Shown piece by piece: positions 1 through 64,000 of a stretch of 64,000 bases of DNA. Numbering within the stretch: position 1 is the first letter of the stretch; each line of letters begins with the position of its first letter. The DNA lies in the NCBI GenBank assembly GCA_963920705.1, contig OY987230.1, positions 1,116,001-1,180,000 of the forward strand, given 5' to 3'. A program made the position numbers and the translations under genes. Below the pieces are notes generated by a model, which did not search any database, had not been told where the DNA came from, and saw only the letters and a program-made list of their open reading frames with translations. The stretch is from Odiellus spinosus (taxonomy: Eukaryota; Arthropoda; Arachnida; Opiliones; Phalangiidae).

Positions 1-3
1 TGG

Positions 4-131
4 TTTTGTCTAAATTGCAAAATTGTGACAAATATAAAATTGGTTCAAATTAAGCAAAAACGCTTAAAAATCCAAGATTATTGGATTCAAATGGACACAA
101 AACTTTTGAATTTTAAGCGATTTAGACAAAA
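4..131 (+). repeat. Core module (reference copy, plus orientation)
   Basis: This is the asymmetric part of the unit. It is bounded by TTTTGTCTAAATTGC at 4-18 and GCGATTTAGACAAAA at 117-131, inverted repeats matching at 14 of 15 bases. Inside are two small dyads: AAGC...GCTT around the A tract at about 52-64, and CCAAGATTATTGG at 72-84. The next core starts at 387 and others follow throughout, in either orientation. Two length-neutral haplotypes alternate near the left end, GCAAAATTGTGAC and GCCAAAACGTGAC. The right part ends either TTTTGAATTTTAAGC or TTTTGATTTTTAAGC. Inverted terminal repeats would fit descent from a small non-autonomous DNA transposon, but no target-site duplication is visible, so this is only a possibility. 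Confidence 0.9.
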
Positions 132-147
132 TTAAGACCACTCGAAA

Positions 148-163
148 GACCAAATTTTGGTCT
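148..163. repeat. Short dyad GACCAAATTTTGGTC in arm a (reference copy)
   Basis: A near-perfect 15-bp palindrome (one central base unpaired) lies in arm a, next to the CTCGAAA motif. It recurs in most arm-a copies in either reading direction. Variants seen elsewhere are GAGCAAATATTGGTC, GACCAATATTTGCTC and, at about 9,927 and 12,606, GAGCAATACTTGCTC, where both half-sites have changed together. Half-sites changing in pairs could reflect conversion between arms, or selection on a dimeric protein's site; the sequence cannot distinguish these. No known binding factor is recognised. Confidence 0.7.
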
Positions 164-186
164 ATCTAAAAAACAAGAGTTTTGGA

Positions 187-333
187 AAATCCGTTGAAAA
201 ACATGGAAAATATGGACAATTCAAAAAACATCTAATATCAAAAAGCGAATTTTGAAAATCTGAAATTTGACTATTTTGATATTCTATGATTTCTTGAATT
301 GGCCATATTTTTATTGTTTTTCAACGGATTTTT
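187..333. repeat. Inner palindrome with invertible centre (reference copy)
   Basis: The best-conserved part of the hairpin pairs AAAATCCGTTGAAAAAC (from 187) with GTTTTTCAACGGATTTT (316-332), and AATATCAAAA (234-243) with TTTTGATATT (274-283), leaving a loop of about 30 bp (244-273). The two arm versions are ACATGGAAAATATGGACAAT with AAAAAACATCTAATATC, and ACAAGAAAAATATGGCCAAT with AAGAAATCATAGAATATC. In this copy the first version lies on the left. In other copies, for example from about 575 or 4,794, the second lies on the left, so the centre is inverted while the flanks are not. Mixed copies also occur (2,118-2,230 and 4,417-4,540), where both outer arms are the CAAG type around a CATCTAATATC-first centre. 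Confidence 0.9.
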
Positions 334-2298
334 GAAAACTCTTATTATTTAGACTGTCCATTAATTGCTCTTTCGAATGACTTTGGTTTTGTCTAAATTG
401 CAAAATTGTGACAAATATAAAATTGGTTAAAATTAAGCAAAAACGCTTAAAAATCCAAGATTATTGGATTCAAATGGACACAAAACTTTTGAATTTTAAG
501 CGATTTAGACAAAATTAAGACCACTCGAAAGACCAAATTTTGGTCTATCTAAAAAACAATAGTTTTGGAAAATCCGTTGAAAAACAAGAAAAATATGGCC
601 AATTCAAGAAATCATACAATATCAAAATAGTCAAATTTCAGATTTTAAAAATTCGCTTTTTGATATCAGATGTTTTTTGAATTGTCCATATTTTCCATGT
701 TTTTCAACGGATTTTCCAAAACTCTTGTTTTTTAGATAGACCAATATTTGCTCTTTCGAGTGGTCTTAATTTTGTCTAAATCGCTTAAAATTCAAAAGTT
801 TTGTGTCCATTTGAATCCAATAATCTTGGATTTTTAAGCGTTTTTGCTTAATTTTAACCAATTTTATATTTGTCACAATTTTGCAATTTAGACAAAACCA
901 AAGTCATTCGAAAGAGCAATTAATGGACAGTTTAAATAATAAGAGTTTTCAAAAATCCGTTGAAAAACAAGAAAAATATGGTAAATTCAAGAAATCATAG
1001 AATATCAAAATAGTCAAATTTCAGATTTTCAAAATTCGCTTTTTGATATTAGATGTTTTTTGAATTGTCCATATTTTCCATGTTTTTCAACGGATTTTTG
1101 AAAACTCTTATTATTTAAACTGTCCACTAATTGCTCTTTCGAATGACTTTGGTTTTGTCTAAATTGCAAAATTGTGACAAATATAAAATTGGTTAAAATA
1201 AAGCAAAAACGCTTAAAAATCCAAGATTATTGGATTCAAATGGACACAAAACTTTTGATTTTTAAGCGATTTAGACAAAATTAAGACCACTCGAAAGACC
1301 AAATTTTGGTCTATCTAAAAAACAAGAGTTTTGGAAAATCCGTTGAAAAACATGGAAAATATGGACAATTCAAAAAACATCTAATATCAAAAAGCGAATT
1401 TTGAAAATCTGAAATTTGATTATTTTGATATTCTATGATTTCTTGAATTGGCCACATTTTTCTTGTTTTTCAACGGATTTTTGAAAACTCTTATTATTTA
1501 GACTGTCCATTAATTGCTCTTTCGAATGACTTTGGTTTTGTCTAAATTGCAAAATTGTGACAAATATAAAATTGGTTAAAATTAAGCAAAAACGCTTAAA
1601 AATCCAAGATTATTGGATTCAAACGGACACAAAACTTTAGATTTTTAAGCGATTTAGACAAAATTAAGACCACTCGAAAGACCAAATTTTGGTCTATCTA
1701 AAAAACAATAGTTTTGGAAAATCCGTTGAAAAACAAGAAAAATATGGCCAATTCTAGAAATCATACAATATCAAAATAGTCAAATTTCAGATTTTAAAAA
1801 TTCGCTTTTTGATATTAGATGTTTTTTGAATTGTGCATATTTTCCATGTTTTTCAACGGATTTTCCAAAACTCTTGATTTTCAGATAGACCAATATTTGG
1901 TCTTTCGAGTGGTCTTAATTTTGTCTAAATCGCTTAAAAATCAAAAGTTTTGTGTCCATTTGAATCCAATAATCTTGGATTTTTAAGCGTTTTTGCTTAA
2001 TTTTAACCAATTTTATATTTGTCACAATTTTGCAATTTAGACAAAAACAAAGTCATTCGAAAGAGCAATTAATGGACAGTCTTAATAATAAGAGTTTTCA
2101 AAAATCCGTTGAAAAACAAGAAAAATATGGCCAATTCAAAAAACATATAATATCAAAAAGCGAATTTTGAAAATCTGAAATTTGACTATTTTGATATTCT
2201 ATGATTTCTTGAATTGTCCTCATTTTTCTTGTTTTTCAACGGATTTTTGAAAACTCTTATTATTTAGACTGTCCATTAATTGCTCTTTCGAATGACTT

Positions 2299-4490
2299 TG
2301 GTTTTGTCTAAATTGCAAAATTGTGACAAATATAAAATTGGTTCAAATTAAGCAAAAACGCTTAAAAATCCAAGATTATTGGATTCAAATGGACACAAAA
2401 CTTTTGAATTTTAAGCGATTTAGACAAAATTAAGACCACTCGAAAGACCAAATTTTGGTCTATCTAAAAAACAAGAGTTTTGGAAAATCCGTTGAAAAAC
2501 ATGGAAAATATGGACAATTCAAAAAACATCTAATATCAAAAAGCGAATTTTGAAAATCTGAAATTTGACTATTTTGATATTCTATGATTTCTTGAATTGG
2601 CCATATTTTTATTGTTTTTCAACGGATTTTTGAAAACTCTTATTATTTAGACTGTCCATTAATTGCTCTTTCGAATGACTTTGGTTTTGTCTAAATTGCA
2701 AAATTGTGACAAATATAAAATTGGTTAAAATTAAGCAAAAACGCTTAAAAATCCAAGATTATTGGATTCAAATGGACACAAAACTTTTGAATTTTAAGCG
2801 ATTTAGACAAAATTAAGACCACTCGAAAGACCAAATTTTGGTCTATCTAAAAAACAATAGTTTTGGAAAATCCGTTGAAAAACAAGAAAAATATGGCCAA
2901 TTCAAGAAATCATACAATATCAAAATAGTCAAATTTCAGATTTTAAAAATTCGCTTTTTGATATTAGATGTTTTTTGAATTGTCCATATTTTCCATGTTT
3001 TTCAACGGATTTTCCAAAACTCTTGTTTTTTAGATAGACCAATATTTGCTCTTTCGAGTGGTCTTAATTTTGTCTAAATCGCTTAAAATTCAAAAGTTTT
3101 GTGTCCATTTGAATCCAATAATCTTGGATTTTTAAGCGTTTTTGCTTAATTTTAACCAATTTTATATTTGTCACAATTTTGCAATTTAGACAAAACCAAA
3201 GTCATTCGAAAGAGCAATTAATGGACAGTTTAAATAATAAGAGATTTCAAAAATCCGTTGAAAAACAAGAAAAATATGGTAAATTCAAGAAATCATAGAA
3301 TATCAAAATAGTCAAATTTCAGATTTTCAAAATTCGCTTTTTGATATTAGATGTTTTTTGAATTGTCCATATTTTCCATGTTTTTCAACGGATTTTTGAA
3401 AACTCTTATTATTTAAACTGTCCACTAATTGCTCTTTCGAATGACTTTGGTTTTGTCTAAATTGCAAAATTGTGACAAATATAAAATTGGTTAAAATAAA
3501 GCAAAAACGTTTAAAAATCCAAGATTATTGGATTCAAATGGACACAAAACTTTTGATTTTTAAGCGATTTAGACAAAATTAAGACCACTCGAAAGACCAA
3601 ATTTTGGTCTATCTAAAAAACAAGAGTTTTGGAAAATCCGTTGAAAAACATGGAAAATATGGACAATTCAAAAAACATCTAATATCAAAAAGCGAATTTT
3701 GAAAATCTGAAATTTGATTATTTTGATATTCTATGATTTCTTGAATTGGCCATATTTTTCTTGTTTTTCAACGGATTTTTGAAAACTCTTATTATTTAGA
3801 CTGTCCATTAATTGCTCTTTCGAATGACTTTGGTTTTGTCTAAATTGCAAAATTGTGACAAATATAAAATTGGTTAAAATTAAGCAAAAACACTTAAAAA
3901 TCCAAGATTATTGGATTCAAATGGACACAAAACTTTTGAATTTTAAGCGATTTAGACAAAATTAAGACCACTCGAAAGACCAAATTTTGGTCTATCTAAA
4001 AAACAATAGTTTTGGAAAATCCGTTGAAAAACAAGAAAAATATGGCCAATTCAAGAAATCATAGAATATCAAAATAGTCAAATTTCAGATTTTCAAAATT
4101 CGCTTTTTGATATTAGATGTTTTTTGAATTGTCCATATTTTCCATGTTTTTCAACGGATTTTCCAAAACTCTTGTTTTTTAGATAGACCAAAATTAGGTC
4201 TTTCGAGTGGTCTTAATTTTGTCTAAATCGCTTAAAAATCAAAAGTTTTGTGTCCATTTGAATCCAATAATCTTGGATTTTTAAGCGTTTTTGCTTAATT
4301 TTAACCAATTTTATATTTGTCACAATTTTGCAATTTAGACAAAACCAAAGTCATTCGAAAGAGCAATTAATGGACAGTTTAAATAATAAGAGTTTTCAAA
4401 AATCCGTTGAAAAACAAGAAAAATATGGCCAATTCAAAAAACTTCTAATATCAAAAAGCGAATTTTGAAAATCTGAAATTTGACTATTTT
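2299..4490. repeat. Higher-order repeat H6, copy 2
   Basis: Tandem copy of the preceding six-unit block, same orientation order and same rare variants (TTTTTATTGTTTTTC near 2,604, GGTAAATTC near 3,277). The match to copy 1 is lost near 4,490. There the last hairpin ends in arm a (GGATTTTCCAAAACTATTG) instead of the arm b seen at the matching place in copy 1 (about 2,240), so the right boundary lies inside a palindrome. Confidence 0.83.
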
Positions 4491-5500
4491 GATATTGTAT
4501 GATTTCTTGAATTGGCCATATTTTTCTTGTTTTTCAACGGATTTTCCAAAACTATTGTTTTTTAGATAGACCAAAATTTGGTCTTTCGAGTGGTCTTAAT
4601 TTTGTCTAAATCGCTTAAAATTCAAAAGTTTTGTGTCCATTTGAATCCAATAATCTTGGATTTTTAAGCGTTTTTGCTTAATTTTAACCAATTTTATATT
4701 TGTCACGTTTTGGCAATTTAGACAAAACCAAAGTCATTCGAAAGAGCAATTAATGGACAGTCTAAATAATAAGAGTTTTCAAAAATCCGTTGAAAAACAA
4801 GAAAAATATGGCCAATTCAAGAAATCATAGAATATCAAAATAGTCAAATTTCAGATTTTCAAAATTCGCTTTTTGATATTAGATGTTTTTTGAATTGTCC
4901 ATATTTTCCATGTTTTTCAACGGATTTTCCAAAACTCTTGTTTTTTAGATAGACCAAAATTTGGTCTTTCGAGTGGTCTTAATTTTGTCTAAATCGCTTA
5001 AAAATCAAAAGTTTTGTGTCCATTTGAATCCAATAATCTTGGATTTTTAAGCGTTTTTGCTTAATTTTAACCAATTTTATATTTGTCACAATTTTGCAAT
5101 TTAGACAAAACAAAGTCATTCGAAAGAGCAATTAATGGACAGTTTAAATAATAAGAGTTTTCAAAAATCCGTTAAAAAACATGGAAAATATGGACAATTC
5201 AAAAAACATCTAATATCAAAAAGCGAATTTTGAAAATCTGAAATTTGACTATTTTGATATTCTATGATTTCTTGAATTGGCCATATTTTTCTTGTTTTTC
5301 AACGGATTTTCCAAAACTCTTGTTTTTTAGATAGACCAATATTTGCTCTTTCGAGTGGTCTTAATTTTGTCTAAATCGCTTAAAATTCAAAAGTTTTGTG
5401 TCCATTTGAATCCAATAATCTTGGATTTTTAAGCGTTTTTGCTTAATTTTAACCAATTTTATATTTGTCACAATTTTGCAATTTAGACAAAACCAAAGTC
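4374..5500 (-). repeat. Minus-oriented units related to the four-unit repeat
   Basis: The core order here is -, -(CACGTTTTGG type), -, -, the same order as the two tandem blocks at about 6,870-9,921. The marker CCGTTAAAAAACATGG (normally CCGTTGAAAAACATGG) near 5,171 is shared with about 7,851 and 9,383. It is probably an older copy of that block, separated from the others by the plus-oriented cassette at about 5,500-5,935. Confidence 0.6.
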
Positions 5501-5935
5501 ATTCGAAAGAGCAATTAATGGACAGTCTAAATAATAAGAGTTTTCAAAAATCCGTTGAAAAACAAGAAAAATGTGGACAATTCAAGAAATCATAGAATAT
5601 CAAAATAGTCAAATTTCAGATTTTCAAAATTCGCTTTTTGATATTAGATGTTTTTTGAATTGGCCATATTTTTCTTGTTTTTCAACGGATTTTTGAAAAC
5701 TCTTATTATTAAGACTGTCCATTAATTGCTCTTTCGAATGACTTTGTTTTTGTCTAAATTGCAAAATTGTGACAAATATAAAATTGGTTAAAATTAAGCA
5801 AAAACGCTTAAAAATCCAAGATTATTGGATTCAAATGGACACAAAACTTTTGATTTTTAAGCGATTTAGACAAAATTAAGACCACTCGAAAGAGCAAATA
5901 TTGGTCTATCTGAAAATCAAGAGTTTTGGAAAATC
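5500..5935 (+). repeat. Inverted-unit cassette, copy 1 of 5
   Basis: A single plus core lies among minus cores. It is marked by a linked set of variants: AAAAATGTGGACAATTC (about 5,567), TTATTAAGACTGTCC (about 5,706), ACTTTGTTTTTGTC and then GAGCAAATATTGGTC followed by TCTGAAAATCAAGAG (about 5,893-5,925). The same set recurs near 10,160-10,520, 12,840-13,200, 17,428-17,790 and 37,712-38,070. The inversion therefore happened once and was spread by copying, rather than arising anew at each place. Confidence 0.8.
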
Positions 5936-6869
5936 CGTTGAAAAACAAGAAAAATATGGCCAATTCAAGAAATCATAGAATATCAAAATAGTCAAATTTC
6001 AGATTTTCAAAATTCGCTTTTTGATATTAGATGTTTTTTGAATTGTCCATATTTTCCATGTTTTTCAACGGATTTTCCAAAACTCTTGTTTTTTAGATAG
6101 ACCAAAATTAGGTCTTTCGAGTGGTCTTAATTTTGTCTAAATCGCTTAAAAATCAAAAGTTTTGTGTCCATTTGAATCCAATAATCTTGGATTTTTAAGC
6201 GTTTTTGCTTAATTTTAACCAATTTTATATTTGTCACAATTTTGCAATTTAGACAAAACCAAAGTCATTCGAAAGAGCAATTAATGGACAGTTTAAATAA
6301 TAAGAGTTTTCAAAAATCCGTTGAAAAACATGGAAAATATGGACAATTCAAAAAACATCTAATATCAAAAAGCGAATTTTGAAAATCTGAAATTTGACTA
6401 TTTTGATATTGTATGATTTCTTGAATTGGCCATATTTTTCTTGTTTTTCAACGGATTTTCCAAAACTATTGTTTTTTAGATAAACCAAAATTTGGTCTTT
6501 CGAGTGGTCTTAATTTTGTTTAAATCGCTTAAAATTCAAAAGTTTTGTGTCCATTTGAATCCAATAATCTTGGATTTTTAAGCGTTTTTGCTTAATTTTA
6601 ACCAATTTTATATTTGTCACAATTTTGCAATTTAGACAGAACCAAAGTCATTCGAAAGAGCAATTAATGGACAGTCTAAATAATAAGAGTTTTCAAAAAT
6701 CCGTTGAAAAACAAGAAAAATATGGCCAATTCAAGAAATCATAGAATATCAAAATAGTCAAATTTCAGATTTTCAAAATTCGCTTTTTGATTTTAGATGT
6801 TTTTTGAATTGTCCATATTTTCCATGTTTTTCAACGGATTTTCCAAAACTCTTGTTTTTTAGATAGACC

Positions 6870-9800
6870 AAAATTTGGTCTTTCGAGTGGTCTTAATTTT
6901 GTCTAAATCGCTTAAAATTCAAAAGTTTTGTGTCCATTTGAATCCAATAATCTTGGATTTTTAAGCGTTTTTGCTTAATTTTAACCAATTTTATATTTGT
7001 CACAATTTTGCAATTTAGACAAAACCAATGTCATTCGAAAGAGCAATTAATGGACAGTCTAAATAATAAGAGTTTTCAAAAATCCGTTGAAAAACAAGAA
7101 AAATATGGCCAATTCAAGAAATCATAGAATATCAAAATAGTCAAATTTCAGATTTTCAAAATTCGCTTTTTGATATTAGATGTTTTTTGAATTGTCCATA
7201 TTTTCCATGTTTTTCAACGGATTTTCCAAAACTCTTGTTTTTTAGATAGACCAAAATTTGGTCTTTCGAGTGGTGTTAATTTTGTCTAAATCGCTTAAAA
7301 TTCAAAATTTTTGTGTCCATTTGAATCCAATAATCTTGGATTTTTAAGCGTTTTTGCTTAATTTTAACCAATTTTATATTTGTCACGTTTTGGCAATTTA
7401 GACAAAACCAAAGTCATTCGAAAGAGCAATTAATGGACAGTCTAAATAATAAGAGTTTTCAAAAATCCGTTGAAAAACAAGAAAAATATGGCCAATTCAA
7501 GAAATCATAGAATATCAAAATAGTCAAATTTCAGATTTTCAAAATTCGCTTTTTGATATTAGATGTTTTTTGAATTGTCCATATTTTCCATGTTTTTCAA
7601 CGGATTTTCCAAAACTCTTGTTTTTTAGATAGACCAAAATTTGGTCTTTCGAGTGGTCTTAATTTTGTCTAAATCGCTTAAAAATCAAAAGTTTTGTGTC
7701 CATTTGAATCCAATAATCTTGGATTTTTAAGCGTTTTTGCTTAATTTTAACCAATTTTATATTTGTCACAATTTTGCAATTTAGACAAAACAAAGTCATT
7801 CGAAAGAGCAATTAATGGACAGTTTAAATAATAAGAGATTTCAAAAATCCGTTAAAAAACATGGAAAATATGGACAATTCAAAAAACATCTAATATCAAA
7901 AAGCGAATTTTGAAAATCTGAAATTTGAATATTTTGATATTCTATGATTTCTTGAATTGGCCATATTTTTCTTGTTTTTCAACGGATTTTCCAAAACTAT
8001 TGTTTTTTAGATAGACCAAAATTTGGTCTTTCGAGTGGTCTTAATTTTGTTTAAATCGCTTAAAATTCAAAAGTTTTGTGTCCATTTGAATCCAATAATC
8101 TTGGATTTTTAAGCGTTTTTGCTTAATTTTAACCAATTTTATATTTGTCACAATTTTGCAATTTAGACAAAACCAAAGTCATTCGAAAGAGCAATTAATG
8201 GACAGTCTAAATAATAAGAGTTTTCAAAAATCCGTTGAAAAACAAGAAAAATATGGCCAATTCAAGAAATCATAGAATATCAAAATAGTCAAATTTCAGA
8301 TTTTCAAAATTCGCTTTTTGATATTAGATGTTTTTTGAATTGTCCATATTTTCCATGTTTTTCAACGGATTTTCCAAAACTCTTGTTTTTTAGATAGACC
8401 AAAATTTGGTCTTTCGAGTGGTCTTAATTTTGTCTAAATCGCTTAAAATTCAAAAGTTTTGTGTCCATTTGAATCCAATAATCTTGGATTTTTAAGCGTT
8501 TTTGCTTAATTTTAACCAATTTTATATTTGTCACAATTTTGCAATTTAGACAAAACCAAAGTCATTCGAAAGAGCAATTAATGGACAGTCTAAATAATAA
8601 GAGTTTTCAAAAATCCGTTGAAAAACAAGAAAAATATGGCCAATTCAAGAAATCATAGAATATCAAAATAGTCAAATTTCAGATTTTCAAAATTCGCTTT
8701 TTTATATTAGATGTTTTTTGAATTGTCCATATTTTCCATGTTTTTCAACGGATTTTCCAAAACTCTTGTTTTTTAGATAGACCAAAATTTGGTCTTTCGA
8801 GTGGTCTTAATTTTGTCTAAATCGCTTAAAATTCAAAAGTTTTGTGTCCATTTGAATCCAATAATCTTGGATTTTTAAGCGTTTTTGCTTAATTTTAACC
8901 AATTTTATATTTGTCACGTTTTGGCAATTTAGACAAAACCAAAGTCATTCGAAAGAGCAATTAATGGACAGTCTAAATAATAAGAGTTTTCAAAAATCCG
9001 TTGAAAAACAAGAAAAATATGGCCAATTCAAGAAATCATAGAATATCAAAATAGTCAAATTTCAGATTTTCAAAATTCGCTTTTTGATATTAGATGTTTT
9101 TTGAATTGTCCATATTTTCCATGTTTTTCAACGGATTTTCCAAAACTCTTGTTTTTTAGATAGACCAAAATTTGGTCTTTCGAGTGGTCTTAATTTTGTC
9201 TAAATCGCTTAAAAATCAAAAGTTTTGTGTCCATTTGAATCCAATAATCTTGGATTTTTAAGCGTTTTTGCTTAATTTTAACCAATTTTATATTTGTCAC
9301 AATTTTGCAATTTAGACAAAACAAAGTCATTCGAAAGAGCAATTAATGGACAGTTTAAATAATAAGAGTTTTCAAAAATCCGTTAAAAAACATGGAAAAT
9401 ATGGACAATTCAAAAAACATCTAATATCAAAAAGCGAATTTTGAAAATCTGAAATTTGAATATTTTGATATTCTAAGATTTCTTGAATTGGCCATATTTT
9501 TCTTGTTTTTCAACGGATTTTCCAAAACTATTGTTTTTTAGATAGACCAAAATTTGGTCTTTCGAGTGGTCTTAATTTTGTCTAAATCGCTTAAAATTCA
9601 AAAGTTTTGTGTCCATTTGAATCCAATAATCTTGGATTTTTAAGCGTTTTTGCTTAATTTTAACCAATTTTATATTTGTCACAATTTTGCAATTTAGACA
9701 AAACCAAAGTCATTCGAAAGAGCAATTAATGGAGAGTCTAAATAATAAGAGTTTTCAAAAATCCGTTGAAAAACAAGAAAAATATGGCCAATTCAAGAAA

Positions 9801-9921
9801 TCATAGAATATCAAAATAGTCAAATTTCAGATTTTCAAAATTCGCTTTTTGATATTAGATGTTTTTTGAATTGTCCATATTTTCCATGTTTTTCAACGGA
9901 TTTTCCAAAACTCTTGTTTTT
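6870..9921 (-). repeat. Higher-order repeat H4, two four-unit copies (~1,531 bp)
   Basis: Two blocks with core order -, -(CACGTTTTGG), -, -, the first about 6,870-8,400 and the second about 8,401-9,921. The CACGTTTTGG cores at 7,384 and 8,915 are 1,531 bp apart. CCGTTAAAAAACATGG (7,851 and 9,383) and the variant AATTTGAATATTTTG (about 7,922 and 9,453) also recur at that offset. Four full units would be 1,532 bp. Confidence 0.8.
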
Positions 9922-12600
9922 TAGATAGAGCAATACTTGCTCTTTCGAGTGGTCTTAATTTTGTCTAAATCGCTTAAAATTCAAAAGTTTTGTGTCCATT
10001 TGAATCCAATAATCTTGGATTTTTAAGCGTTTTTGCTTAATTTTAACCAATTTTATATTTGTCACAATTTTGCAATTTAGACAAAACCAAAGTCATTCGA
10101 AAGAGCAATTAATGGACAGTCTAAATAATAAGAGTTTTCAAAAATCCGTTGAAAAACAAGAAAAATGTGGACAATTCAAGAAATCATAGAATATCAAAAT
10201 AGTCAAATTTCAGATTTTCAAAATTCGCTTTTTGATATTAGATGTTTTTTGAATTGGCCATATTTTTCTTGTTTTTCAACGGATTTTTGAAAACTCTTAT
10301 TATTAAGACTGTCCATTAATTGCTCTTTCGAATGACTTTGTTTTTGTCTAAATTGCAAAATTGTGACAAATATAAAATTGGTTAAAATTAAGCAAAAACG
10401 CTTAAAAATCCAAGATTATTGGATTCAAATGGACACAAAACTTTTGATTTTTAAGCGATTTAGACAAAATTAAGACCACTCGAAAGAGCAAATATTGGTC
10501 TATCTGAAAATCAAGAGTTTTGGAAAATCCGTTGAAAAACATGGAAAATATGGACAATTCAAAAAACATCTAATATCAAAAAGCGAATTTTTAAAATCTG
10601 AAATTTGACTATTTTGATATTGTATGATTTCTAGAATTGGCCATATTTTTCTTGTTTTTCAACGGATTTTCCAAAACTATTGTTTTTTAGATAGACCAAA
10701 ATTTGGTCTTTCGAGTGGTCTTAATTTTGTCTAAATCGCTTAAAATTCAAAAGTTTTGTGTCCATTTGAATCCAATAATCTTGGATTTTTAAGCGTTTTT
10801 GCTTAATTTTAAACAATTTTATATTTGTCACGTTTTGGCAATTTAGACAAAACCAAAGTCATTCGAAAGAGCAATTAATGGACAGTCTAAATAATAAGAG
10901 TTTTCAAAAATCCGTTGAAAAACAAGAAAAATATGGCCAATTCAAGAAATCATAGAATATCAAAATAGTCAAATTTCAGATTTTCAAAATTCGCTTTTTG
11001 ATATTAGATGTTTTTTGAATTGTCCATATTTTCCATGTTTTTCAACGGATTTTCCAAAACTCTTGTTTTTTCGATAGACCAAAATTTGGTCTTTCGAGTG
11101 GTCTTAATTTTGTCTAAATCGCTTAAAAATCAAAAGTTTTGTGTCCATTTGAATCCAATAATCTTGGATTTTTAAGCGTTTTTGCTTAATTTTAACCAAT
11201 TTTATATTTGTCACAATTTTGCAATTTAGACAAAACAAAGTCATTCGAAAGAGCAATTAATGGACAGTTTAAATAATAAGAGTTTTCAAAAATCCGTTGA
11301 AAAACATGGAAAATATGGACAATTCAAAAAACATCTAATATCAAAAAGCGAATTTTGAAAATCTGAAATTTGACTATTTTGATATTGTATGATTTCTTGA
11401 ATTGGCCATATTTTTCTTGTTTTTCAACGGATTTTCCAAAACTATTGTTTTTTAGATAGACCAAAATTTGGTCTTTCGAGTGGTCTTAATTTTGTCTAAA
11501 TCGCTTAAAATTCAAAAGTTTTGTGTCCATTTGAATCCAATAATCTTGGATTTTTAAGCGTTTTTGCTTAATTTTAACCAATTTTATATTTGTCACGTTT
11601 TGGCAATTTAGACAAAACCAAAGTCATTCGAAAGAGCAATTAATGGACAGTCTAAATAATAAGAGTTTTCAAAAATCCGTTGAAAAACAAGAAAAATATG
11701 GCCAATTCAAGAAATCATAGAATATCAAAATAGTCAAATTTCAGATTTTCAAAATTCGCTTTTTGATATTAGATGTTTTTTGAATTGTCCATATTTTCCA
11801 TGTTTTTCAACGGATTTTCCAAAACTCTTGTTTTTTAGATAGACCAAAATTTGGTCTTTCGAGTGGTCTTAATTTTGTCTAAATCGCTTAAAAATCAAAA
11901 GTTTTGTGTCCATTTGAATCCAATAATCTTGGATTTTTAAGCGTTTTTGCTTAATTTTAACCAATTTTATATTTGTCACAATTTTGCAATTTAGACAAAA
12001 CAAAGTCATTCGAAAGAGCAATTAATGGACAGTTTAAATAATAAGAGTTTTCAAAAATCCGTTAAAAAACATGGAAAATATGGACAATTCAAAAAACATC
12101 TAATATCAAAAAGCGAATTTTGAAAATCTGAAATTTGACTATTTTGATATTGTATGATTTCTAGAATTGGCCATATTTTTCTTGTTTTTCAACGGATTTT
12201 CCAAAACTATTGTTTTTTAGATAGACCAAAATTTGGTCTTTCGAGTGGTCTTAATTTTGTCTAAATCGCTTAAAATTCAAAAGTTTTGTGTCCATTTGAA
12301 TCCAATAATCTTGGATTTTTAAGCGTTTTTGCTTAATTTTAAACAATTTTATATTTGTCACGTTTTGGCAATTTAGACAAAACCAAAGTCATTCGAAAGA
12401 GCAATTAATGGACAGTCTAAATAATAAGAGTTTTCAAAAATCCGTTGAAAAACAAGAAAAATATGGCCAATTCAAGAAATCATAGAATATCAAAATAGTC
12501 AAATTTCAGATTTTCAAAATTCGCTTTTTGATATTAGATGTTTTTTGAATTGTCCATATTTTCCATGTTTTTCAACGGATTTTCCAAAACTCTTGTTTTT
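9922..12600. repeat. Higher-order repeat H7, copy 1 (seven units, 2,679 bp)
   Basis: Seven units with core orientations - + - - - - -. Rare variants repeat in the next block at an offset of 2,679-2,680 bp: TAGATAGAGCAATACTTGC (9,922 and 12,601), TTTTAAACAATTTT (about 10,807 and 13,487), TTTTTTCGATAGACC (about 11,066 and 13,745), and a CTAGAATTGG centre variant. The block contains the second copy of the inverted cassette. Confidence 0.87.
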
Positions 12601-15280
12601 TAGATAGAGCAATACTTGCTCTTTCGAGTGGTCTTAATTTTGTCTAAATCGCTTAAAATTCAAAAGTTTTGTGTCCATTTGAATCCAATAATCTTGGATT
12701 TTTAAGCGTTTTTGCTTAATTTTAACCAATTTTATATTTGTCACAATTTTGCAATTTAGACAAAACCAAAGTCATTCGAAAGAGCAATTAATGGACAGTC
12801 TAAATAATAAGAGTTTTCAAAAATCCGTTGAAAAACAAGAAAAATGTGGACAATTCAAGAAATCATAGAATATCAAAATAGTCAAATTTCAGATTTTCAA
12901 AATTCGCTTTTTGATATTAGATGTTTTTTGAATTGGCCATATTTTTCTTGTTTTTCAACGGATTTTTGAAAACTCTTATTATTAAGACTGTCCATTAATT
13001 GCTCTTTCGAATGACTTTGTTTTTGTCTAAATTGCAAAATTGTGACAAATATAAAATTGGTTAAAATTAAGCAAAAACGCTTAAAAATCCAAGATTATTG
13101 GATTCAAATGGACACAAAACTTTTGATTTTTAAGCGATTTAGACAAAATTAAGACCACTCGAAAGAGCAAATATTGGTCTATCTGAAAATCAAGAGTTTT
13201 GGAAAATCCGTTGAAAAACATGGAAAATATGGACAATTCAAAAAACATCTAATATCAAAAAGCGAATTTTTAAAATCTGAAATTTGACTATTTTGATATT
13301 GTATGATTTCTAGAATTGGCCATATTTTTCTTGTTTTTCAACGGATTTTCCAAAACTATTGTTTTTTAGATAGACCAAAATTTGGTCTTTCGAGTGGTCT
13401 TAATTTTGTCTAAATCGCTTAAAATTCAAAAGTTTTGTGTCCATTTGAATCCAATAATCTTGGATTTTTAAGCGTTTTTGCTTAATTTTAAACAATTTTA
13501 TATTTGTCACGTTTTGGCAATTTAGACAAAACCAAAGTCATTCGAAAGAGCAATTAATGGACAGTCTAAATAATAAGAGTTTTCAAAAATCCGTTGAAAA
13601 ACAAGAAAAATATGGCCAATTCAAGAAATCATAGAATATCAAAATAGTCAAATTTCAGATTTTCAAAATTCGCTTTTTGATATTAGATGTTTTTTGAATT
13701 GTCCATATTTTCCATGTTTTTCAACGGATTTTCCAAAACTCTTGTTTTTTCGATAGACCAAAATTTGGTCTTTCGAGTGGTCTTAATTTTGTCTAAATCG
13801 CTTAAAAATCAAAAGTTTTGTGTCCATTTGAATCCAATAATCTTGGATTTTTAAGCGTTTTTGCTTAATTTTAACCAATTTTATATTTGTCACAATTTTG
13901 CAATTTAGACAAAACAAAGTCATTCGAAAGAGCAATTAATGGACAGTTTAAATAATAAGAGTTTTCAAAAATCCGTTGAAAAACATGGAAAATATGGACA
14001 ATTCAAAAAACATCTAATATCAAAAAGCGAATTTTGAAAATCTGAAATTTGACTATTTTGATATTGTATGATTTCTTGAATTGGCCATATTTTTCTTGTT
14101 TTTCAACGGATTTTCCAAAACTATTGTTTTTTAGATAGACCAAAATTTGGTCTTTCGAGTGGTCTTAATTTTGTCTAAATCGCTTAAAATTCAAAAGTTT
14201 TGTGTCCATTTGAATCCAATAATCTTGGATTTTTAAGCGTTTTTGCTTAATTTTAACCAATTTTATATTTGTCACGTTTTGGCAATTTAGACAAAACCAA
14301 AGTCATTCGAAAGAGCAATTAATGGACAGTCTAAATAATAAGAGTTTTCAAAAATCCGTTGAAAAACAAGAAAAATATGGCCAATTCAAGAAATCATAGA
14401 ATATCAAAATAGTCAAATTTCAGATTTTCAAAATTCGCTTTTTGATATTAGATGTTTTTTGAATTGTCCATATTTTCCATGTTTTTCAACGGATTTTCCA
14501 AAACTCTTGTTTTTTAGATAGACCAAAATTTGGTCTTTCGAGTGGTCTTAATTTTGTCTAAATCGCTTAAAAATCAAAAGTTTTGTGTCCATTTGAATCC
14601 AATAATCTTGGATTTTTAAGCGTTTTTGCTTAATTTTAACCAATTTTATATTTGTCACAATTTTGCAATTTAGACAAAACAAAGTCATTCGAAAGAGCAA
14701 TTAATGGACAGTTTAAATAATAAGAGTTTTCAAAAATCCGTTAAAAAACATGGAAAATATGGACAATTCAAAAAACATCTAATATCAAAAAGCGAATTTT
14801 GAAAATCTGAAATTTGACTATTTTGATATTGTATGATTTCTAGAATTGGCCATATTTTTCTTGTTTTTCAACGGATTTTCCAAAACTATTGTTTTTTAGA
14901 TAGACCAAAATTTGGTCTTTCGAGTGGTCTTAATTTTGTCTAAATCGCTTAAAATTCAAAAGTTTTGTGTCCATTTGAATCCAATAATCTTGGATTTTTA
15001 AGCGTTTTTGCTTAATTTTAAACAATTTTATATTTGTCACGTTTTGGCAATTTAGACAAAACCAAAGTCATTCGAAAGAGCAATTAATGGACAGTCTAAA
15101 TAATAAGAGTTTTCAAAAATCCGTTGAAAAACAAGAAAAATATGGCCAATTCAAGAAATCATAGAATATCAAAATAGTCAAATTTCAGATTTTCAAAATT
15201 CGCTTTTTGATATTAGATGTTTTTTGAATTGTCCATATTTTCCATGTTTTTCAACGGATTTTCCAAAACTCTTGTTTTTT
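12601..15280. repeat. Higher-order repeat H7, copy 2
   Basis: Tandem copy of the 9,922-12,600 block with the same orientation order and the same private variants. Few differences were noticed between the copies on reading, so the duplication looks recent relative to unit divergence. The following units (15,280 on) keep a two-unit alternation of CACGTTTTGG and CACAATTTTG cores (14,270, 15,035, 15,800; steps of 765 bp) but lack the inverted cassette at the expected place. Confidence 0.86.
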
Positions 15281-18120
15281 AGATAGACCAAAATTTGGTT
15301 TTTCGAGTGGTCTTAATTTTGTCTAAATCGCTTAAAAATCAAAAGGTTTGTGTCCATTTGAATCCAATAATCTTGGATTTTTAAGCGTTTTTGCTTAATT
15401 TTAACCAATTTTATATTTGTCACAATTTTGCAATTTAGACAAAACAAAGTCATTCGAAAGAGCAATTAATGGACAGTTTAAATAATAAGAGTTTTCAAAA
15501 ATCCGTTGAAAAACATGGAAAATATGGACAATTCAAAAAACATCTAATATCAAAAAGCGAATTTTGAAAATCTGAAATTTGACTATTTTGATATTGTATG
15601 ATTTCTTGAATTGGCCATATTTTTCTTGTTTTTCAACGGATTTTCCAAAACTATTGTTTTTTAGATAGACCAAAATTTGGTCTTTCGAGTGGTCTTAATT
15701 TTGTCTAAATCGCTTAAAATTCAAAAGTTTTGTGTCCATTTGAATCCAATAATCTTGGATTTTTAAGCGTTTTTGCTTAATTTTAACCAATTTTATATTT
15801 GTCACGTTTTGGCAATTTAGACAAAACCAAAGTCATTCGAAAGAGCAATTAATGGACAGTCTAAATAATAAGAGTTTTCAAAAATCCGTTGAAAAACAAG
15901 AAAAATATGGCCAATTCAAGAAATCATAGAATATCAAAATAGTCAAATTTCAGATTTTCAAAATTCGCTTTTTGATATTAGATGTTTTTTGAATTGTCCA
16001 TATTTTCCATGTTTTTCAACGGATTTTCCAAAACTCTTGTTTTTTAGATAGACCAAAATTTGGTCTTTCGAGTGGTCTTAATTTTGTCTAAATCGCTTAA
16101 AAATCAAAAGTTTTGTGTCCATTTGAATCCAATAATCTTGGATTTTTAAGCGTTTTTGCTTAATTTTAACCAATTTTATATTTGTCACAATTTTGCAATT
16201 TAGTCAAAACAAAGTCATTCGAAAGAGCAATTAATGGACAGTTTAAATAATAAGAGTTTTCAAAAATCCGTTGAAAAACATGGAAAATATGGACAATTCA
16301 AAAAACATCTAATATCAAAAAGCGAATTTTGAAAATCTGAAATTTGACTATTTTGATATTGTATGATTTCTTGAATTGGCCATATTTTTCTTGTTTTTCA
16401 ACGGATTTTCCAAAACTATTGTTTTTTAGATAGACCAAAATTTGGTCTTTCGAGTGGTCTTAATTTTGTCTAAATCGCTTAAAAATCAAAAGTTTTGTGT
16501 CCATTTGAATCCTATAATCTTGGATTTTTAAGCGTTTTTGCTTAATTTTAACCAATTTTATATTTGTCACAATTTTGCAATTTGACAAAACCAAAGTCAT
16601 TCGAAAGAGCAATTAATGGACAGTTTAAATAATAAGAGTTTTCAAAAATCCATTGAAAAACATGGAAAATATGGCCAATTCAAGAAATCATAGAATATCA
16701 AAATAGTCAAATTTCAGATTTTCAAAATTCGCTTTTTGATATTAGATGTTTTTTGAGTTGTCCATATTTTCCATGTTTTTCAACGGATTTTCCAAAACTA
16801 TTGTTTTTTAGATAGACCAAAATTTGGTCTTTCGAGTGGTCTTAATTTTGTCTAAATCGCTTAAAATTCAAAAGTTTTGTGTCCATTTGAATCCAATAAT
16901 CTTGGATTTTTAAGCGTTTTTGCTTAATTTTAACCAATTTTATATTTGTCACGTTTTGGCAATTTAGACAAAACCAAAGTCATTCGAAAGAGCAATTAAT
17001 GGACAGTCTAAATAATAAGAGTTTTCAAAAATCCGTTGAAAAACAAGAAAAATATGGCCAATTCAAGAAATCATAGAATATCAAAATAGTCAAATTTCAG
17101 ATTTTCAAAATTCGCTTTTTGATATTAGATGTTTTTTGAATTGTCCATATTTTCCATGTTTTTCAACGGATTTTCCAAAACTCTTGTTTTTTAGATAGAC
17201 CAAAATTTGGTCTTTCGAGTGGTCTTAATTTTGTCTAAATCGCTTAAAATTCAAAAGTTTTGTGTCCATTTGAATCCAATAATCTTGGATTTTTAAGCGT
17301 TTTTGCTTAATTTTAACCAATTTTATATTTGTCACAATTTTGCAATTTAGACAAAACCAAAGTCATTCGAAAGAGCAATTAATGGACAGTCTAAATAATA
17401 AGAGTTTTCAAAAATCCGTTGAAAAACAAGAAAAATGTGGACAATTCAAGAAATCATAGAATATCAAAATAGTCAAATTTCAGATTTTCAAAATTCGCTT
17501 TTTGATATTAGATGTTTTTTGAATTGGCCATATTTTTCTTGTTTTTCAACGGATTTTTGAAAACTCTTATTATTAAGACTGTCCATTAATTGCTCTTTCG
17601 AATGACTTTGTTTTTGTCTAAATTGCAAAATTGTGACAAATATAAAATTGGTTAAAATTAAGCAAAAACGCTTAAAAATCCAAGATTATTGGATTCAAAT
17701 GGACACAAAACTTTTGATTTTTAAGCGATTTAGACAAAATTAAGACCACTCGAAAGAGCAAATATTGGTCTATCTGAAAATCAAGAGTTTTGGAAAATCC
17801 GTTGAAAAACATGGAAAATATGGCCAATTCTAGAAATCATACAATATCAAAATAGTCAAATTTCAGATTTTAAAAATTCGCTTTTTGATATTAGATGTTT
17901 TTTGAATTGTCCATATTTTCCATGTTTTTCAACGGATTTTCCAAAACTCTTGATTTTCAGATAGACCAATATTTGCTCTTTCGAGTGGTCTTAATTTTGT
18001 CTAAATCGCTTAAAAATCAAAAGTTTTGTGTCCATTTGAATCCAATAATCTTGGATTTTTAAGCGTTTTTGCTTAATTTTAACCAATTTTATATTTGTCA
18101 CAATTTTGCAATTTAGACAA
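15280..18120. repeat. Mostly minus units with inverted cassette copy 4
   Basis: Ordinary satellite units. Cores are minus except one plus core near 17,615 that belongs to the shared cassette (AAAAATGTGGACAATTC about 17,428; TTATTAAGACTG about 17,570). One core has lost a base (AATTTGACAAAACC near 16,580). No gene or foreign DNA is present. Confidence 0.75.
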
Positions 18121-21100
18121 AACAAAGTCATTCGAGAGAGCAATTAATGGACAGTTTAAATAATAAGAGTTTTCAAAAATCCGTTAAAAAACATGGAAAA
18201 TATGGACAATTCAAAAAACATCTAATATCAAAAAGCGAATTTTGAAAATCTGAAATTTGACTATTTTGATATTCTATGATTTCTTGAATTGGCCATATTT
18301 TTCTTGTTTTTCAACGGATTTTCCAAAACTATTGTTTTTTAGATAGACCAAAATTTGGTCTTTCGAGTGGTCTTAATTTTGTCTAAATCGCTTAAAATTC
18401 AAAAGTTTTGTGTCCATTTGAATCCAATAATCTTGGATTTTTAAGCGTTTTTGCTTAATTTTAACCAATTTTATATTTGTCACAATTTTGCAATTTAGAC
18501 AAAACCAAAGTCTTTCGAAAGAGCAATTAATGGACAGTCTAAATAATAAGAGTTTTCAAAAATCCGTTGAAAAACAAGAAAAATATGGCCAATTCAAGAA
18601 ATCATAGAATATCAAAATAGTCAAATTTCAGATTTTCAAAATTCGCTTTTTGATATTAGATGTTTTTTGAATTGTCCATATTTTCCATGTTTTTCAACGG
18701 ATTTTCCAAAACTCTTGTTTTTTAGATAGACCAAAATTTGGTTTTTCGAGTGGTCTTAATTTTGTCTAAATCGCTTAAAAATCAAAAGTTTTGTGTCCAT
18801 TTGAATCCAATAATCTTGGATTTTTAAGCGTTTTTGCTTAATTTTAACCAATTTTATATTTGTCACAATTTTGCAATTTAGACAAAACAAAGTCATTCGA
18901 AAGAGCAATTAATGGACAGTTTAAATAATAAGAGTTTTCAAAAATCCGTTGAAAAACATGGAAAATATGGACAATTCAAAAAACATCTAATATCAAAAAG
19001 CGAATTTTGAAAATCTGAAATTTGACTATTTTGATATTGTATGATTTCTTGAATTGGCCATATTTTTCTTGTTTTTCAACGGATTTTCCAAAACTATTGT
19101 TTTTTAGATAGACCAAAATTTGGTCTTTCGAGTGGTCTTAATTTTGTCTAAATCGCTTAAAATTCAAAAGTTTTGTGTCCATTTGAATCCAATAATCTTG
19201 GATTTTTAAGCGTTTTTGCTTAATTTTAACCAATTTTATATTTGTCACGTTTTGGCAATTTAGACAAAACCAAAGTCATTCGAAAGAGCAATTAATGGAC
19301 AGTCTAAATAATAAGAGTTTTCAAAAATCCGTTGAAAAACAAGAAAAATATGGCCAATTCAAGAAATCATAGAATATCAAAATAGTCAAATTTCAGATTT
19401 TCAAAATTCGCTTTTTGATATTAGATGTTTTTTGAATTGTCCATATTTTCCATGTTTTTCAACGGATTTTCCAAAACTCTTGTTTTTTAGATAGACCAAA
19501 ATTTGGTCTTTCGAGTGGTCTTAATTTTGTCTAAATCGCTTAAAAATCAAAAGTTTTGTGTCCATTTGAATCCAATAATCTTGGATTTTTAAGCGTTTTT
19601 GCTTAATTTTAACCAATTTTATATTTGTCACAATTTTGCAATTTAGACAAAACAAAGTCATTCGAGAGAGCAATTAATGGACAGTTTAAATAATAAGAGT
19701 TTTCAAAAATCCGTTAAAAACATGGAAAATATGGACAATTCAAAAAACATCTAATATCAAAAAGCGAATTTTGAAAATCTGAAATTTGACTATTTTGATA
19801 TTCTATGATTTCTTGAATTGGCCATATTTTTCTTGTTTTTCAACGGATTTTCCAAAACTATTGTTTTTTAAATAGACCAAAATTTGGTCTTTCGAGTGGT
19901 CTTAATTTTGTCTAAATCGCTTAAAATTCAAAAGTTTTGTGTCCATTTGAATCCAATAATCTTGGATTTTTAAGCGTTTTTGCTTAATTTTAACCAATTT
20001 TATATTTGTCACAATTTTGCAATTTAGACAAAACCAAAGTCATTCGAAAGAGCAATTAATGGACAGTCTAAATAATAAGAGTTTTCAAAAATCCGTTGAA
20101 AAACAAGAAAAATGTGGACAATTCAAGAAATCATAGAATATCAAAATAGTCAAATTTCAGATTTTCAAAATTCGCTTTTTGATATTAGATGTTTTTTGAA
20201 TTGTCCATATTTTCCATGTTTTTCAACGGATTTTCCAAAACTCTTGTTTTTTAGATAGACCAAAATTTGGTCTTTCGAGTGGTCTTAATTTTGTCTAAAT
20301 CGCTTAAAAATCAAAAGTTTTGTGTCCATTTGAATCCAATAATCTTGGATTTTTAAGCGTTTTTGCTTAATTTTAACCAATTTTATATTTGTCACAATTT
20401 TGCAATTTAGACAAAACAAAGTCATTCGAAAGAGCAATTAATGGACAGTTTAAATAATAAGAGTTTTCAAAAATCCGTTGAAAAACATGGAAAATATGGA
20501 CAATTCAAAAAACATCTAATATCAAAAAGCGAATTTTGAAAATCTGAAATTTGACTATTTTGATATTGTATGATTTCTTGAATTGGCCATATTTTTCTTG
20601 TTTTTCAACGGATTTTCCAAAACTATTGTTTTTTAGATAGACCAAAATTTGGTCTTTCGAGTGGTCTTAATTTTGTCTAAATCGCTTAAAATTCAAAAGT
20701 TTTGTGTCCATTTGAATCCAATAATCCTGGATTTTTAAGCGTTTTTGCTTAATTTTAACCAATTTTATATTTGTCACGTTTTGGCAATTTAGACAAAACC
20801 AAAGTCATTCGAAAGAGCAATTAATGGACAGTCTAAATAATAAGAGTTTTCAAAAATCCGTTGAAAAACAAGAAAAATATGGCAAATTCAAGAAATCATA
20901 GAATATCAAAATAGTCAAATTTCAGATTTTCAAAATTCGCTTTTTGATATTAGATGTTTTTTGAATTGTCCATATTTTCCATGTTTTTCAACGGATTTTC
21001 CAAAACTCTTGTTTTTCAGATAGACCAAAATTTGGTCTTTCGAGTGGTCTTAATTTTGTCTAAATCGCTTAAAAATCAAAAGTTTTGTGTCCATTTGAAT

Positions 21101-21180
21101 CCAATAATCTTGGATTTTTAAGCGTTTTTGCTTAATTTTAACCAATTTTATATTTGTCACAATTTTGCAATTTAGACAAA
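18121..21180 (-). repeat. Four-unit repeat, two copies (~1,530 bp)
   Basis: The marker TTCGAGAGAGC (elsewhere TTCGAAAGAGC) occurs at 18,131 and 19,661, 1,530 bp apart, each followed by a CCGTTAAAAA-type arm. CACGTTTTGG cores at 19,243 and 20,772 are 1,529 bp apart. All cores here are minus. Boundaries are approximate. Confidence 0.7.
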
Positions 21181-22331
21181 ACAAAGTCATTCGAAAGAGC
21201 AATTAATGGACAGTTTAAATAATAAGAGTTTTCAAAAATCCGTTGAAAAACAAGAAAAATATGGCCAATTCAAGAAATCATAGAATATCAAAATAGTCAA
21301 ATTTCAGATTTTCAAAATTCGCTTTTTGATATTAGATGTTTTTTGAATTGTCCATATTTTCCATGTTTTTCAACGGATTTTTGAAAACTCTTATTATTTA
21401 AACTGTCCATTAATTGCTCTTTCGAATGACTTTTGTTTTGTCTAAATTGCAAAATTGTGACAAATATAAAATTGGTTAAAATAAAGCAAAAACGCTTAAA
21501 AATCCAAGATTATTGGATTCAAATGGACACAAAACTTTAGATTTTTAAGCGATTTAGACAAAATTAAGACCACTCGAAAGAGCAAATATTGGTCTATCTG
21601 AAAATCAAGAGTTTTGGAAAATCCGTTGAAAAACATGGAAAATATGGACAATTCAAAAATCATCTAATATCAAAAAGCGAATTTTTAAAATCTGAAATTT
21701 GACTATTTTGATATTGTATGATTTCTAGAATTGGCCATATTTTTCTTGTTTTTCAACGGATTTTCCAAAACTATTGTTTTTTAGATAGACCAAAATTTGG
21801 TCTTTCGAGTGGTCTTAATTTTGTCTAAATCGCTTAAAATTCAAAAGTTTTGTGTCCATTTGAATCCAATAATCTTGGATTTTTAAGCGTTTTTGCTTAA
21901 TTTTAACCAATTTTATATTTGTCACGTTTTGGCAATTTAGACAAAACCAAAGTCATTCGAAAGAGAAATTAATGGACAGTCTAAATAATAAGAGTTTTCA
22001 AAAATCCGTTGAAAAACAAGAAAAATATGGCCAATTCAAGAAATCATAGAATATCAAAATAGTCAAATTTCAGATTTTCAAAATTCGCTTTTTGATATTA
22101 GATGTTTTTTGAATTGTCCATATTTTCCATGTTTTTCAATGGATTTTCCAAAACTCTTGTTTTTTAGATAGACCAAAATTTGGTCTTTCGAGTGGTCTTA
22201 ATTTTGTCTAAATCGCTTAAAAATCAAAAGTTTTGTGTCCATTTGAATCCAATAATCTTGGATTTTTAAGCGTTTTTGCTTAATTTTAACCAATTTTATA
22301 TTTGTCACAATTTTGCAATTTAGACAAAACA

Positions 22332-22380
22332 AAGTCATTCGAAAGAGCAAATATTGGTCTATCTAAAAAACAAGAGTTTT
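22332..22380 (+). repeat. Recombinant hairpin arm (b joined to a)
   Basis: The arm following the minus core at about 22,310 starts as arm b (AAGTCATTCGAAAGAGCAA) but continues as arm a (ATATTGGTCTATC, then AACAAGAGTTTTGG). Every other arm after a minus core that I checked stays b throughout. The switch falls inside the shared stretch TTCGAAAGAGCAA (about 22,338-22,350). It is a direct trace of exchange between the two arm types. Confidence 0.8.
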
Positions 22381-25300
22381 GGAAAATCCGTTGAAAAACA
22401 TGGAAAATATGGACAATTCAAAAAACATCTAATATCAAAAAGCGAATTTTGAAAATCTGAAATTTGACTATTTTGATATTCTATGATTTCTTGAATTGGC
22501 CATATTTTTCTTGTTTTTCAACGGATTTTTGAAAACTCTTATTACTTAGACTGTCCATTAATTGCTCTTTAGAATGACTTTGGTTTTGTCTAAATTGCAA
22601 AATTGTGAAAAATATAAAATTGGTTAAAATTAAGCAAAAACGCTTAAAAATCCAAGATAATTGGATTCAAATGGACACAAAACTTTTGAATTTTAAGCGA
22701 TTTAGACAAAATTAAGACCACTCGAAAGACCAAATTTTGGTCTATCTAAAAAACAATAGTTTTGGAAAATCCGTTGAAAAACAAGAAAAATATGGCCAAT
22801 TCAAGAAATCATACAATATCAAAATAGTCAAATTTCAGATTTTAAAAATTCGCTTTTTGATATTAGATGTTTTTTGAATTGTCCATATTTTCCATGTTTT
22901 TCAACGGATTTTCCAAAACTCTTGTTTTTTAGATAGACCAATATTTGCTCTTTCGAGTGGTCTTAATTTTGTCTAAATCGCTTAAAATTCAAAAGTTTTG
23001 TGTCCATTTGAATCCAATAATCTTGGATTTTTAAGCGTTTTTGCTTAATTTTAACCAATTTTATATTTGTCACAATTTTGCAATTTAGACAAAACAAAGT
23101 CATTCGAAAGAGCAATTAATGGACAGTTTAAATAATAAGAGTTTTCAAAAATCCGTTGAAAAACATGGAAAATATGGACAATTCAAAAAACATCTAATAT
23201 CAAAAAGCGAATTTTGAAAATCTGAAATTTGACTATTTTGATATTGTATGATTTCTAGAATTGGCCATATTTTTCTTGTTTTTCAACGGATTTTCCAAAA
23301 CTATTGTTTTTTAGATAGACCAAAATTTGGTCTTTCGAGTGGTCTTAATTTTGTCTAAATCGCTTAAAATTCAAAAGTTTTGTGTCCATTTGAATCCAAT
23401 AATCTTGGATTTTTAAGCGTTTTTGCTTAATTTTAACCAATTTTATATTTGTCACGTTTTGGCAATTTAGACAAAACCAAAGTCATTCGAAAGAGCAATT
23501 AATGGACAGTCTAAATAATAAGAGTTTTCAAAAATCCGTTGAAAAACAAGAAAAATATGGCCAATTCAAGAAATCATAGAATATCAAAATAGTCAAATTT
23601 CAGATTTTCAAAATTCGCTTTTTGATATTAGATGTTTTTTGAATTGTCCATATTTTCCATGTTTTTCAACGGATTTTCCAAAACTCTTGTTTTTGAGATA
23701 GACCAAAATTTGGTCTTTCGAGTGGTCTTAATTTTGTCTAAATCGCTTAAAAATCAAAAGTTTTGTGTCCATTTGAATCCAATAATCTTGGATTTTTAAG
23801 CGTTTTTGCTTAATTTTAACCAATTTTATATTTGTCACAATTTTGCAATTTAGACAAAACAAAGTCATTCGAAAGAGCAATTAATGGACAGTTTAAATAA
23901 TAAGAGTTTTCAAAAATCCGTTGAAAAACAAGAAAAATATGGCCAATTCAAGAAATCATAGAATATCAAAATAGTCAAATTTCAGATTTTCAAAATTCGC
24001 TTTTTGATATTAGATGTTTTTTGAATTGTCCATATTTTCCATGTTTTTCAACGGATTTTCCAAAACTCTTGTTTTTTAGATAGACCAATATTTGCTCTTT
24101 CGAGTTGTCTTAATTTTGTCTAAATCGCTTAAAATTCAAAAGTTTTGTGTCCATTTGAATCCAATAATCTTGGATTTTTAAGCGTTTTTGCTTAATTTTA
24201 ACCAATTTTATATTTGTCACAATTTTGCAATTTAGACAAAACCAAAGTCATTCGAAAGAGCAATTAATGGACAGTTTAAATAATAAGAGTTTTCAAAAAT
24301 CCGTTGAAAAACATGGAAAATATGGACAATTCAAAAAACATCTAATATCAAAAAGCGAATTTTGAAAATCTGAAATTTGACTATTTTGATATTCTATGAT
24401 TTCTCGAATTGGCCATATTTTTCTTGTTTTTCAACGGATTTTTGAAAACTCTTATTATTTAGACTGTCCATTAATTGCTCTTTCGAATGACTTTGGTTTT
24501 GTCTAAATTGCAAAATTGTGGCAAATATAAAATTGGTTAAAATTAAGCAAAAACGCTTAAAAATCCAAGATTATTGGATTCAAATGGACACAAAACTTTT
24601 GAATTTTAAGCGATTTAGACAAAATTAAGACCACTCGAAAGACCAAATTTTGGTCTATCTAAAAAACAATAATTTTGGAAAATCCGTTGAAAAACAAGAA
24701 AAATATGGCCAATTCAAGAAATCATACAATATCAAAATAGTCAAATTTCAGATTTTCAAAATTCGCTTTTTGATATTAGATGTTTTTTGAATTGTCCATA
24801 TTTTCCATGTTTTTCAACGGATTTTCCAAATTTCTTGATTTTCAGATAGACCAATATTTGATCTTTCGAGTGGTCTTAAATTTGTCTAAATCGCTTAAAA
24901 ATCAAAAGTTTTGTGTCCATTTGAATCCAATAATCTTGGATTTTTAAGCGTTTTTGCTTAATTTTAACCAATTTTATGTTTGTCACAATTTTGCAATTTA
25001 GACAAAAACAAAGTCATTCGAAAGAGCAATTAATGGACAGTCTTAATAATAAGAGTTTTCAAAAATCCGTTGAAAAACATGGAAAATATGGACAATTCAA
25101 AAAACATCTAATATCAAAAAGCGAATTTTGAAAATCTGAAATTTGACTATTTTGATATTCTATGATTTCTTGAATTGGCCATATTTTTCTTGTTTTTCAA
25201 CGGATTTTTGAAAACTCTTATTATTTAGACTGTCCATTAATTGCTCTTTCGAATGACTTTGGTTTTGTCTAAATTGCAAAATTGTGACAAATATAAAATT

Positions 25301-26599
25301 GGTTAAAATTAAGCAAAAACGCTTAAAAATCCAAGATTATTGGATTCAAATGGACACAAAACTTTTGAATTTTAAGCGATTTAGACAAAATTAAGACCAC
25401 TCGAAAGACCACATTTTGGTCTATCTAAAAAACAATAGTTTTGGAAAATCCGTTGAAAAACAAGAAAAATATGGCCAATTCAAGAAATCATACAATATCA
25501 AAATAGTCAAATTTCAGATTTTCAAAATTCGCTTTTTGATATTAGATGTTTTTTGAATTGTCCATATTTTCCATGTTTTTCAACGGATTTTTGAAAACTC
25601 TTATTATTTAAACTGTCCATTAATTGCTCTTTCGAATGACTTTGGTTTTGTCTAAATTGCAAAATTGTGACAAATATAAAATTGGTTAAAATTAAGCAAA
25701 AACGCTTAAAAATCCAAGATTATTGGATTCAAATGGACACAAAACTTTTGATTTTTAAGCGATTTAGACAAAATTAAGACCACTCGAAAGACCAAATTTT
25801 GGTCTATCTAAAAAACAAGAGTTTTGGAAAATCCGTTGAAAAACATGGAAAATATGGACAATTCAAAAAACATCTAATATCAAAAAGCGAATTTTGAAAA
25901 TCTGAAATTTGACTATTTTGATATTCTATGATTTCTTGAATTGGCCATATTTTTCTTGTTTTTCAACGGATTTTTGAAAACTCTTATTATTTAGACTGTC
26001 CATTAATTGCTCTTTCGAATGACTTTGGTTTTGTCTAAATTGCAAAATTGTGACAAATATAAAATTGGTTAAAATTAAGCAAAAACGCTTAAAAATCCAA
26101 GATCATTGGATTCAAATGGACACAAAACTTTTGAATTTTAAGCGATTTAGACAAAATTAAGACCACTCGAAAGAAGAAATATTGGTCTATCTAAAAAACA
26201 AGAGTTTTGGAAAATCCGTTGAAAAACATGGAAAATATGGACAATTCAAAAAACATCTAATATCAAAAAGCGAATTTTGAAAATCTGAAATTTGACTATT
26301 TTGATATTCTATGATTTCTTGAATTGGCCATATTTTTCTTGTTTTTCAACGGATTTTTGAAAACTCTTATTATTTAGACTGTCCATTAATTGCTCTTTCG
26401 AATGACTTTGGTTTTGTCTAAATTGCCAAAACGTGACAAATATAAAATTGGTTAAAATTAAGCAAAAACGCTTAAAAATCCAAGATTATTGGATTCAAAT
26501 AGACACAAAACTTTTGAATTTTAAGCGATTTAGACAAAATTAAGACCACTCGAAAGACCAAATTTTGGTCTATCTAAAAAACAATAGTTTTGGAAAATC
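22381..26599. repeat. Mixed-orientation units
   Basis: Satellite units with core orientations + - - - - + - + + + + in order. Variants worth noting are GTGGCAAATATAAAATT near 24,517 and a cluster of private changes at about 24,820-24,890 (CCAAATTTCTTG, TATTTGATCTTTCG, TTAAATTTGTC). No higher-order period was clear to me here. Confidence 0.7.
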
Positions 26600-28890
26600 C
26601 GTTGAAAAACAAGAAAAATATGGCCAATTCTAGAAATCATACAATATCAAAATAGTCAAATTTCAGATTTTAAAAAATCGCTTTTTGATTTTAGATGTTT
26701 TTTGAATTGTCCATATTTTCCATGTTTTCAACGGATTTTCCAAAACTCTTGATTTTCAGATAGACCTATATTTGCTCTTTCGAGTGGTCTTAATTTTGTC
26801 TAAATCGCTTAAAAATCAAAAGTTTTGTGTCCATTTGAATCCAATAATCTTGGATTTTTAAGCGTTTTTGCTTAATTTTAACCAATTTTATATTTGTTAC
26901 AATTTTGCAATTTAGACAAAACAAAGTCATTCGAAAGAGCAATTAATGGACAGTTTAAATAATAAGAGTTTTCAAAAATCCGTTGAAAATCAAGAAAAAT
27001 ATGGCCAATTCAAGAAATCGTAGAATATCAAAATAGTCAAATTTCAGATTTTCAAAATTCGCTTTTTGATATTAGATGTTTTTTAATTGTCCATATTTTC
27101 CATGTTTTTCAACGGATTTTCCAAAACTCTTGATTTTCAGATAGACCAATATTTGCTCTTTCGAGTGGTCTTAATTTTGTCTAAATCGCTTAAAAATCAA
27201 AAGTTTTGTGTCCATTTGAATCCAATAATCTTGGATTTTTAAGCGTTTTTGCTTAATTTTAACCAATTTTATATTTGTCACAATTTTGCAATTTAGACAA
27301 AAACAAAGTCATTCGAAAGAGCAATTAATGGACAGTCTTAATAATAAGAGTTTTCAAAAATCCGTTGAAAAACAAGAAAAATATGGCCAATTCAAAAAAC
27401 ATCTAATATCAAAAAGCGAATTTTGAAAATCTGAAATTTGACTATTTTGATATTCTATGATTTCTTGAATTGTCCACATTTTTCTTGTTTTTCAACGGAT
27501 TTTTGAAAACTCTTATTATTTAGACTGTCCATTAATTGCTCTTTCGAATGACTTTGGTTTTGTCTAAATTGCAAAATTGTGACAAATATAAAATTGGTTA
27601 AAATTAAACAAAAACGCTTAAAAATCCAAGATTATTGGATTCAAATGGACACAAAACTTTTGAATTTTAAGCGATTTAGACAAAATTAAGACCACTCGAA
27701 AGAGCAAATATTGGTCTATCTAAAAAACAATATTTTTGGAAAATCCGTTGAAAAACAAGAAAAATATGGCCAATTCTAGAAATCATACAATATCAAAATA
27801 GTCAAATTTCAGATTTTAAAAAATCGCTTTTTGATTTTAGATGTTTTTTGAATTGTCCATATTTTCCATGTTTTCAACGGATTTTCCAAAACTCTTGATT
27901 TTCAGATAGACCTATATTTGCTCTTTCGAGTGGTCTTAATTTTGTCTAAATCGCTTAAAAATCAAAAGTTTTGTGTCCATTTGAATCCAATAATCTTGGA
28001 TTTTTAAGCGTTTTTGCTTAATTTTAACCAATTTTATATTTGTCACAATTTTGCGATTTAGACAAAACAAAGTCATTCGAAAGAGCAATTAATGGACAGT
28101 TTAAATAATAAGAGTTTTCAAAAATCCGTTGAAAAACAAGAAAAATATGGCCAATTCAAGAAATCATAGAATATCAAAATAGTCAAATTTCAGATTTTCA
28201 AAATTCGCTTTTTGATATTAGATGTTTTTTGAATTGTCCATATTTTCCATGTTTTTCAACGGATTTTCCAAAACTCTTGATTTTCAGATAGACCAATATT
28301 TGCTCTTTCGAGTGGTCTTAATTTTGTCTAAATCGCTTAAAAATCAAAAGTTTTGTGTCCATTTGAATCCAATAATCTTGGATTTTTAAGCGTTTTTGCT
28401 TAATTTTAACCAATTTTATATTTGTCACAATTTTGCAATTTAGACAAAAACAAAGTCATTCGAAAGAGCAATTAATGGACAGTCTTAATAATAAGAGTTT
28501 TCAAAAATCCGTTGAAAAACAAGAAAAATATGGCCAATTCAAAAAACATCTAATATCAAAAAGCGAATTTTGAAAATCTGAAATTTGACTATTTTGATAT
28601 TCTATGATTTCTTGAATTGTCCACATTTTTCTTGTTTTTCAACGGATTTTTGAAAACTCTTATTATTTAGACTGTCCATTAATTGCTCTTTCGAATGACT
28701 TTGGTTTTGTCTAAATTGCAAAATTGTGACAAATATAAAATTGGTTAAAATTAAGCAAAAACGCTTAAAAATCCAAGATTATTGGATTCAAATGGACACA
28801 AAACTTTTGAATTTTAAGCGATTTAGACAAAATTAAGACCACTCGAAAGAGCAAATATTGGTCTATCTAAAAAACAAGAGTTTTGGAAAA
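26600..28890. repeat. Three-unit repeat, two copies (~1,147 bp)
   Basis: Core order + - - twice. Shared rare variants are a hairpin centre with AAAAAATCGCTTTTTGATTTT (about 26,671 and 27,818), an arm lacking one T (CATGTTTTCAACGG, 26,721 and 27,867) and GATAGACCTATATTTGC (about 26,759 and 27,905). Confidence 0.78.
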
Positions 28891-31800
28891 TCCGTTGAAA
28901 AACATGGAAAATATGGACAATTCAAAAAACATCTAATATCAAAAATCGAATTTTTAAAATCTGAAATTTTACTATTTTGATATTGTATGATTTCTTGAAT
29001 TGGCCATATTTTTCTTGTTTTTCAACGGATTTTCCAAAACTATTGTTTTTTAGATAGACCAAAATTTGGTCTTTCGAGTGGTCTTAATTTTGTCTAAATC
29101 GCTTAAAATTCAAAAGTTTTGTGTCCATTTGAATCCAATAATCTTGGATTTTTAAGCGTTTTTGCTTAATTTTACCAATTTTATATTTGTCACAATTTTG
29201 CAATTTAGACAAAACCAAAGTCATTCGAAAGAGCAATTAATGGACAGTCTAAATAATAAGAGTTTTCAAAAATCCGTTGAAAAACAAGAAAAATATGGCC
29301 AATTCAAGAAATCATAGAATATCAAAATAGTCAAATTTCAGATTTTCAAAATTCGCTTTTTGATATTAGATGTTTTTTGAATTGTCCATATTTTCCATGT
29401 TTTTCAACGGATTTTCCAAAACTCTTGTTTTTTAGATAGACCAAACTTTGGTCTTTCGAGTGGTCTTAATTTTGACTAAATCGCTTAAAAATCAAAAGTT
29501 TTGTGTCCATTTGAATCCAATTATCTTGGATTTTTAAGCGTTTTTGCTTAATTTTAACCAATTTTATATTTGTCACAATTTTGCAATTTAGACAAAACCA
29601 AAGTCATTCGAAAGAGCAATTAATGGACAGTTTAAATAATAAGAGTTTTCAAAAATCCGTTGAAAAACATGGAAAATATGGACAATTCAAAAAACATCTA
29701 ATATCAAAAAGCGAATTTTGAAAATCTGAAATTTGACTATTTTGATATTCTCTGATTTCTTGAATTGTCCATATTTTTCTTGTTTTTCAACGGATTTTTG
29801 AAAACTCTTATTATTTAGACTGTCCATTAATTGCTCTTTCGAATGACTTTGGTTTTGTCTAAATTGCAAAATTGTGACAAATATAAAATTGGTTAAAATT
29901 AAGCAAAAACGCTTAAAAATCCAAGATTATTGGATTTAAATGGACACAAAACTTTTGAATTTTAAGCGATTTAGACAAAATTAAGACCACTCGAAAGACA
30001 AAATTTTGGTCTATCTAAAAAACAATAGTTTTGGAAAATCCGTTGAAAAACAAGAAAAATATGGCCAATTCAAGAAATCATAGAATATCAAAATAGTCAA
30101 ATTTCAGATTTTAAAAATTCGCTTTTTGATTTTAGATGTTTTTTGAATTGTCCATATTTTCCATGTTTTTCAACGGATTTTCCAAAACTCTTGATTTTCA
30201 GATAGACCAATATTTGCTCTTTCGAGTGGTCTTAATTTTGTCTAAATTGCTTAAAAATCAAAAGTTTTGTGTCCATTTTAATCCAATAATCTTGGATTTT
30301 TAAGCGTTTTTGCTTAATTTTAACCAATTTTATATTTGTCACAATTTTGCAATTTAGACAAAAACAAAGTCATTCGAAAGAGCAATTAATGGACAGTCTT
30401 AATAATAAGAGTTTTCAAAAATCCGTTGAAAAACAAGAAAAATATGGCCAATTCAAAAAACATCTAATATCAAAAAGCGAATTTTGAAAATCTGAAATTT
30501 GACTATTTTGATATTCTATGATTTCTTGAATTGTCCACATTTTTCTTGTTTTTCAACGGATTTTTGAAAACTCTTATTATTTAGACTGTCCATTAATTGC
30601 TCTTTCGAATGACTTTGGTTTTGTCTAAATTGCAAAATTGTGACAAATATAAAATTGGTTAAAATTAAGCAAAAACGCTTAAAAATCCAAGATTATTGGA
30701 TTCAAATGGACACAAAACTTTTGAATTTTAAGCGATTTAGACAAAATTAAGACCACTCGAAAGAGCAAATATTGGTCTATCTAAAAAACAAGAGTTTTGG
30801 AAAATCCGTTGAAAAACATGGAAAATATGGACAATTCAAAAAACATCTAATATCAAAAATCGAATTTTTAAAATCTGAAATTTTACTATTTTGATATTGT
30901 ATGATTTCTTGAATTGGCCATATTTTTCTTGTTTTTCAACGGATTTTCCAAAACTATTGTTTTTTAGATAGACCAAAATTTGGTCTTTCGAGTGGTCTTA
31001 ATTTTGTCTAAATCGCTTAAAATTCAAAAGTTTTGTGTCCATTTGAATCCAATAATCTTGGATTTTTAAGCGTTTTTGCTTAATTTTACCAATTTTATAT
31101 TTGTCACAATTTTGCAATTTAGACAAAACCAAAGTCATTCGAAAGAGCAATTAATGGACAGTCTAAATAATAAGAGTTTTCAAAAATCCGTTGAAAAACA
31201 AGAAAAATATGGCCAATTCAAGAAATCATAGAATATCAAAATAGTCAAATTTCAGATTTTCAAAATTCGCTTTTTGATATTAGATGTTTTTTGAATTGTC
31301 CATATTTTCCATGTTTTTCAACGGATTTTCCAAAACTCTTGTTTTTTAGATAGACCAAACTTTGGTCTTTCGAGTGGTCTTAATTTTGTCTAAATCGCTT
31401 AAAAATCAAAAGTTTTGTGTCCATTTGAATCCAATAATCTTGGATTTTTAAGCGTTTTTGCTTAATTTTAACCAATTTTATATTTGTCACAATTTTGCAA
31501 TTTAGACAAAACCAAAGTCATTCGAAAGAGCAATTAATGGACAGTTTAAATAATAAGAGTTTTCAAAAATCCGTTGAAAAACATGGAAAATATGGAAAAT
31601 TCAAAAAACATCTAATATCAAAAAGCGAATTTTGAAAATCTGAAATTTGACTATTTTGATATTCTCTGATTTCTTGAATTGTCCATATTTTTCTTGTTTT
31701 TCAACGGATTTTTGAAAACTCTTATTATTTTGACTGTCCATTAATTGCTCTTTCGAATGACTTTGGTTTTGTCTAAATTGCAAAATTGTGACAAATATAA

Positions 31801-34440
31801 AATTGGTTAAAATTAAGCAAAAACGCTTAAAAATCCAAGATTATTGGATTCAAATGGACACAAAACTTTTGAATTTTAAGCGATTTAGACAAAATTAAGA
31901 CCACTCGAAAGACCAAATTTTGGTCTATCTAAAAAACAATAGTTTTGGAAAATCCGTTGAAAAACAAGAAAAATATGGCCAATTCAAGAAATCATAGAAT
32001 ATCAAAATAGTCAAATTTCAGATTTTAAAAATTCGCTTTTTGATTTTAGATGTTTTTTGAATTGTCCATATTTTCCATGTTTTTCAACGGATTTTCCAAA
32101 ACTCTTGATTTTCAGATAGACCAATATTTGCTCTTTCGAGTGGTCTTAATTTTGTCTAAATTGCTTAAAAATCAAAAGTTTTGTGTCCATTTTAATCCAA
32201 TAATCTTGGATTTTTAAGCGTTTTTGCTTAATTTTAACCAATTTTATATTTGTCACAATTTTGCAATTTAGACAAAAACAAAGTCATTCGAAAGAGCAAT
32301 TAATGGACAGTCTTAATAATAAGAGTTTTCAAAAATCCGTTGAAAAACAAGAAAAATATGGCCAATTCAAAAAACATCTAATATCAAAAAGCGAATTTTG
32401 AAAATCTGAAATTTGACTATTTTGATATTCTATGATTTCTTGAATTGTCCACATTTTTCTTGTTTTTCAACGGATTTTTGAAAACTCTTATTATTTAGAC
32501 TGTCCATTAATTGCTCTTTCGAATGACTTTGGTTTTGTCTAAATTGCAAAATTGTGACAAATATAAAATTGGTTAAAATTAAGCAAAAACGCTTAAAAAT
32601 CCAAGATTATTGGATTCAAATGGACACAAAACTTTTGAATTTTAAGCGATTTAGACAAAATTAAGACCACTCGAAAGAGCAAATATTGGTCTATCTAAAA
32701 AACAAGAGTTTTGGAAAATCCGTTGAAAAGCATGGAAAATATGGACAATTCAAAAAACATCTAATATCAAAAAGCGAATTTTTAAAATCTGAAATTTGAC
32801 TATTTTGATATTGTATGATTTCTTGAATTGGCCATATTTTTCTTGTTTTTCAACGGATTTTCCAAAACTATTGTTTTTTAGATAGACCAAAATTTGGTCT
32901 TTCGAGTGGTCTTAATTTTGTCTAAATCGCTTAAAATTCAAAAGTTTTGTGTCCATTTGAATCCAATAATCTTGGATTTTTAAGCGTTTTTGCTTAATTT
33001 TAACCAATTTTATATTTGTCACAATTTTGCAATTTAGACAAAACCAAAGTCATTCGAAAGAGCAATTAATGGACAGTCTAAATAATAAGAGTTTTCAAAA
33101 ATCCGTTGAAAAACAAGAAAAATATGGCCAATTCAAGAAATCATAGAATATCAAAATAGTCAAATTTCAGATTTTCAAAATTCGCTTTTTGATATTAGAT
33201 GTTTTTTGAATTGTCCATATTTTCCATGTTTTTCAACGGATTTTCCAAAACTCTTGTTTTTTAGATAGACCAAAATTTGGTCTTTCGAGTGGTCTTAATT
33301 TTGTCTAAATCGCTTAAAAATCAAAAGTTTTGTGTCCATTTGAATCCAATAATCTTGGATTTTTAAGCGTTTTTGCTTAATTTTAACCAATTTTATATTT
33401 GTCACAATTTTGCAATTTAGACAAAACCAAAGTCATTCGAAAGAGCAATTAATGGACAGTTTAAATAATAAGAGTTTTCAAAAATGCGTTGAAAAACATG
33501 GAAAATATGGACAATTCAAAAACATCTAATATCAAAAAGCGAATTTTGAAAATCTGAAATTTGACTATTTTGATATTCTATGATTTCTTGAATTGGCCAT
33601 ATTTTTCTTGTTTTTCAACGGATTTTTGAAAACTCTTATTATTTAGACTGTCCATTAATTGCTCTTTCGAATGACTTTGGTTTTGTCTAAATTGCAAAAT
33701 TGTGACAAATATAAAATTGGTTAAAATTAAGCAAAAACGCTTAAAAATCCAAGATTATTGGATTCAAATGGACACAAAACTTTTGAATTTTAAGCGATTT
33801 AGACAAAATTAAGACCACTCGAAAGACCAAATTTTGGTCTATCTAAAAAACAATAATTTTGGAAAATCCGTTGAAAAACAAGAAAAATATGGCCAATTCA
33901 AGAAATCATAGAATATCAAAATAGTCAAATTTCAGATTTTCAAAATTCGCTTTTTGATATTAGATGTTTTTTGAATTGTCCATATTTTCCATGTTTTTCA
34001 ACGGATTTTCCAAAACTCTTGATTTTCAGATAGACCAATATTTGCTCTTTCGAGTGGTCTTAATTTTGTCTAAATCGCTTAAAAATCAAAAGTTTTGTGT
34101 CCATTTGAATCCAATAATCTTGGATTTTTAAGCGTTTTTGCTTAATTTTAACCAATTTTATATTTGTCACAATTTTGCAATTTAGACAAAACCAAAGTCA
34201 TTCGAAAGAGCAATTAATGGACAGTCTAAATAATAAGAGTTTTCAAAAATCCGTTGAAAAAAAAGAAAAATATGGCCAATTCAAGAAATCATAGAATATC
34301 AAAATAGTCAAATTTCAGATTTTCAAAATTCGCTTTTTGATATTAGATGTTTTTTGAATTGTCCATATTTTCCATGTTTTTCAACGGATTTTTGAAAACT
34401 CTTATTATTTAGACTCTCCATTAATTGCTCTTTCGAATGA
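28700..34440. repeat. Higher-order repeat H5, three five-unit copies (1,914 bp)
   Basis: Core order + - - + - occurs three times, starting near 28,700, 30,614 and 32,528. Copies 1 and 2 share TCAAAAATCGAATTTTTA (about 28,938 and 30,852), TTTTACCAATTTT with a lost A (about 29,170 and 31,084) and a TCTCTGATTTC centre (29,750 and 31,664), all at an offset of 1,914 bp. Copies 2 and 3 line up through the orientation order, but copy 3 lacks several of these markers, so it is older or has been converted. Confidence 0.82.
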
Positions 34441-35199
34441 CTTTGGTTTTGTCTAAATTGCAAAATTGTGACAAATATAAAATTGGTTAAAATTAAGCAA
34501 AAACGCTTAAAAATCCAAGATTATTGGATTCAAATGGACACAAAACTTTTGATTTTTAAGCGATTTAGACAAAATTAAGACCACTCGAAAGAGCAAATAT
34601 TGGTCTATCTGAAAATCAAGAGTTTTGGAAAATCCGTTGAAAAACATGGAAAATATGGACAATTCAAAAAACATCTAATATCAAAAAGCGAATTTTGAAA
34701 ATCTGAAATTTGACTATTTTGATATTCTATGATTTCTTGAATTGGCCATATTTTTCTTGTTTTTCAACGGATTTTCCAAAACTATTGTTTTTTAGATAGA
34801 CCAAAATTTGGTCTTTCGAGTGGTCTTAATTTTGTCTAAATCGCTTAAAATTCAAAAGTTTTGTGTCCATTTGAATCCTATAATCTTGGATTTTTAAGCG
34901 TTTTTGCTTAATTTTAACCAATTTTATATTTATCACAATTTTGCAATTTAGACAAAACCAAAGTCATTCGAAAGAGCAATTAATGGACAGTCTAAATAAT
35001 AAGAGTTTTCAAAAATCCGTTGAAAAACAAGAAAAATATGGCCAATTCAAGAAATCATAGAATATCAAAATAGTCAAATTTCAGATTTTCAAAATTCGCT
35101 TTTTGATATTAGATGTTTTTTGAATTGTCCATATTTTCCATGTTTTTCAACGGATTTTTGAAAACTCTTATTATTTAAACTGTCCATTAATTGCTCTTT

Positions 35200-37465
35200 C
35201 GAATGACTTTGGTTTTGTCTAAATTGCAAAATTGTGACAAATATAAAATTGGTTAAAATTAAGCAAAAACGCTTAAAAATCCAAGATTATTGGATTCAAA
35301 TGGACACAAAACTTTTGATTTTTAAGCGATTTAGACAAAATTAAGACCACTCGAAAGACCAAATTTTGGTCTATCTAAAAAACAAGAGTTTTGGAAAATC
35401 CGTTGAAAAACATGGAAAATATGGACAATTCAAAAAACATCTAATATCAAAAAGCGAATTTTGAAAATCTGAAATTTGACTATTTTGATATTCTATGATT
35501 TCTTGAATTGGCCATATTTTTCTTGTTTTTCAACGGATTTTTGAAAACTCTTATTATTTAGACTATCCATTAATTGCTCTTTTGAATGACTTTGGTTTTG
35601 TCTAAATTGCAAAATTGTGACAAATATAAAATTGGTTAAAATTAAGCAAAAACGCTTAAAAATCCAAGATTATTGGATTCAAATGGACACAAAACTTTTG
35701 AATTTTAAGCGATTTAGACAAAATTAAGACCACTCGAAAGACCAAATTTTGGTCTATCTAAAAAACAATAGTTTTGGAAAATCCGTTGAAAAACAAGAAA
35801 AATATGGCCAATTCTAGAAATCATACAATATCAAAATAGCCAAATTTCAGATTTTAAAAATTCGCTTTTTGATATTAGATGTTTTTTGAATTGTCCATAT
35901 TTTCCATGTTTTTCAACGGATTTTCCAAAACTCTTGATTTTCAGATAGACCAATATTTGCTCTTTCGAGTGGTCTTATTTTTGTCTAAATCGCTTAAAAA
36001 TCAAAAGTTTTGTGTCCATTTGAATCCAATAATCTTGGATTTTTAAGCGTTTTTGCTTAATTTTAACCAATTTTATATTTGTCACAATTTTGCAATTTAG
36101 ACAAAACCAAAGTCATTCGAAAGAGCAATTAATGGACAGTCTAAATAATAAGAGTTTTCAAAAATCCGTTGAAAAACAAGAAAAATATGGCCAATTCAAG
36201 AAATCATAGAATATCAAAATAGTCAAATTTCAGATTTTCAAAATTCGCTTTTTGATATTAGATGTTTTTTGAATTGTCCATATTTTCCATGTTTTTCAAC
36301 GGATTTTTGAAAACTCTTATTATTTAAACTGTCCATTAATTGCTCTTTCGAATGACTTTGGTTTTGTCTAAATTGCAAAATTGTGACAAATATAAAATTG
36401 GTTAAAATTAAGCAAAAACGCTTAAAAATCCAAGATTATTGGATTCAAATGGACACAAAACTTTTGATTTTTAAGCGATTTAGACAAAATTAAGACCACT
36501 CGAAAGAGCAAATATTGCTCTATCTAAAAAACAAGAGTTTTGGAAAATCCGTTGAAAAACATGGAAAATATGGACAATTCAAAAAACATCTAATATCAAA
36601 AAGCGAATTTTGAAAATCTGAAATTTGACTATTTTGATATTCTATGATTTCTTGAATTGGCCATATTTTTCTTGTTTTTCAACGGATTTTTGAAAACTCT
36701 TATTATTTAGACTGTCCATTAATTGCTCTTTAGAATGACTTTGGTTTTGTCTAAATTGCAAAATTGTGACAAATATAAAATTGGTTAAAATTAAGCAAAA
36801 ACGCTTAAAAATCCAAGATTATTGGATTCAAATGGACACAAAACTTTTGATTTTTAAGCGATTTAGACAAAATTAGACCACTCGAAAGACCAAATTTTGG
36901 TCTATCTAAAAAACAAGAGTTTTGGAAAATCCGTTGAAAAACATGGAAAATATGGACAATTCAAAAAACATCTAATATCAAAAAGCGAATTTTGAAAATC
37001 TGAAATTTGACTATTTTGATATTCTATGATTTCTTGAATTGGCCATATTTTTCTTGTTTTTCAACGGATTTTTGAAAACTCTTATTATTTAGACTATCCA
37101 TTAATTGCTCTTTTGAATGACTTTGGTTTTGTCTAAATTGCAAAATTGTGACAAATATAAAATTGGTTAAAATTAAGCAAAAACGCTTAAAAATCCAAGA
37201 TTATTGGATTCAAATGGACACAAAACTTTTGAATTTTAAGCGATTTAGACAAAATTAAGACCACTCGAAAGACCAAATTTTGGTCTATCTAAAAAACAAT
37301 AGTTTTGGAAAATCCGTTGAAAAACAAGAAAAATATGGCCAGTTCTAGAAATCATACAATATCAAAATAGTCAAATTTCAGATTTTAAAAATTCGCTTTT
37401 TGATATTAGATGTTTTTTGAATTGTCCATATTTTCCATGTTTTTCAACGGATTTTCCAAAACTCT
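35200..37465 (+). repeat. Partial four-unit repeat (1,531 bp offset)
   Basis: The segment about 35,330-35,930 matches 36,865-37,465 at 1,531 bp, with private variants GACTATCCATTAATTGC and CTCTTTTGAATG (35,561 and 37,092), and a TTCTAGAAATC centre. Outside this the two copies differ. A one-base loss in the linker (CAAAATTAGACCACTCG) occurs near 36,870. Confidence 0.68.
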
Positions 37466-37649
37466 TGTTTTTTAGATAGACCAATATTTGCTCTTTCGAG
37501 TGGTCTTAATTTTGTCTAAATCGCTTAAAATTCAAAAGTTTTGTGTCCATTTGAATCCAATAATCTTGGATTTTTAAGCGTTTTTGCTTAATTTTAACCA
37601 ATTTTATATTTGTCACAATTTTGCAATTTAGACAAAACCAAAGTCATTC

Positions 37650-38080
37650 GAAAGAGCAATTAATGGACAGTCTAAATAATAAGAGTTTTCAAAAATCCGT
37701 TGAAAAACAAGAAAAATGTGGACAATTCAAGAAATCATAGAATATCAAAATAGTCAAATTTCAGATTTTCAAAATTCGCTTTTTGATATTAGATGTTTTT
37801 TGAATTGGCCATATTTTTCTTGTTTTTCAACGGATTTTTGAAAACTCTTATTATTAAGACTGTCCATTAATTGCTCTTTCGAATGACTTTGTTTTTGTCT
37901 AAATTGCAAAATTGTGACAAATATAAAATTGGTTAAAATTAAGCAAAAACGCTTAAAAATCCAAGATTATTGGATTCAAATGGACACAAAACTTTTGATT
38001 TTTAAGCGATTTAGACAAAATTAAGACCACTCGAAAGAGCAAATATTGGTCTATCTGAAAATCAAGAGTTTTGGAAAATC
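37650..38080 (+). repeat. Inverted-unit cassette, distant copy 5
   Basis: Carries the full linked set AAAAATGTGGACAATTC, TTATTAAGACTG, ACTTTGTTTTTGTC and TCTGAAAATCAAGAG, as at 5,500-5,935. It lies about 20 kb from the nearest other complete copy, so segments have moved between distant parts of the array. Confidence 0.75.
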
Positions 38081-40299
38081 CGTTGAAAAACATGCAAAAT
38101 ATGGACAATTCAAAAAACATCTAATATCAAAAAGCGAATTTTTAAAATCTGAAATTTGACTATTTTGATATTGTATGATTTCTAGAATTGGCCATATTTT
38201 TCTTGTTTTTCAACGGATTTTCCAAAACTATTGTTTTTTAGATAGACCAAAATTTGGTCTTTCGAGTGGTCTTAATTTTGTCTAAATCGCTTAAAATTCA
38301 AAAGTTTTGTGTCCATTTGAATCCAATAATCTTGGATTTTTAAGCGTTTTTGCTTAATTTTAACCAATTTTATATTTGTCACGTTTTGGCAATTTAGACA
38401 AAACCAAAGTCATTCGAAAGAGCAATTAATGGACAGTCTAAATAATAAGAGTTTTCAAAATACCGTTGAAAAACAAGAAAAATATGGCCAATTCAAGAAA
38501 TCATAGAATATCAAAATAGTCAAATTTCTGATTTTCAAAATTCGCTTTTTGATATTAGATGTTTTTTGAATTGTCCATATTTTCCATGTTTTTCAACGGA
38601 TTTTCCAAAACTCTTGTTTTTTAGATAGACCAAAATTTGGTCTTTCGAGTGGTCTTAATTTTGTCTAAATCGCTTAAAAATCAAAAGTTTTGTGTCCATT
38701 TGAATCCAATAATCTTGGATTTTTAAGCGTTTTTGCTTAATTTTAACCAATTTTATATTTGTCACAATTTTGCAATTTAGACAAAACCAAAGTCATTCGA
38801 AAGAGCAATTAATGGACAGTCTAAATAATAAGAGTTTTCAAAAATCCGTTGAAAAACATGGAAAATATGGACAATTCAAAAAACATCTAATATCAAAAAG
38901 CGAATTTTAAAAATCTGAAATTTGACTATTTTGATATTGTATGATTTCTTGAATTGGCCATATTTTTCTTGTTTTTCAACGGATTTTCCAAAACTATTGT
39001 TTTTTAGATAGACCAAAATTTGGTCTTTCGAGTGGTCTTAATTTTGTCTAAATCGCTTAAAATTCAAAAGTTTTGTGTCCATTTGAATCCAATAATCTTG
39101 GATTTTTAAGCGTTTTTGCTTAATTTTAACCAATTTTATATTTGTCACAATTTTGCAATTTAGACAAAACCAAAGTCATTCGAAAGAGCAATTAATGGAC
39201 AGTCTAAATAATAAGAGTTTTCAAAAATCCGTTGAAAAACAAGAAAAATATGGCCAATTCAAGAAATCATAGAATATCAAAATAGTCAAATTTCAGATTT
39301 TCAAAATTCGCTTTTTGATATTAGATGTTTTTTGAATTGTCCATATTTTCCATGTTTTTCAACGGATTTTTGAAAACTCTTATTATTAAGACTGTCCATT
39401 AATTGCTCTTTCGAATGACTTTGTTTTTGTCTAAATTGCAAAATTGTGACAAATATAAAATTGGTTAAAATTAAGCAAAAACGCTTAAAAATCCAAGATT
39501 ATTGGATTCAAATGGACACAAAACTTTTGATTTTTAAGCGATTTAGACAAAATTAAGACCACTCGAAAGAGCAAATATTGGTCTATCTGAAAATCAAGAG
39601 TTTTGGAAAATCCGTTGAAAAACATGGAAAATATGGACAATTCAAAAATCATCTAATATCAAAAAGCGAATTTTGAAAATCTGAAATTTGACTATTTTGA
39701 TATTCTATGATTTCTTGAATTGGCCATATTTTTCTTGTTTTTCAACGGATTTTCCAAAACTATTGTTTTTTAGATAGACCAAAATTTGGTCTTTCGAGTG
39801 GTCTTAATTTTGTCTAAATCGCTTAAAATTCAAAAGTTTTGTGTCCATTTGAATCCAATAATCTTGGATTTTTAAGCGTTTTTGCTTAATTTTAACCAAT
39901 TTTATATTTGTCACATTTTTGCAATTTAGACAAAACCAAAGTCATTCGAAAGAGCAATTAATGGACAGTCTAAATAATAAGAGTTTTCAAAAATCCGTTG
40001 AAAAACAAGAAAAATATGGCCAATTCAAGAAATCATAGAATATCAAAATAGTCAAATTTCAGATTTTCAAAATTCGCTTTTTGATATTAGATGTTTTTTG
40101 AATTGTCCATATTTTCCATGTTTTTCAACGGATTTTTGAAAACTCTTATTATTTAAACTGTCCATTAATTGCTCTTTCGAATGACTTTGGTTTTGTCTAA
40201 ATTGCAAAATAGTGACAAATATAAAATTGGTTAAAATTAAGCAAAAACGCTTAAAAATCCAAGATTATTGGATTCAAATGGACACAAAACTTTTGATTT

Positions 40300-43287
40300 T
40301 TAAGCGATTTAGACAAAATTAAGACCACTCGAAAGACCAAATTTTGGTCTATCTAAAAAACAAGAGTTTTGGAAAATCCGTTGAAAAACATGGAAAATAT
40401 GGACAATTCAAAAAACATCTAATATCAAAAAGCGAATTTTGAAAATCTGAAATTTGACTATTTTGATATTCTATGATTTCTTGAATTGGCCATATTTTTC
40501 TTGTTTTTCAACGGATTTTTGAAAACTCTTATTATTTAGACTGTCCATTAATTGCTCTTTCGAATGACTTTGGTTTTGTCTAAATTGCAAAATTGTGACA
40601 AATATAAAATTGGTTAAAATTAAGCAAAAACGCTTAAAAATCCAAGATTATTGGATTCAAATGGACACAAAACTTTTGAATTTTAAGCGATTTAGACAAA
40701 ATTAAGACCACTCGAAAGACCAAATTTTGGTCTATCTAAAAAACAATAGTTTTGGAAAATCCGTTGAAAAACAAGAAAAATATGGCCAATTCAAGAAATC
40801 ATACAATATCAAAATAGTCAAATTTCAGATTTTAAAAATTCGCTTTTTGATATTAGATGTTTTTTGAATTGTCCATATTTTCCATGTTTTTCAACGGATT
40901 TTCCAAAACTCTTGTTTTTTAGATAGACCAATATTTGCTCTTTCGAGTGGTCTTAACTTTGTCTAAATCGCTTAAAATTCAAAAGTTTTGTGTCCATTTG
41001 ACTCCAATAATCTTGGATTTTTAAGCGTTTTTTCTTAATTTTAACCAATTTTCTATTTGTCACAATTTTGCAATTTAGACAAAACGAAAGTCATTCGAAA
41101 GAGCAATTAATGGACAGTCTAAATAATAAGAGTTTTCAAAAATCCGTTGAAAAACAAGAAAAATGTGGACAATTCAAGAAATCATAGAATATCAAAATAG
41201 TCAAATTTCAGATTTTCAAAATTCGCTTTTTGATATTAGATGTTTTTTGAATTGGCCATATTTTTCTTGTTTTTCAACGGATTTTTGAAAACTCTTATTA
41301 TTAAGACTGTCCATTAATTGCTCTTTCGAATGACTTTGTTTTTGTCTAAATTGCAAAATTGTGACAAATATAAAATTGGTTAAAATTAAGCAAAATTAAG
41401 ACCACTCGAAAGACCAAATTTTGGTCTATCTAAAAAACAAGAGTTTTGGAAAATCCGTTGAAAAACATGGAAAATATGGACAATTCAAAAAACATCTAAC
41501 ATCAAAAAGCCAATTTTGAAAATCTGAAATTTGACTATTTTGATATTCTATGATTTCTTGAATTGGCCATATTTTCCATGTTTTTCAACGGATTTTTGAA
41601 AACTCTTATTATTTAAACTGTCCATTAATTGCTCTTTCGAATGACTTTGTTTTGTCTAAATTGCAAAATTGTGACAAATATAAAATTGGTTAAAATTAAG
41701 CAAAAACGCTTAAAAATCCAAGATTATTGGATTCAAATGGACACAAAACTTTTGATTTTTAAGCGATTTAGACAAAATTAAGACCACTCGAAAGACCAAA
41801 TTTTGGTCTATCTAAAAAACAAGAGTTTTGGAAAATCCGTTGAAAAACATGGAAAATATGGACAATTCAAAAAACATCTAATATCAAAAAGCGAATTTTG
41901 ATAATCTGAAATTTGACTATTTTGATATTCTATGATTTCTTGAATTGGCCATATTTTTCTTGTTTTTCAACGGATTTTTGAAAACTCTTATTATTTAAAC
42001 TGTCCATTAATTGCTCTTTCGAATGACTTTGTTTTGTCTAAATTGCAAAATTGTGACAAATATAAAATTGGTTAAAATTAAGCAAAAACGCTTAAAAATC
42101 CCAGATTATTGGATTCAAATGGACACAAAACTTTTGATTTTTAAGCGATTTAGACAAAATTAAGACCACTCGAAAGAGCAAATATTGGTCTATCTGAAAA
42201 TCAAGAGTTTTGGAAAATCCGTTGAAAAACATGGAAAATATGGACAATTCAAAAAACATCTAATATCAAAAAGCGAATTTTTAAAATCTGAAATTTGACT
42301 ATTTTGATATTGTATGATTTCTAGAATTGGCCATATTTTTCTTGTTTTTCAACGGATTTTACAAAACTATTGTTTTTTAGATAGACCAAAATTTGGTCTT
42401 TCGAGTGGTCTTAATTTTGTCTAAATCGCTTAAAATTCAAAAGTTTTGTGTCCATTTGAATCCAATAATCTTGGATTTTTAAACGTTTTTGCTTAATTTT
42501 AACCAATTTTATATTTGTCACGTTTTGGCAATTTAGACAAAACCAAAGTCATTCGAAAGAGCAATTAATGGACAGTCTAAATAATAAGAGTTTTCAAAAA
42601 TCCGTTGAAAAACAAGAAAAATATGGCCAATTCAAGAAATCATAGAATATCAAAATAGTCAAATTTCAGATTTTCAAAATTCGCTTTTTGATATTAGATG
42701 TTTTTTGAATTGTCCATATTTTCCATGTTTTTCAACGGATTTTCCAAAACTCTTGTTTTTTAGATAGACCAATATTTGCTCTTTCGAGTGGTCTTAATTT
42801 TGTCTAAATCGCTTAAAAATCAAAAGTTTTGTGTCCATTTGAATCCAATAATCTTGGATTTTTAAGAGTTTTTGCTTAATTTTAACCAATTTTATATTTG
42901 TCACAATTTTGCAATTTAGACAAAACCAAAGTCATTCGAAAGAGCAATTAATGGACAGTCTAAATAATAAGAGTTTTCAAAAATCCGTTGAAAAACAAGA
43001 AAAATATGGCCAATTCAAGAAATCATAGAATATCAAAATAGTCAAATTTCAGATTTTCAAAATTCGCTTTTTGATATTAGATGTTTTTTGAATTGTCCAT
43101 ATTTTCCATGTTTTTCAACGGATTTTTGAAAACTCTTATTATTAAGACTGTCCATTAATTGCTCTTTCGAATGACTGTTTTTGTCTAAATTGCAAAATTG
43201 TGACAAATATAAAATTGGTTAAAATTAAGCAAAAACGCTTAAAAATCCCAGATTATTGGATTCAAATGGACACAAAACTTTTGATTT
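40300..43287. repeat. Higher-order repeat H8, copy 1 (eight units, 2,988 bp)
   Basis: Eight units; cores run + + - + + + - - starting from about 40,195. Private variants that recur 2,988 bp downstream are CTTAACTTTGTC (about 40,952), GACTCCAATAATC (41,000), TTTTCTATTTGTC (about 41,049), ACAAAACGAAAGTC, a core with an internal deletion (41,388) and GGATTTTACAAAAC (about 42,355). Differences between copies are sparse (for example AAACGTTTTT near 42,480 and AAGAGTTTTT near 42,862 in this copy only). Confidence 0.88.
41388..41402 (+). repeat. Core with ~72-bp internal deletion (copy in H8-1)
   Basis: The sequence runs AAGCAAAATTAAGACC where the complete core has about 72 more bases between AAGCAAAA and TTAAGACC. 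CAAAA occurs at both edges of the missing piece, which fits slippage or microhomology-mediated deletion. The identical junction at 44,376 was made by the later 2,988-bp duplication. Confidence 0.85.
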
Positions 43288-46280
43288 TTAAGCGATTTAG
43301 ACAAAATTAAGACCACTCGAAAGACCAAATTTTGGTCTATCTAAAAAACAAGAGTTTTGGAAAATCCGTTGAAAAACATGGAAAATATGGACAATTCAAA
43401 AAACATCTAATATCAAAAAGCGAATTTTGAAAATCTGAAATTTGACTATTTTGATATTCTATGATTTCTTGAATTGGCCATATTTTTCTTGTTTTTCAAC
43501 GGATTTTTGAAAACTCTTATTATTTAGACTGTCCATTAATTGCTCTTTCGAATGACTTTGGTTTTGTCTAAATTGCAAAATTGTGACAAATATAAAATTG
43601 GTTAAAATTAAGCAAAAACGCTTAAAAATCCAAGATTATTGGATTCAAATGGACACAAAACTTTTGAATTTTAAGCGATTTAGACAAAATTAAGACCACT
43701 CGAAAGACCAAATTTTGGTCTATCTAAAAAACAATAGTTTTGGAAAATCCGTTGAAAAACAAGAAAAATATGGCCAATTCAAGAAATCATACAATATCAA
43801 AATAGTCAAATTTCAGATTTTAAAAATTCGCTTTTTGATATTAGATGTTTTTTGAATTGTCCATATTTTCCTTGTTTTTCAACGGATTTTCCAAAACTCT
43901 TGTTTTTTAGATAGACCAATATTTGCTCTTTCGAGTGGTCTTAACTTTGTCTAAATCGCTTAAAATTCAAAAGTTTTGTGTCCATTTGACTCCAATAATC
44001 TTGGATTTTTAAGCGTTTTTTCTTAATTTTAACCAATTTTCTATTTGTCACAATTTTGCAATTTAGACAAAACGAAAGTCATTCGAAAGAGCAATTAATG
44101 GACAGTCTAAATAATAAGAGTTTTCAAAAATCCGTTGAAAAACAAGAAAAATGTGGACAATTCAAGAAATCATAGAATATCAAAATAGTCAAATTTCAGA
44201 TTTTCAAAATTCGCTTTTTGATATTAGATGTTTTTTGAATTGGCCATATTTTTCTTGTTTTTCAACGGATTTTTGAAAACTCTTATTATTAAGACTGTCC
44301 ATTAATTGCTCTTTCGAATGACTTTGTTTTTGTCTAAATTGCAAAATTGTGACAAATATAAAATTGGTTAAAATTAAGCAAAATTAAGACCACTCGAAAG
44401 ACCAAATTTTGGTCTATCTAAAAAACAAGAGTTTTGGAAAATCCGTTGAAAAACATGGAAAATATGGACAATTCAAAAAACATCTAACATCAAAAAGCGA
44501 ATTTTGAAAATCTGAAATTTGACTATTTTGATATTCTATGATTTCTTGAATTGGCCATATTTTCCATGTTTTTCAACGGATTTTTGAAAACTCTTATTAT
44601 TTAAACTGTCCATTAATTGCTCTTTCGAATGACTTTGTTTTGTCTAAATTGCAAAATTGTGACAAATATAAAATTGGTTAAAATTAAGCAAAAACGCTTA
44701 AAAATCCAAGATTATTGGATTCAAATGGACACAAAACTTTTGATTTTTAAGCGATTTAGACAAAATTAAGACCACTCGAAAGACCAAATTTTGGTCTATC
44801 TAAAAAACAAGAGTTTTGGAAAATCCGTTGAAAAACATGGAAAATATGGACAATTCAAAAAACATCTAATATCAAAAAGCGAATTTTGATAATCTGAAAT
44901 TTGACTATTTTGATATTCTATGATTTCTTGAATTGGCCATATTTTTCTTGTTTTTCAACGGATTTTTGAAAACTCTTATTATTTAAACTGTCCATTAATT
45001 GCTCTTTCGAATGACTTTGTTTTGTCTAAATTGCAAAATTGTGACAAATATAAAATTGGTTAAAATTAAGCAAAAACGCTTAAAAATCCCAGATTATTGG
45101 ATTCAAATGGACACAAAACTTTTGATTTTTAAGCGATTTAGACAAAATTAAGACCACTCGAAAGAGCAAATATTGGTCTATCTGAAAATCAAGAGTTTTG
45201 GAAAATCCGTTGAAAAACATGGAAAATATGGACAATTCAAAAAACATCTAATATCAAAAAGCGAATTTTTAAAATCTGAAATTTGACTATTTTGATATTG
45301 TATGATTTCTAGAATTGGCCATATTTTTCTTGTTTTTCAACGGATTTTACAAAACTATTGTTTTTTAGATAGACCAAAATTTGGTCTTTCGAGTGGTCTT
45401 AATTTTGTCTAAATCGCTTAAAATTCAAAAGTTTTGTGTCCATTTGAATCCAATAATCTTGGATTTTTAAGCGTTTTTGCTTAATTTTAACCAATTTTAT
45501 ATTTGTCACGTTTTGGCAATTTAGACAAAACCAAAGTCATTCGAAAGAGCAATTAATGGACAGTCTAAATAATAAGAGTTTTCAAAAATCCGTTGAAAAA
45601 CAAGAAAAATATGGCCAATTCAAGAAATCATAGAATATCAAAATAGTCAAATTTCAGATTTTCAAAATTCGCTTTTTGATATTAGATGTTTTTTGAATTG
45701 TCCATATTTTCCATGTTTTTCAACGGATTTTCCAAAACTCTTGTTTTTTAGATAGACCAATATTTGCTCTTTCGAGTGGTCTTAATTTTGTCTAAATCGC
45801 TTAAAAATCAAAAGTTTTGTGTCCATTTGAATCCAATAATCTTGGATTTTTAAGCGTTTTTGCTTAATTTTAACCAATTTTATATTTGTCACAATTTTGC
45901 AATTTAGACAAAACCAAAGTCATTCGAAAGAGCAATTAATGGACAGTCTAAATAATAAGAGTTTTCAAAAATCCGTTGAAAAACAAGAAAAATATGGCCA
46001 ATTCAAGAAATCATAGAATATCAAAATAGTCAAATTTCAGATTTTCAAAATTCGCTTTTTGATATTAGATGTTTTTTGAATTGTCCATATTTTCCATGTT
46101 TTTCAACGGATTTTTGAAAACTCTTATTATTAAGACTGTCCATTAATTGCTCTTTCGAATGACTTTGTTTTTGTCTAAATTGCAAAATTGTGACAAATAT
46201 AAAATTGGTTAAAATTAAGCAAAAACGCTTAAAAATCCCAGATTATTGGATTCAAATGGACACAAAACTTTTGATTTTTA
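43288..46280. repeat. Higher-order repeat H8, copy 2
   Basis: Tandem copy of the preceding block with the same orientation order and variants, including the deleted core (44,376) and GACTCCAATAATC (43,988). The arm at about 43,173 has lost two bases relative to others (GACTGTTTTTG). Confidence 0.87.
44376..44391 (+). repeat. Core with ~72-bp internal deletion (copy in H8-2)
   Basis: Same junction as at 41,388, exactly one H8 period (2,988 bp) downstream. The surrounding private variants also match, so this is one deletion seen twice. Confidence 0.85.
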
Positions 46281-47317
46281 AGCGATTTAGACAAAATTAA
46301 GACCACTCGAAAGAGCAAATATTGGTCTATCTGAAAATCAAGAGTTTTGGAAAATCCGTTGAAAAACATGGAAAATATGGACAATTCAAAAAACATCTAA
46401 TATCAAAAAGCGAATTTTTAAAATCTGAAATTTGACTATTTTGATATTGTATGATTTCTAGAATTGGCCATATTTTTCTTGTTTTTCAACGGATTTTACA
46501 AAACTATTGTTTTTTAGATAGACCAAAATTTGGTCTTTCGAGTGGTCTTAATTTTGTCTAAATCGCTTAAAATTCAAAAGTTTTGTGTCCATTTGAATCC
46601 AATAATCTTGGATTTTTAAGCGTTTTTGCTTAATTTTAACCAATTTTATATTTGTCACGTTTTGGCAATTTAGACAAAACCAAAGTCATTCGAAAGAGCA
46701 ATTAATGGACAGTCTAAATAATAAGAGTTTTCAAAAATCCGTTGAAAAACAAGAAAAATATGGCCAATTCAAGAAATCATAGAATATCAAAATAGTCAAA
46801 TTTCAGATTTTCAAAATTCGCTTTTTGATATTAGATGTTTTTTGAATTGTCCATATTTTCCATGTTTTTCAACGGATTTTCCAAAACTCTTGTTTTTTAG
46901 ATAGACCAATATTTGCTCTTTCGAGTGGTCTTAATTTTGTCTAAATCGCTTAAAAATCAAAAGTTTTGTGTCCATTTGAATCCAATAATCTTGGATTTTT
47001 AAGCGTTTTTGCTTAATTTTAACCAATTTTATATTTGTCACAATTTTGCAATTTAGACAAAACCAAAGTCATTCGAAAGAGCAATTAATGGACAGTCTAA
47101 ATAATAAGAGTTTTCAAAAATCCGTTGAAAAACAAGAAAAATATGGCCAATTCAAGAAATCATAGAATATCAAAATAGTCAAATTTCAGATTTTCAAAAT
47201 TCGCTTTTTGATATTAGATGTTTTTTGAATTGTCCATATTTTCCATGTTTTTCAACGGATTTTTGAAAACTCTTATTATTAAGACTGTCCATTAATTGCT
47301 CTTTCGAATGACTTTGT
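45020..47317. repeat. Three-unit repeat, two copies (1,149 bp)
   Basis: Core order + - - twice, at about 45,020-46,168 and 46,169-47,317. AAAATCCCAGATTATTGG (45,083 and 46,232) and GGATTTTACAAAAC (about 45,342 and 46,491) recur at 1,149 bp, exactly 3 x 383. This repeat overlaps the end of H8, so the three-unit duplication was laid over the eight-unit one. Confidence 0.85.
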
Positions 47318-47420
47318 TTTTGTCTAAATTGCAAAATTGTGACAAATATAAAATTGGTTAAAATTAAGCAAAAACGCTTAAAAATCCAAGATTATTGGAT
47401 TCAAATGGACACAAAACTTT

Positions 47421-47440
47421 TGATTTTTAAGACCACTCGA
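47421..47440 (+). repeat. 19-bp deletion at the core/arm boundary
   Basis: TGATTTTTAAG runs straight into ACCACTCG, so the usual CGATTTAGACAAAATTAAG is absent. The right terminal inverted repeat of this core is therefore lost. TAAG is present at both edges of the lost segment, fitting a direct-repeat deletion. Confidence 0.85.
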
Positions 47441-48447
47441 AAGAGCAAATATTGGTCTATCTGAAAATCAAGAGTTTTGGAAAATCCGTTGAAAAACATG
47501 GAAAATATGGACAATTCAAAAAACATCTAATATCAAAAAGCGAATTTTGAAAATCTGAAATTTGACTATTTTGATATTCTATGATTTCTTGAATTGGCCA
47601 TATTTTTCTTGTTTTTCAACGGATTTTTGAAAACTCTTATTATTTAGACTGTCCATTAATTGCTCTTTCGAATGACTTTGGTTTTGTCTAAATTGCCAAA
47701 ACGTGACAAATATAAAATTGGTTAAAATTAAGCAAAAACGCTTAAAAATCCAAGATTATTGGATTCAAATGGACACAAAACTTTTGAATTTTAAGCGATT
47801 TAGACAAAACTAAGACCACTCGAAAGACCAAATTTTGGTCTATCTAAAAAACAATAGTTTTGGAAAATCCGTTGAAAAACAAGAAAAATATGGCCAATTC
47901 TAGAAATCATACAATATCAAAATAGTCAAATTTCAGATTTTAAAAATTCGCTTTTTGATATTAGATGTTTTTTGAATTGTCCATATTTTCCATGTTTTTC
48001 AACGGATTTTCCAAAACTCTTGTTTTTTAGATAGACCAAAATTTGGTCTTTCGAGTGGTCTTAATTTTGTCTAAATCGCTTAAAAATCAAAAGTTTTGTG
48101 TCCATTTGAATCCAATAATCTTGGATTTTTAAGCGTTTTTGCTTTATTTTAACCAATTTTATATTTGTCACAATTTTGCAATTTAGACAAAACCAAAGTC
48201 ATTCGAAAGAGCAATTAATGGACAGTTTAAATAATAAGAGTTTTCAAAAATCCGTTGAAAAACATGGAAAATATGTACAATTCAAAAAACATCTAATATC
48301 AAAAAGCGAATTTTGAAAATCTGAAATTTGACTATTTTGATATTCTATGATTTCTTGAATTGGCCATATCTTTCTTGTTTTTCAACGGATTTTTGAAAAC
48401 TCTTATTATTTAGACTGTCCATTAATTGCTCTTTAGAATGACTTTGG

Positions 48448-48580
48448 TTGGATTTTTAAGCGTTTTTGCTTAATTTTAACCAATTTTATATTTGTCACAA
48501 TTTTGCAATTTAGACAAAATTGCAAAATTGTGACAAATATAAAATTGGTTAAAATTAAGCAAAAACGCTTAAAAATCCAA
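48448..48580. repeat. Unique perfect palindrome: 64-bp arms, 5-bp spacer
   Basis: A minus-oriented core fragment (48,448-48,511) faces a plus core (48,517-48,580) across the spacer AGACA, with no hairpin module between them. The arms are perfectly complementary over 64 bp, and pairing stops at 48,447/48,581. Elsewhere cores are always separated by the ~250-bp hairpin module. The left join is GACTTTGG/TTGGATTTTT and shares TTGG; the right join falls in AATTTAGACAAAATTGC. Two joins with short shared sequence fit a double template switch during replication, which is an inference. Confidence 0.9.
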
Positions 48581-50029
48581 GATTATTGGATTCAAATGGA
48601 CACAAAACTTTTGAATTTTAAGCGATTTAGACAAAATTAAGACCACTCGAAAGAGCAAATATTGGTCTATCTAAAAAACAAGAGTTTTGGAAAATCCGTT
48701 GAAAAACATGGAAAATATGGACAATTCAAAAAACATCTAATATCAAAAAGCGAATTTTTAAAATCTGAAATTTGACTATTTTGATATTGTATGATTTCTT
48801 GAATTGGCCATATTTTTCTTGTTTTTCAACGGATTTTCCAAAACTATTGTTTTTTAGATAGACCAAAATTTCGTCTTTCGAGTGGTCTTAATTTTGTCTA
48901 AATCGCTTAAAATTCAAAAGTTTTGTGTCCATTTGAATCCAATAATCTTGGATTTTTATGCGTTTTTGCTTAATTTTAACCAATTTTATATTTGTCACAA
49001 TTTTGCAATTTAGACAAAACCAAAGTCATTCTAAAGAGCAATTAATGGACAGTCTAAATAATAAGAGTTTTCAAAAATCCGTTGAAAAACAAGAAAAATA
49101 TGGCCAATTCAAGAAATCATAGAATATCAAAATAGTCAAATTTCAGATTTTCAAAATTCGCTTTTTGATATTAGATGTTTTTTGAATTGTCCATATTTTC
49201 CATGTTTTTCAACGGATTTTCCAAAACTCTTGTTTTTTAGATAGACCAAGATTTGGTCTTTCGAGTGGTCTTAATTTTGTCTAAATCGCTTAAAAATCAA
49301 AAGTTTTGTGTCCATTTGAATCCAATAATCTTGGATTTTTAAGCGTTTTTGCTTAATTTTAACCAATTTTATATTTGTCACAATTTTGCAATTTAGACAA
49401 AACCAAAGTCATTCGAAAGAGCAATTAATGGACAGTCTAAATAATAAGAGTTTTCAAAAATCCGTTGAAAAACATGAAAAATATGGCCAATTCAAGAAAT
49501 CATAGAATATCAAAATAGTCAAATTTCAGATTTTCAAAATTCGCTTTTTGATATTAGATGTTTTTTGAATTGTCCATATTTTCCATGTTTTTCAACGGAT
49601 TTTTGAAAACTCTTATTATTTCAACTGTCCATTAATTGCTCTTTCGAATGACTTTGGTTTTGTCTAAATTGCAAAATTGTGACAAATATAAAATTGGTTA
49701 AAATTAAGCAAAAACGCTTAAAAATCCAAGATTATTGGATTCAAATGGACACAAAACTTTTGATTTTTAAGCGATTTAGACAAAATTAAGACCACTCGAA
49801 AGACCAAATTTTGGTCTATCTAAAAAACAAGAGTTTTGGAAAATCCGTTGAAAAACATGGAAAATATGGACAATTCAAAAAACATCTAATATCAAAAAGC
49901 GAATTTTGAAAATCTGAAATTTGACTATTTTGATATTCTATGATTTCTTGAATTGGCCATATTTTTCTTGTTTTTCAACGGATTTTTGAAAACTCTTATT
50001 ATTTAGACTGTCCATTAATTGCTCTTTCG

Positions 50030-50420
50030 AATGCCTTTGGTTTTGTCTAAATTGCCAAAACGTGACAAATATAAAATTGGTTAAAATTAAGCAAAAACGC
50101 TTAAAAATCCAAGATTATTGGATTCAAATGGACACAAAACTTTTGAATTTTAAGCTAATCAGACAAAATTAAGACCACTCGAAAGACCAAATTTTGGTCT
50201 ATCTAAAAAACAATAGTTTTGGAAATTCCGTTGAAAAACAAGAAAAATATGGCCAATTCAAGAAATCATACAATAGCAAAATAGTCAAATTTCAGATTTT
50301 AAAAATTCGCTTTTTGATATTAGATGTTTTTTGAATTGTCCATATTTTCCATGTTTTTCAACGGGTTTTCCGAAACTCTTGATTTTCAGATAGACCAATA
50401 TTAGCTCTTTCGAGTGGTCT
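50030..50420. repeat. Unusually diverged unit
   Basis: This unit carries many private changes in under 400 bp: ATGCCTTTGG (50,032), TAAGCTAATCAGAC in place of TAAGCGATTTAGAC (50,151), GGAAATTCCG (50,221), CAATAGCAAA (50,271), AACGGGTTTTCCGAAAC (about 50,360) and ATATTAGCTC (50,398). Most units nearby have one or none. It may have escaped homogenisation or been imported from a diverged part of the array. Confidence 0.75.
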
Positions 50421-52699
50421 TAATTTTGTCTAAATCGCTTAAAAATCAAAAGTTTTGTGTCCATTTGAATCCAATAATCTTGGATTTTTAAGCGTTTTTG
50501 CTTTATTTTAACCAATTTTATATTTGTCACAATTTTGCAATTTAGACAAAACCAAAGTCATTCGAAAGAGCAATTAATGGACAGTTTAAATAATAAGAGT
50601 TTTCAAAAATCCGTTGAAAAACATGGAAAATATGGACAATTCAAAAAACATCTAATATCAAAAAGCGAATTTTGAAAATCTGAAATTTGACTATTTTGAT
50701 ATTCTATGATTTCTTGAATTGGCCATATTTTTCTTGTTTTTCAACGGATTTTTGAAAACTCTTATTATTTAGACTGTCCATTAATTGCTCTTTAGAATGA
50801 CTTTGGTTTTGTCTAAATTGCAAAATTGTGACAAATATAAAATTGGTTAAAATTAAGCAAAAACGCTTAAAAATCCAAGATTATTGGATTCAAATGGACA
50901 CAAAACTTTTGAATTTTAAGCGATTTAGACAAAATTAAGACCACTCGAAAGAGCAAATATTGGTCTATCTAAAAAACAAGAGTTTTGGAAAATCCGTTGA
51001 AAAACATGGAAAATATGGACAATTCAAAAAACATCTAATATCAAAAAGCGAATTTTTAAAATCTGAAATTTGACTATTTTGATATTGTATGATTTCTTGA
51101 ATTGGCCATATTTTTCTTGTTTTTCAACGGATTTTCCAAAAGTATTGTTTTTTAGATAGACCAAAATTTGGTCTTTCGAGTGGTCTTAATTTTGTCTAAA
51201 TCGCTTAAAATTCAAAAGTTTTGTGTCCATTTGAATCCAATAATCTTGGATTTTTAAGCGTTTTTGCTTAATTTTAACCAATTTTATATTTGTCACAATT
51301 TTGCAATTTAGACAAAACCAAAGTCATTCTAAAGAGCAATTAATGGACAGTCTAAATTATAAGAGTTTTCAAAAATCCGTTGAAAAACAAGAAAAATATG
51401 GCCAATTCAAGAAATCATAGAATATCAAAATAGTCAAATTTCAGATTTTCAAAATTCGCTTTTTGATATTAGATGTTTTTTGAATTGTCCATATTTTCCA
51501 TGTTTTTCAACGGATTTTCCAAAACTCTTGTTTTTTAGATAGACCAAAATTTTGGTCTTTCGAGTGGTCTTAATTTTGTTTAAATCGCTTAAAAATCAAA
51601 AGTTTTGTGTCCATTTGAATCCAATAATCTTGGATTTTTAAGCGTTTTTGCTTAATTTTAACCAATTTTATATTTGTCACAATTTTGCAATTTAGACAAA
51701 ACCAAAGTCATTCGAAAGAGCAATTAATGGACAGTTTAAATAATAAGAGTTTTCAAAAATCCGTTGAAAAACATGGAAAATATGGACAATTCAAAAAACA
51801 TCTAATATCAAAAAGCGAATTTTGAAAATCTGAAATTTGACTATTTTGATATTGTATGATTTCTTGAATTGGCCATATTTTTCTTGTTTTTCAACGGATT
51901 TTCCAAAACTATTGTTTTTAGATAGACCAAAATTTGGTCTTTCGAGTGGTCTTAATTTTGTCTAAATCGCTTAAAATTCAAAAGTTTTGTGTCCATTTGA
52001 ATCCAATAATCTTGGATTTTTAAGCGTTTTTGCTTAATTTTAACCAATTTTATATTTGTCACGTTTTGGCAATTTAGACAAAACCAAAGTCATTCGAAAG
52101 AGCAATTAATGGACAGTCTAAATAATAAGAGTTTTCAAAAATCCGTTGAAAAACAAGAAAAATATGGCCCATTCAAGAAATCATAGAATATCAAAATAGT
52201 CAAATTTCAGATTTTCAAAATTCGCTTTTTGATATTAGATGTTTTTTGAATTGTCCATATTTTCCATGTTTTTCAACGGATTTTCCAAAACTCTTGTTTT
52301 TTAGATAGAGCAATATTTGCTCTTTCGAGTGGTCTTAATTTTGTCTAAATCGCTTAAAAATCAAAAGTTTTGTGTCCATTTGAATCCAATAATCTTGGAT
52401 TTTTAAGCGTTTTTGCTTAATTTTAACCAATTTTATATTTGTCACAATTTTGCAATTTAGACAAAACCAAAGTCATTCGAAAGAGCAATTAATGGACAGT
52501 TTAAATAATCAGAGTTTTCAAAAATCCGTTGAAAAACATGGAAAATATGGACAATTCAAAAAACATCTAATATCAAAAAGCGAATTTTGAAAATCTGAAA
52601 TTTGACTATTTTGATATTCTATGATTTCTTGAATTGGCCATATTTTACTTGTTTTTCAACGGATTTTTGAAAACTCTTATTATTTAGACTGTCCATTAA

Positions 52700-55600
52700 T
52701 TGCTCTTTCGAATGACTTTGGTTTTGTCTAAATTGCCAAAACGTGACAAATATAAAATTGGTTAAAATTAAGCAAAAACGCTTAAAAATCCAAGATTATT
52801 GGATTCAAATGGACACAAAACTTTTCAATTTTAAGCGATTTAGACAAAATTAAGACCACTCGAAAGACCAAATTTTGGTCTATCTAAAAAACAATAGTTT
52901 TGGAAAATCCGTTGAAAAACAAGAAAAATATGGCCAATTCAAGAAATCATAGAATATCAAAATAGTCAAATTTCAGATTTTCGAAATTCGCTTTTTGATA
53001 TTAGATGTTTTTTGAATTGTCCATATTTTCCATGTTTTTCAACGGATTTTCCAAAACTCTTGATTTTCAGATAGACCAATATTTGCTCTTTCGAGTGGTC
53101 TTAATTTTGTCTAAATCGCTTAAAAATCAAAAGTTTTGTGTCCATTTGAATCCAATAATCTTGGATTTTTAAGCGTTTTTGCTTAATTTTAACCAATTTT
53201 ATATTTGTCACAATTTTGCAATTTAGACAAAAACAAAGTCATTCGAAAGAGCAATTAATGGACAGTCTTAATAATAAGAGTTTTCAAAAATCCGTTGAAA
53301 AACAAGAAAAATATGGCCAATTCAAAAAACATCTAATATCAAAAAGCGAATTTTGAAAATCTGAAATTTGACTATTTTGATATTCTATGATTTCTTGAAT
53401 TGTCCACATTTTTCTTGTTTTTCAACGGATTTTTGAAAACTCTTATTATTTAGACTGTCCATTAATTGCTCTTTCGAATGACTTTGGTTTTGTCTAAATT
53501 GCAAAATTGTGACAAATATAAATTGGTTAAAATTAAGCAAAAACGCTTAAAAATCCAAGATTATTGGATTCAAATGGACACAAAACTTTTGAATTTTAAG
53601 CGATTTAGACAAAATTAAGACCACTCGAAAGAGCAAATATTGGTCTATCTAAAAAACAAGAGTTTTGGAAAATCCGTTGAAAAACATGGAAAATATGGAC
53701 AGTTCAAAAAACATCTAATATCAAAAAGCGAATTTTGAAAATCTGAAATTTGACTATTTTGATATTGTATGATTTCTTGAATTGGCCATATTTTTCTTGT
53801 TTTTCAACGGATTTTCCAAAACTATTGTTTTTTAGATAGACCAAAATTTGGTCTTTCGAGTGGTCTTAATTTTGTCTAAATCGCTTAAAATTCAAAAGTT
53901 TTGTGTCCATTTGAATCCAATAATCTTGGATTTTTAAGCGTTTTTGCTTAATTTTAACCAATTTTATATTTGTCACAATTTTGCAATTTAGACAAAACCA
54001 AAGTCATTCTAAAGAGCAATTAATGGACAGTCTAAATAATAAGAGTTTTCAAAAATCCGTTGAAAAACAAGAAAAATATGGCCAATTCAAGAAATCATAG
54101 AATATCAAAATAGTCAAATTTCAGATTTTCAAAATTCGCTTTTTGATATTAGATGTTTTTTGAATTGTCCATATTTTCCATGTTTTTCAACGGATTTTTG
54201 AAAACTCTTATTATTTAAACTGTCCATTAATTGCTCTTTCGAATGACTTTGGTTTTGTCTAAATTGCAAAATTGTGACAAATATAAAATTGGTTAAAATA
54301 AAGCAAAAACGCTTAAAAATCCAAGATTATTGGATTCAAATGGACACAAAACTTTTGATTTTTAAGCGATTTAGACAAAATTAAGACCACTCGAAAGACC
54401 AAATTTTGGTCTATCTAAAAAACAAGAGTTTTGGAAAATCCGTTGAAAAACATGGAAAATATGGACAATTCAAAAAACATCTAATATCAAAAAGCGAATT
54501 TTGAAAATCTGAAATTTGACTATTTTGATATTGTATGATTTCTTGAATTGGCCATATTTTTCTTGTTTTTCAACGGATTTTCCAAAACTATTGTTTTTTA
54601 GATAGACCAAAATTTGGTCTTTCGAGTGGTCTTAATTTTGTCTAAATCGCTTAAAATTCAAAAGTTTTGTGTCCATTTGAATCCAATAATCTTGGATTTT
54701 TAAGCGTTTTTGCTTAATTTTAACCAATTTTATATTTGTCACAATTTTGCAATTTAGACAAAACCAAAGTCATTCTAAAGAGCAATTAATGGACAGTCTA
54801 AATAATAAGAGTTTTCAAAAATCCGTTGAAAAACAAGAAAAATATGGCCAATTCAAGAAATCATAGAATATCAAAATAGTCAAATTTCAGATTTTCAAAA
54901 TTCGCTTTTTGATATTAGATGTTTTTTGAATTGTCCATATTTTCCATGTTTTTCAACGGATTTTTGAAAACTCTTATTATTTAAACTGTCCATTAATTGC
55001 TCTTTCGAATGACTTTGGTTTTGTCTAAATTGCAAAATTGTGACAAATATAAAATTGGTTAAAATAAAGCAAAAACGCTTAAAAATCCAAGATTATTGGA
55101 TTCAAATGGACACAAAACTTTTGATTTTTAAGCGATTTAGACAAAATTAAGACCACTCGAAAGAGCAAATATTGGTCTATCTGAAAATCAAGAGTTTTGG
55201 AAAATCCGTTGAAAAACATGGAAAATATGGATAATTCAAAAAACATCTAATATCAAAAAGCGAATTTTGAAAATCTGAAATTTGACTATTTTGATATTGT
55301 ATGATTTCTAGAATTGGCCATATTTTTCTTGTTTTTCAACGGATTTTCCAAAACTATTGTTTTTTAGATAGACCAAAATTTGGTCTTTCGAGTGGTCTTA
55401 ATTTTGTCTAAATCGCTTAAAATTCAAAAGTTTTGTGTCCATTTGAATCCAATAATCTTGGATTTTTAAGCGTTTTTGCTTAATTTTAACCAATTTTATA
55501 TTTGTCACGTTTTGGCAATTTAGACAAAACCAAAGTCATTCGAAAGAGCAATTAATGGACAGTCTAAATAATAAGAGTTTTCAAAAATCCGTTGAAAAAC

Positions 55601-58600
55601 AAGAAAAATATGGCCAATTCAAGAAATCATAGAATATCAAAATAGTCAAATTTCAGATTTTCAAAATTCGCTTTTTGATATTAGATGTTTTTTGAATTGT
55701 CCATATTTTCCATGTTTTTCAACGGATTTTCCAAAACTCTTGATTTTCAGATAGACCAATATTTGCTCTTTCGAGTGGTCTTAATTTTGTCTAAATCGCT
55801 TATTAATCAAAAGTTTTGTGTCCATTTGAATCCAATAATCTTGGATTTTTAAGCGTTTTTGCTTAATTTTAACCAATTTTATATTTGTCACAATTTTGCA
55901 ATTTAGACAAAAACAAAGTCATTCGAAAGAGCAATTAATGGACAGTCTTAATAATAAGAGTTTTCAAAAATCCGTTGAAAAACAAGAAAAATATGGCCAA
56001 TTCAAAAAACATCTAATATCAAAAAGCGAATTTTGAAAATCTGAAATTTGACTATTTTGATATTGTATGATTTCTTGAATTGGCCATATTTTTCTTGTTT
56101 TTCAACGGATTTTTGAAAACTCTTATTATTAAGACTGTCCATTAATTGCTCTTTCGAATGACTTTGGTTTTGTCTAAATTGCAAAATTGTGACAAATATA
56201 AAATTGGTTAAAATTAAGCAAAAACGCTTAAAAATCCAAGATTATTGGATTCAAATGGACACAAAACTTTTGAATTTTAAGCGATTTAGACAAAATTAAG
56301 ACCACTCGAAAGAGCAAATATTGGTCTATCTAAAAAACAAGAGTTTTGGAAAATCCGTTGAAAAACATGGAAAATATGGACAATTCAAAAAACATCTAAT
56401 ATCAAAAAGCGAATTTTGAAAATCTGAAATTTGACTATTTTGATATTGTATGATTGCTTGAATTGGCCATATTTTTCTTGTTTTTCAACGGATTTTCCAA
56501 AACTATTGTTTTTTAGATAGACCAAAATTTGGTCTTTCGAGTGGTCTTAATTTTGTCTAAATCGCTTAAAATTCAAAAGTTTTGTGTCCATTTGAATCCA
56601 ATAATCTTGGATTTTTAAGCGTTTTTGCTTAATTTTAACCAATTTTATATTTGTCACAATTTTGCAATTTAGACAAAACCAAAGTCATTCTAAAGAGCAA
56701 TTGATGGACAGTCTAAATAATAAGAGTTTTCAAAAATCCGTTGAAAAACAAGAAAAATATGGCCAATTCAAGAAATCGTAGAATATCAAAATAGTCAAAT
56801 TTCAGATTTTCAAAATTCGCTTTTTGATATTAGATGTTTTTTGAATTGTCCATATTTTCCATGTTTTTCAACGGATTTTTGAAAACTCTTATTATTTAAA
56901 CTGTCCATTAATTGCTCTTTCGAATGACTTTGGTTTTGTCTAAATTGCAAAATTGTGACAAATATAAAATTGGTTAAAATAAAGCAAAAACGCTTAAAAA
57001 TCCAAGATTATTGGATTCAAATGGACACAAAACTTTTGATTTTTAAGCGATTTAGACAAAATTAAGACCACTCGAAAGAGCAAATATTGGTCTATCTGAA
57101 AATCAAGAGTTTTGGAAAATCCGTTGAAAAACATGGAAAATATGGACAATTCAAAAAACATCTAATATCAAAAAGCGAATTTTTAAAATCTGAAATTTGA
57201 CTATTTTGATATTGTATGATTTCTAGAATTGGCCATATTTTTCTTGTTTTTCAACGGATTTTCCAAAACTATTGTTTTTTAGATAGACCAAAATTTGGTC
57301 TTTCGAGTGGTCTTAATTTTGTCTAAATCGCTTAAAATTCAAAAGTTTTGTGTCCATTTGAATCCAATAATCTTGGATTTTTAAGCGTTTTTGCTTAATT
57401 TTAACCAATTTTATATTTGTCACAATTTTGCAATTTAGACAAAACCAAAGTCATTCGAAAGAGCAATTAATGGACAGTCTAAATAATAAGAGTTTTCAAA
57501 AATCCGTTGAAAAACAAGAAAAATATGGCCAATTCAAGAAATCATAGAATATCAAAATAGTCAAATTTCAGATTTTCAAAATTCGCTTTTTGATATTAGA
57601 TGTTTTTTGAATTGTCCATATTTTCCATGTTTTTCAACGGATTTTTGAAAACTCTTATTATTTAAACTGTCCATTAATTGCTCTTTCGAATGACTTTGGT
57701 TTTGTCTAAATTGCAAAATTGTGACAAATATAAAATTGGTTAAAATTAAGCAAAAACGCTTAAAAATCCAAGATTATTGGATTCAAATGGACACAAAACT
57801 TTTTATTTTTAAGCGATTTAGACAAAATTAAGACCACTCGAAAGACCAAATTTTGGTCTATCTAAAAAACAAGAGTTTTGGAAAATCCGTTGAAAAACAT
57901 GGAAAATATGGACAATTCAAAAAACATCTAATATCAAAAAGCGAATTTTGAAAATCTGAAATTTGACTATTTTGATATTGTATGATTTCTTGAATTGGCC
58001 ATATTTTTCTTGTTTTTCAACGGATTTTCCAAAACTATTGTTTTTTAGATAGACCAAAATTTGGTCTTTCGAGTGGTCTTAATTTTGTCTAAATCGCTTA
58101 AAATTCAAAAGTTTTGTGTCCATTTGAATCCAATAATCTTGGATTTTTAAGCGTTTTTGCTTAATTTTAACCAATTTTATATTTGTCACAATTTTGCAAT
58201 TTAGACAAAACCAAAGTCATTCGAAAGAGCAATTAATGGACAGTCTAAATAATAAGAGTTTTCAAAAATCCGTTGAAAAACAAGAAAAATATGGCCAATT
58301 CAAGAAATCATAGAATATCAAAATAGTCAAATTTCAGATTTTCAAAATTCGCTTTTTGATATTAGATGTTTTTTGAATTGTCCATATTTTCCATGTTTTT
58401 CAACGGATTTTCCAAAACTCTTGTTTTTTAGATAGACCAAAATTTGGTCTTTCGAGTGGTCTTAATTTTGTCTAAATCGCTTAAAAATCAAAAGTTTTGT
58501 GTCCATTTGAATCCAATAATCTTGGATTTTTAAGCGTTTTTGCTTAATTTTAACCAATTTTATATTTGTCACAATTTTGCAATTTAGACAAAACCAAAGT
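52700..58600. repeat. Units of largely alternating core orientation
   Basis: Cores read + - + - + - + - - + - + - + - -, so most neighbouring cores face each other and most hairpins are of the a/a or b/b kind. CATTCTAAAGAG (about 54,005, 54,770 and 56,688) marks related units at two- and seven-unit spacing. No gene or foreign DNA is present. Confidence 0.75.
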
Positions 58601-58860
58601 CATTCGAAAGAGCAATTAATGGACAGTTTAAATAATAAGAGTTTTCAAAAATCCGTTGAAAAACATGGAAAATATGGACAATTCAAAAAACATCTAATAT
58701 CAAAAAGCGAATTTATAAAATCTGAAATTTGACTATTTTGATATTCTATGATTTCTTGAATTGGCCATATTTTTCTTGTTTTTCAACGGATTTTTGAAAA
58801 CTCTTATTATTTACACTGTCCATTAATTGCTCTTTCGAATGACTTTGGTTTTGTCTAAAT

Positions 58861-61800
58861 TGCCAAAACGTGACAAATATAAAATTGGTTAAAATTAAGC
58901 AAAAACGCTTAAAAATCCAAGATTATTGGATTCAAATGGACACAAAACTTTTGAATTTTAAGCGATTTAGACAAAATTAAGACCACTCGAAAGACCAAAT
59001 TTTGGTCTATCTAAAAAACAATAGTTTTGGAAAATCCGTTGAAAAACAAGAAAAATATGGCCAATTCTAGAAATCATACAATATCAAAATAGTCAAATTT
59101 CAGATTTTCAAAATTCGCTTTTTGATATTAGATGTTTTTTGAATTGTCCATATTTTCCATGTTTTTCAACGGATTTTTGAAAACTCTTATTATTTGAACT
59201 GTCCATTAATTGCTCTTTCGAATGACTTTGTTTTGTCTAAATTGCAAAATTGTGACAAATATAAAATTGGTTAAAATTAAGCAAAAACGCTTAAAAATCC
59301 AAGATTATTGGATTCAAATGGACACAAAACTTTTGATTTTTAAGCGATTTAGACAAAATTAAGACCAAATTTTGGTCTATCTAAAAAACAAGAGTTTTGG
59401 AAAATCCGTTGAAAAACATGGAAAATATGGACAATTCAAAAAACATCTAATATCAAAAAGCGAATTTTGAAAATCTGAAATTTGACTATTTTGATATTCT
59501 ATGATTTCTTGAATTGGCCATATTTTTCTTGTTTTTCAACGGATTTTTGAAAACTCTTATTATTTAGACTGTCCATTAATTGCTCTTTCGAATGACTTTG
59601 GTTTTGTCTAAATTGCCAAAACGTGACAAATATAAAATTGGTTAAAATTAAGCAAAAACGCTTAAAAATCCAAGATTATTGGATTCAAATGGACACAAAA
59701 CTTTTGAATTTTAAGCGATTTAGACAAAATTAAGACCACTCGAAAGACCAAATTTTGGTCTATCTAAAAAACAATAGTTTTGGAAAATCCGTTGAAAAAC
59801 AAGAAAAATATGGCCAATTCTAGAAATCATACAATATCAAAATAGTCAAATTTCAGATTTTCAAAATTCGCTTTTTGATATTAGATGTTTTTTGAATTGT
59901 CCATATTTTCCATGTTTTTCAACGGATTTTTGAAAACTCTTATTATTTAAACTGTCCATTAATTGCTCTTTCGAATGACTTTGTTTTGTCTAAATTGCAA
60001 AATTGTGACAAATATAAAATTGGTTAAAATTAAGCAAAAACGCTTAAAAATCCAAGATTATTGGATTCAAATGGACACAAAACTTTTGATTTTTAAGCGA
60101 TTTAGACAAAATTAAGACCAAATTTTGGTCTATCTAAAAAACAAGAGTTTTGGAAAATCCGTTGAAAAACTTGGAAAATATGGACAATTCAAAAAACATC
60201 TAATATCAAAAAGCGAATTTTGAAAATCTGAAATTTGACTATTTTGATATTCTATGATTTCTTGAATTGGCCATATTTTTCTTGTTTTTCAACGGATTTT
60301 TGAAAACTCTTATTATTTAGACTGTCCATTAATTGCTCTTTCGAATGACTTTGGTTTTGTCTAAATTGCCAAAACGTGACAAATATAAAATTGGTTAAAA
60401 TTAAGCAAAAACGCTTAAAAATCCAAGATTATTGGATTCAAATGGACACAAAACTTTTGAATTTTAAGCGATTTAGACAAAATTAAGACCACTCGAAAGA
60501 CCAAATTTTGGTCTATCTAAAAAACAATAGTTTTGGAAAATCCGTTGAAAAACAAGAAAAATATGGCCAATTCTAGAAATCATACAATATCAAAATAGTC
60601 AAATTTCAGATTTTCAAAATTCGCTTTTTGATATTAGATGTTTTTTGAATTGTCCATATTTTCCATGTTTTTCAACGGATTTTTGAAAACTCTTATTATT
60701 TAAACTGTCCATTAATTGCTCTTTCGAATGACTTTGTTTTGTCTAAATTGCAAAATTGTGACAAATATAAAATTGGTTAAAATTAAGCAAAAACGCTTAA
60801 AAATCCAAGATTATTGGATTCAAATGGACACAAAACTTTTGATTTTTAAGCGATTTAGACAAAATTAAGACCAAATTTTGGTCTATCTAAAAAACAAGAG
60901 TTTTGGAAAATCCGTTGAAAAACTTGGAAAATATGGACAATTCAAAAAACATCTAATATCAAAAAGCGAATTTTGAAAATCTGAAATTTGACTATTTTGA
61001 TATTCTATGATTTCTTGAATTGGCCATATTTTTCTTGTTTTTCAACGGATTTTTGAAAACTCTTATTATTTAGACTGTCCATTAATTGCTCTTTCGAATG
61101 ACTTTGGTTTTGTCTAAATTGCCAAAACGTGACAAATATAAAATTGGTTCAAATTAAGCAAAAACGCTTAAAAATCCAAGATTATTGGATTCAAATGGAC
61201 ACAAAACTTTTGAATTTTAAGCGATTTAGACAAAATTAAGACCACTCGAAAGACCAAATTTTGGTCTATCTAAAGAACAATAGTTTTGGAAAATCCGTTG
61301 AAAAACAAGAAAAATATGGCCAATTCTAGAAATCATACAATATCAAAATAGTCAAATTTCAGATTTTCAAAATTCGCTTTTTGATATTAGATGTTTTTTG
61401 AATTGTCCATATTTTCCATGTTTTTCAACGGATTTTTGAAAACTCTTATTATTTAAACTGTCCATTAATTGCTCTTTCGAATGACTTTGTTTTGTCTAAA
61501 TTGCAAAATTGTGACAAATATAAAATTGGTTAAAATTAAGCAAAAACGCTTAAAAATCCAAGATTATTGGATTCAAATGGACACAAAACTTTTGATTTTT
61601 AAGCGATTTAGACAAAATTAAGACCAAATTTTGGTCTATCTAAAAAACAAGAGTTTTGGAAAATCCGTTGAAAAACTTGGAAAATATGGACAATTCAAAA
61701 AACATCTAATATCAAAAAGCGAATTTTGAAAATCTGAAATTTGACTATTTTGATATTCTATGATTTCTTGAATTGGCCATATTTTTCTTGTTTTTCAACG

Positions 61801-62625
61801 GATTTTTGAAAACTCTTATTATTTAGACTGTCCATTAATTGCTCTTTCGAATGACTTTGGTTTTGTCTAAATTGCCAAAACGTGACAAATATAAAATTGG
61901 TTCAAATTAAGCAAAAACGCTTAAAAATCCAAGATTATTGGATTCAAATGGACACAAAACTTTTGAATTTTAAGCGATTTAGACAAAATTAAGACCACTC
62001 GAAAGACCAAATTTTGGTCTATCTAAAGAACAATAGTTTTGGAAAATCCGTTGAAAAACAAGAAAAATATGGCCAATTCTAGAAATCATACAATATCAAA
62101 ATAGTCAAATTTCAGATTTTCAAAATTCGCTTTTTGATATTAGATGTTTTTTGAATTGTCCATATTTTCCATGTTTTTCAACGGATTTTTGAAAACTCTT
62201 ATTATTTAAACTGTCCATTAATTGCTCTTTCGAATGACTTTGTTTTGTCTAAATTGCAAAATTGTGACAAATATAAAATTGGTTAAAATTAAGCAAAAAC
62301 GCTTAAAAATCCAAGATTATTGGATTCAAATGGACACAAAACTTTTGATTTTTAAGCGATTTAGACAAAATTAAGACCAAATTTTGGTCTATCTAAAAAA
62401 CAAGAGTTTTGGAAAATCCGTTGAAAAACATGGAAAATATGGACAATTCAAAAAACATCTAATATCAAAAAGCGAATTTTGAAAATCTGAAATTTGACTA
62501 TTTTGATATTCTATGATTTCTTGAATTGGCCATATTTTTCTTGTTTTTCAACGGATTTTTGAAAACTCTTATTATTTAGACTGTCCATTAATTGCTCTTT
62601 CGAATGACTTTGGTTTTGTCTAAAT
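58861..62625 (+). repeat. Higher-order repeat H2: five tandem 753-bp dimers, all plus
   Basis: GCCAAAACGTGAC cores recur at 58,861, 59,614, 60,367, 61,120, 61,873 and 62,626, each exactly 753 bp apart, alternating with GCAAAATTGTGAC cores. The second unit of each dimer lacks 12 bp in arm a, so AAGACCAAATTTTGG directly follows the core (59,361, 60,114, 60,868, 61,620, 62,373), and has one G fewer in ACTTTGTTTTGTC; 766 minus 13 gives 753. Subsets share AACTTGGAAAAT (60,170, 60,923, 61,676), GGTTCAAATTAAGC and CTAAAGAACAATAG (the last two dimers), so the copies arose stepwise. This is the most uniform part of the window. Confidence 0.92.
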
Positions 62626-64000
62626 TGCCAAAACGTGACAAATATAAAATTGGTTAAAATTAAGCAAAAACGCTTAAAAATCCAAGATTATTGGATTCAA
62701 ATGGACACAAAACTTTTGAATTTTAAGCGATTTAGACAAAATTAAGACCACTCGAAAGACCAAATTTTGGTCTATCTAAAAAACAATAGTTTTGGAAAAT
62801 CCGTTGAAAAACAAGAAAAATATGGCCAATTCTAGAAATCATACAATATCAAAATAGTCAAATTTCAGATTTTCAAAATTCGCTTTTTGATATTAGATGT
62901 TTTTTGAATTGTCCATATTTTCCATTTTTTTCAACGGATTTTCCAAAACTCTTGTTTTTTAGATAGAACAATATTTGCTCTTTCGAGTGGTCTTAATTTT
63001 GTCTAAATCGCTTAAAAATCAAAAGTTTTGTGTCCATTTGAATCCAATAATCTTGGATTTTTAAGCGTTTTTGCTTAATTTTAACCAATTTTATATTTGT
63101 CACAATTTTGCCATTTAGACAAAACAAAGTCATTCGAAAGAGCAATTAATGGACAGTTTAAATAATAAGAGTTTTCAAAAATCCGTTGAAAAACATGGAA
63201 AATATGGACAATTCAAAAAACATCTAATATCAAAAAGCGAATTTTGAAAATCTGAAATTTGACTATTTTGATATTCTATGATTTCTTGAATTGGCCATAT
63301 TTTTCTTGTTTTTCAACGGATTTTCCAAAACTATTGTTTTTTAGAAAGATTAAAATTTGGTCTTTCGAGTGGTCTTAATTTTGTCTAAATCGCTTAAAAT
63401 TCAAAAGTTTTGTGTCCATTTGAATCCAATAATCTTGGATTTTTAAGCGTTTTTGCTTAATTTTAACCAATTTTATATTTGTCACGTTTTGGCAATTTAG
63501 ACAAAACCAAAGTCATTCGAAAGAGCAATTTATGGACAGTCTAAATAATAAGAGTTTTCAAAAATCCGTTGAAAAACAAGAAAAATATGGCCAGTTCAAG
63601 AAATCATAGAATATCAAAATAGTCAAATTTCAGATTTTCAAAATTCGCTTTTTGATATTAGATGTTTTTTGAATTGTCCATATTTTCCATGTTTTTCAAC
63701 TGATTTTCCAAAACTCTTGTTTTTTAGATAGACCAAAATTTGGTCTTTCGAGTGGTCTTAATTTTGTCTAAATCGCTTAAAAATCAAAAGTTTTGTGTCC
63801 ATTTGAATCCAATAATCTTGGATTTTTAAGCGTTTTTGCTTAATTTTAACCAATTTTATATTTGTCACAATTTTGCAATTTAGACAAAACCAAAGTCATT
63901 CGAAAGAGCAATTAATGGACAGTCTAAATAATAAGAGTTTTCAAAAATCCGTTGAAAAACAAGAAAAATATGGCCAATTCAAGAAATCATAGAATATCAA
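62626..64000. repeat. End of dimer array and return to minus units
   Basis: A sixth GCCAAAACGTGAC unit begins at 62,626, but near 62,940 its hairpin ends in arm a and the following three cores are minus. The switch from the all-plus block to minus units therefore sits in a palindrome. The array continues beyond 64,000, where the window stops inside a hairpin centre. Confidence 0.8.

What the first reader, a model, noticed from the sequence alone, without database searches (positions are those of the whole stretch)
1..64000. Satellite with two nested, independently invertible modules
The tandem period stays at 383 bp although the core points either way (about 69 plus, 99 minus), and the hairpin centre points either way independently of its neighbours. 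For example, + to - junctions at 523-770 and - to - junctions at 4,374-4,610 and 4,750-4,990 carry different centre orientations. Each inversion preserves length because its breakpoints fall in the palindromic arms. Simple unequal exchange gives head-to-tail arrays, so some inversion process is needed (intrachromatid exchange between arms, cruciform resolution, or replication fork template switching). I know of satellites with inverted subrepeats, but not one with this two-level flipping; novelty is unverified.
Basis: partly seen in the sequence, partly recalled or inferred. Interest (0 to 1): 0.85.

Follow-up and report, generated by a model that had tools for sequence, protein, structure and literature searches.

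The report
Palindrome-armed satellite with flipped modules
A harvestman chromosome carries millions of bases of a 383-base repeat whose two parts point either way, apparently because a few old inversions at built-in mirror-image sequences were copied many times and then made further flips easy.

Summary
The window is one array (chromosome 6, harvestman Odiellus spinosus) in which two modules alternate: P (core plus outer arms, 256-bp step) and Q (hairpin centre, 127-bp step), joined by a 16-bp arm r or its reverse complement. P is 68 plus/98 minus, Q 77 X/89 Y; all eight P-Q-P combinations occur. The core stays with its outer arms in 165 of 166; breakpoints lie at r, or in a minority deeper in the Q arm.

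Free, independent flipping is only partly right. Four fetched transposon copies, 10 kb of contig C77, a diverged array edge and, by strand, a chromosome 5 array are head-to-tail, so scrambling looks derived. The derived A-Y junction carries a SNP (T) in 7,332 of 8,643 exact copies genome-wide, against 397 of 34,293 for the ancestral A-X junction. This points to few founder inversions copied many times. Near-identical blocks differing by one flipped module do exist (13 P pairs, 3 Q pairs), each time with the flipped module between inverted copies of its neighbour, as ordinary recombination would give. The same units sit inside a young foldback transposon with 9-bp target duplications.

The parts
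1..64000 (.). satellite array, 383-bp period, part of a scrambled domain on chromosome 6 (G000:C6:1116001-1180000)
   Evidence: TRF, 167.3 copies; place; satellite at 7 of 7 sampled places from C6:1 to 3.0 Mb; at 9 of 9 from 3.05 to 3.45 Mb, absent at 3.50 Mb
315..586 (+). P module, plus (B arm - core - A arm), shown with both 16-bp r arms
571..713 (-). Q module (hairpin centre), orientation Y, between a plus and a minus P: A-Y and A-X junctions
571..586 (+). arm r (AATCCGTTGAAAAACA): main inversion breakpoint tract, here in a derived A-Y junction
   Evidence: (sequence)
560..560 (+). SNP T (P site 246), marker of the main A-Y lineage
   Evidence: genome-wide counts
698..969 (-). P module, minus
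954..1096 (-). Q module, orientation Y, between minus and plus P: B-Y and B-X junctions
1337..1479 (+). Q module X between two plus P modules: ancestral head-to-tail junctions A-X and B-Y
4401..4543 (+). Q module X between two minus P modules (both junctions derived)
4784..4926 (-). Q module Y between two minus P modules (ancestral junctions)
58637..62953 (+). local 753-bp higher-order repeat (5 successive 259-bp P copies at 753-bp spacing), sign of recent local duplication
28121..35169 (+). pair of overlapping 5.1-kb direct copies (98.8%), offset 1,914 bp: multi-unit block duplication
30035..36690 (.). 3.2-kb inverted near-copies (98.2%): multi-unit inverted block

Best explanation
A head-to-tail satellite whose unit has a palindromic hairpin suffered a few inversions at the 16-18 bp identical tract of the hairpin arms (some deeper in the arm). 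Shown: two derived junctions (A-Y, B-X) exist in thousands of copies; A-Y is strongly and B-X less strongly tied to linked variants; multi-unit blocks are duplicated. Inferred: a P next to such a junction often lies between two inverted copies of Q, and a Q between two inverted copies of P; ordinary homologous exchange or conversion between those flanking inverted copies then flips the module in between without changing length or making a new junction. So rare events turned a stable array into a self-shuffling one, and unequal exchange amplified it. The trigger of the founder events (cruciform, fork template switch) is not resolved.
For: Strict r/R alternation and module scoring. Head-to-tail: 4 of 4 fetched transposon copies (only A-X and B-Y), 10 kb of contig C77, 2 kb at the diverged start of C261, and by strand a C5 array at 1.80-1.88 Mb, 40 of 40 listed A-X hits plus. 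For A-Y and B-X the first listed place is on C6; lists appear to run in contig order, so no exact derived junction lies on C1-C5. Marker: T at P site 246 in 125 of 134 A-Y versus 1 of 233 A-X satellite modules sampled; genome-wide exact 41-mers T 7,332 of 8,643 A-Y and 397 of 34,293 A-X. Linkage to A-Y is 0.94 at site 246 and 0.25 or less at sites 38, 92 and 131. A second breakpoint class: 34 of 371 satellite Q copies carry the other arm's outer bases (AAC), 32 of 34 between two B arms. Flip isomers: 13 P pairs, all with differently oriented flanking Qs (background 214 of 346), 3 Q pairs, all with differently oriented flanking Ps (background 166 of 345). A midpoint-rooted tree puts the diverged head-to-tail edge deepest and scrambled copies innermost.
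Against: About 15% of A-Y junctions lack the T marker (1,311 of 8,643), which leaves room for repeated flips at r. Linkage is not monotone with distance: 0.34 at sites 242 and 237, then 0.60 at 225 and 0.62 at 179. B-X is less clean: site 38 A in 83 of 130. Isomer pairs share members and are few; in 4 of the 13 P pairs the centres are too different to score and may be recombinants rather than flips. A flip in the other context would need a P or Q with two derived junctions, and P of that type is rare (23 of 397), so the 13-of-13 result is partly built in. P types use neighbour orientation, so only the SNP tests are independent of it. P with both junctions derived is rare in the window (2 of 164) but not everywhere (7 of 24 on C20). 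The tree root is a midpoint, and only 3 of 42 inner branches are strongly supported. No raw reads were seen.
Confidence: 0.68

Rival explanations
1. Continual independent flipping of P and Q at the hairpin arms, by cruciform resolution, fork template switching or a site-specific recombinase acting on r.
For: Breakpoints cluster in the same 16-18 bp tract; predicted hairpins are strong (means -70 to -124 against about -17 for shuffles of one stretch); 1,311 of 8,643 A-Y junctions lack the founder SNP.
Against: SNP-junction linkage genome-wide; other arrays with the same kind of arms are head-to-tail; a second breakpoint class inside the Q arm argues against one fixed recombinase site.
Confidence: 0.15
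2. Assembly artefact: the mixed order was made by the assembler.
For: No reads could be checked; the array is megabases of near-identical repeats, and C6 starts inside it.
Against: 48 of 82 P runs in the window are one unit long and the longest is 11 units, about 4.2 kb, within the 12-20 kb average fragments sheared for HiFi sequencing; assembly QV 60.6 (PMC11503004, parts 1-2 of 4 read). The same orientation word occurs in L001 and L002 (C262), L003 (C100), L006 and L008 (C6), though these loci were picked for matching one query. The same assembly also shows uniform arrays.
Confidence: 0.05
3. The array was built by repeated insertion of the foldback transposon, whose two halves carry the modules in opposite directions.
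For: The dispersed element has left half P minus/Q Y and right half P plus/Q X.
Against: 33 transposon ends were found (up to 2 mismatches), none on C6 or on C20, C77, C100, C112, C261, C262; the 4 fetched elements have only ancestral junctions; element and satellite P modules differ by 5.9-7.3% on average (8.5% for one edge module) against 1.9-3.4% within satellite groups; for Q the gap is smaller, 4.0-5.1% (9.4% for the edge) against 0.6-3.8% (12.6% within the edge).
Confidence: 0.05
4. Selection for palindromes: the inverted state is favoured because long dyads help centromeric or heterochromatic chromatin, as proposed for Tribolium.
For: Megabase block at the start of chromosome 6 with a TTAGG-type telomere at the other end; inverted contexts fold more strongly (-115 and -124) than same-way contexts (-74 and -70).
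Against: No centromere data; head-to-tail arrays of the same satellite persist. Compatible with the best explanation rather than against it.
Confidence: 0.12

Closest known systems
Tribolium madens TmSat1/TmSat2 (macro-dyad satellites; PMC13081366: abstract, section 7, and part 1 of 2 of section 10 read)
   Same: Satellites with orientation changes in megabase regions, a palindrome-like TmSat2 monomer, a few inversion-site types that are conserved and differ from the normal subunits, and a proposed origin by ectopic recombination between similar subunits.
   Different: There kilobase subarrays invert, mostly two per array; here two parts of one 383-bp unit change orientation, often from unit to unit, and length is kept.
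Tetris / TIR-220 of Drosophila virilis (PMC4079207: passages read, abstract in part)
   Same: Non-autonomous foldback transposon with tandem repeats in its inverted ends that also form satellite arrays.
   Different: Arrays there have up to 66 copies; here megabases. The transposase source was not found there; here a 10.7-kb relative with open frames shares the ends. Orientation scrambling is not described in the passages I saw.
385-bp satellite of Trichogramma brassicae and 1,061-bp satellite of Tribolium brevicornis (known only as cited in PMC13081366)
   Same: Long inverted repeats inside the monomer (80 bp and about 470 bp as cited).
   Different: Sequences were not compared; free orientation of parts is not mentioned in the passage seen.

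Membership tests
Satellite DNA | long tandem arrays of near-identical units | tested here: met
Satellite DNA, strict head-to-tail form | all units in one direction | tested here: not met
   for the window; met in the 10 kb read of C77 (L029)
Macro-dyad satellite (Tribolium type) | kilobase subarrays of one direction meeting at conserved inversion sites | tested here: not met
   48 of 82 P runs are one unit long, longest 11 units, about 4.2 kb; junction types with private variants are present
Mutator-like foldback element (dispersed copies, not the array) | long terminal inverted repeats and about 9-bp target duplications | tested here: met
   9-bp duplications in L054, L055, L056 and the 10.7-kb copy L058/L059; L057 only 7 bp; that Mutator elements make 9-bp duplications is recalled
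Mutator-like foldback element (dispersed copies, not the array) | MULE transposase | tested here: inconclusive
   494-aa ORF of the 10.7-kb relative has no Pfam match at E<=1; no PF10551 match listed within the foldback copies
Site-specific invertible element | dedicated recombinase and fixed crossover site | tested here: inconclusive
   main tract at r, but a second breakpoint class lies inside the Q arm; no recombinase was sought

The most novel reading that the evidence does not exclude
A satellite can undergo a self-propagating change of state: an inversion at built-in palindromic arms creates modules flanked by inverted copies of their neighbours, so that later flips are easy, length-neutral and junction-neutral; the scrambled form then overtakes the head-to-tail form and fills megabases with long palindromes, possibly to a chromosomal end such as centromere function.
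Probability: 0.35. Interest if true: 0.75.

Novelty: new variant of a known kind. Interest (0 to 1): 0.55.

Why it matters
It offers a natural record of how inversions start and spread in a tandem array: head-to-tail, partly inverted and scrambled arrays in one genome, with SNP markers that separate inherited inversions from fresh ones. That makes inversion rates and mechanism in satellite DNA testable, and bears on why some centromere-linked satellites are rich in palindromes.

Tried and rejected
A fuzzy scan of seven probes timed out with no output; replaced by a mismatch scan. A phrase search for a 383-bp satellite found no paper. ARAGORN found no tRNA in the mitochondrial contig, so host identity came from sizes. 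PF10551 had 72 matches, none listed inside the foldback copies. Core flipping at its own inner inverted pair: rejected (165 of 166). Array as stacked transposons: rejected. Direction between satellite and transposon stays open: the midpoint tree has the diverged satellite edge deepest, which leans to capture of satellite by the transposon, but the root is not secure.

Rows left out: typing used the window and 28 of the fetched loci; L001-L008 (picked by one query) and L026 were not counted. P outside 262-280 bp were dropped (376 of 397 kept, 9 of them from transposons) and Q outside 140-146 bp (390 of 397 kept, 19 from transposons). One search took every third window module. The tree used 54 chosen rows. 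Flip isomers were sought in 9 sequences, window included.
Full report
HOST AND PLACE. The window is G000:C6:1116001-1180000 of a 443,074,358-base assembly in 286 contigs. The COX1 and COX2 frames of the 16,074-base mitochondrial contig are adjacent, with no room for a tRNA between them, which is not the usual insect order (recalled). The harvestman Odiellus spinosus assembly has chromosome 6 at 24.91 Mb, chromosome 15 at 13.74 Mb, a 16.07-kb mitochondrion and a longest scaffold of 35,433,943 bp (PMC11503004, parts 1 and 2 of 4 read). Contig lengths here are 24,909,123 (C6), 13,741,978 (C17), 16,074 (C286) and 35,433,943 (C1). I take the host to be that species; the published total, 443,687,896 bp in 310 scaffolds, is 0.6 Mb and 24 sequences larger, which I did not explain. 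On C6 the satellite was present at 7 of 7 places sampled from base 1 to 3.0 Mb and at 9 of 9 from 3.05 to 3.45 Mb, and absent at 3.50 Mb; the far end of C6 is a TTAGG-type repeat.

ANATOMY. Arms r and R alternate 167 and 167 times with one failure. Between R and r lies P: B arm, core, A arm. Between r and R lies Q, the hairpin centre, with an X end and a Y end. P is 68 plus and 98 minus, Q 77 X and 89 Y; the outer arms stay with their core in 165 of 166. P forms 82 runs, 48 of them one unit long, the longest 11. In strand-free terms Q contexts are +X+ 60, +X- 41, -X+ 40, +Y+ 24 and P contexts X+Y 63, Y+X 62, X+X 38, Y+Y 2 (165 each; 1 of each spans the gap at 19,453).

ANCESTRAL STATE. The 37-base pattern r-X occurs 32,238 times in the genome and its reversed control none. 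At the window's density of one per 512 bases this is about 16.5 Mb, a rough figure because density ran from one per 400 to one per 5,000 bases in 11 sequences. Searches also listed short dispersed sites on C1 to C5. Four were fetched (L054-L057): elements of 4.6-5.5 kb with inverted ends GGCTCCGTCAACTTGG, target duplications of 9 bp in three and 7 bp in the fourth, left part P minus/Q Y and right part P plus/Q X. Two copies are 99.98% identical over 5,522 bases. Ends occur 33 times (up to 2 mismatches): 13 exact-end pairs 3.6-5.8 kb apart, one 10.7-kb pair with one mismatch at each end, and 5 single ends. The 10.7-kb copy (C7) has a 9-bp duplication, ends 97.6-98.0% like the short copies over 1 kb, no P or Q match, and open frames of 494, 387 (ubiquitin-hydrolase match just below its cut-off) and 220 aa. 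The four fetched elements have only A-X and B-Y junctions. In the sampled DNA, 24 of 24 typed P of C77 and 23 of 30 of C261 have both junctions ancestral; the array at C5:1.80-1.88 Mb has 40 of 40 listed A-X hits on the plus strand. The window and the sampled 10 kb of C100, C262, C20 and C112 are scrambled.

FOUNDERS, NOT FREE FLIPS. In 367 satellite P modules, site 246 is T in 108 of 112 P1 and 17 of 22 P3 (A-Y present) and, by subtraction from the total of 126, in 1 of 233 P0 plus P2 (A-X); the 9 transposon modules have G, C77 has G with one A. Genome-wide exact 41-mers: A-Y with T 7,332, A-Y with G 1,311, A-X with T 397, A-X with G 33,896. Linkage to A-Y is weak at far sites (0.25 at 38, 0.24 at 92, 0.18 at 131) but not monotone: 0.34 at 242 and 237, 0.60 at 225, 0.62 at 179. 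B-X carries weaker markers (site 38 A in 83 of 130). A separate class of 34 of 371 satellite Q modules has outer arm bases of the opposite end, 32 of 34 between two B arms: these breakpoints lie deeper in the arm, which fits exchange by homology rather than at one fixed site.

LATER FLIPS. I looked for blocks whose two or more neighbouring modules on each side match within 2 differences per module while the centre is reversed, in 9 sequences. There were 13 such P pairs (126 same-way) and 3 Q pairs (162 same-way). All 13 P cases lie between Qs of unlike orientation and all 3 Q cases between Ps of unlike orientation, against background shares of 214 of 346 and 166 of 345. Pairs share members, and flips in the other context would need the rare doubly derived type (P3 23 of 397), so no p-value is claimed. 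In 9 of 13 P pairs and 3 of 3 Q pairs the centres differ by at most 4 bases; 4 P centres were too different to score. Conversion from an oppositely placed copy would look the same as inversion. Direct blocks to 5.1 kb and inverted blocks to 3.2 kb at 98% or more show that multi-unit segments move too.

STRUCTURE. Q with 75 bases each side folds at a mean of -115 and -124 in the two inverted contexts and -74 and -70 in the two same-way contexts (12 each; 20 shuffles of one stretch about -17). The script asked for DNA parameters if available, so only the comparison matters.

COMPARISON. The closest published case I saw is Tribolium madens, with conserved inversion sites in palindrome-rich satellites but at subarray scale. 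The foldback link resembles Tetris of Drosophila virilis. Six literature searches concerned satellites; in their listings (titles and starts of abstracts) I saw no harvestman satellite and no satellite with two parts of the monomer in free orientation. Subscription papers are largely missing from that library, so absence in print is not shown.

VERDICT. Real and unusual; best explained by rare founder inversions plus ordinary recombination: a new variant of a known kind.

Noticed in passing
L054 1687-7207, L055, L056, L057 (C3, C5, C1, C2): Young foldback transposon copies carrying the satellite modules in both inverted halves; two are 99.98% identical.
   Followed up: yes
L058 + L059 (C7:12543801-12554542): 10.7-kb relative with the same ends, a 9-bp duplication and open frames of 494, 387 and 220 aa; the first has no Pfam match, the second a weak ubiquitin-hydrolase match. 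Degraded relatives of the 494-aa frame at C84 (two) and C1, and a fragment on C12.
   Followed up: partly
G000:C7 12.39-12.60 Mb: Cluster of transposon ends: two exact pairs, the 10.7-kb copy and two stray ends within about 0.2 Mb.
   Followed up: no
window 58637-62953: Five successive 753-bp repeats with a 13-bp shorter P: a fresh local higher-order repeat.
   Followed up: partly
window 41268-41467 and 44256-44455; 48376-48708: P modules 72 bp shorter (two copies, inside a 3.8-kb direct duplication) and one 61 bp longer.
   Followed up: no
L026 (C261:1-2000): Array edge of diverged copies, full-length P 84-90% identical to the window P majority sequence, head-to-tail, with left r arms that often no longer match R.
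   Followed up: partly
G000:C5 1.80-1.88 Mb: Array on another chromosome with all 40 listed A-X hits on the plus strand.
   Followed up: no
G000:C17, for example 3.13 and 4.38 Mb: Several COX1-like stretches with TGA codons in a 13.7-Mb contig: probably mitochondrial insertions.
   Followed up: no
L054 2-841: 29-bp tandem repeat, 29 copies, near a transposon copy.
   Followed up: no
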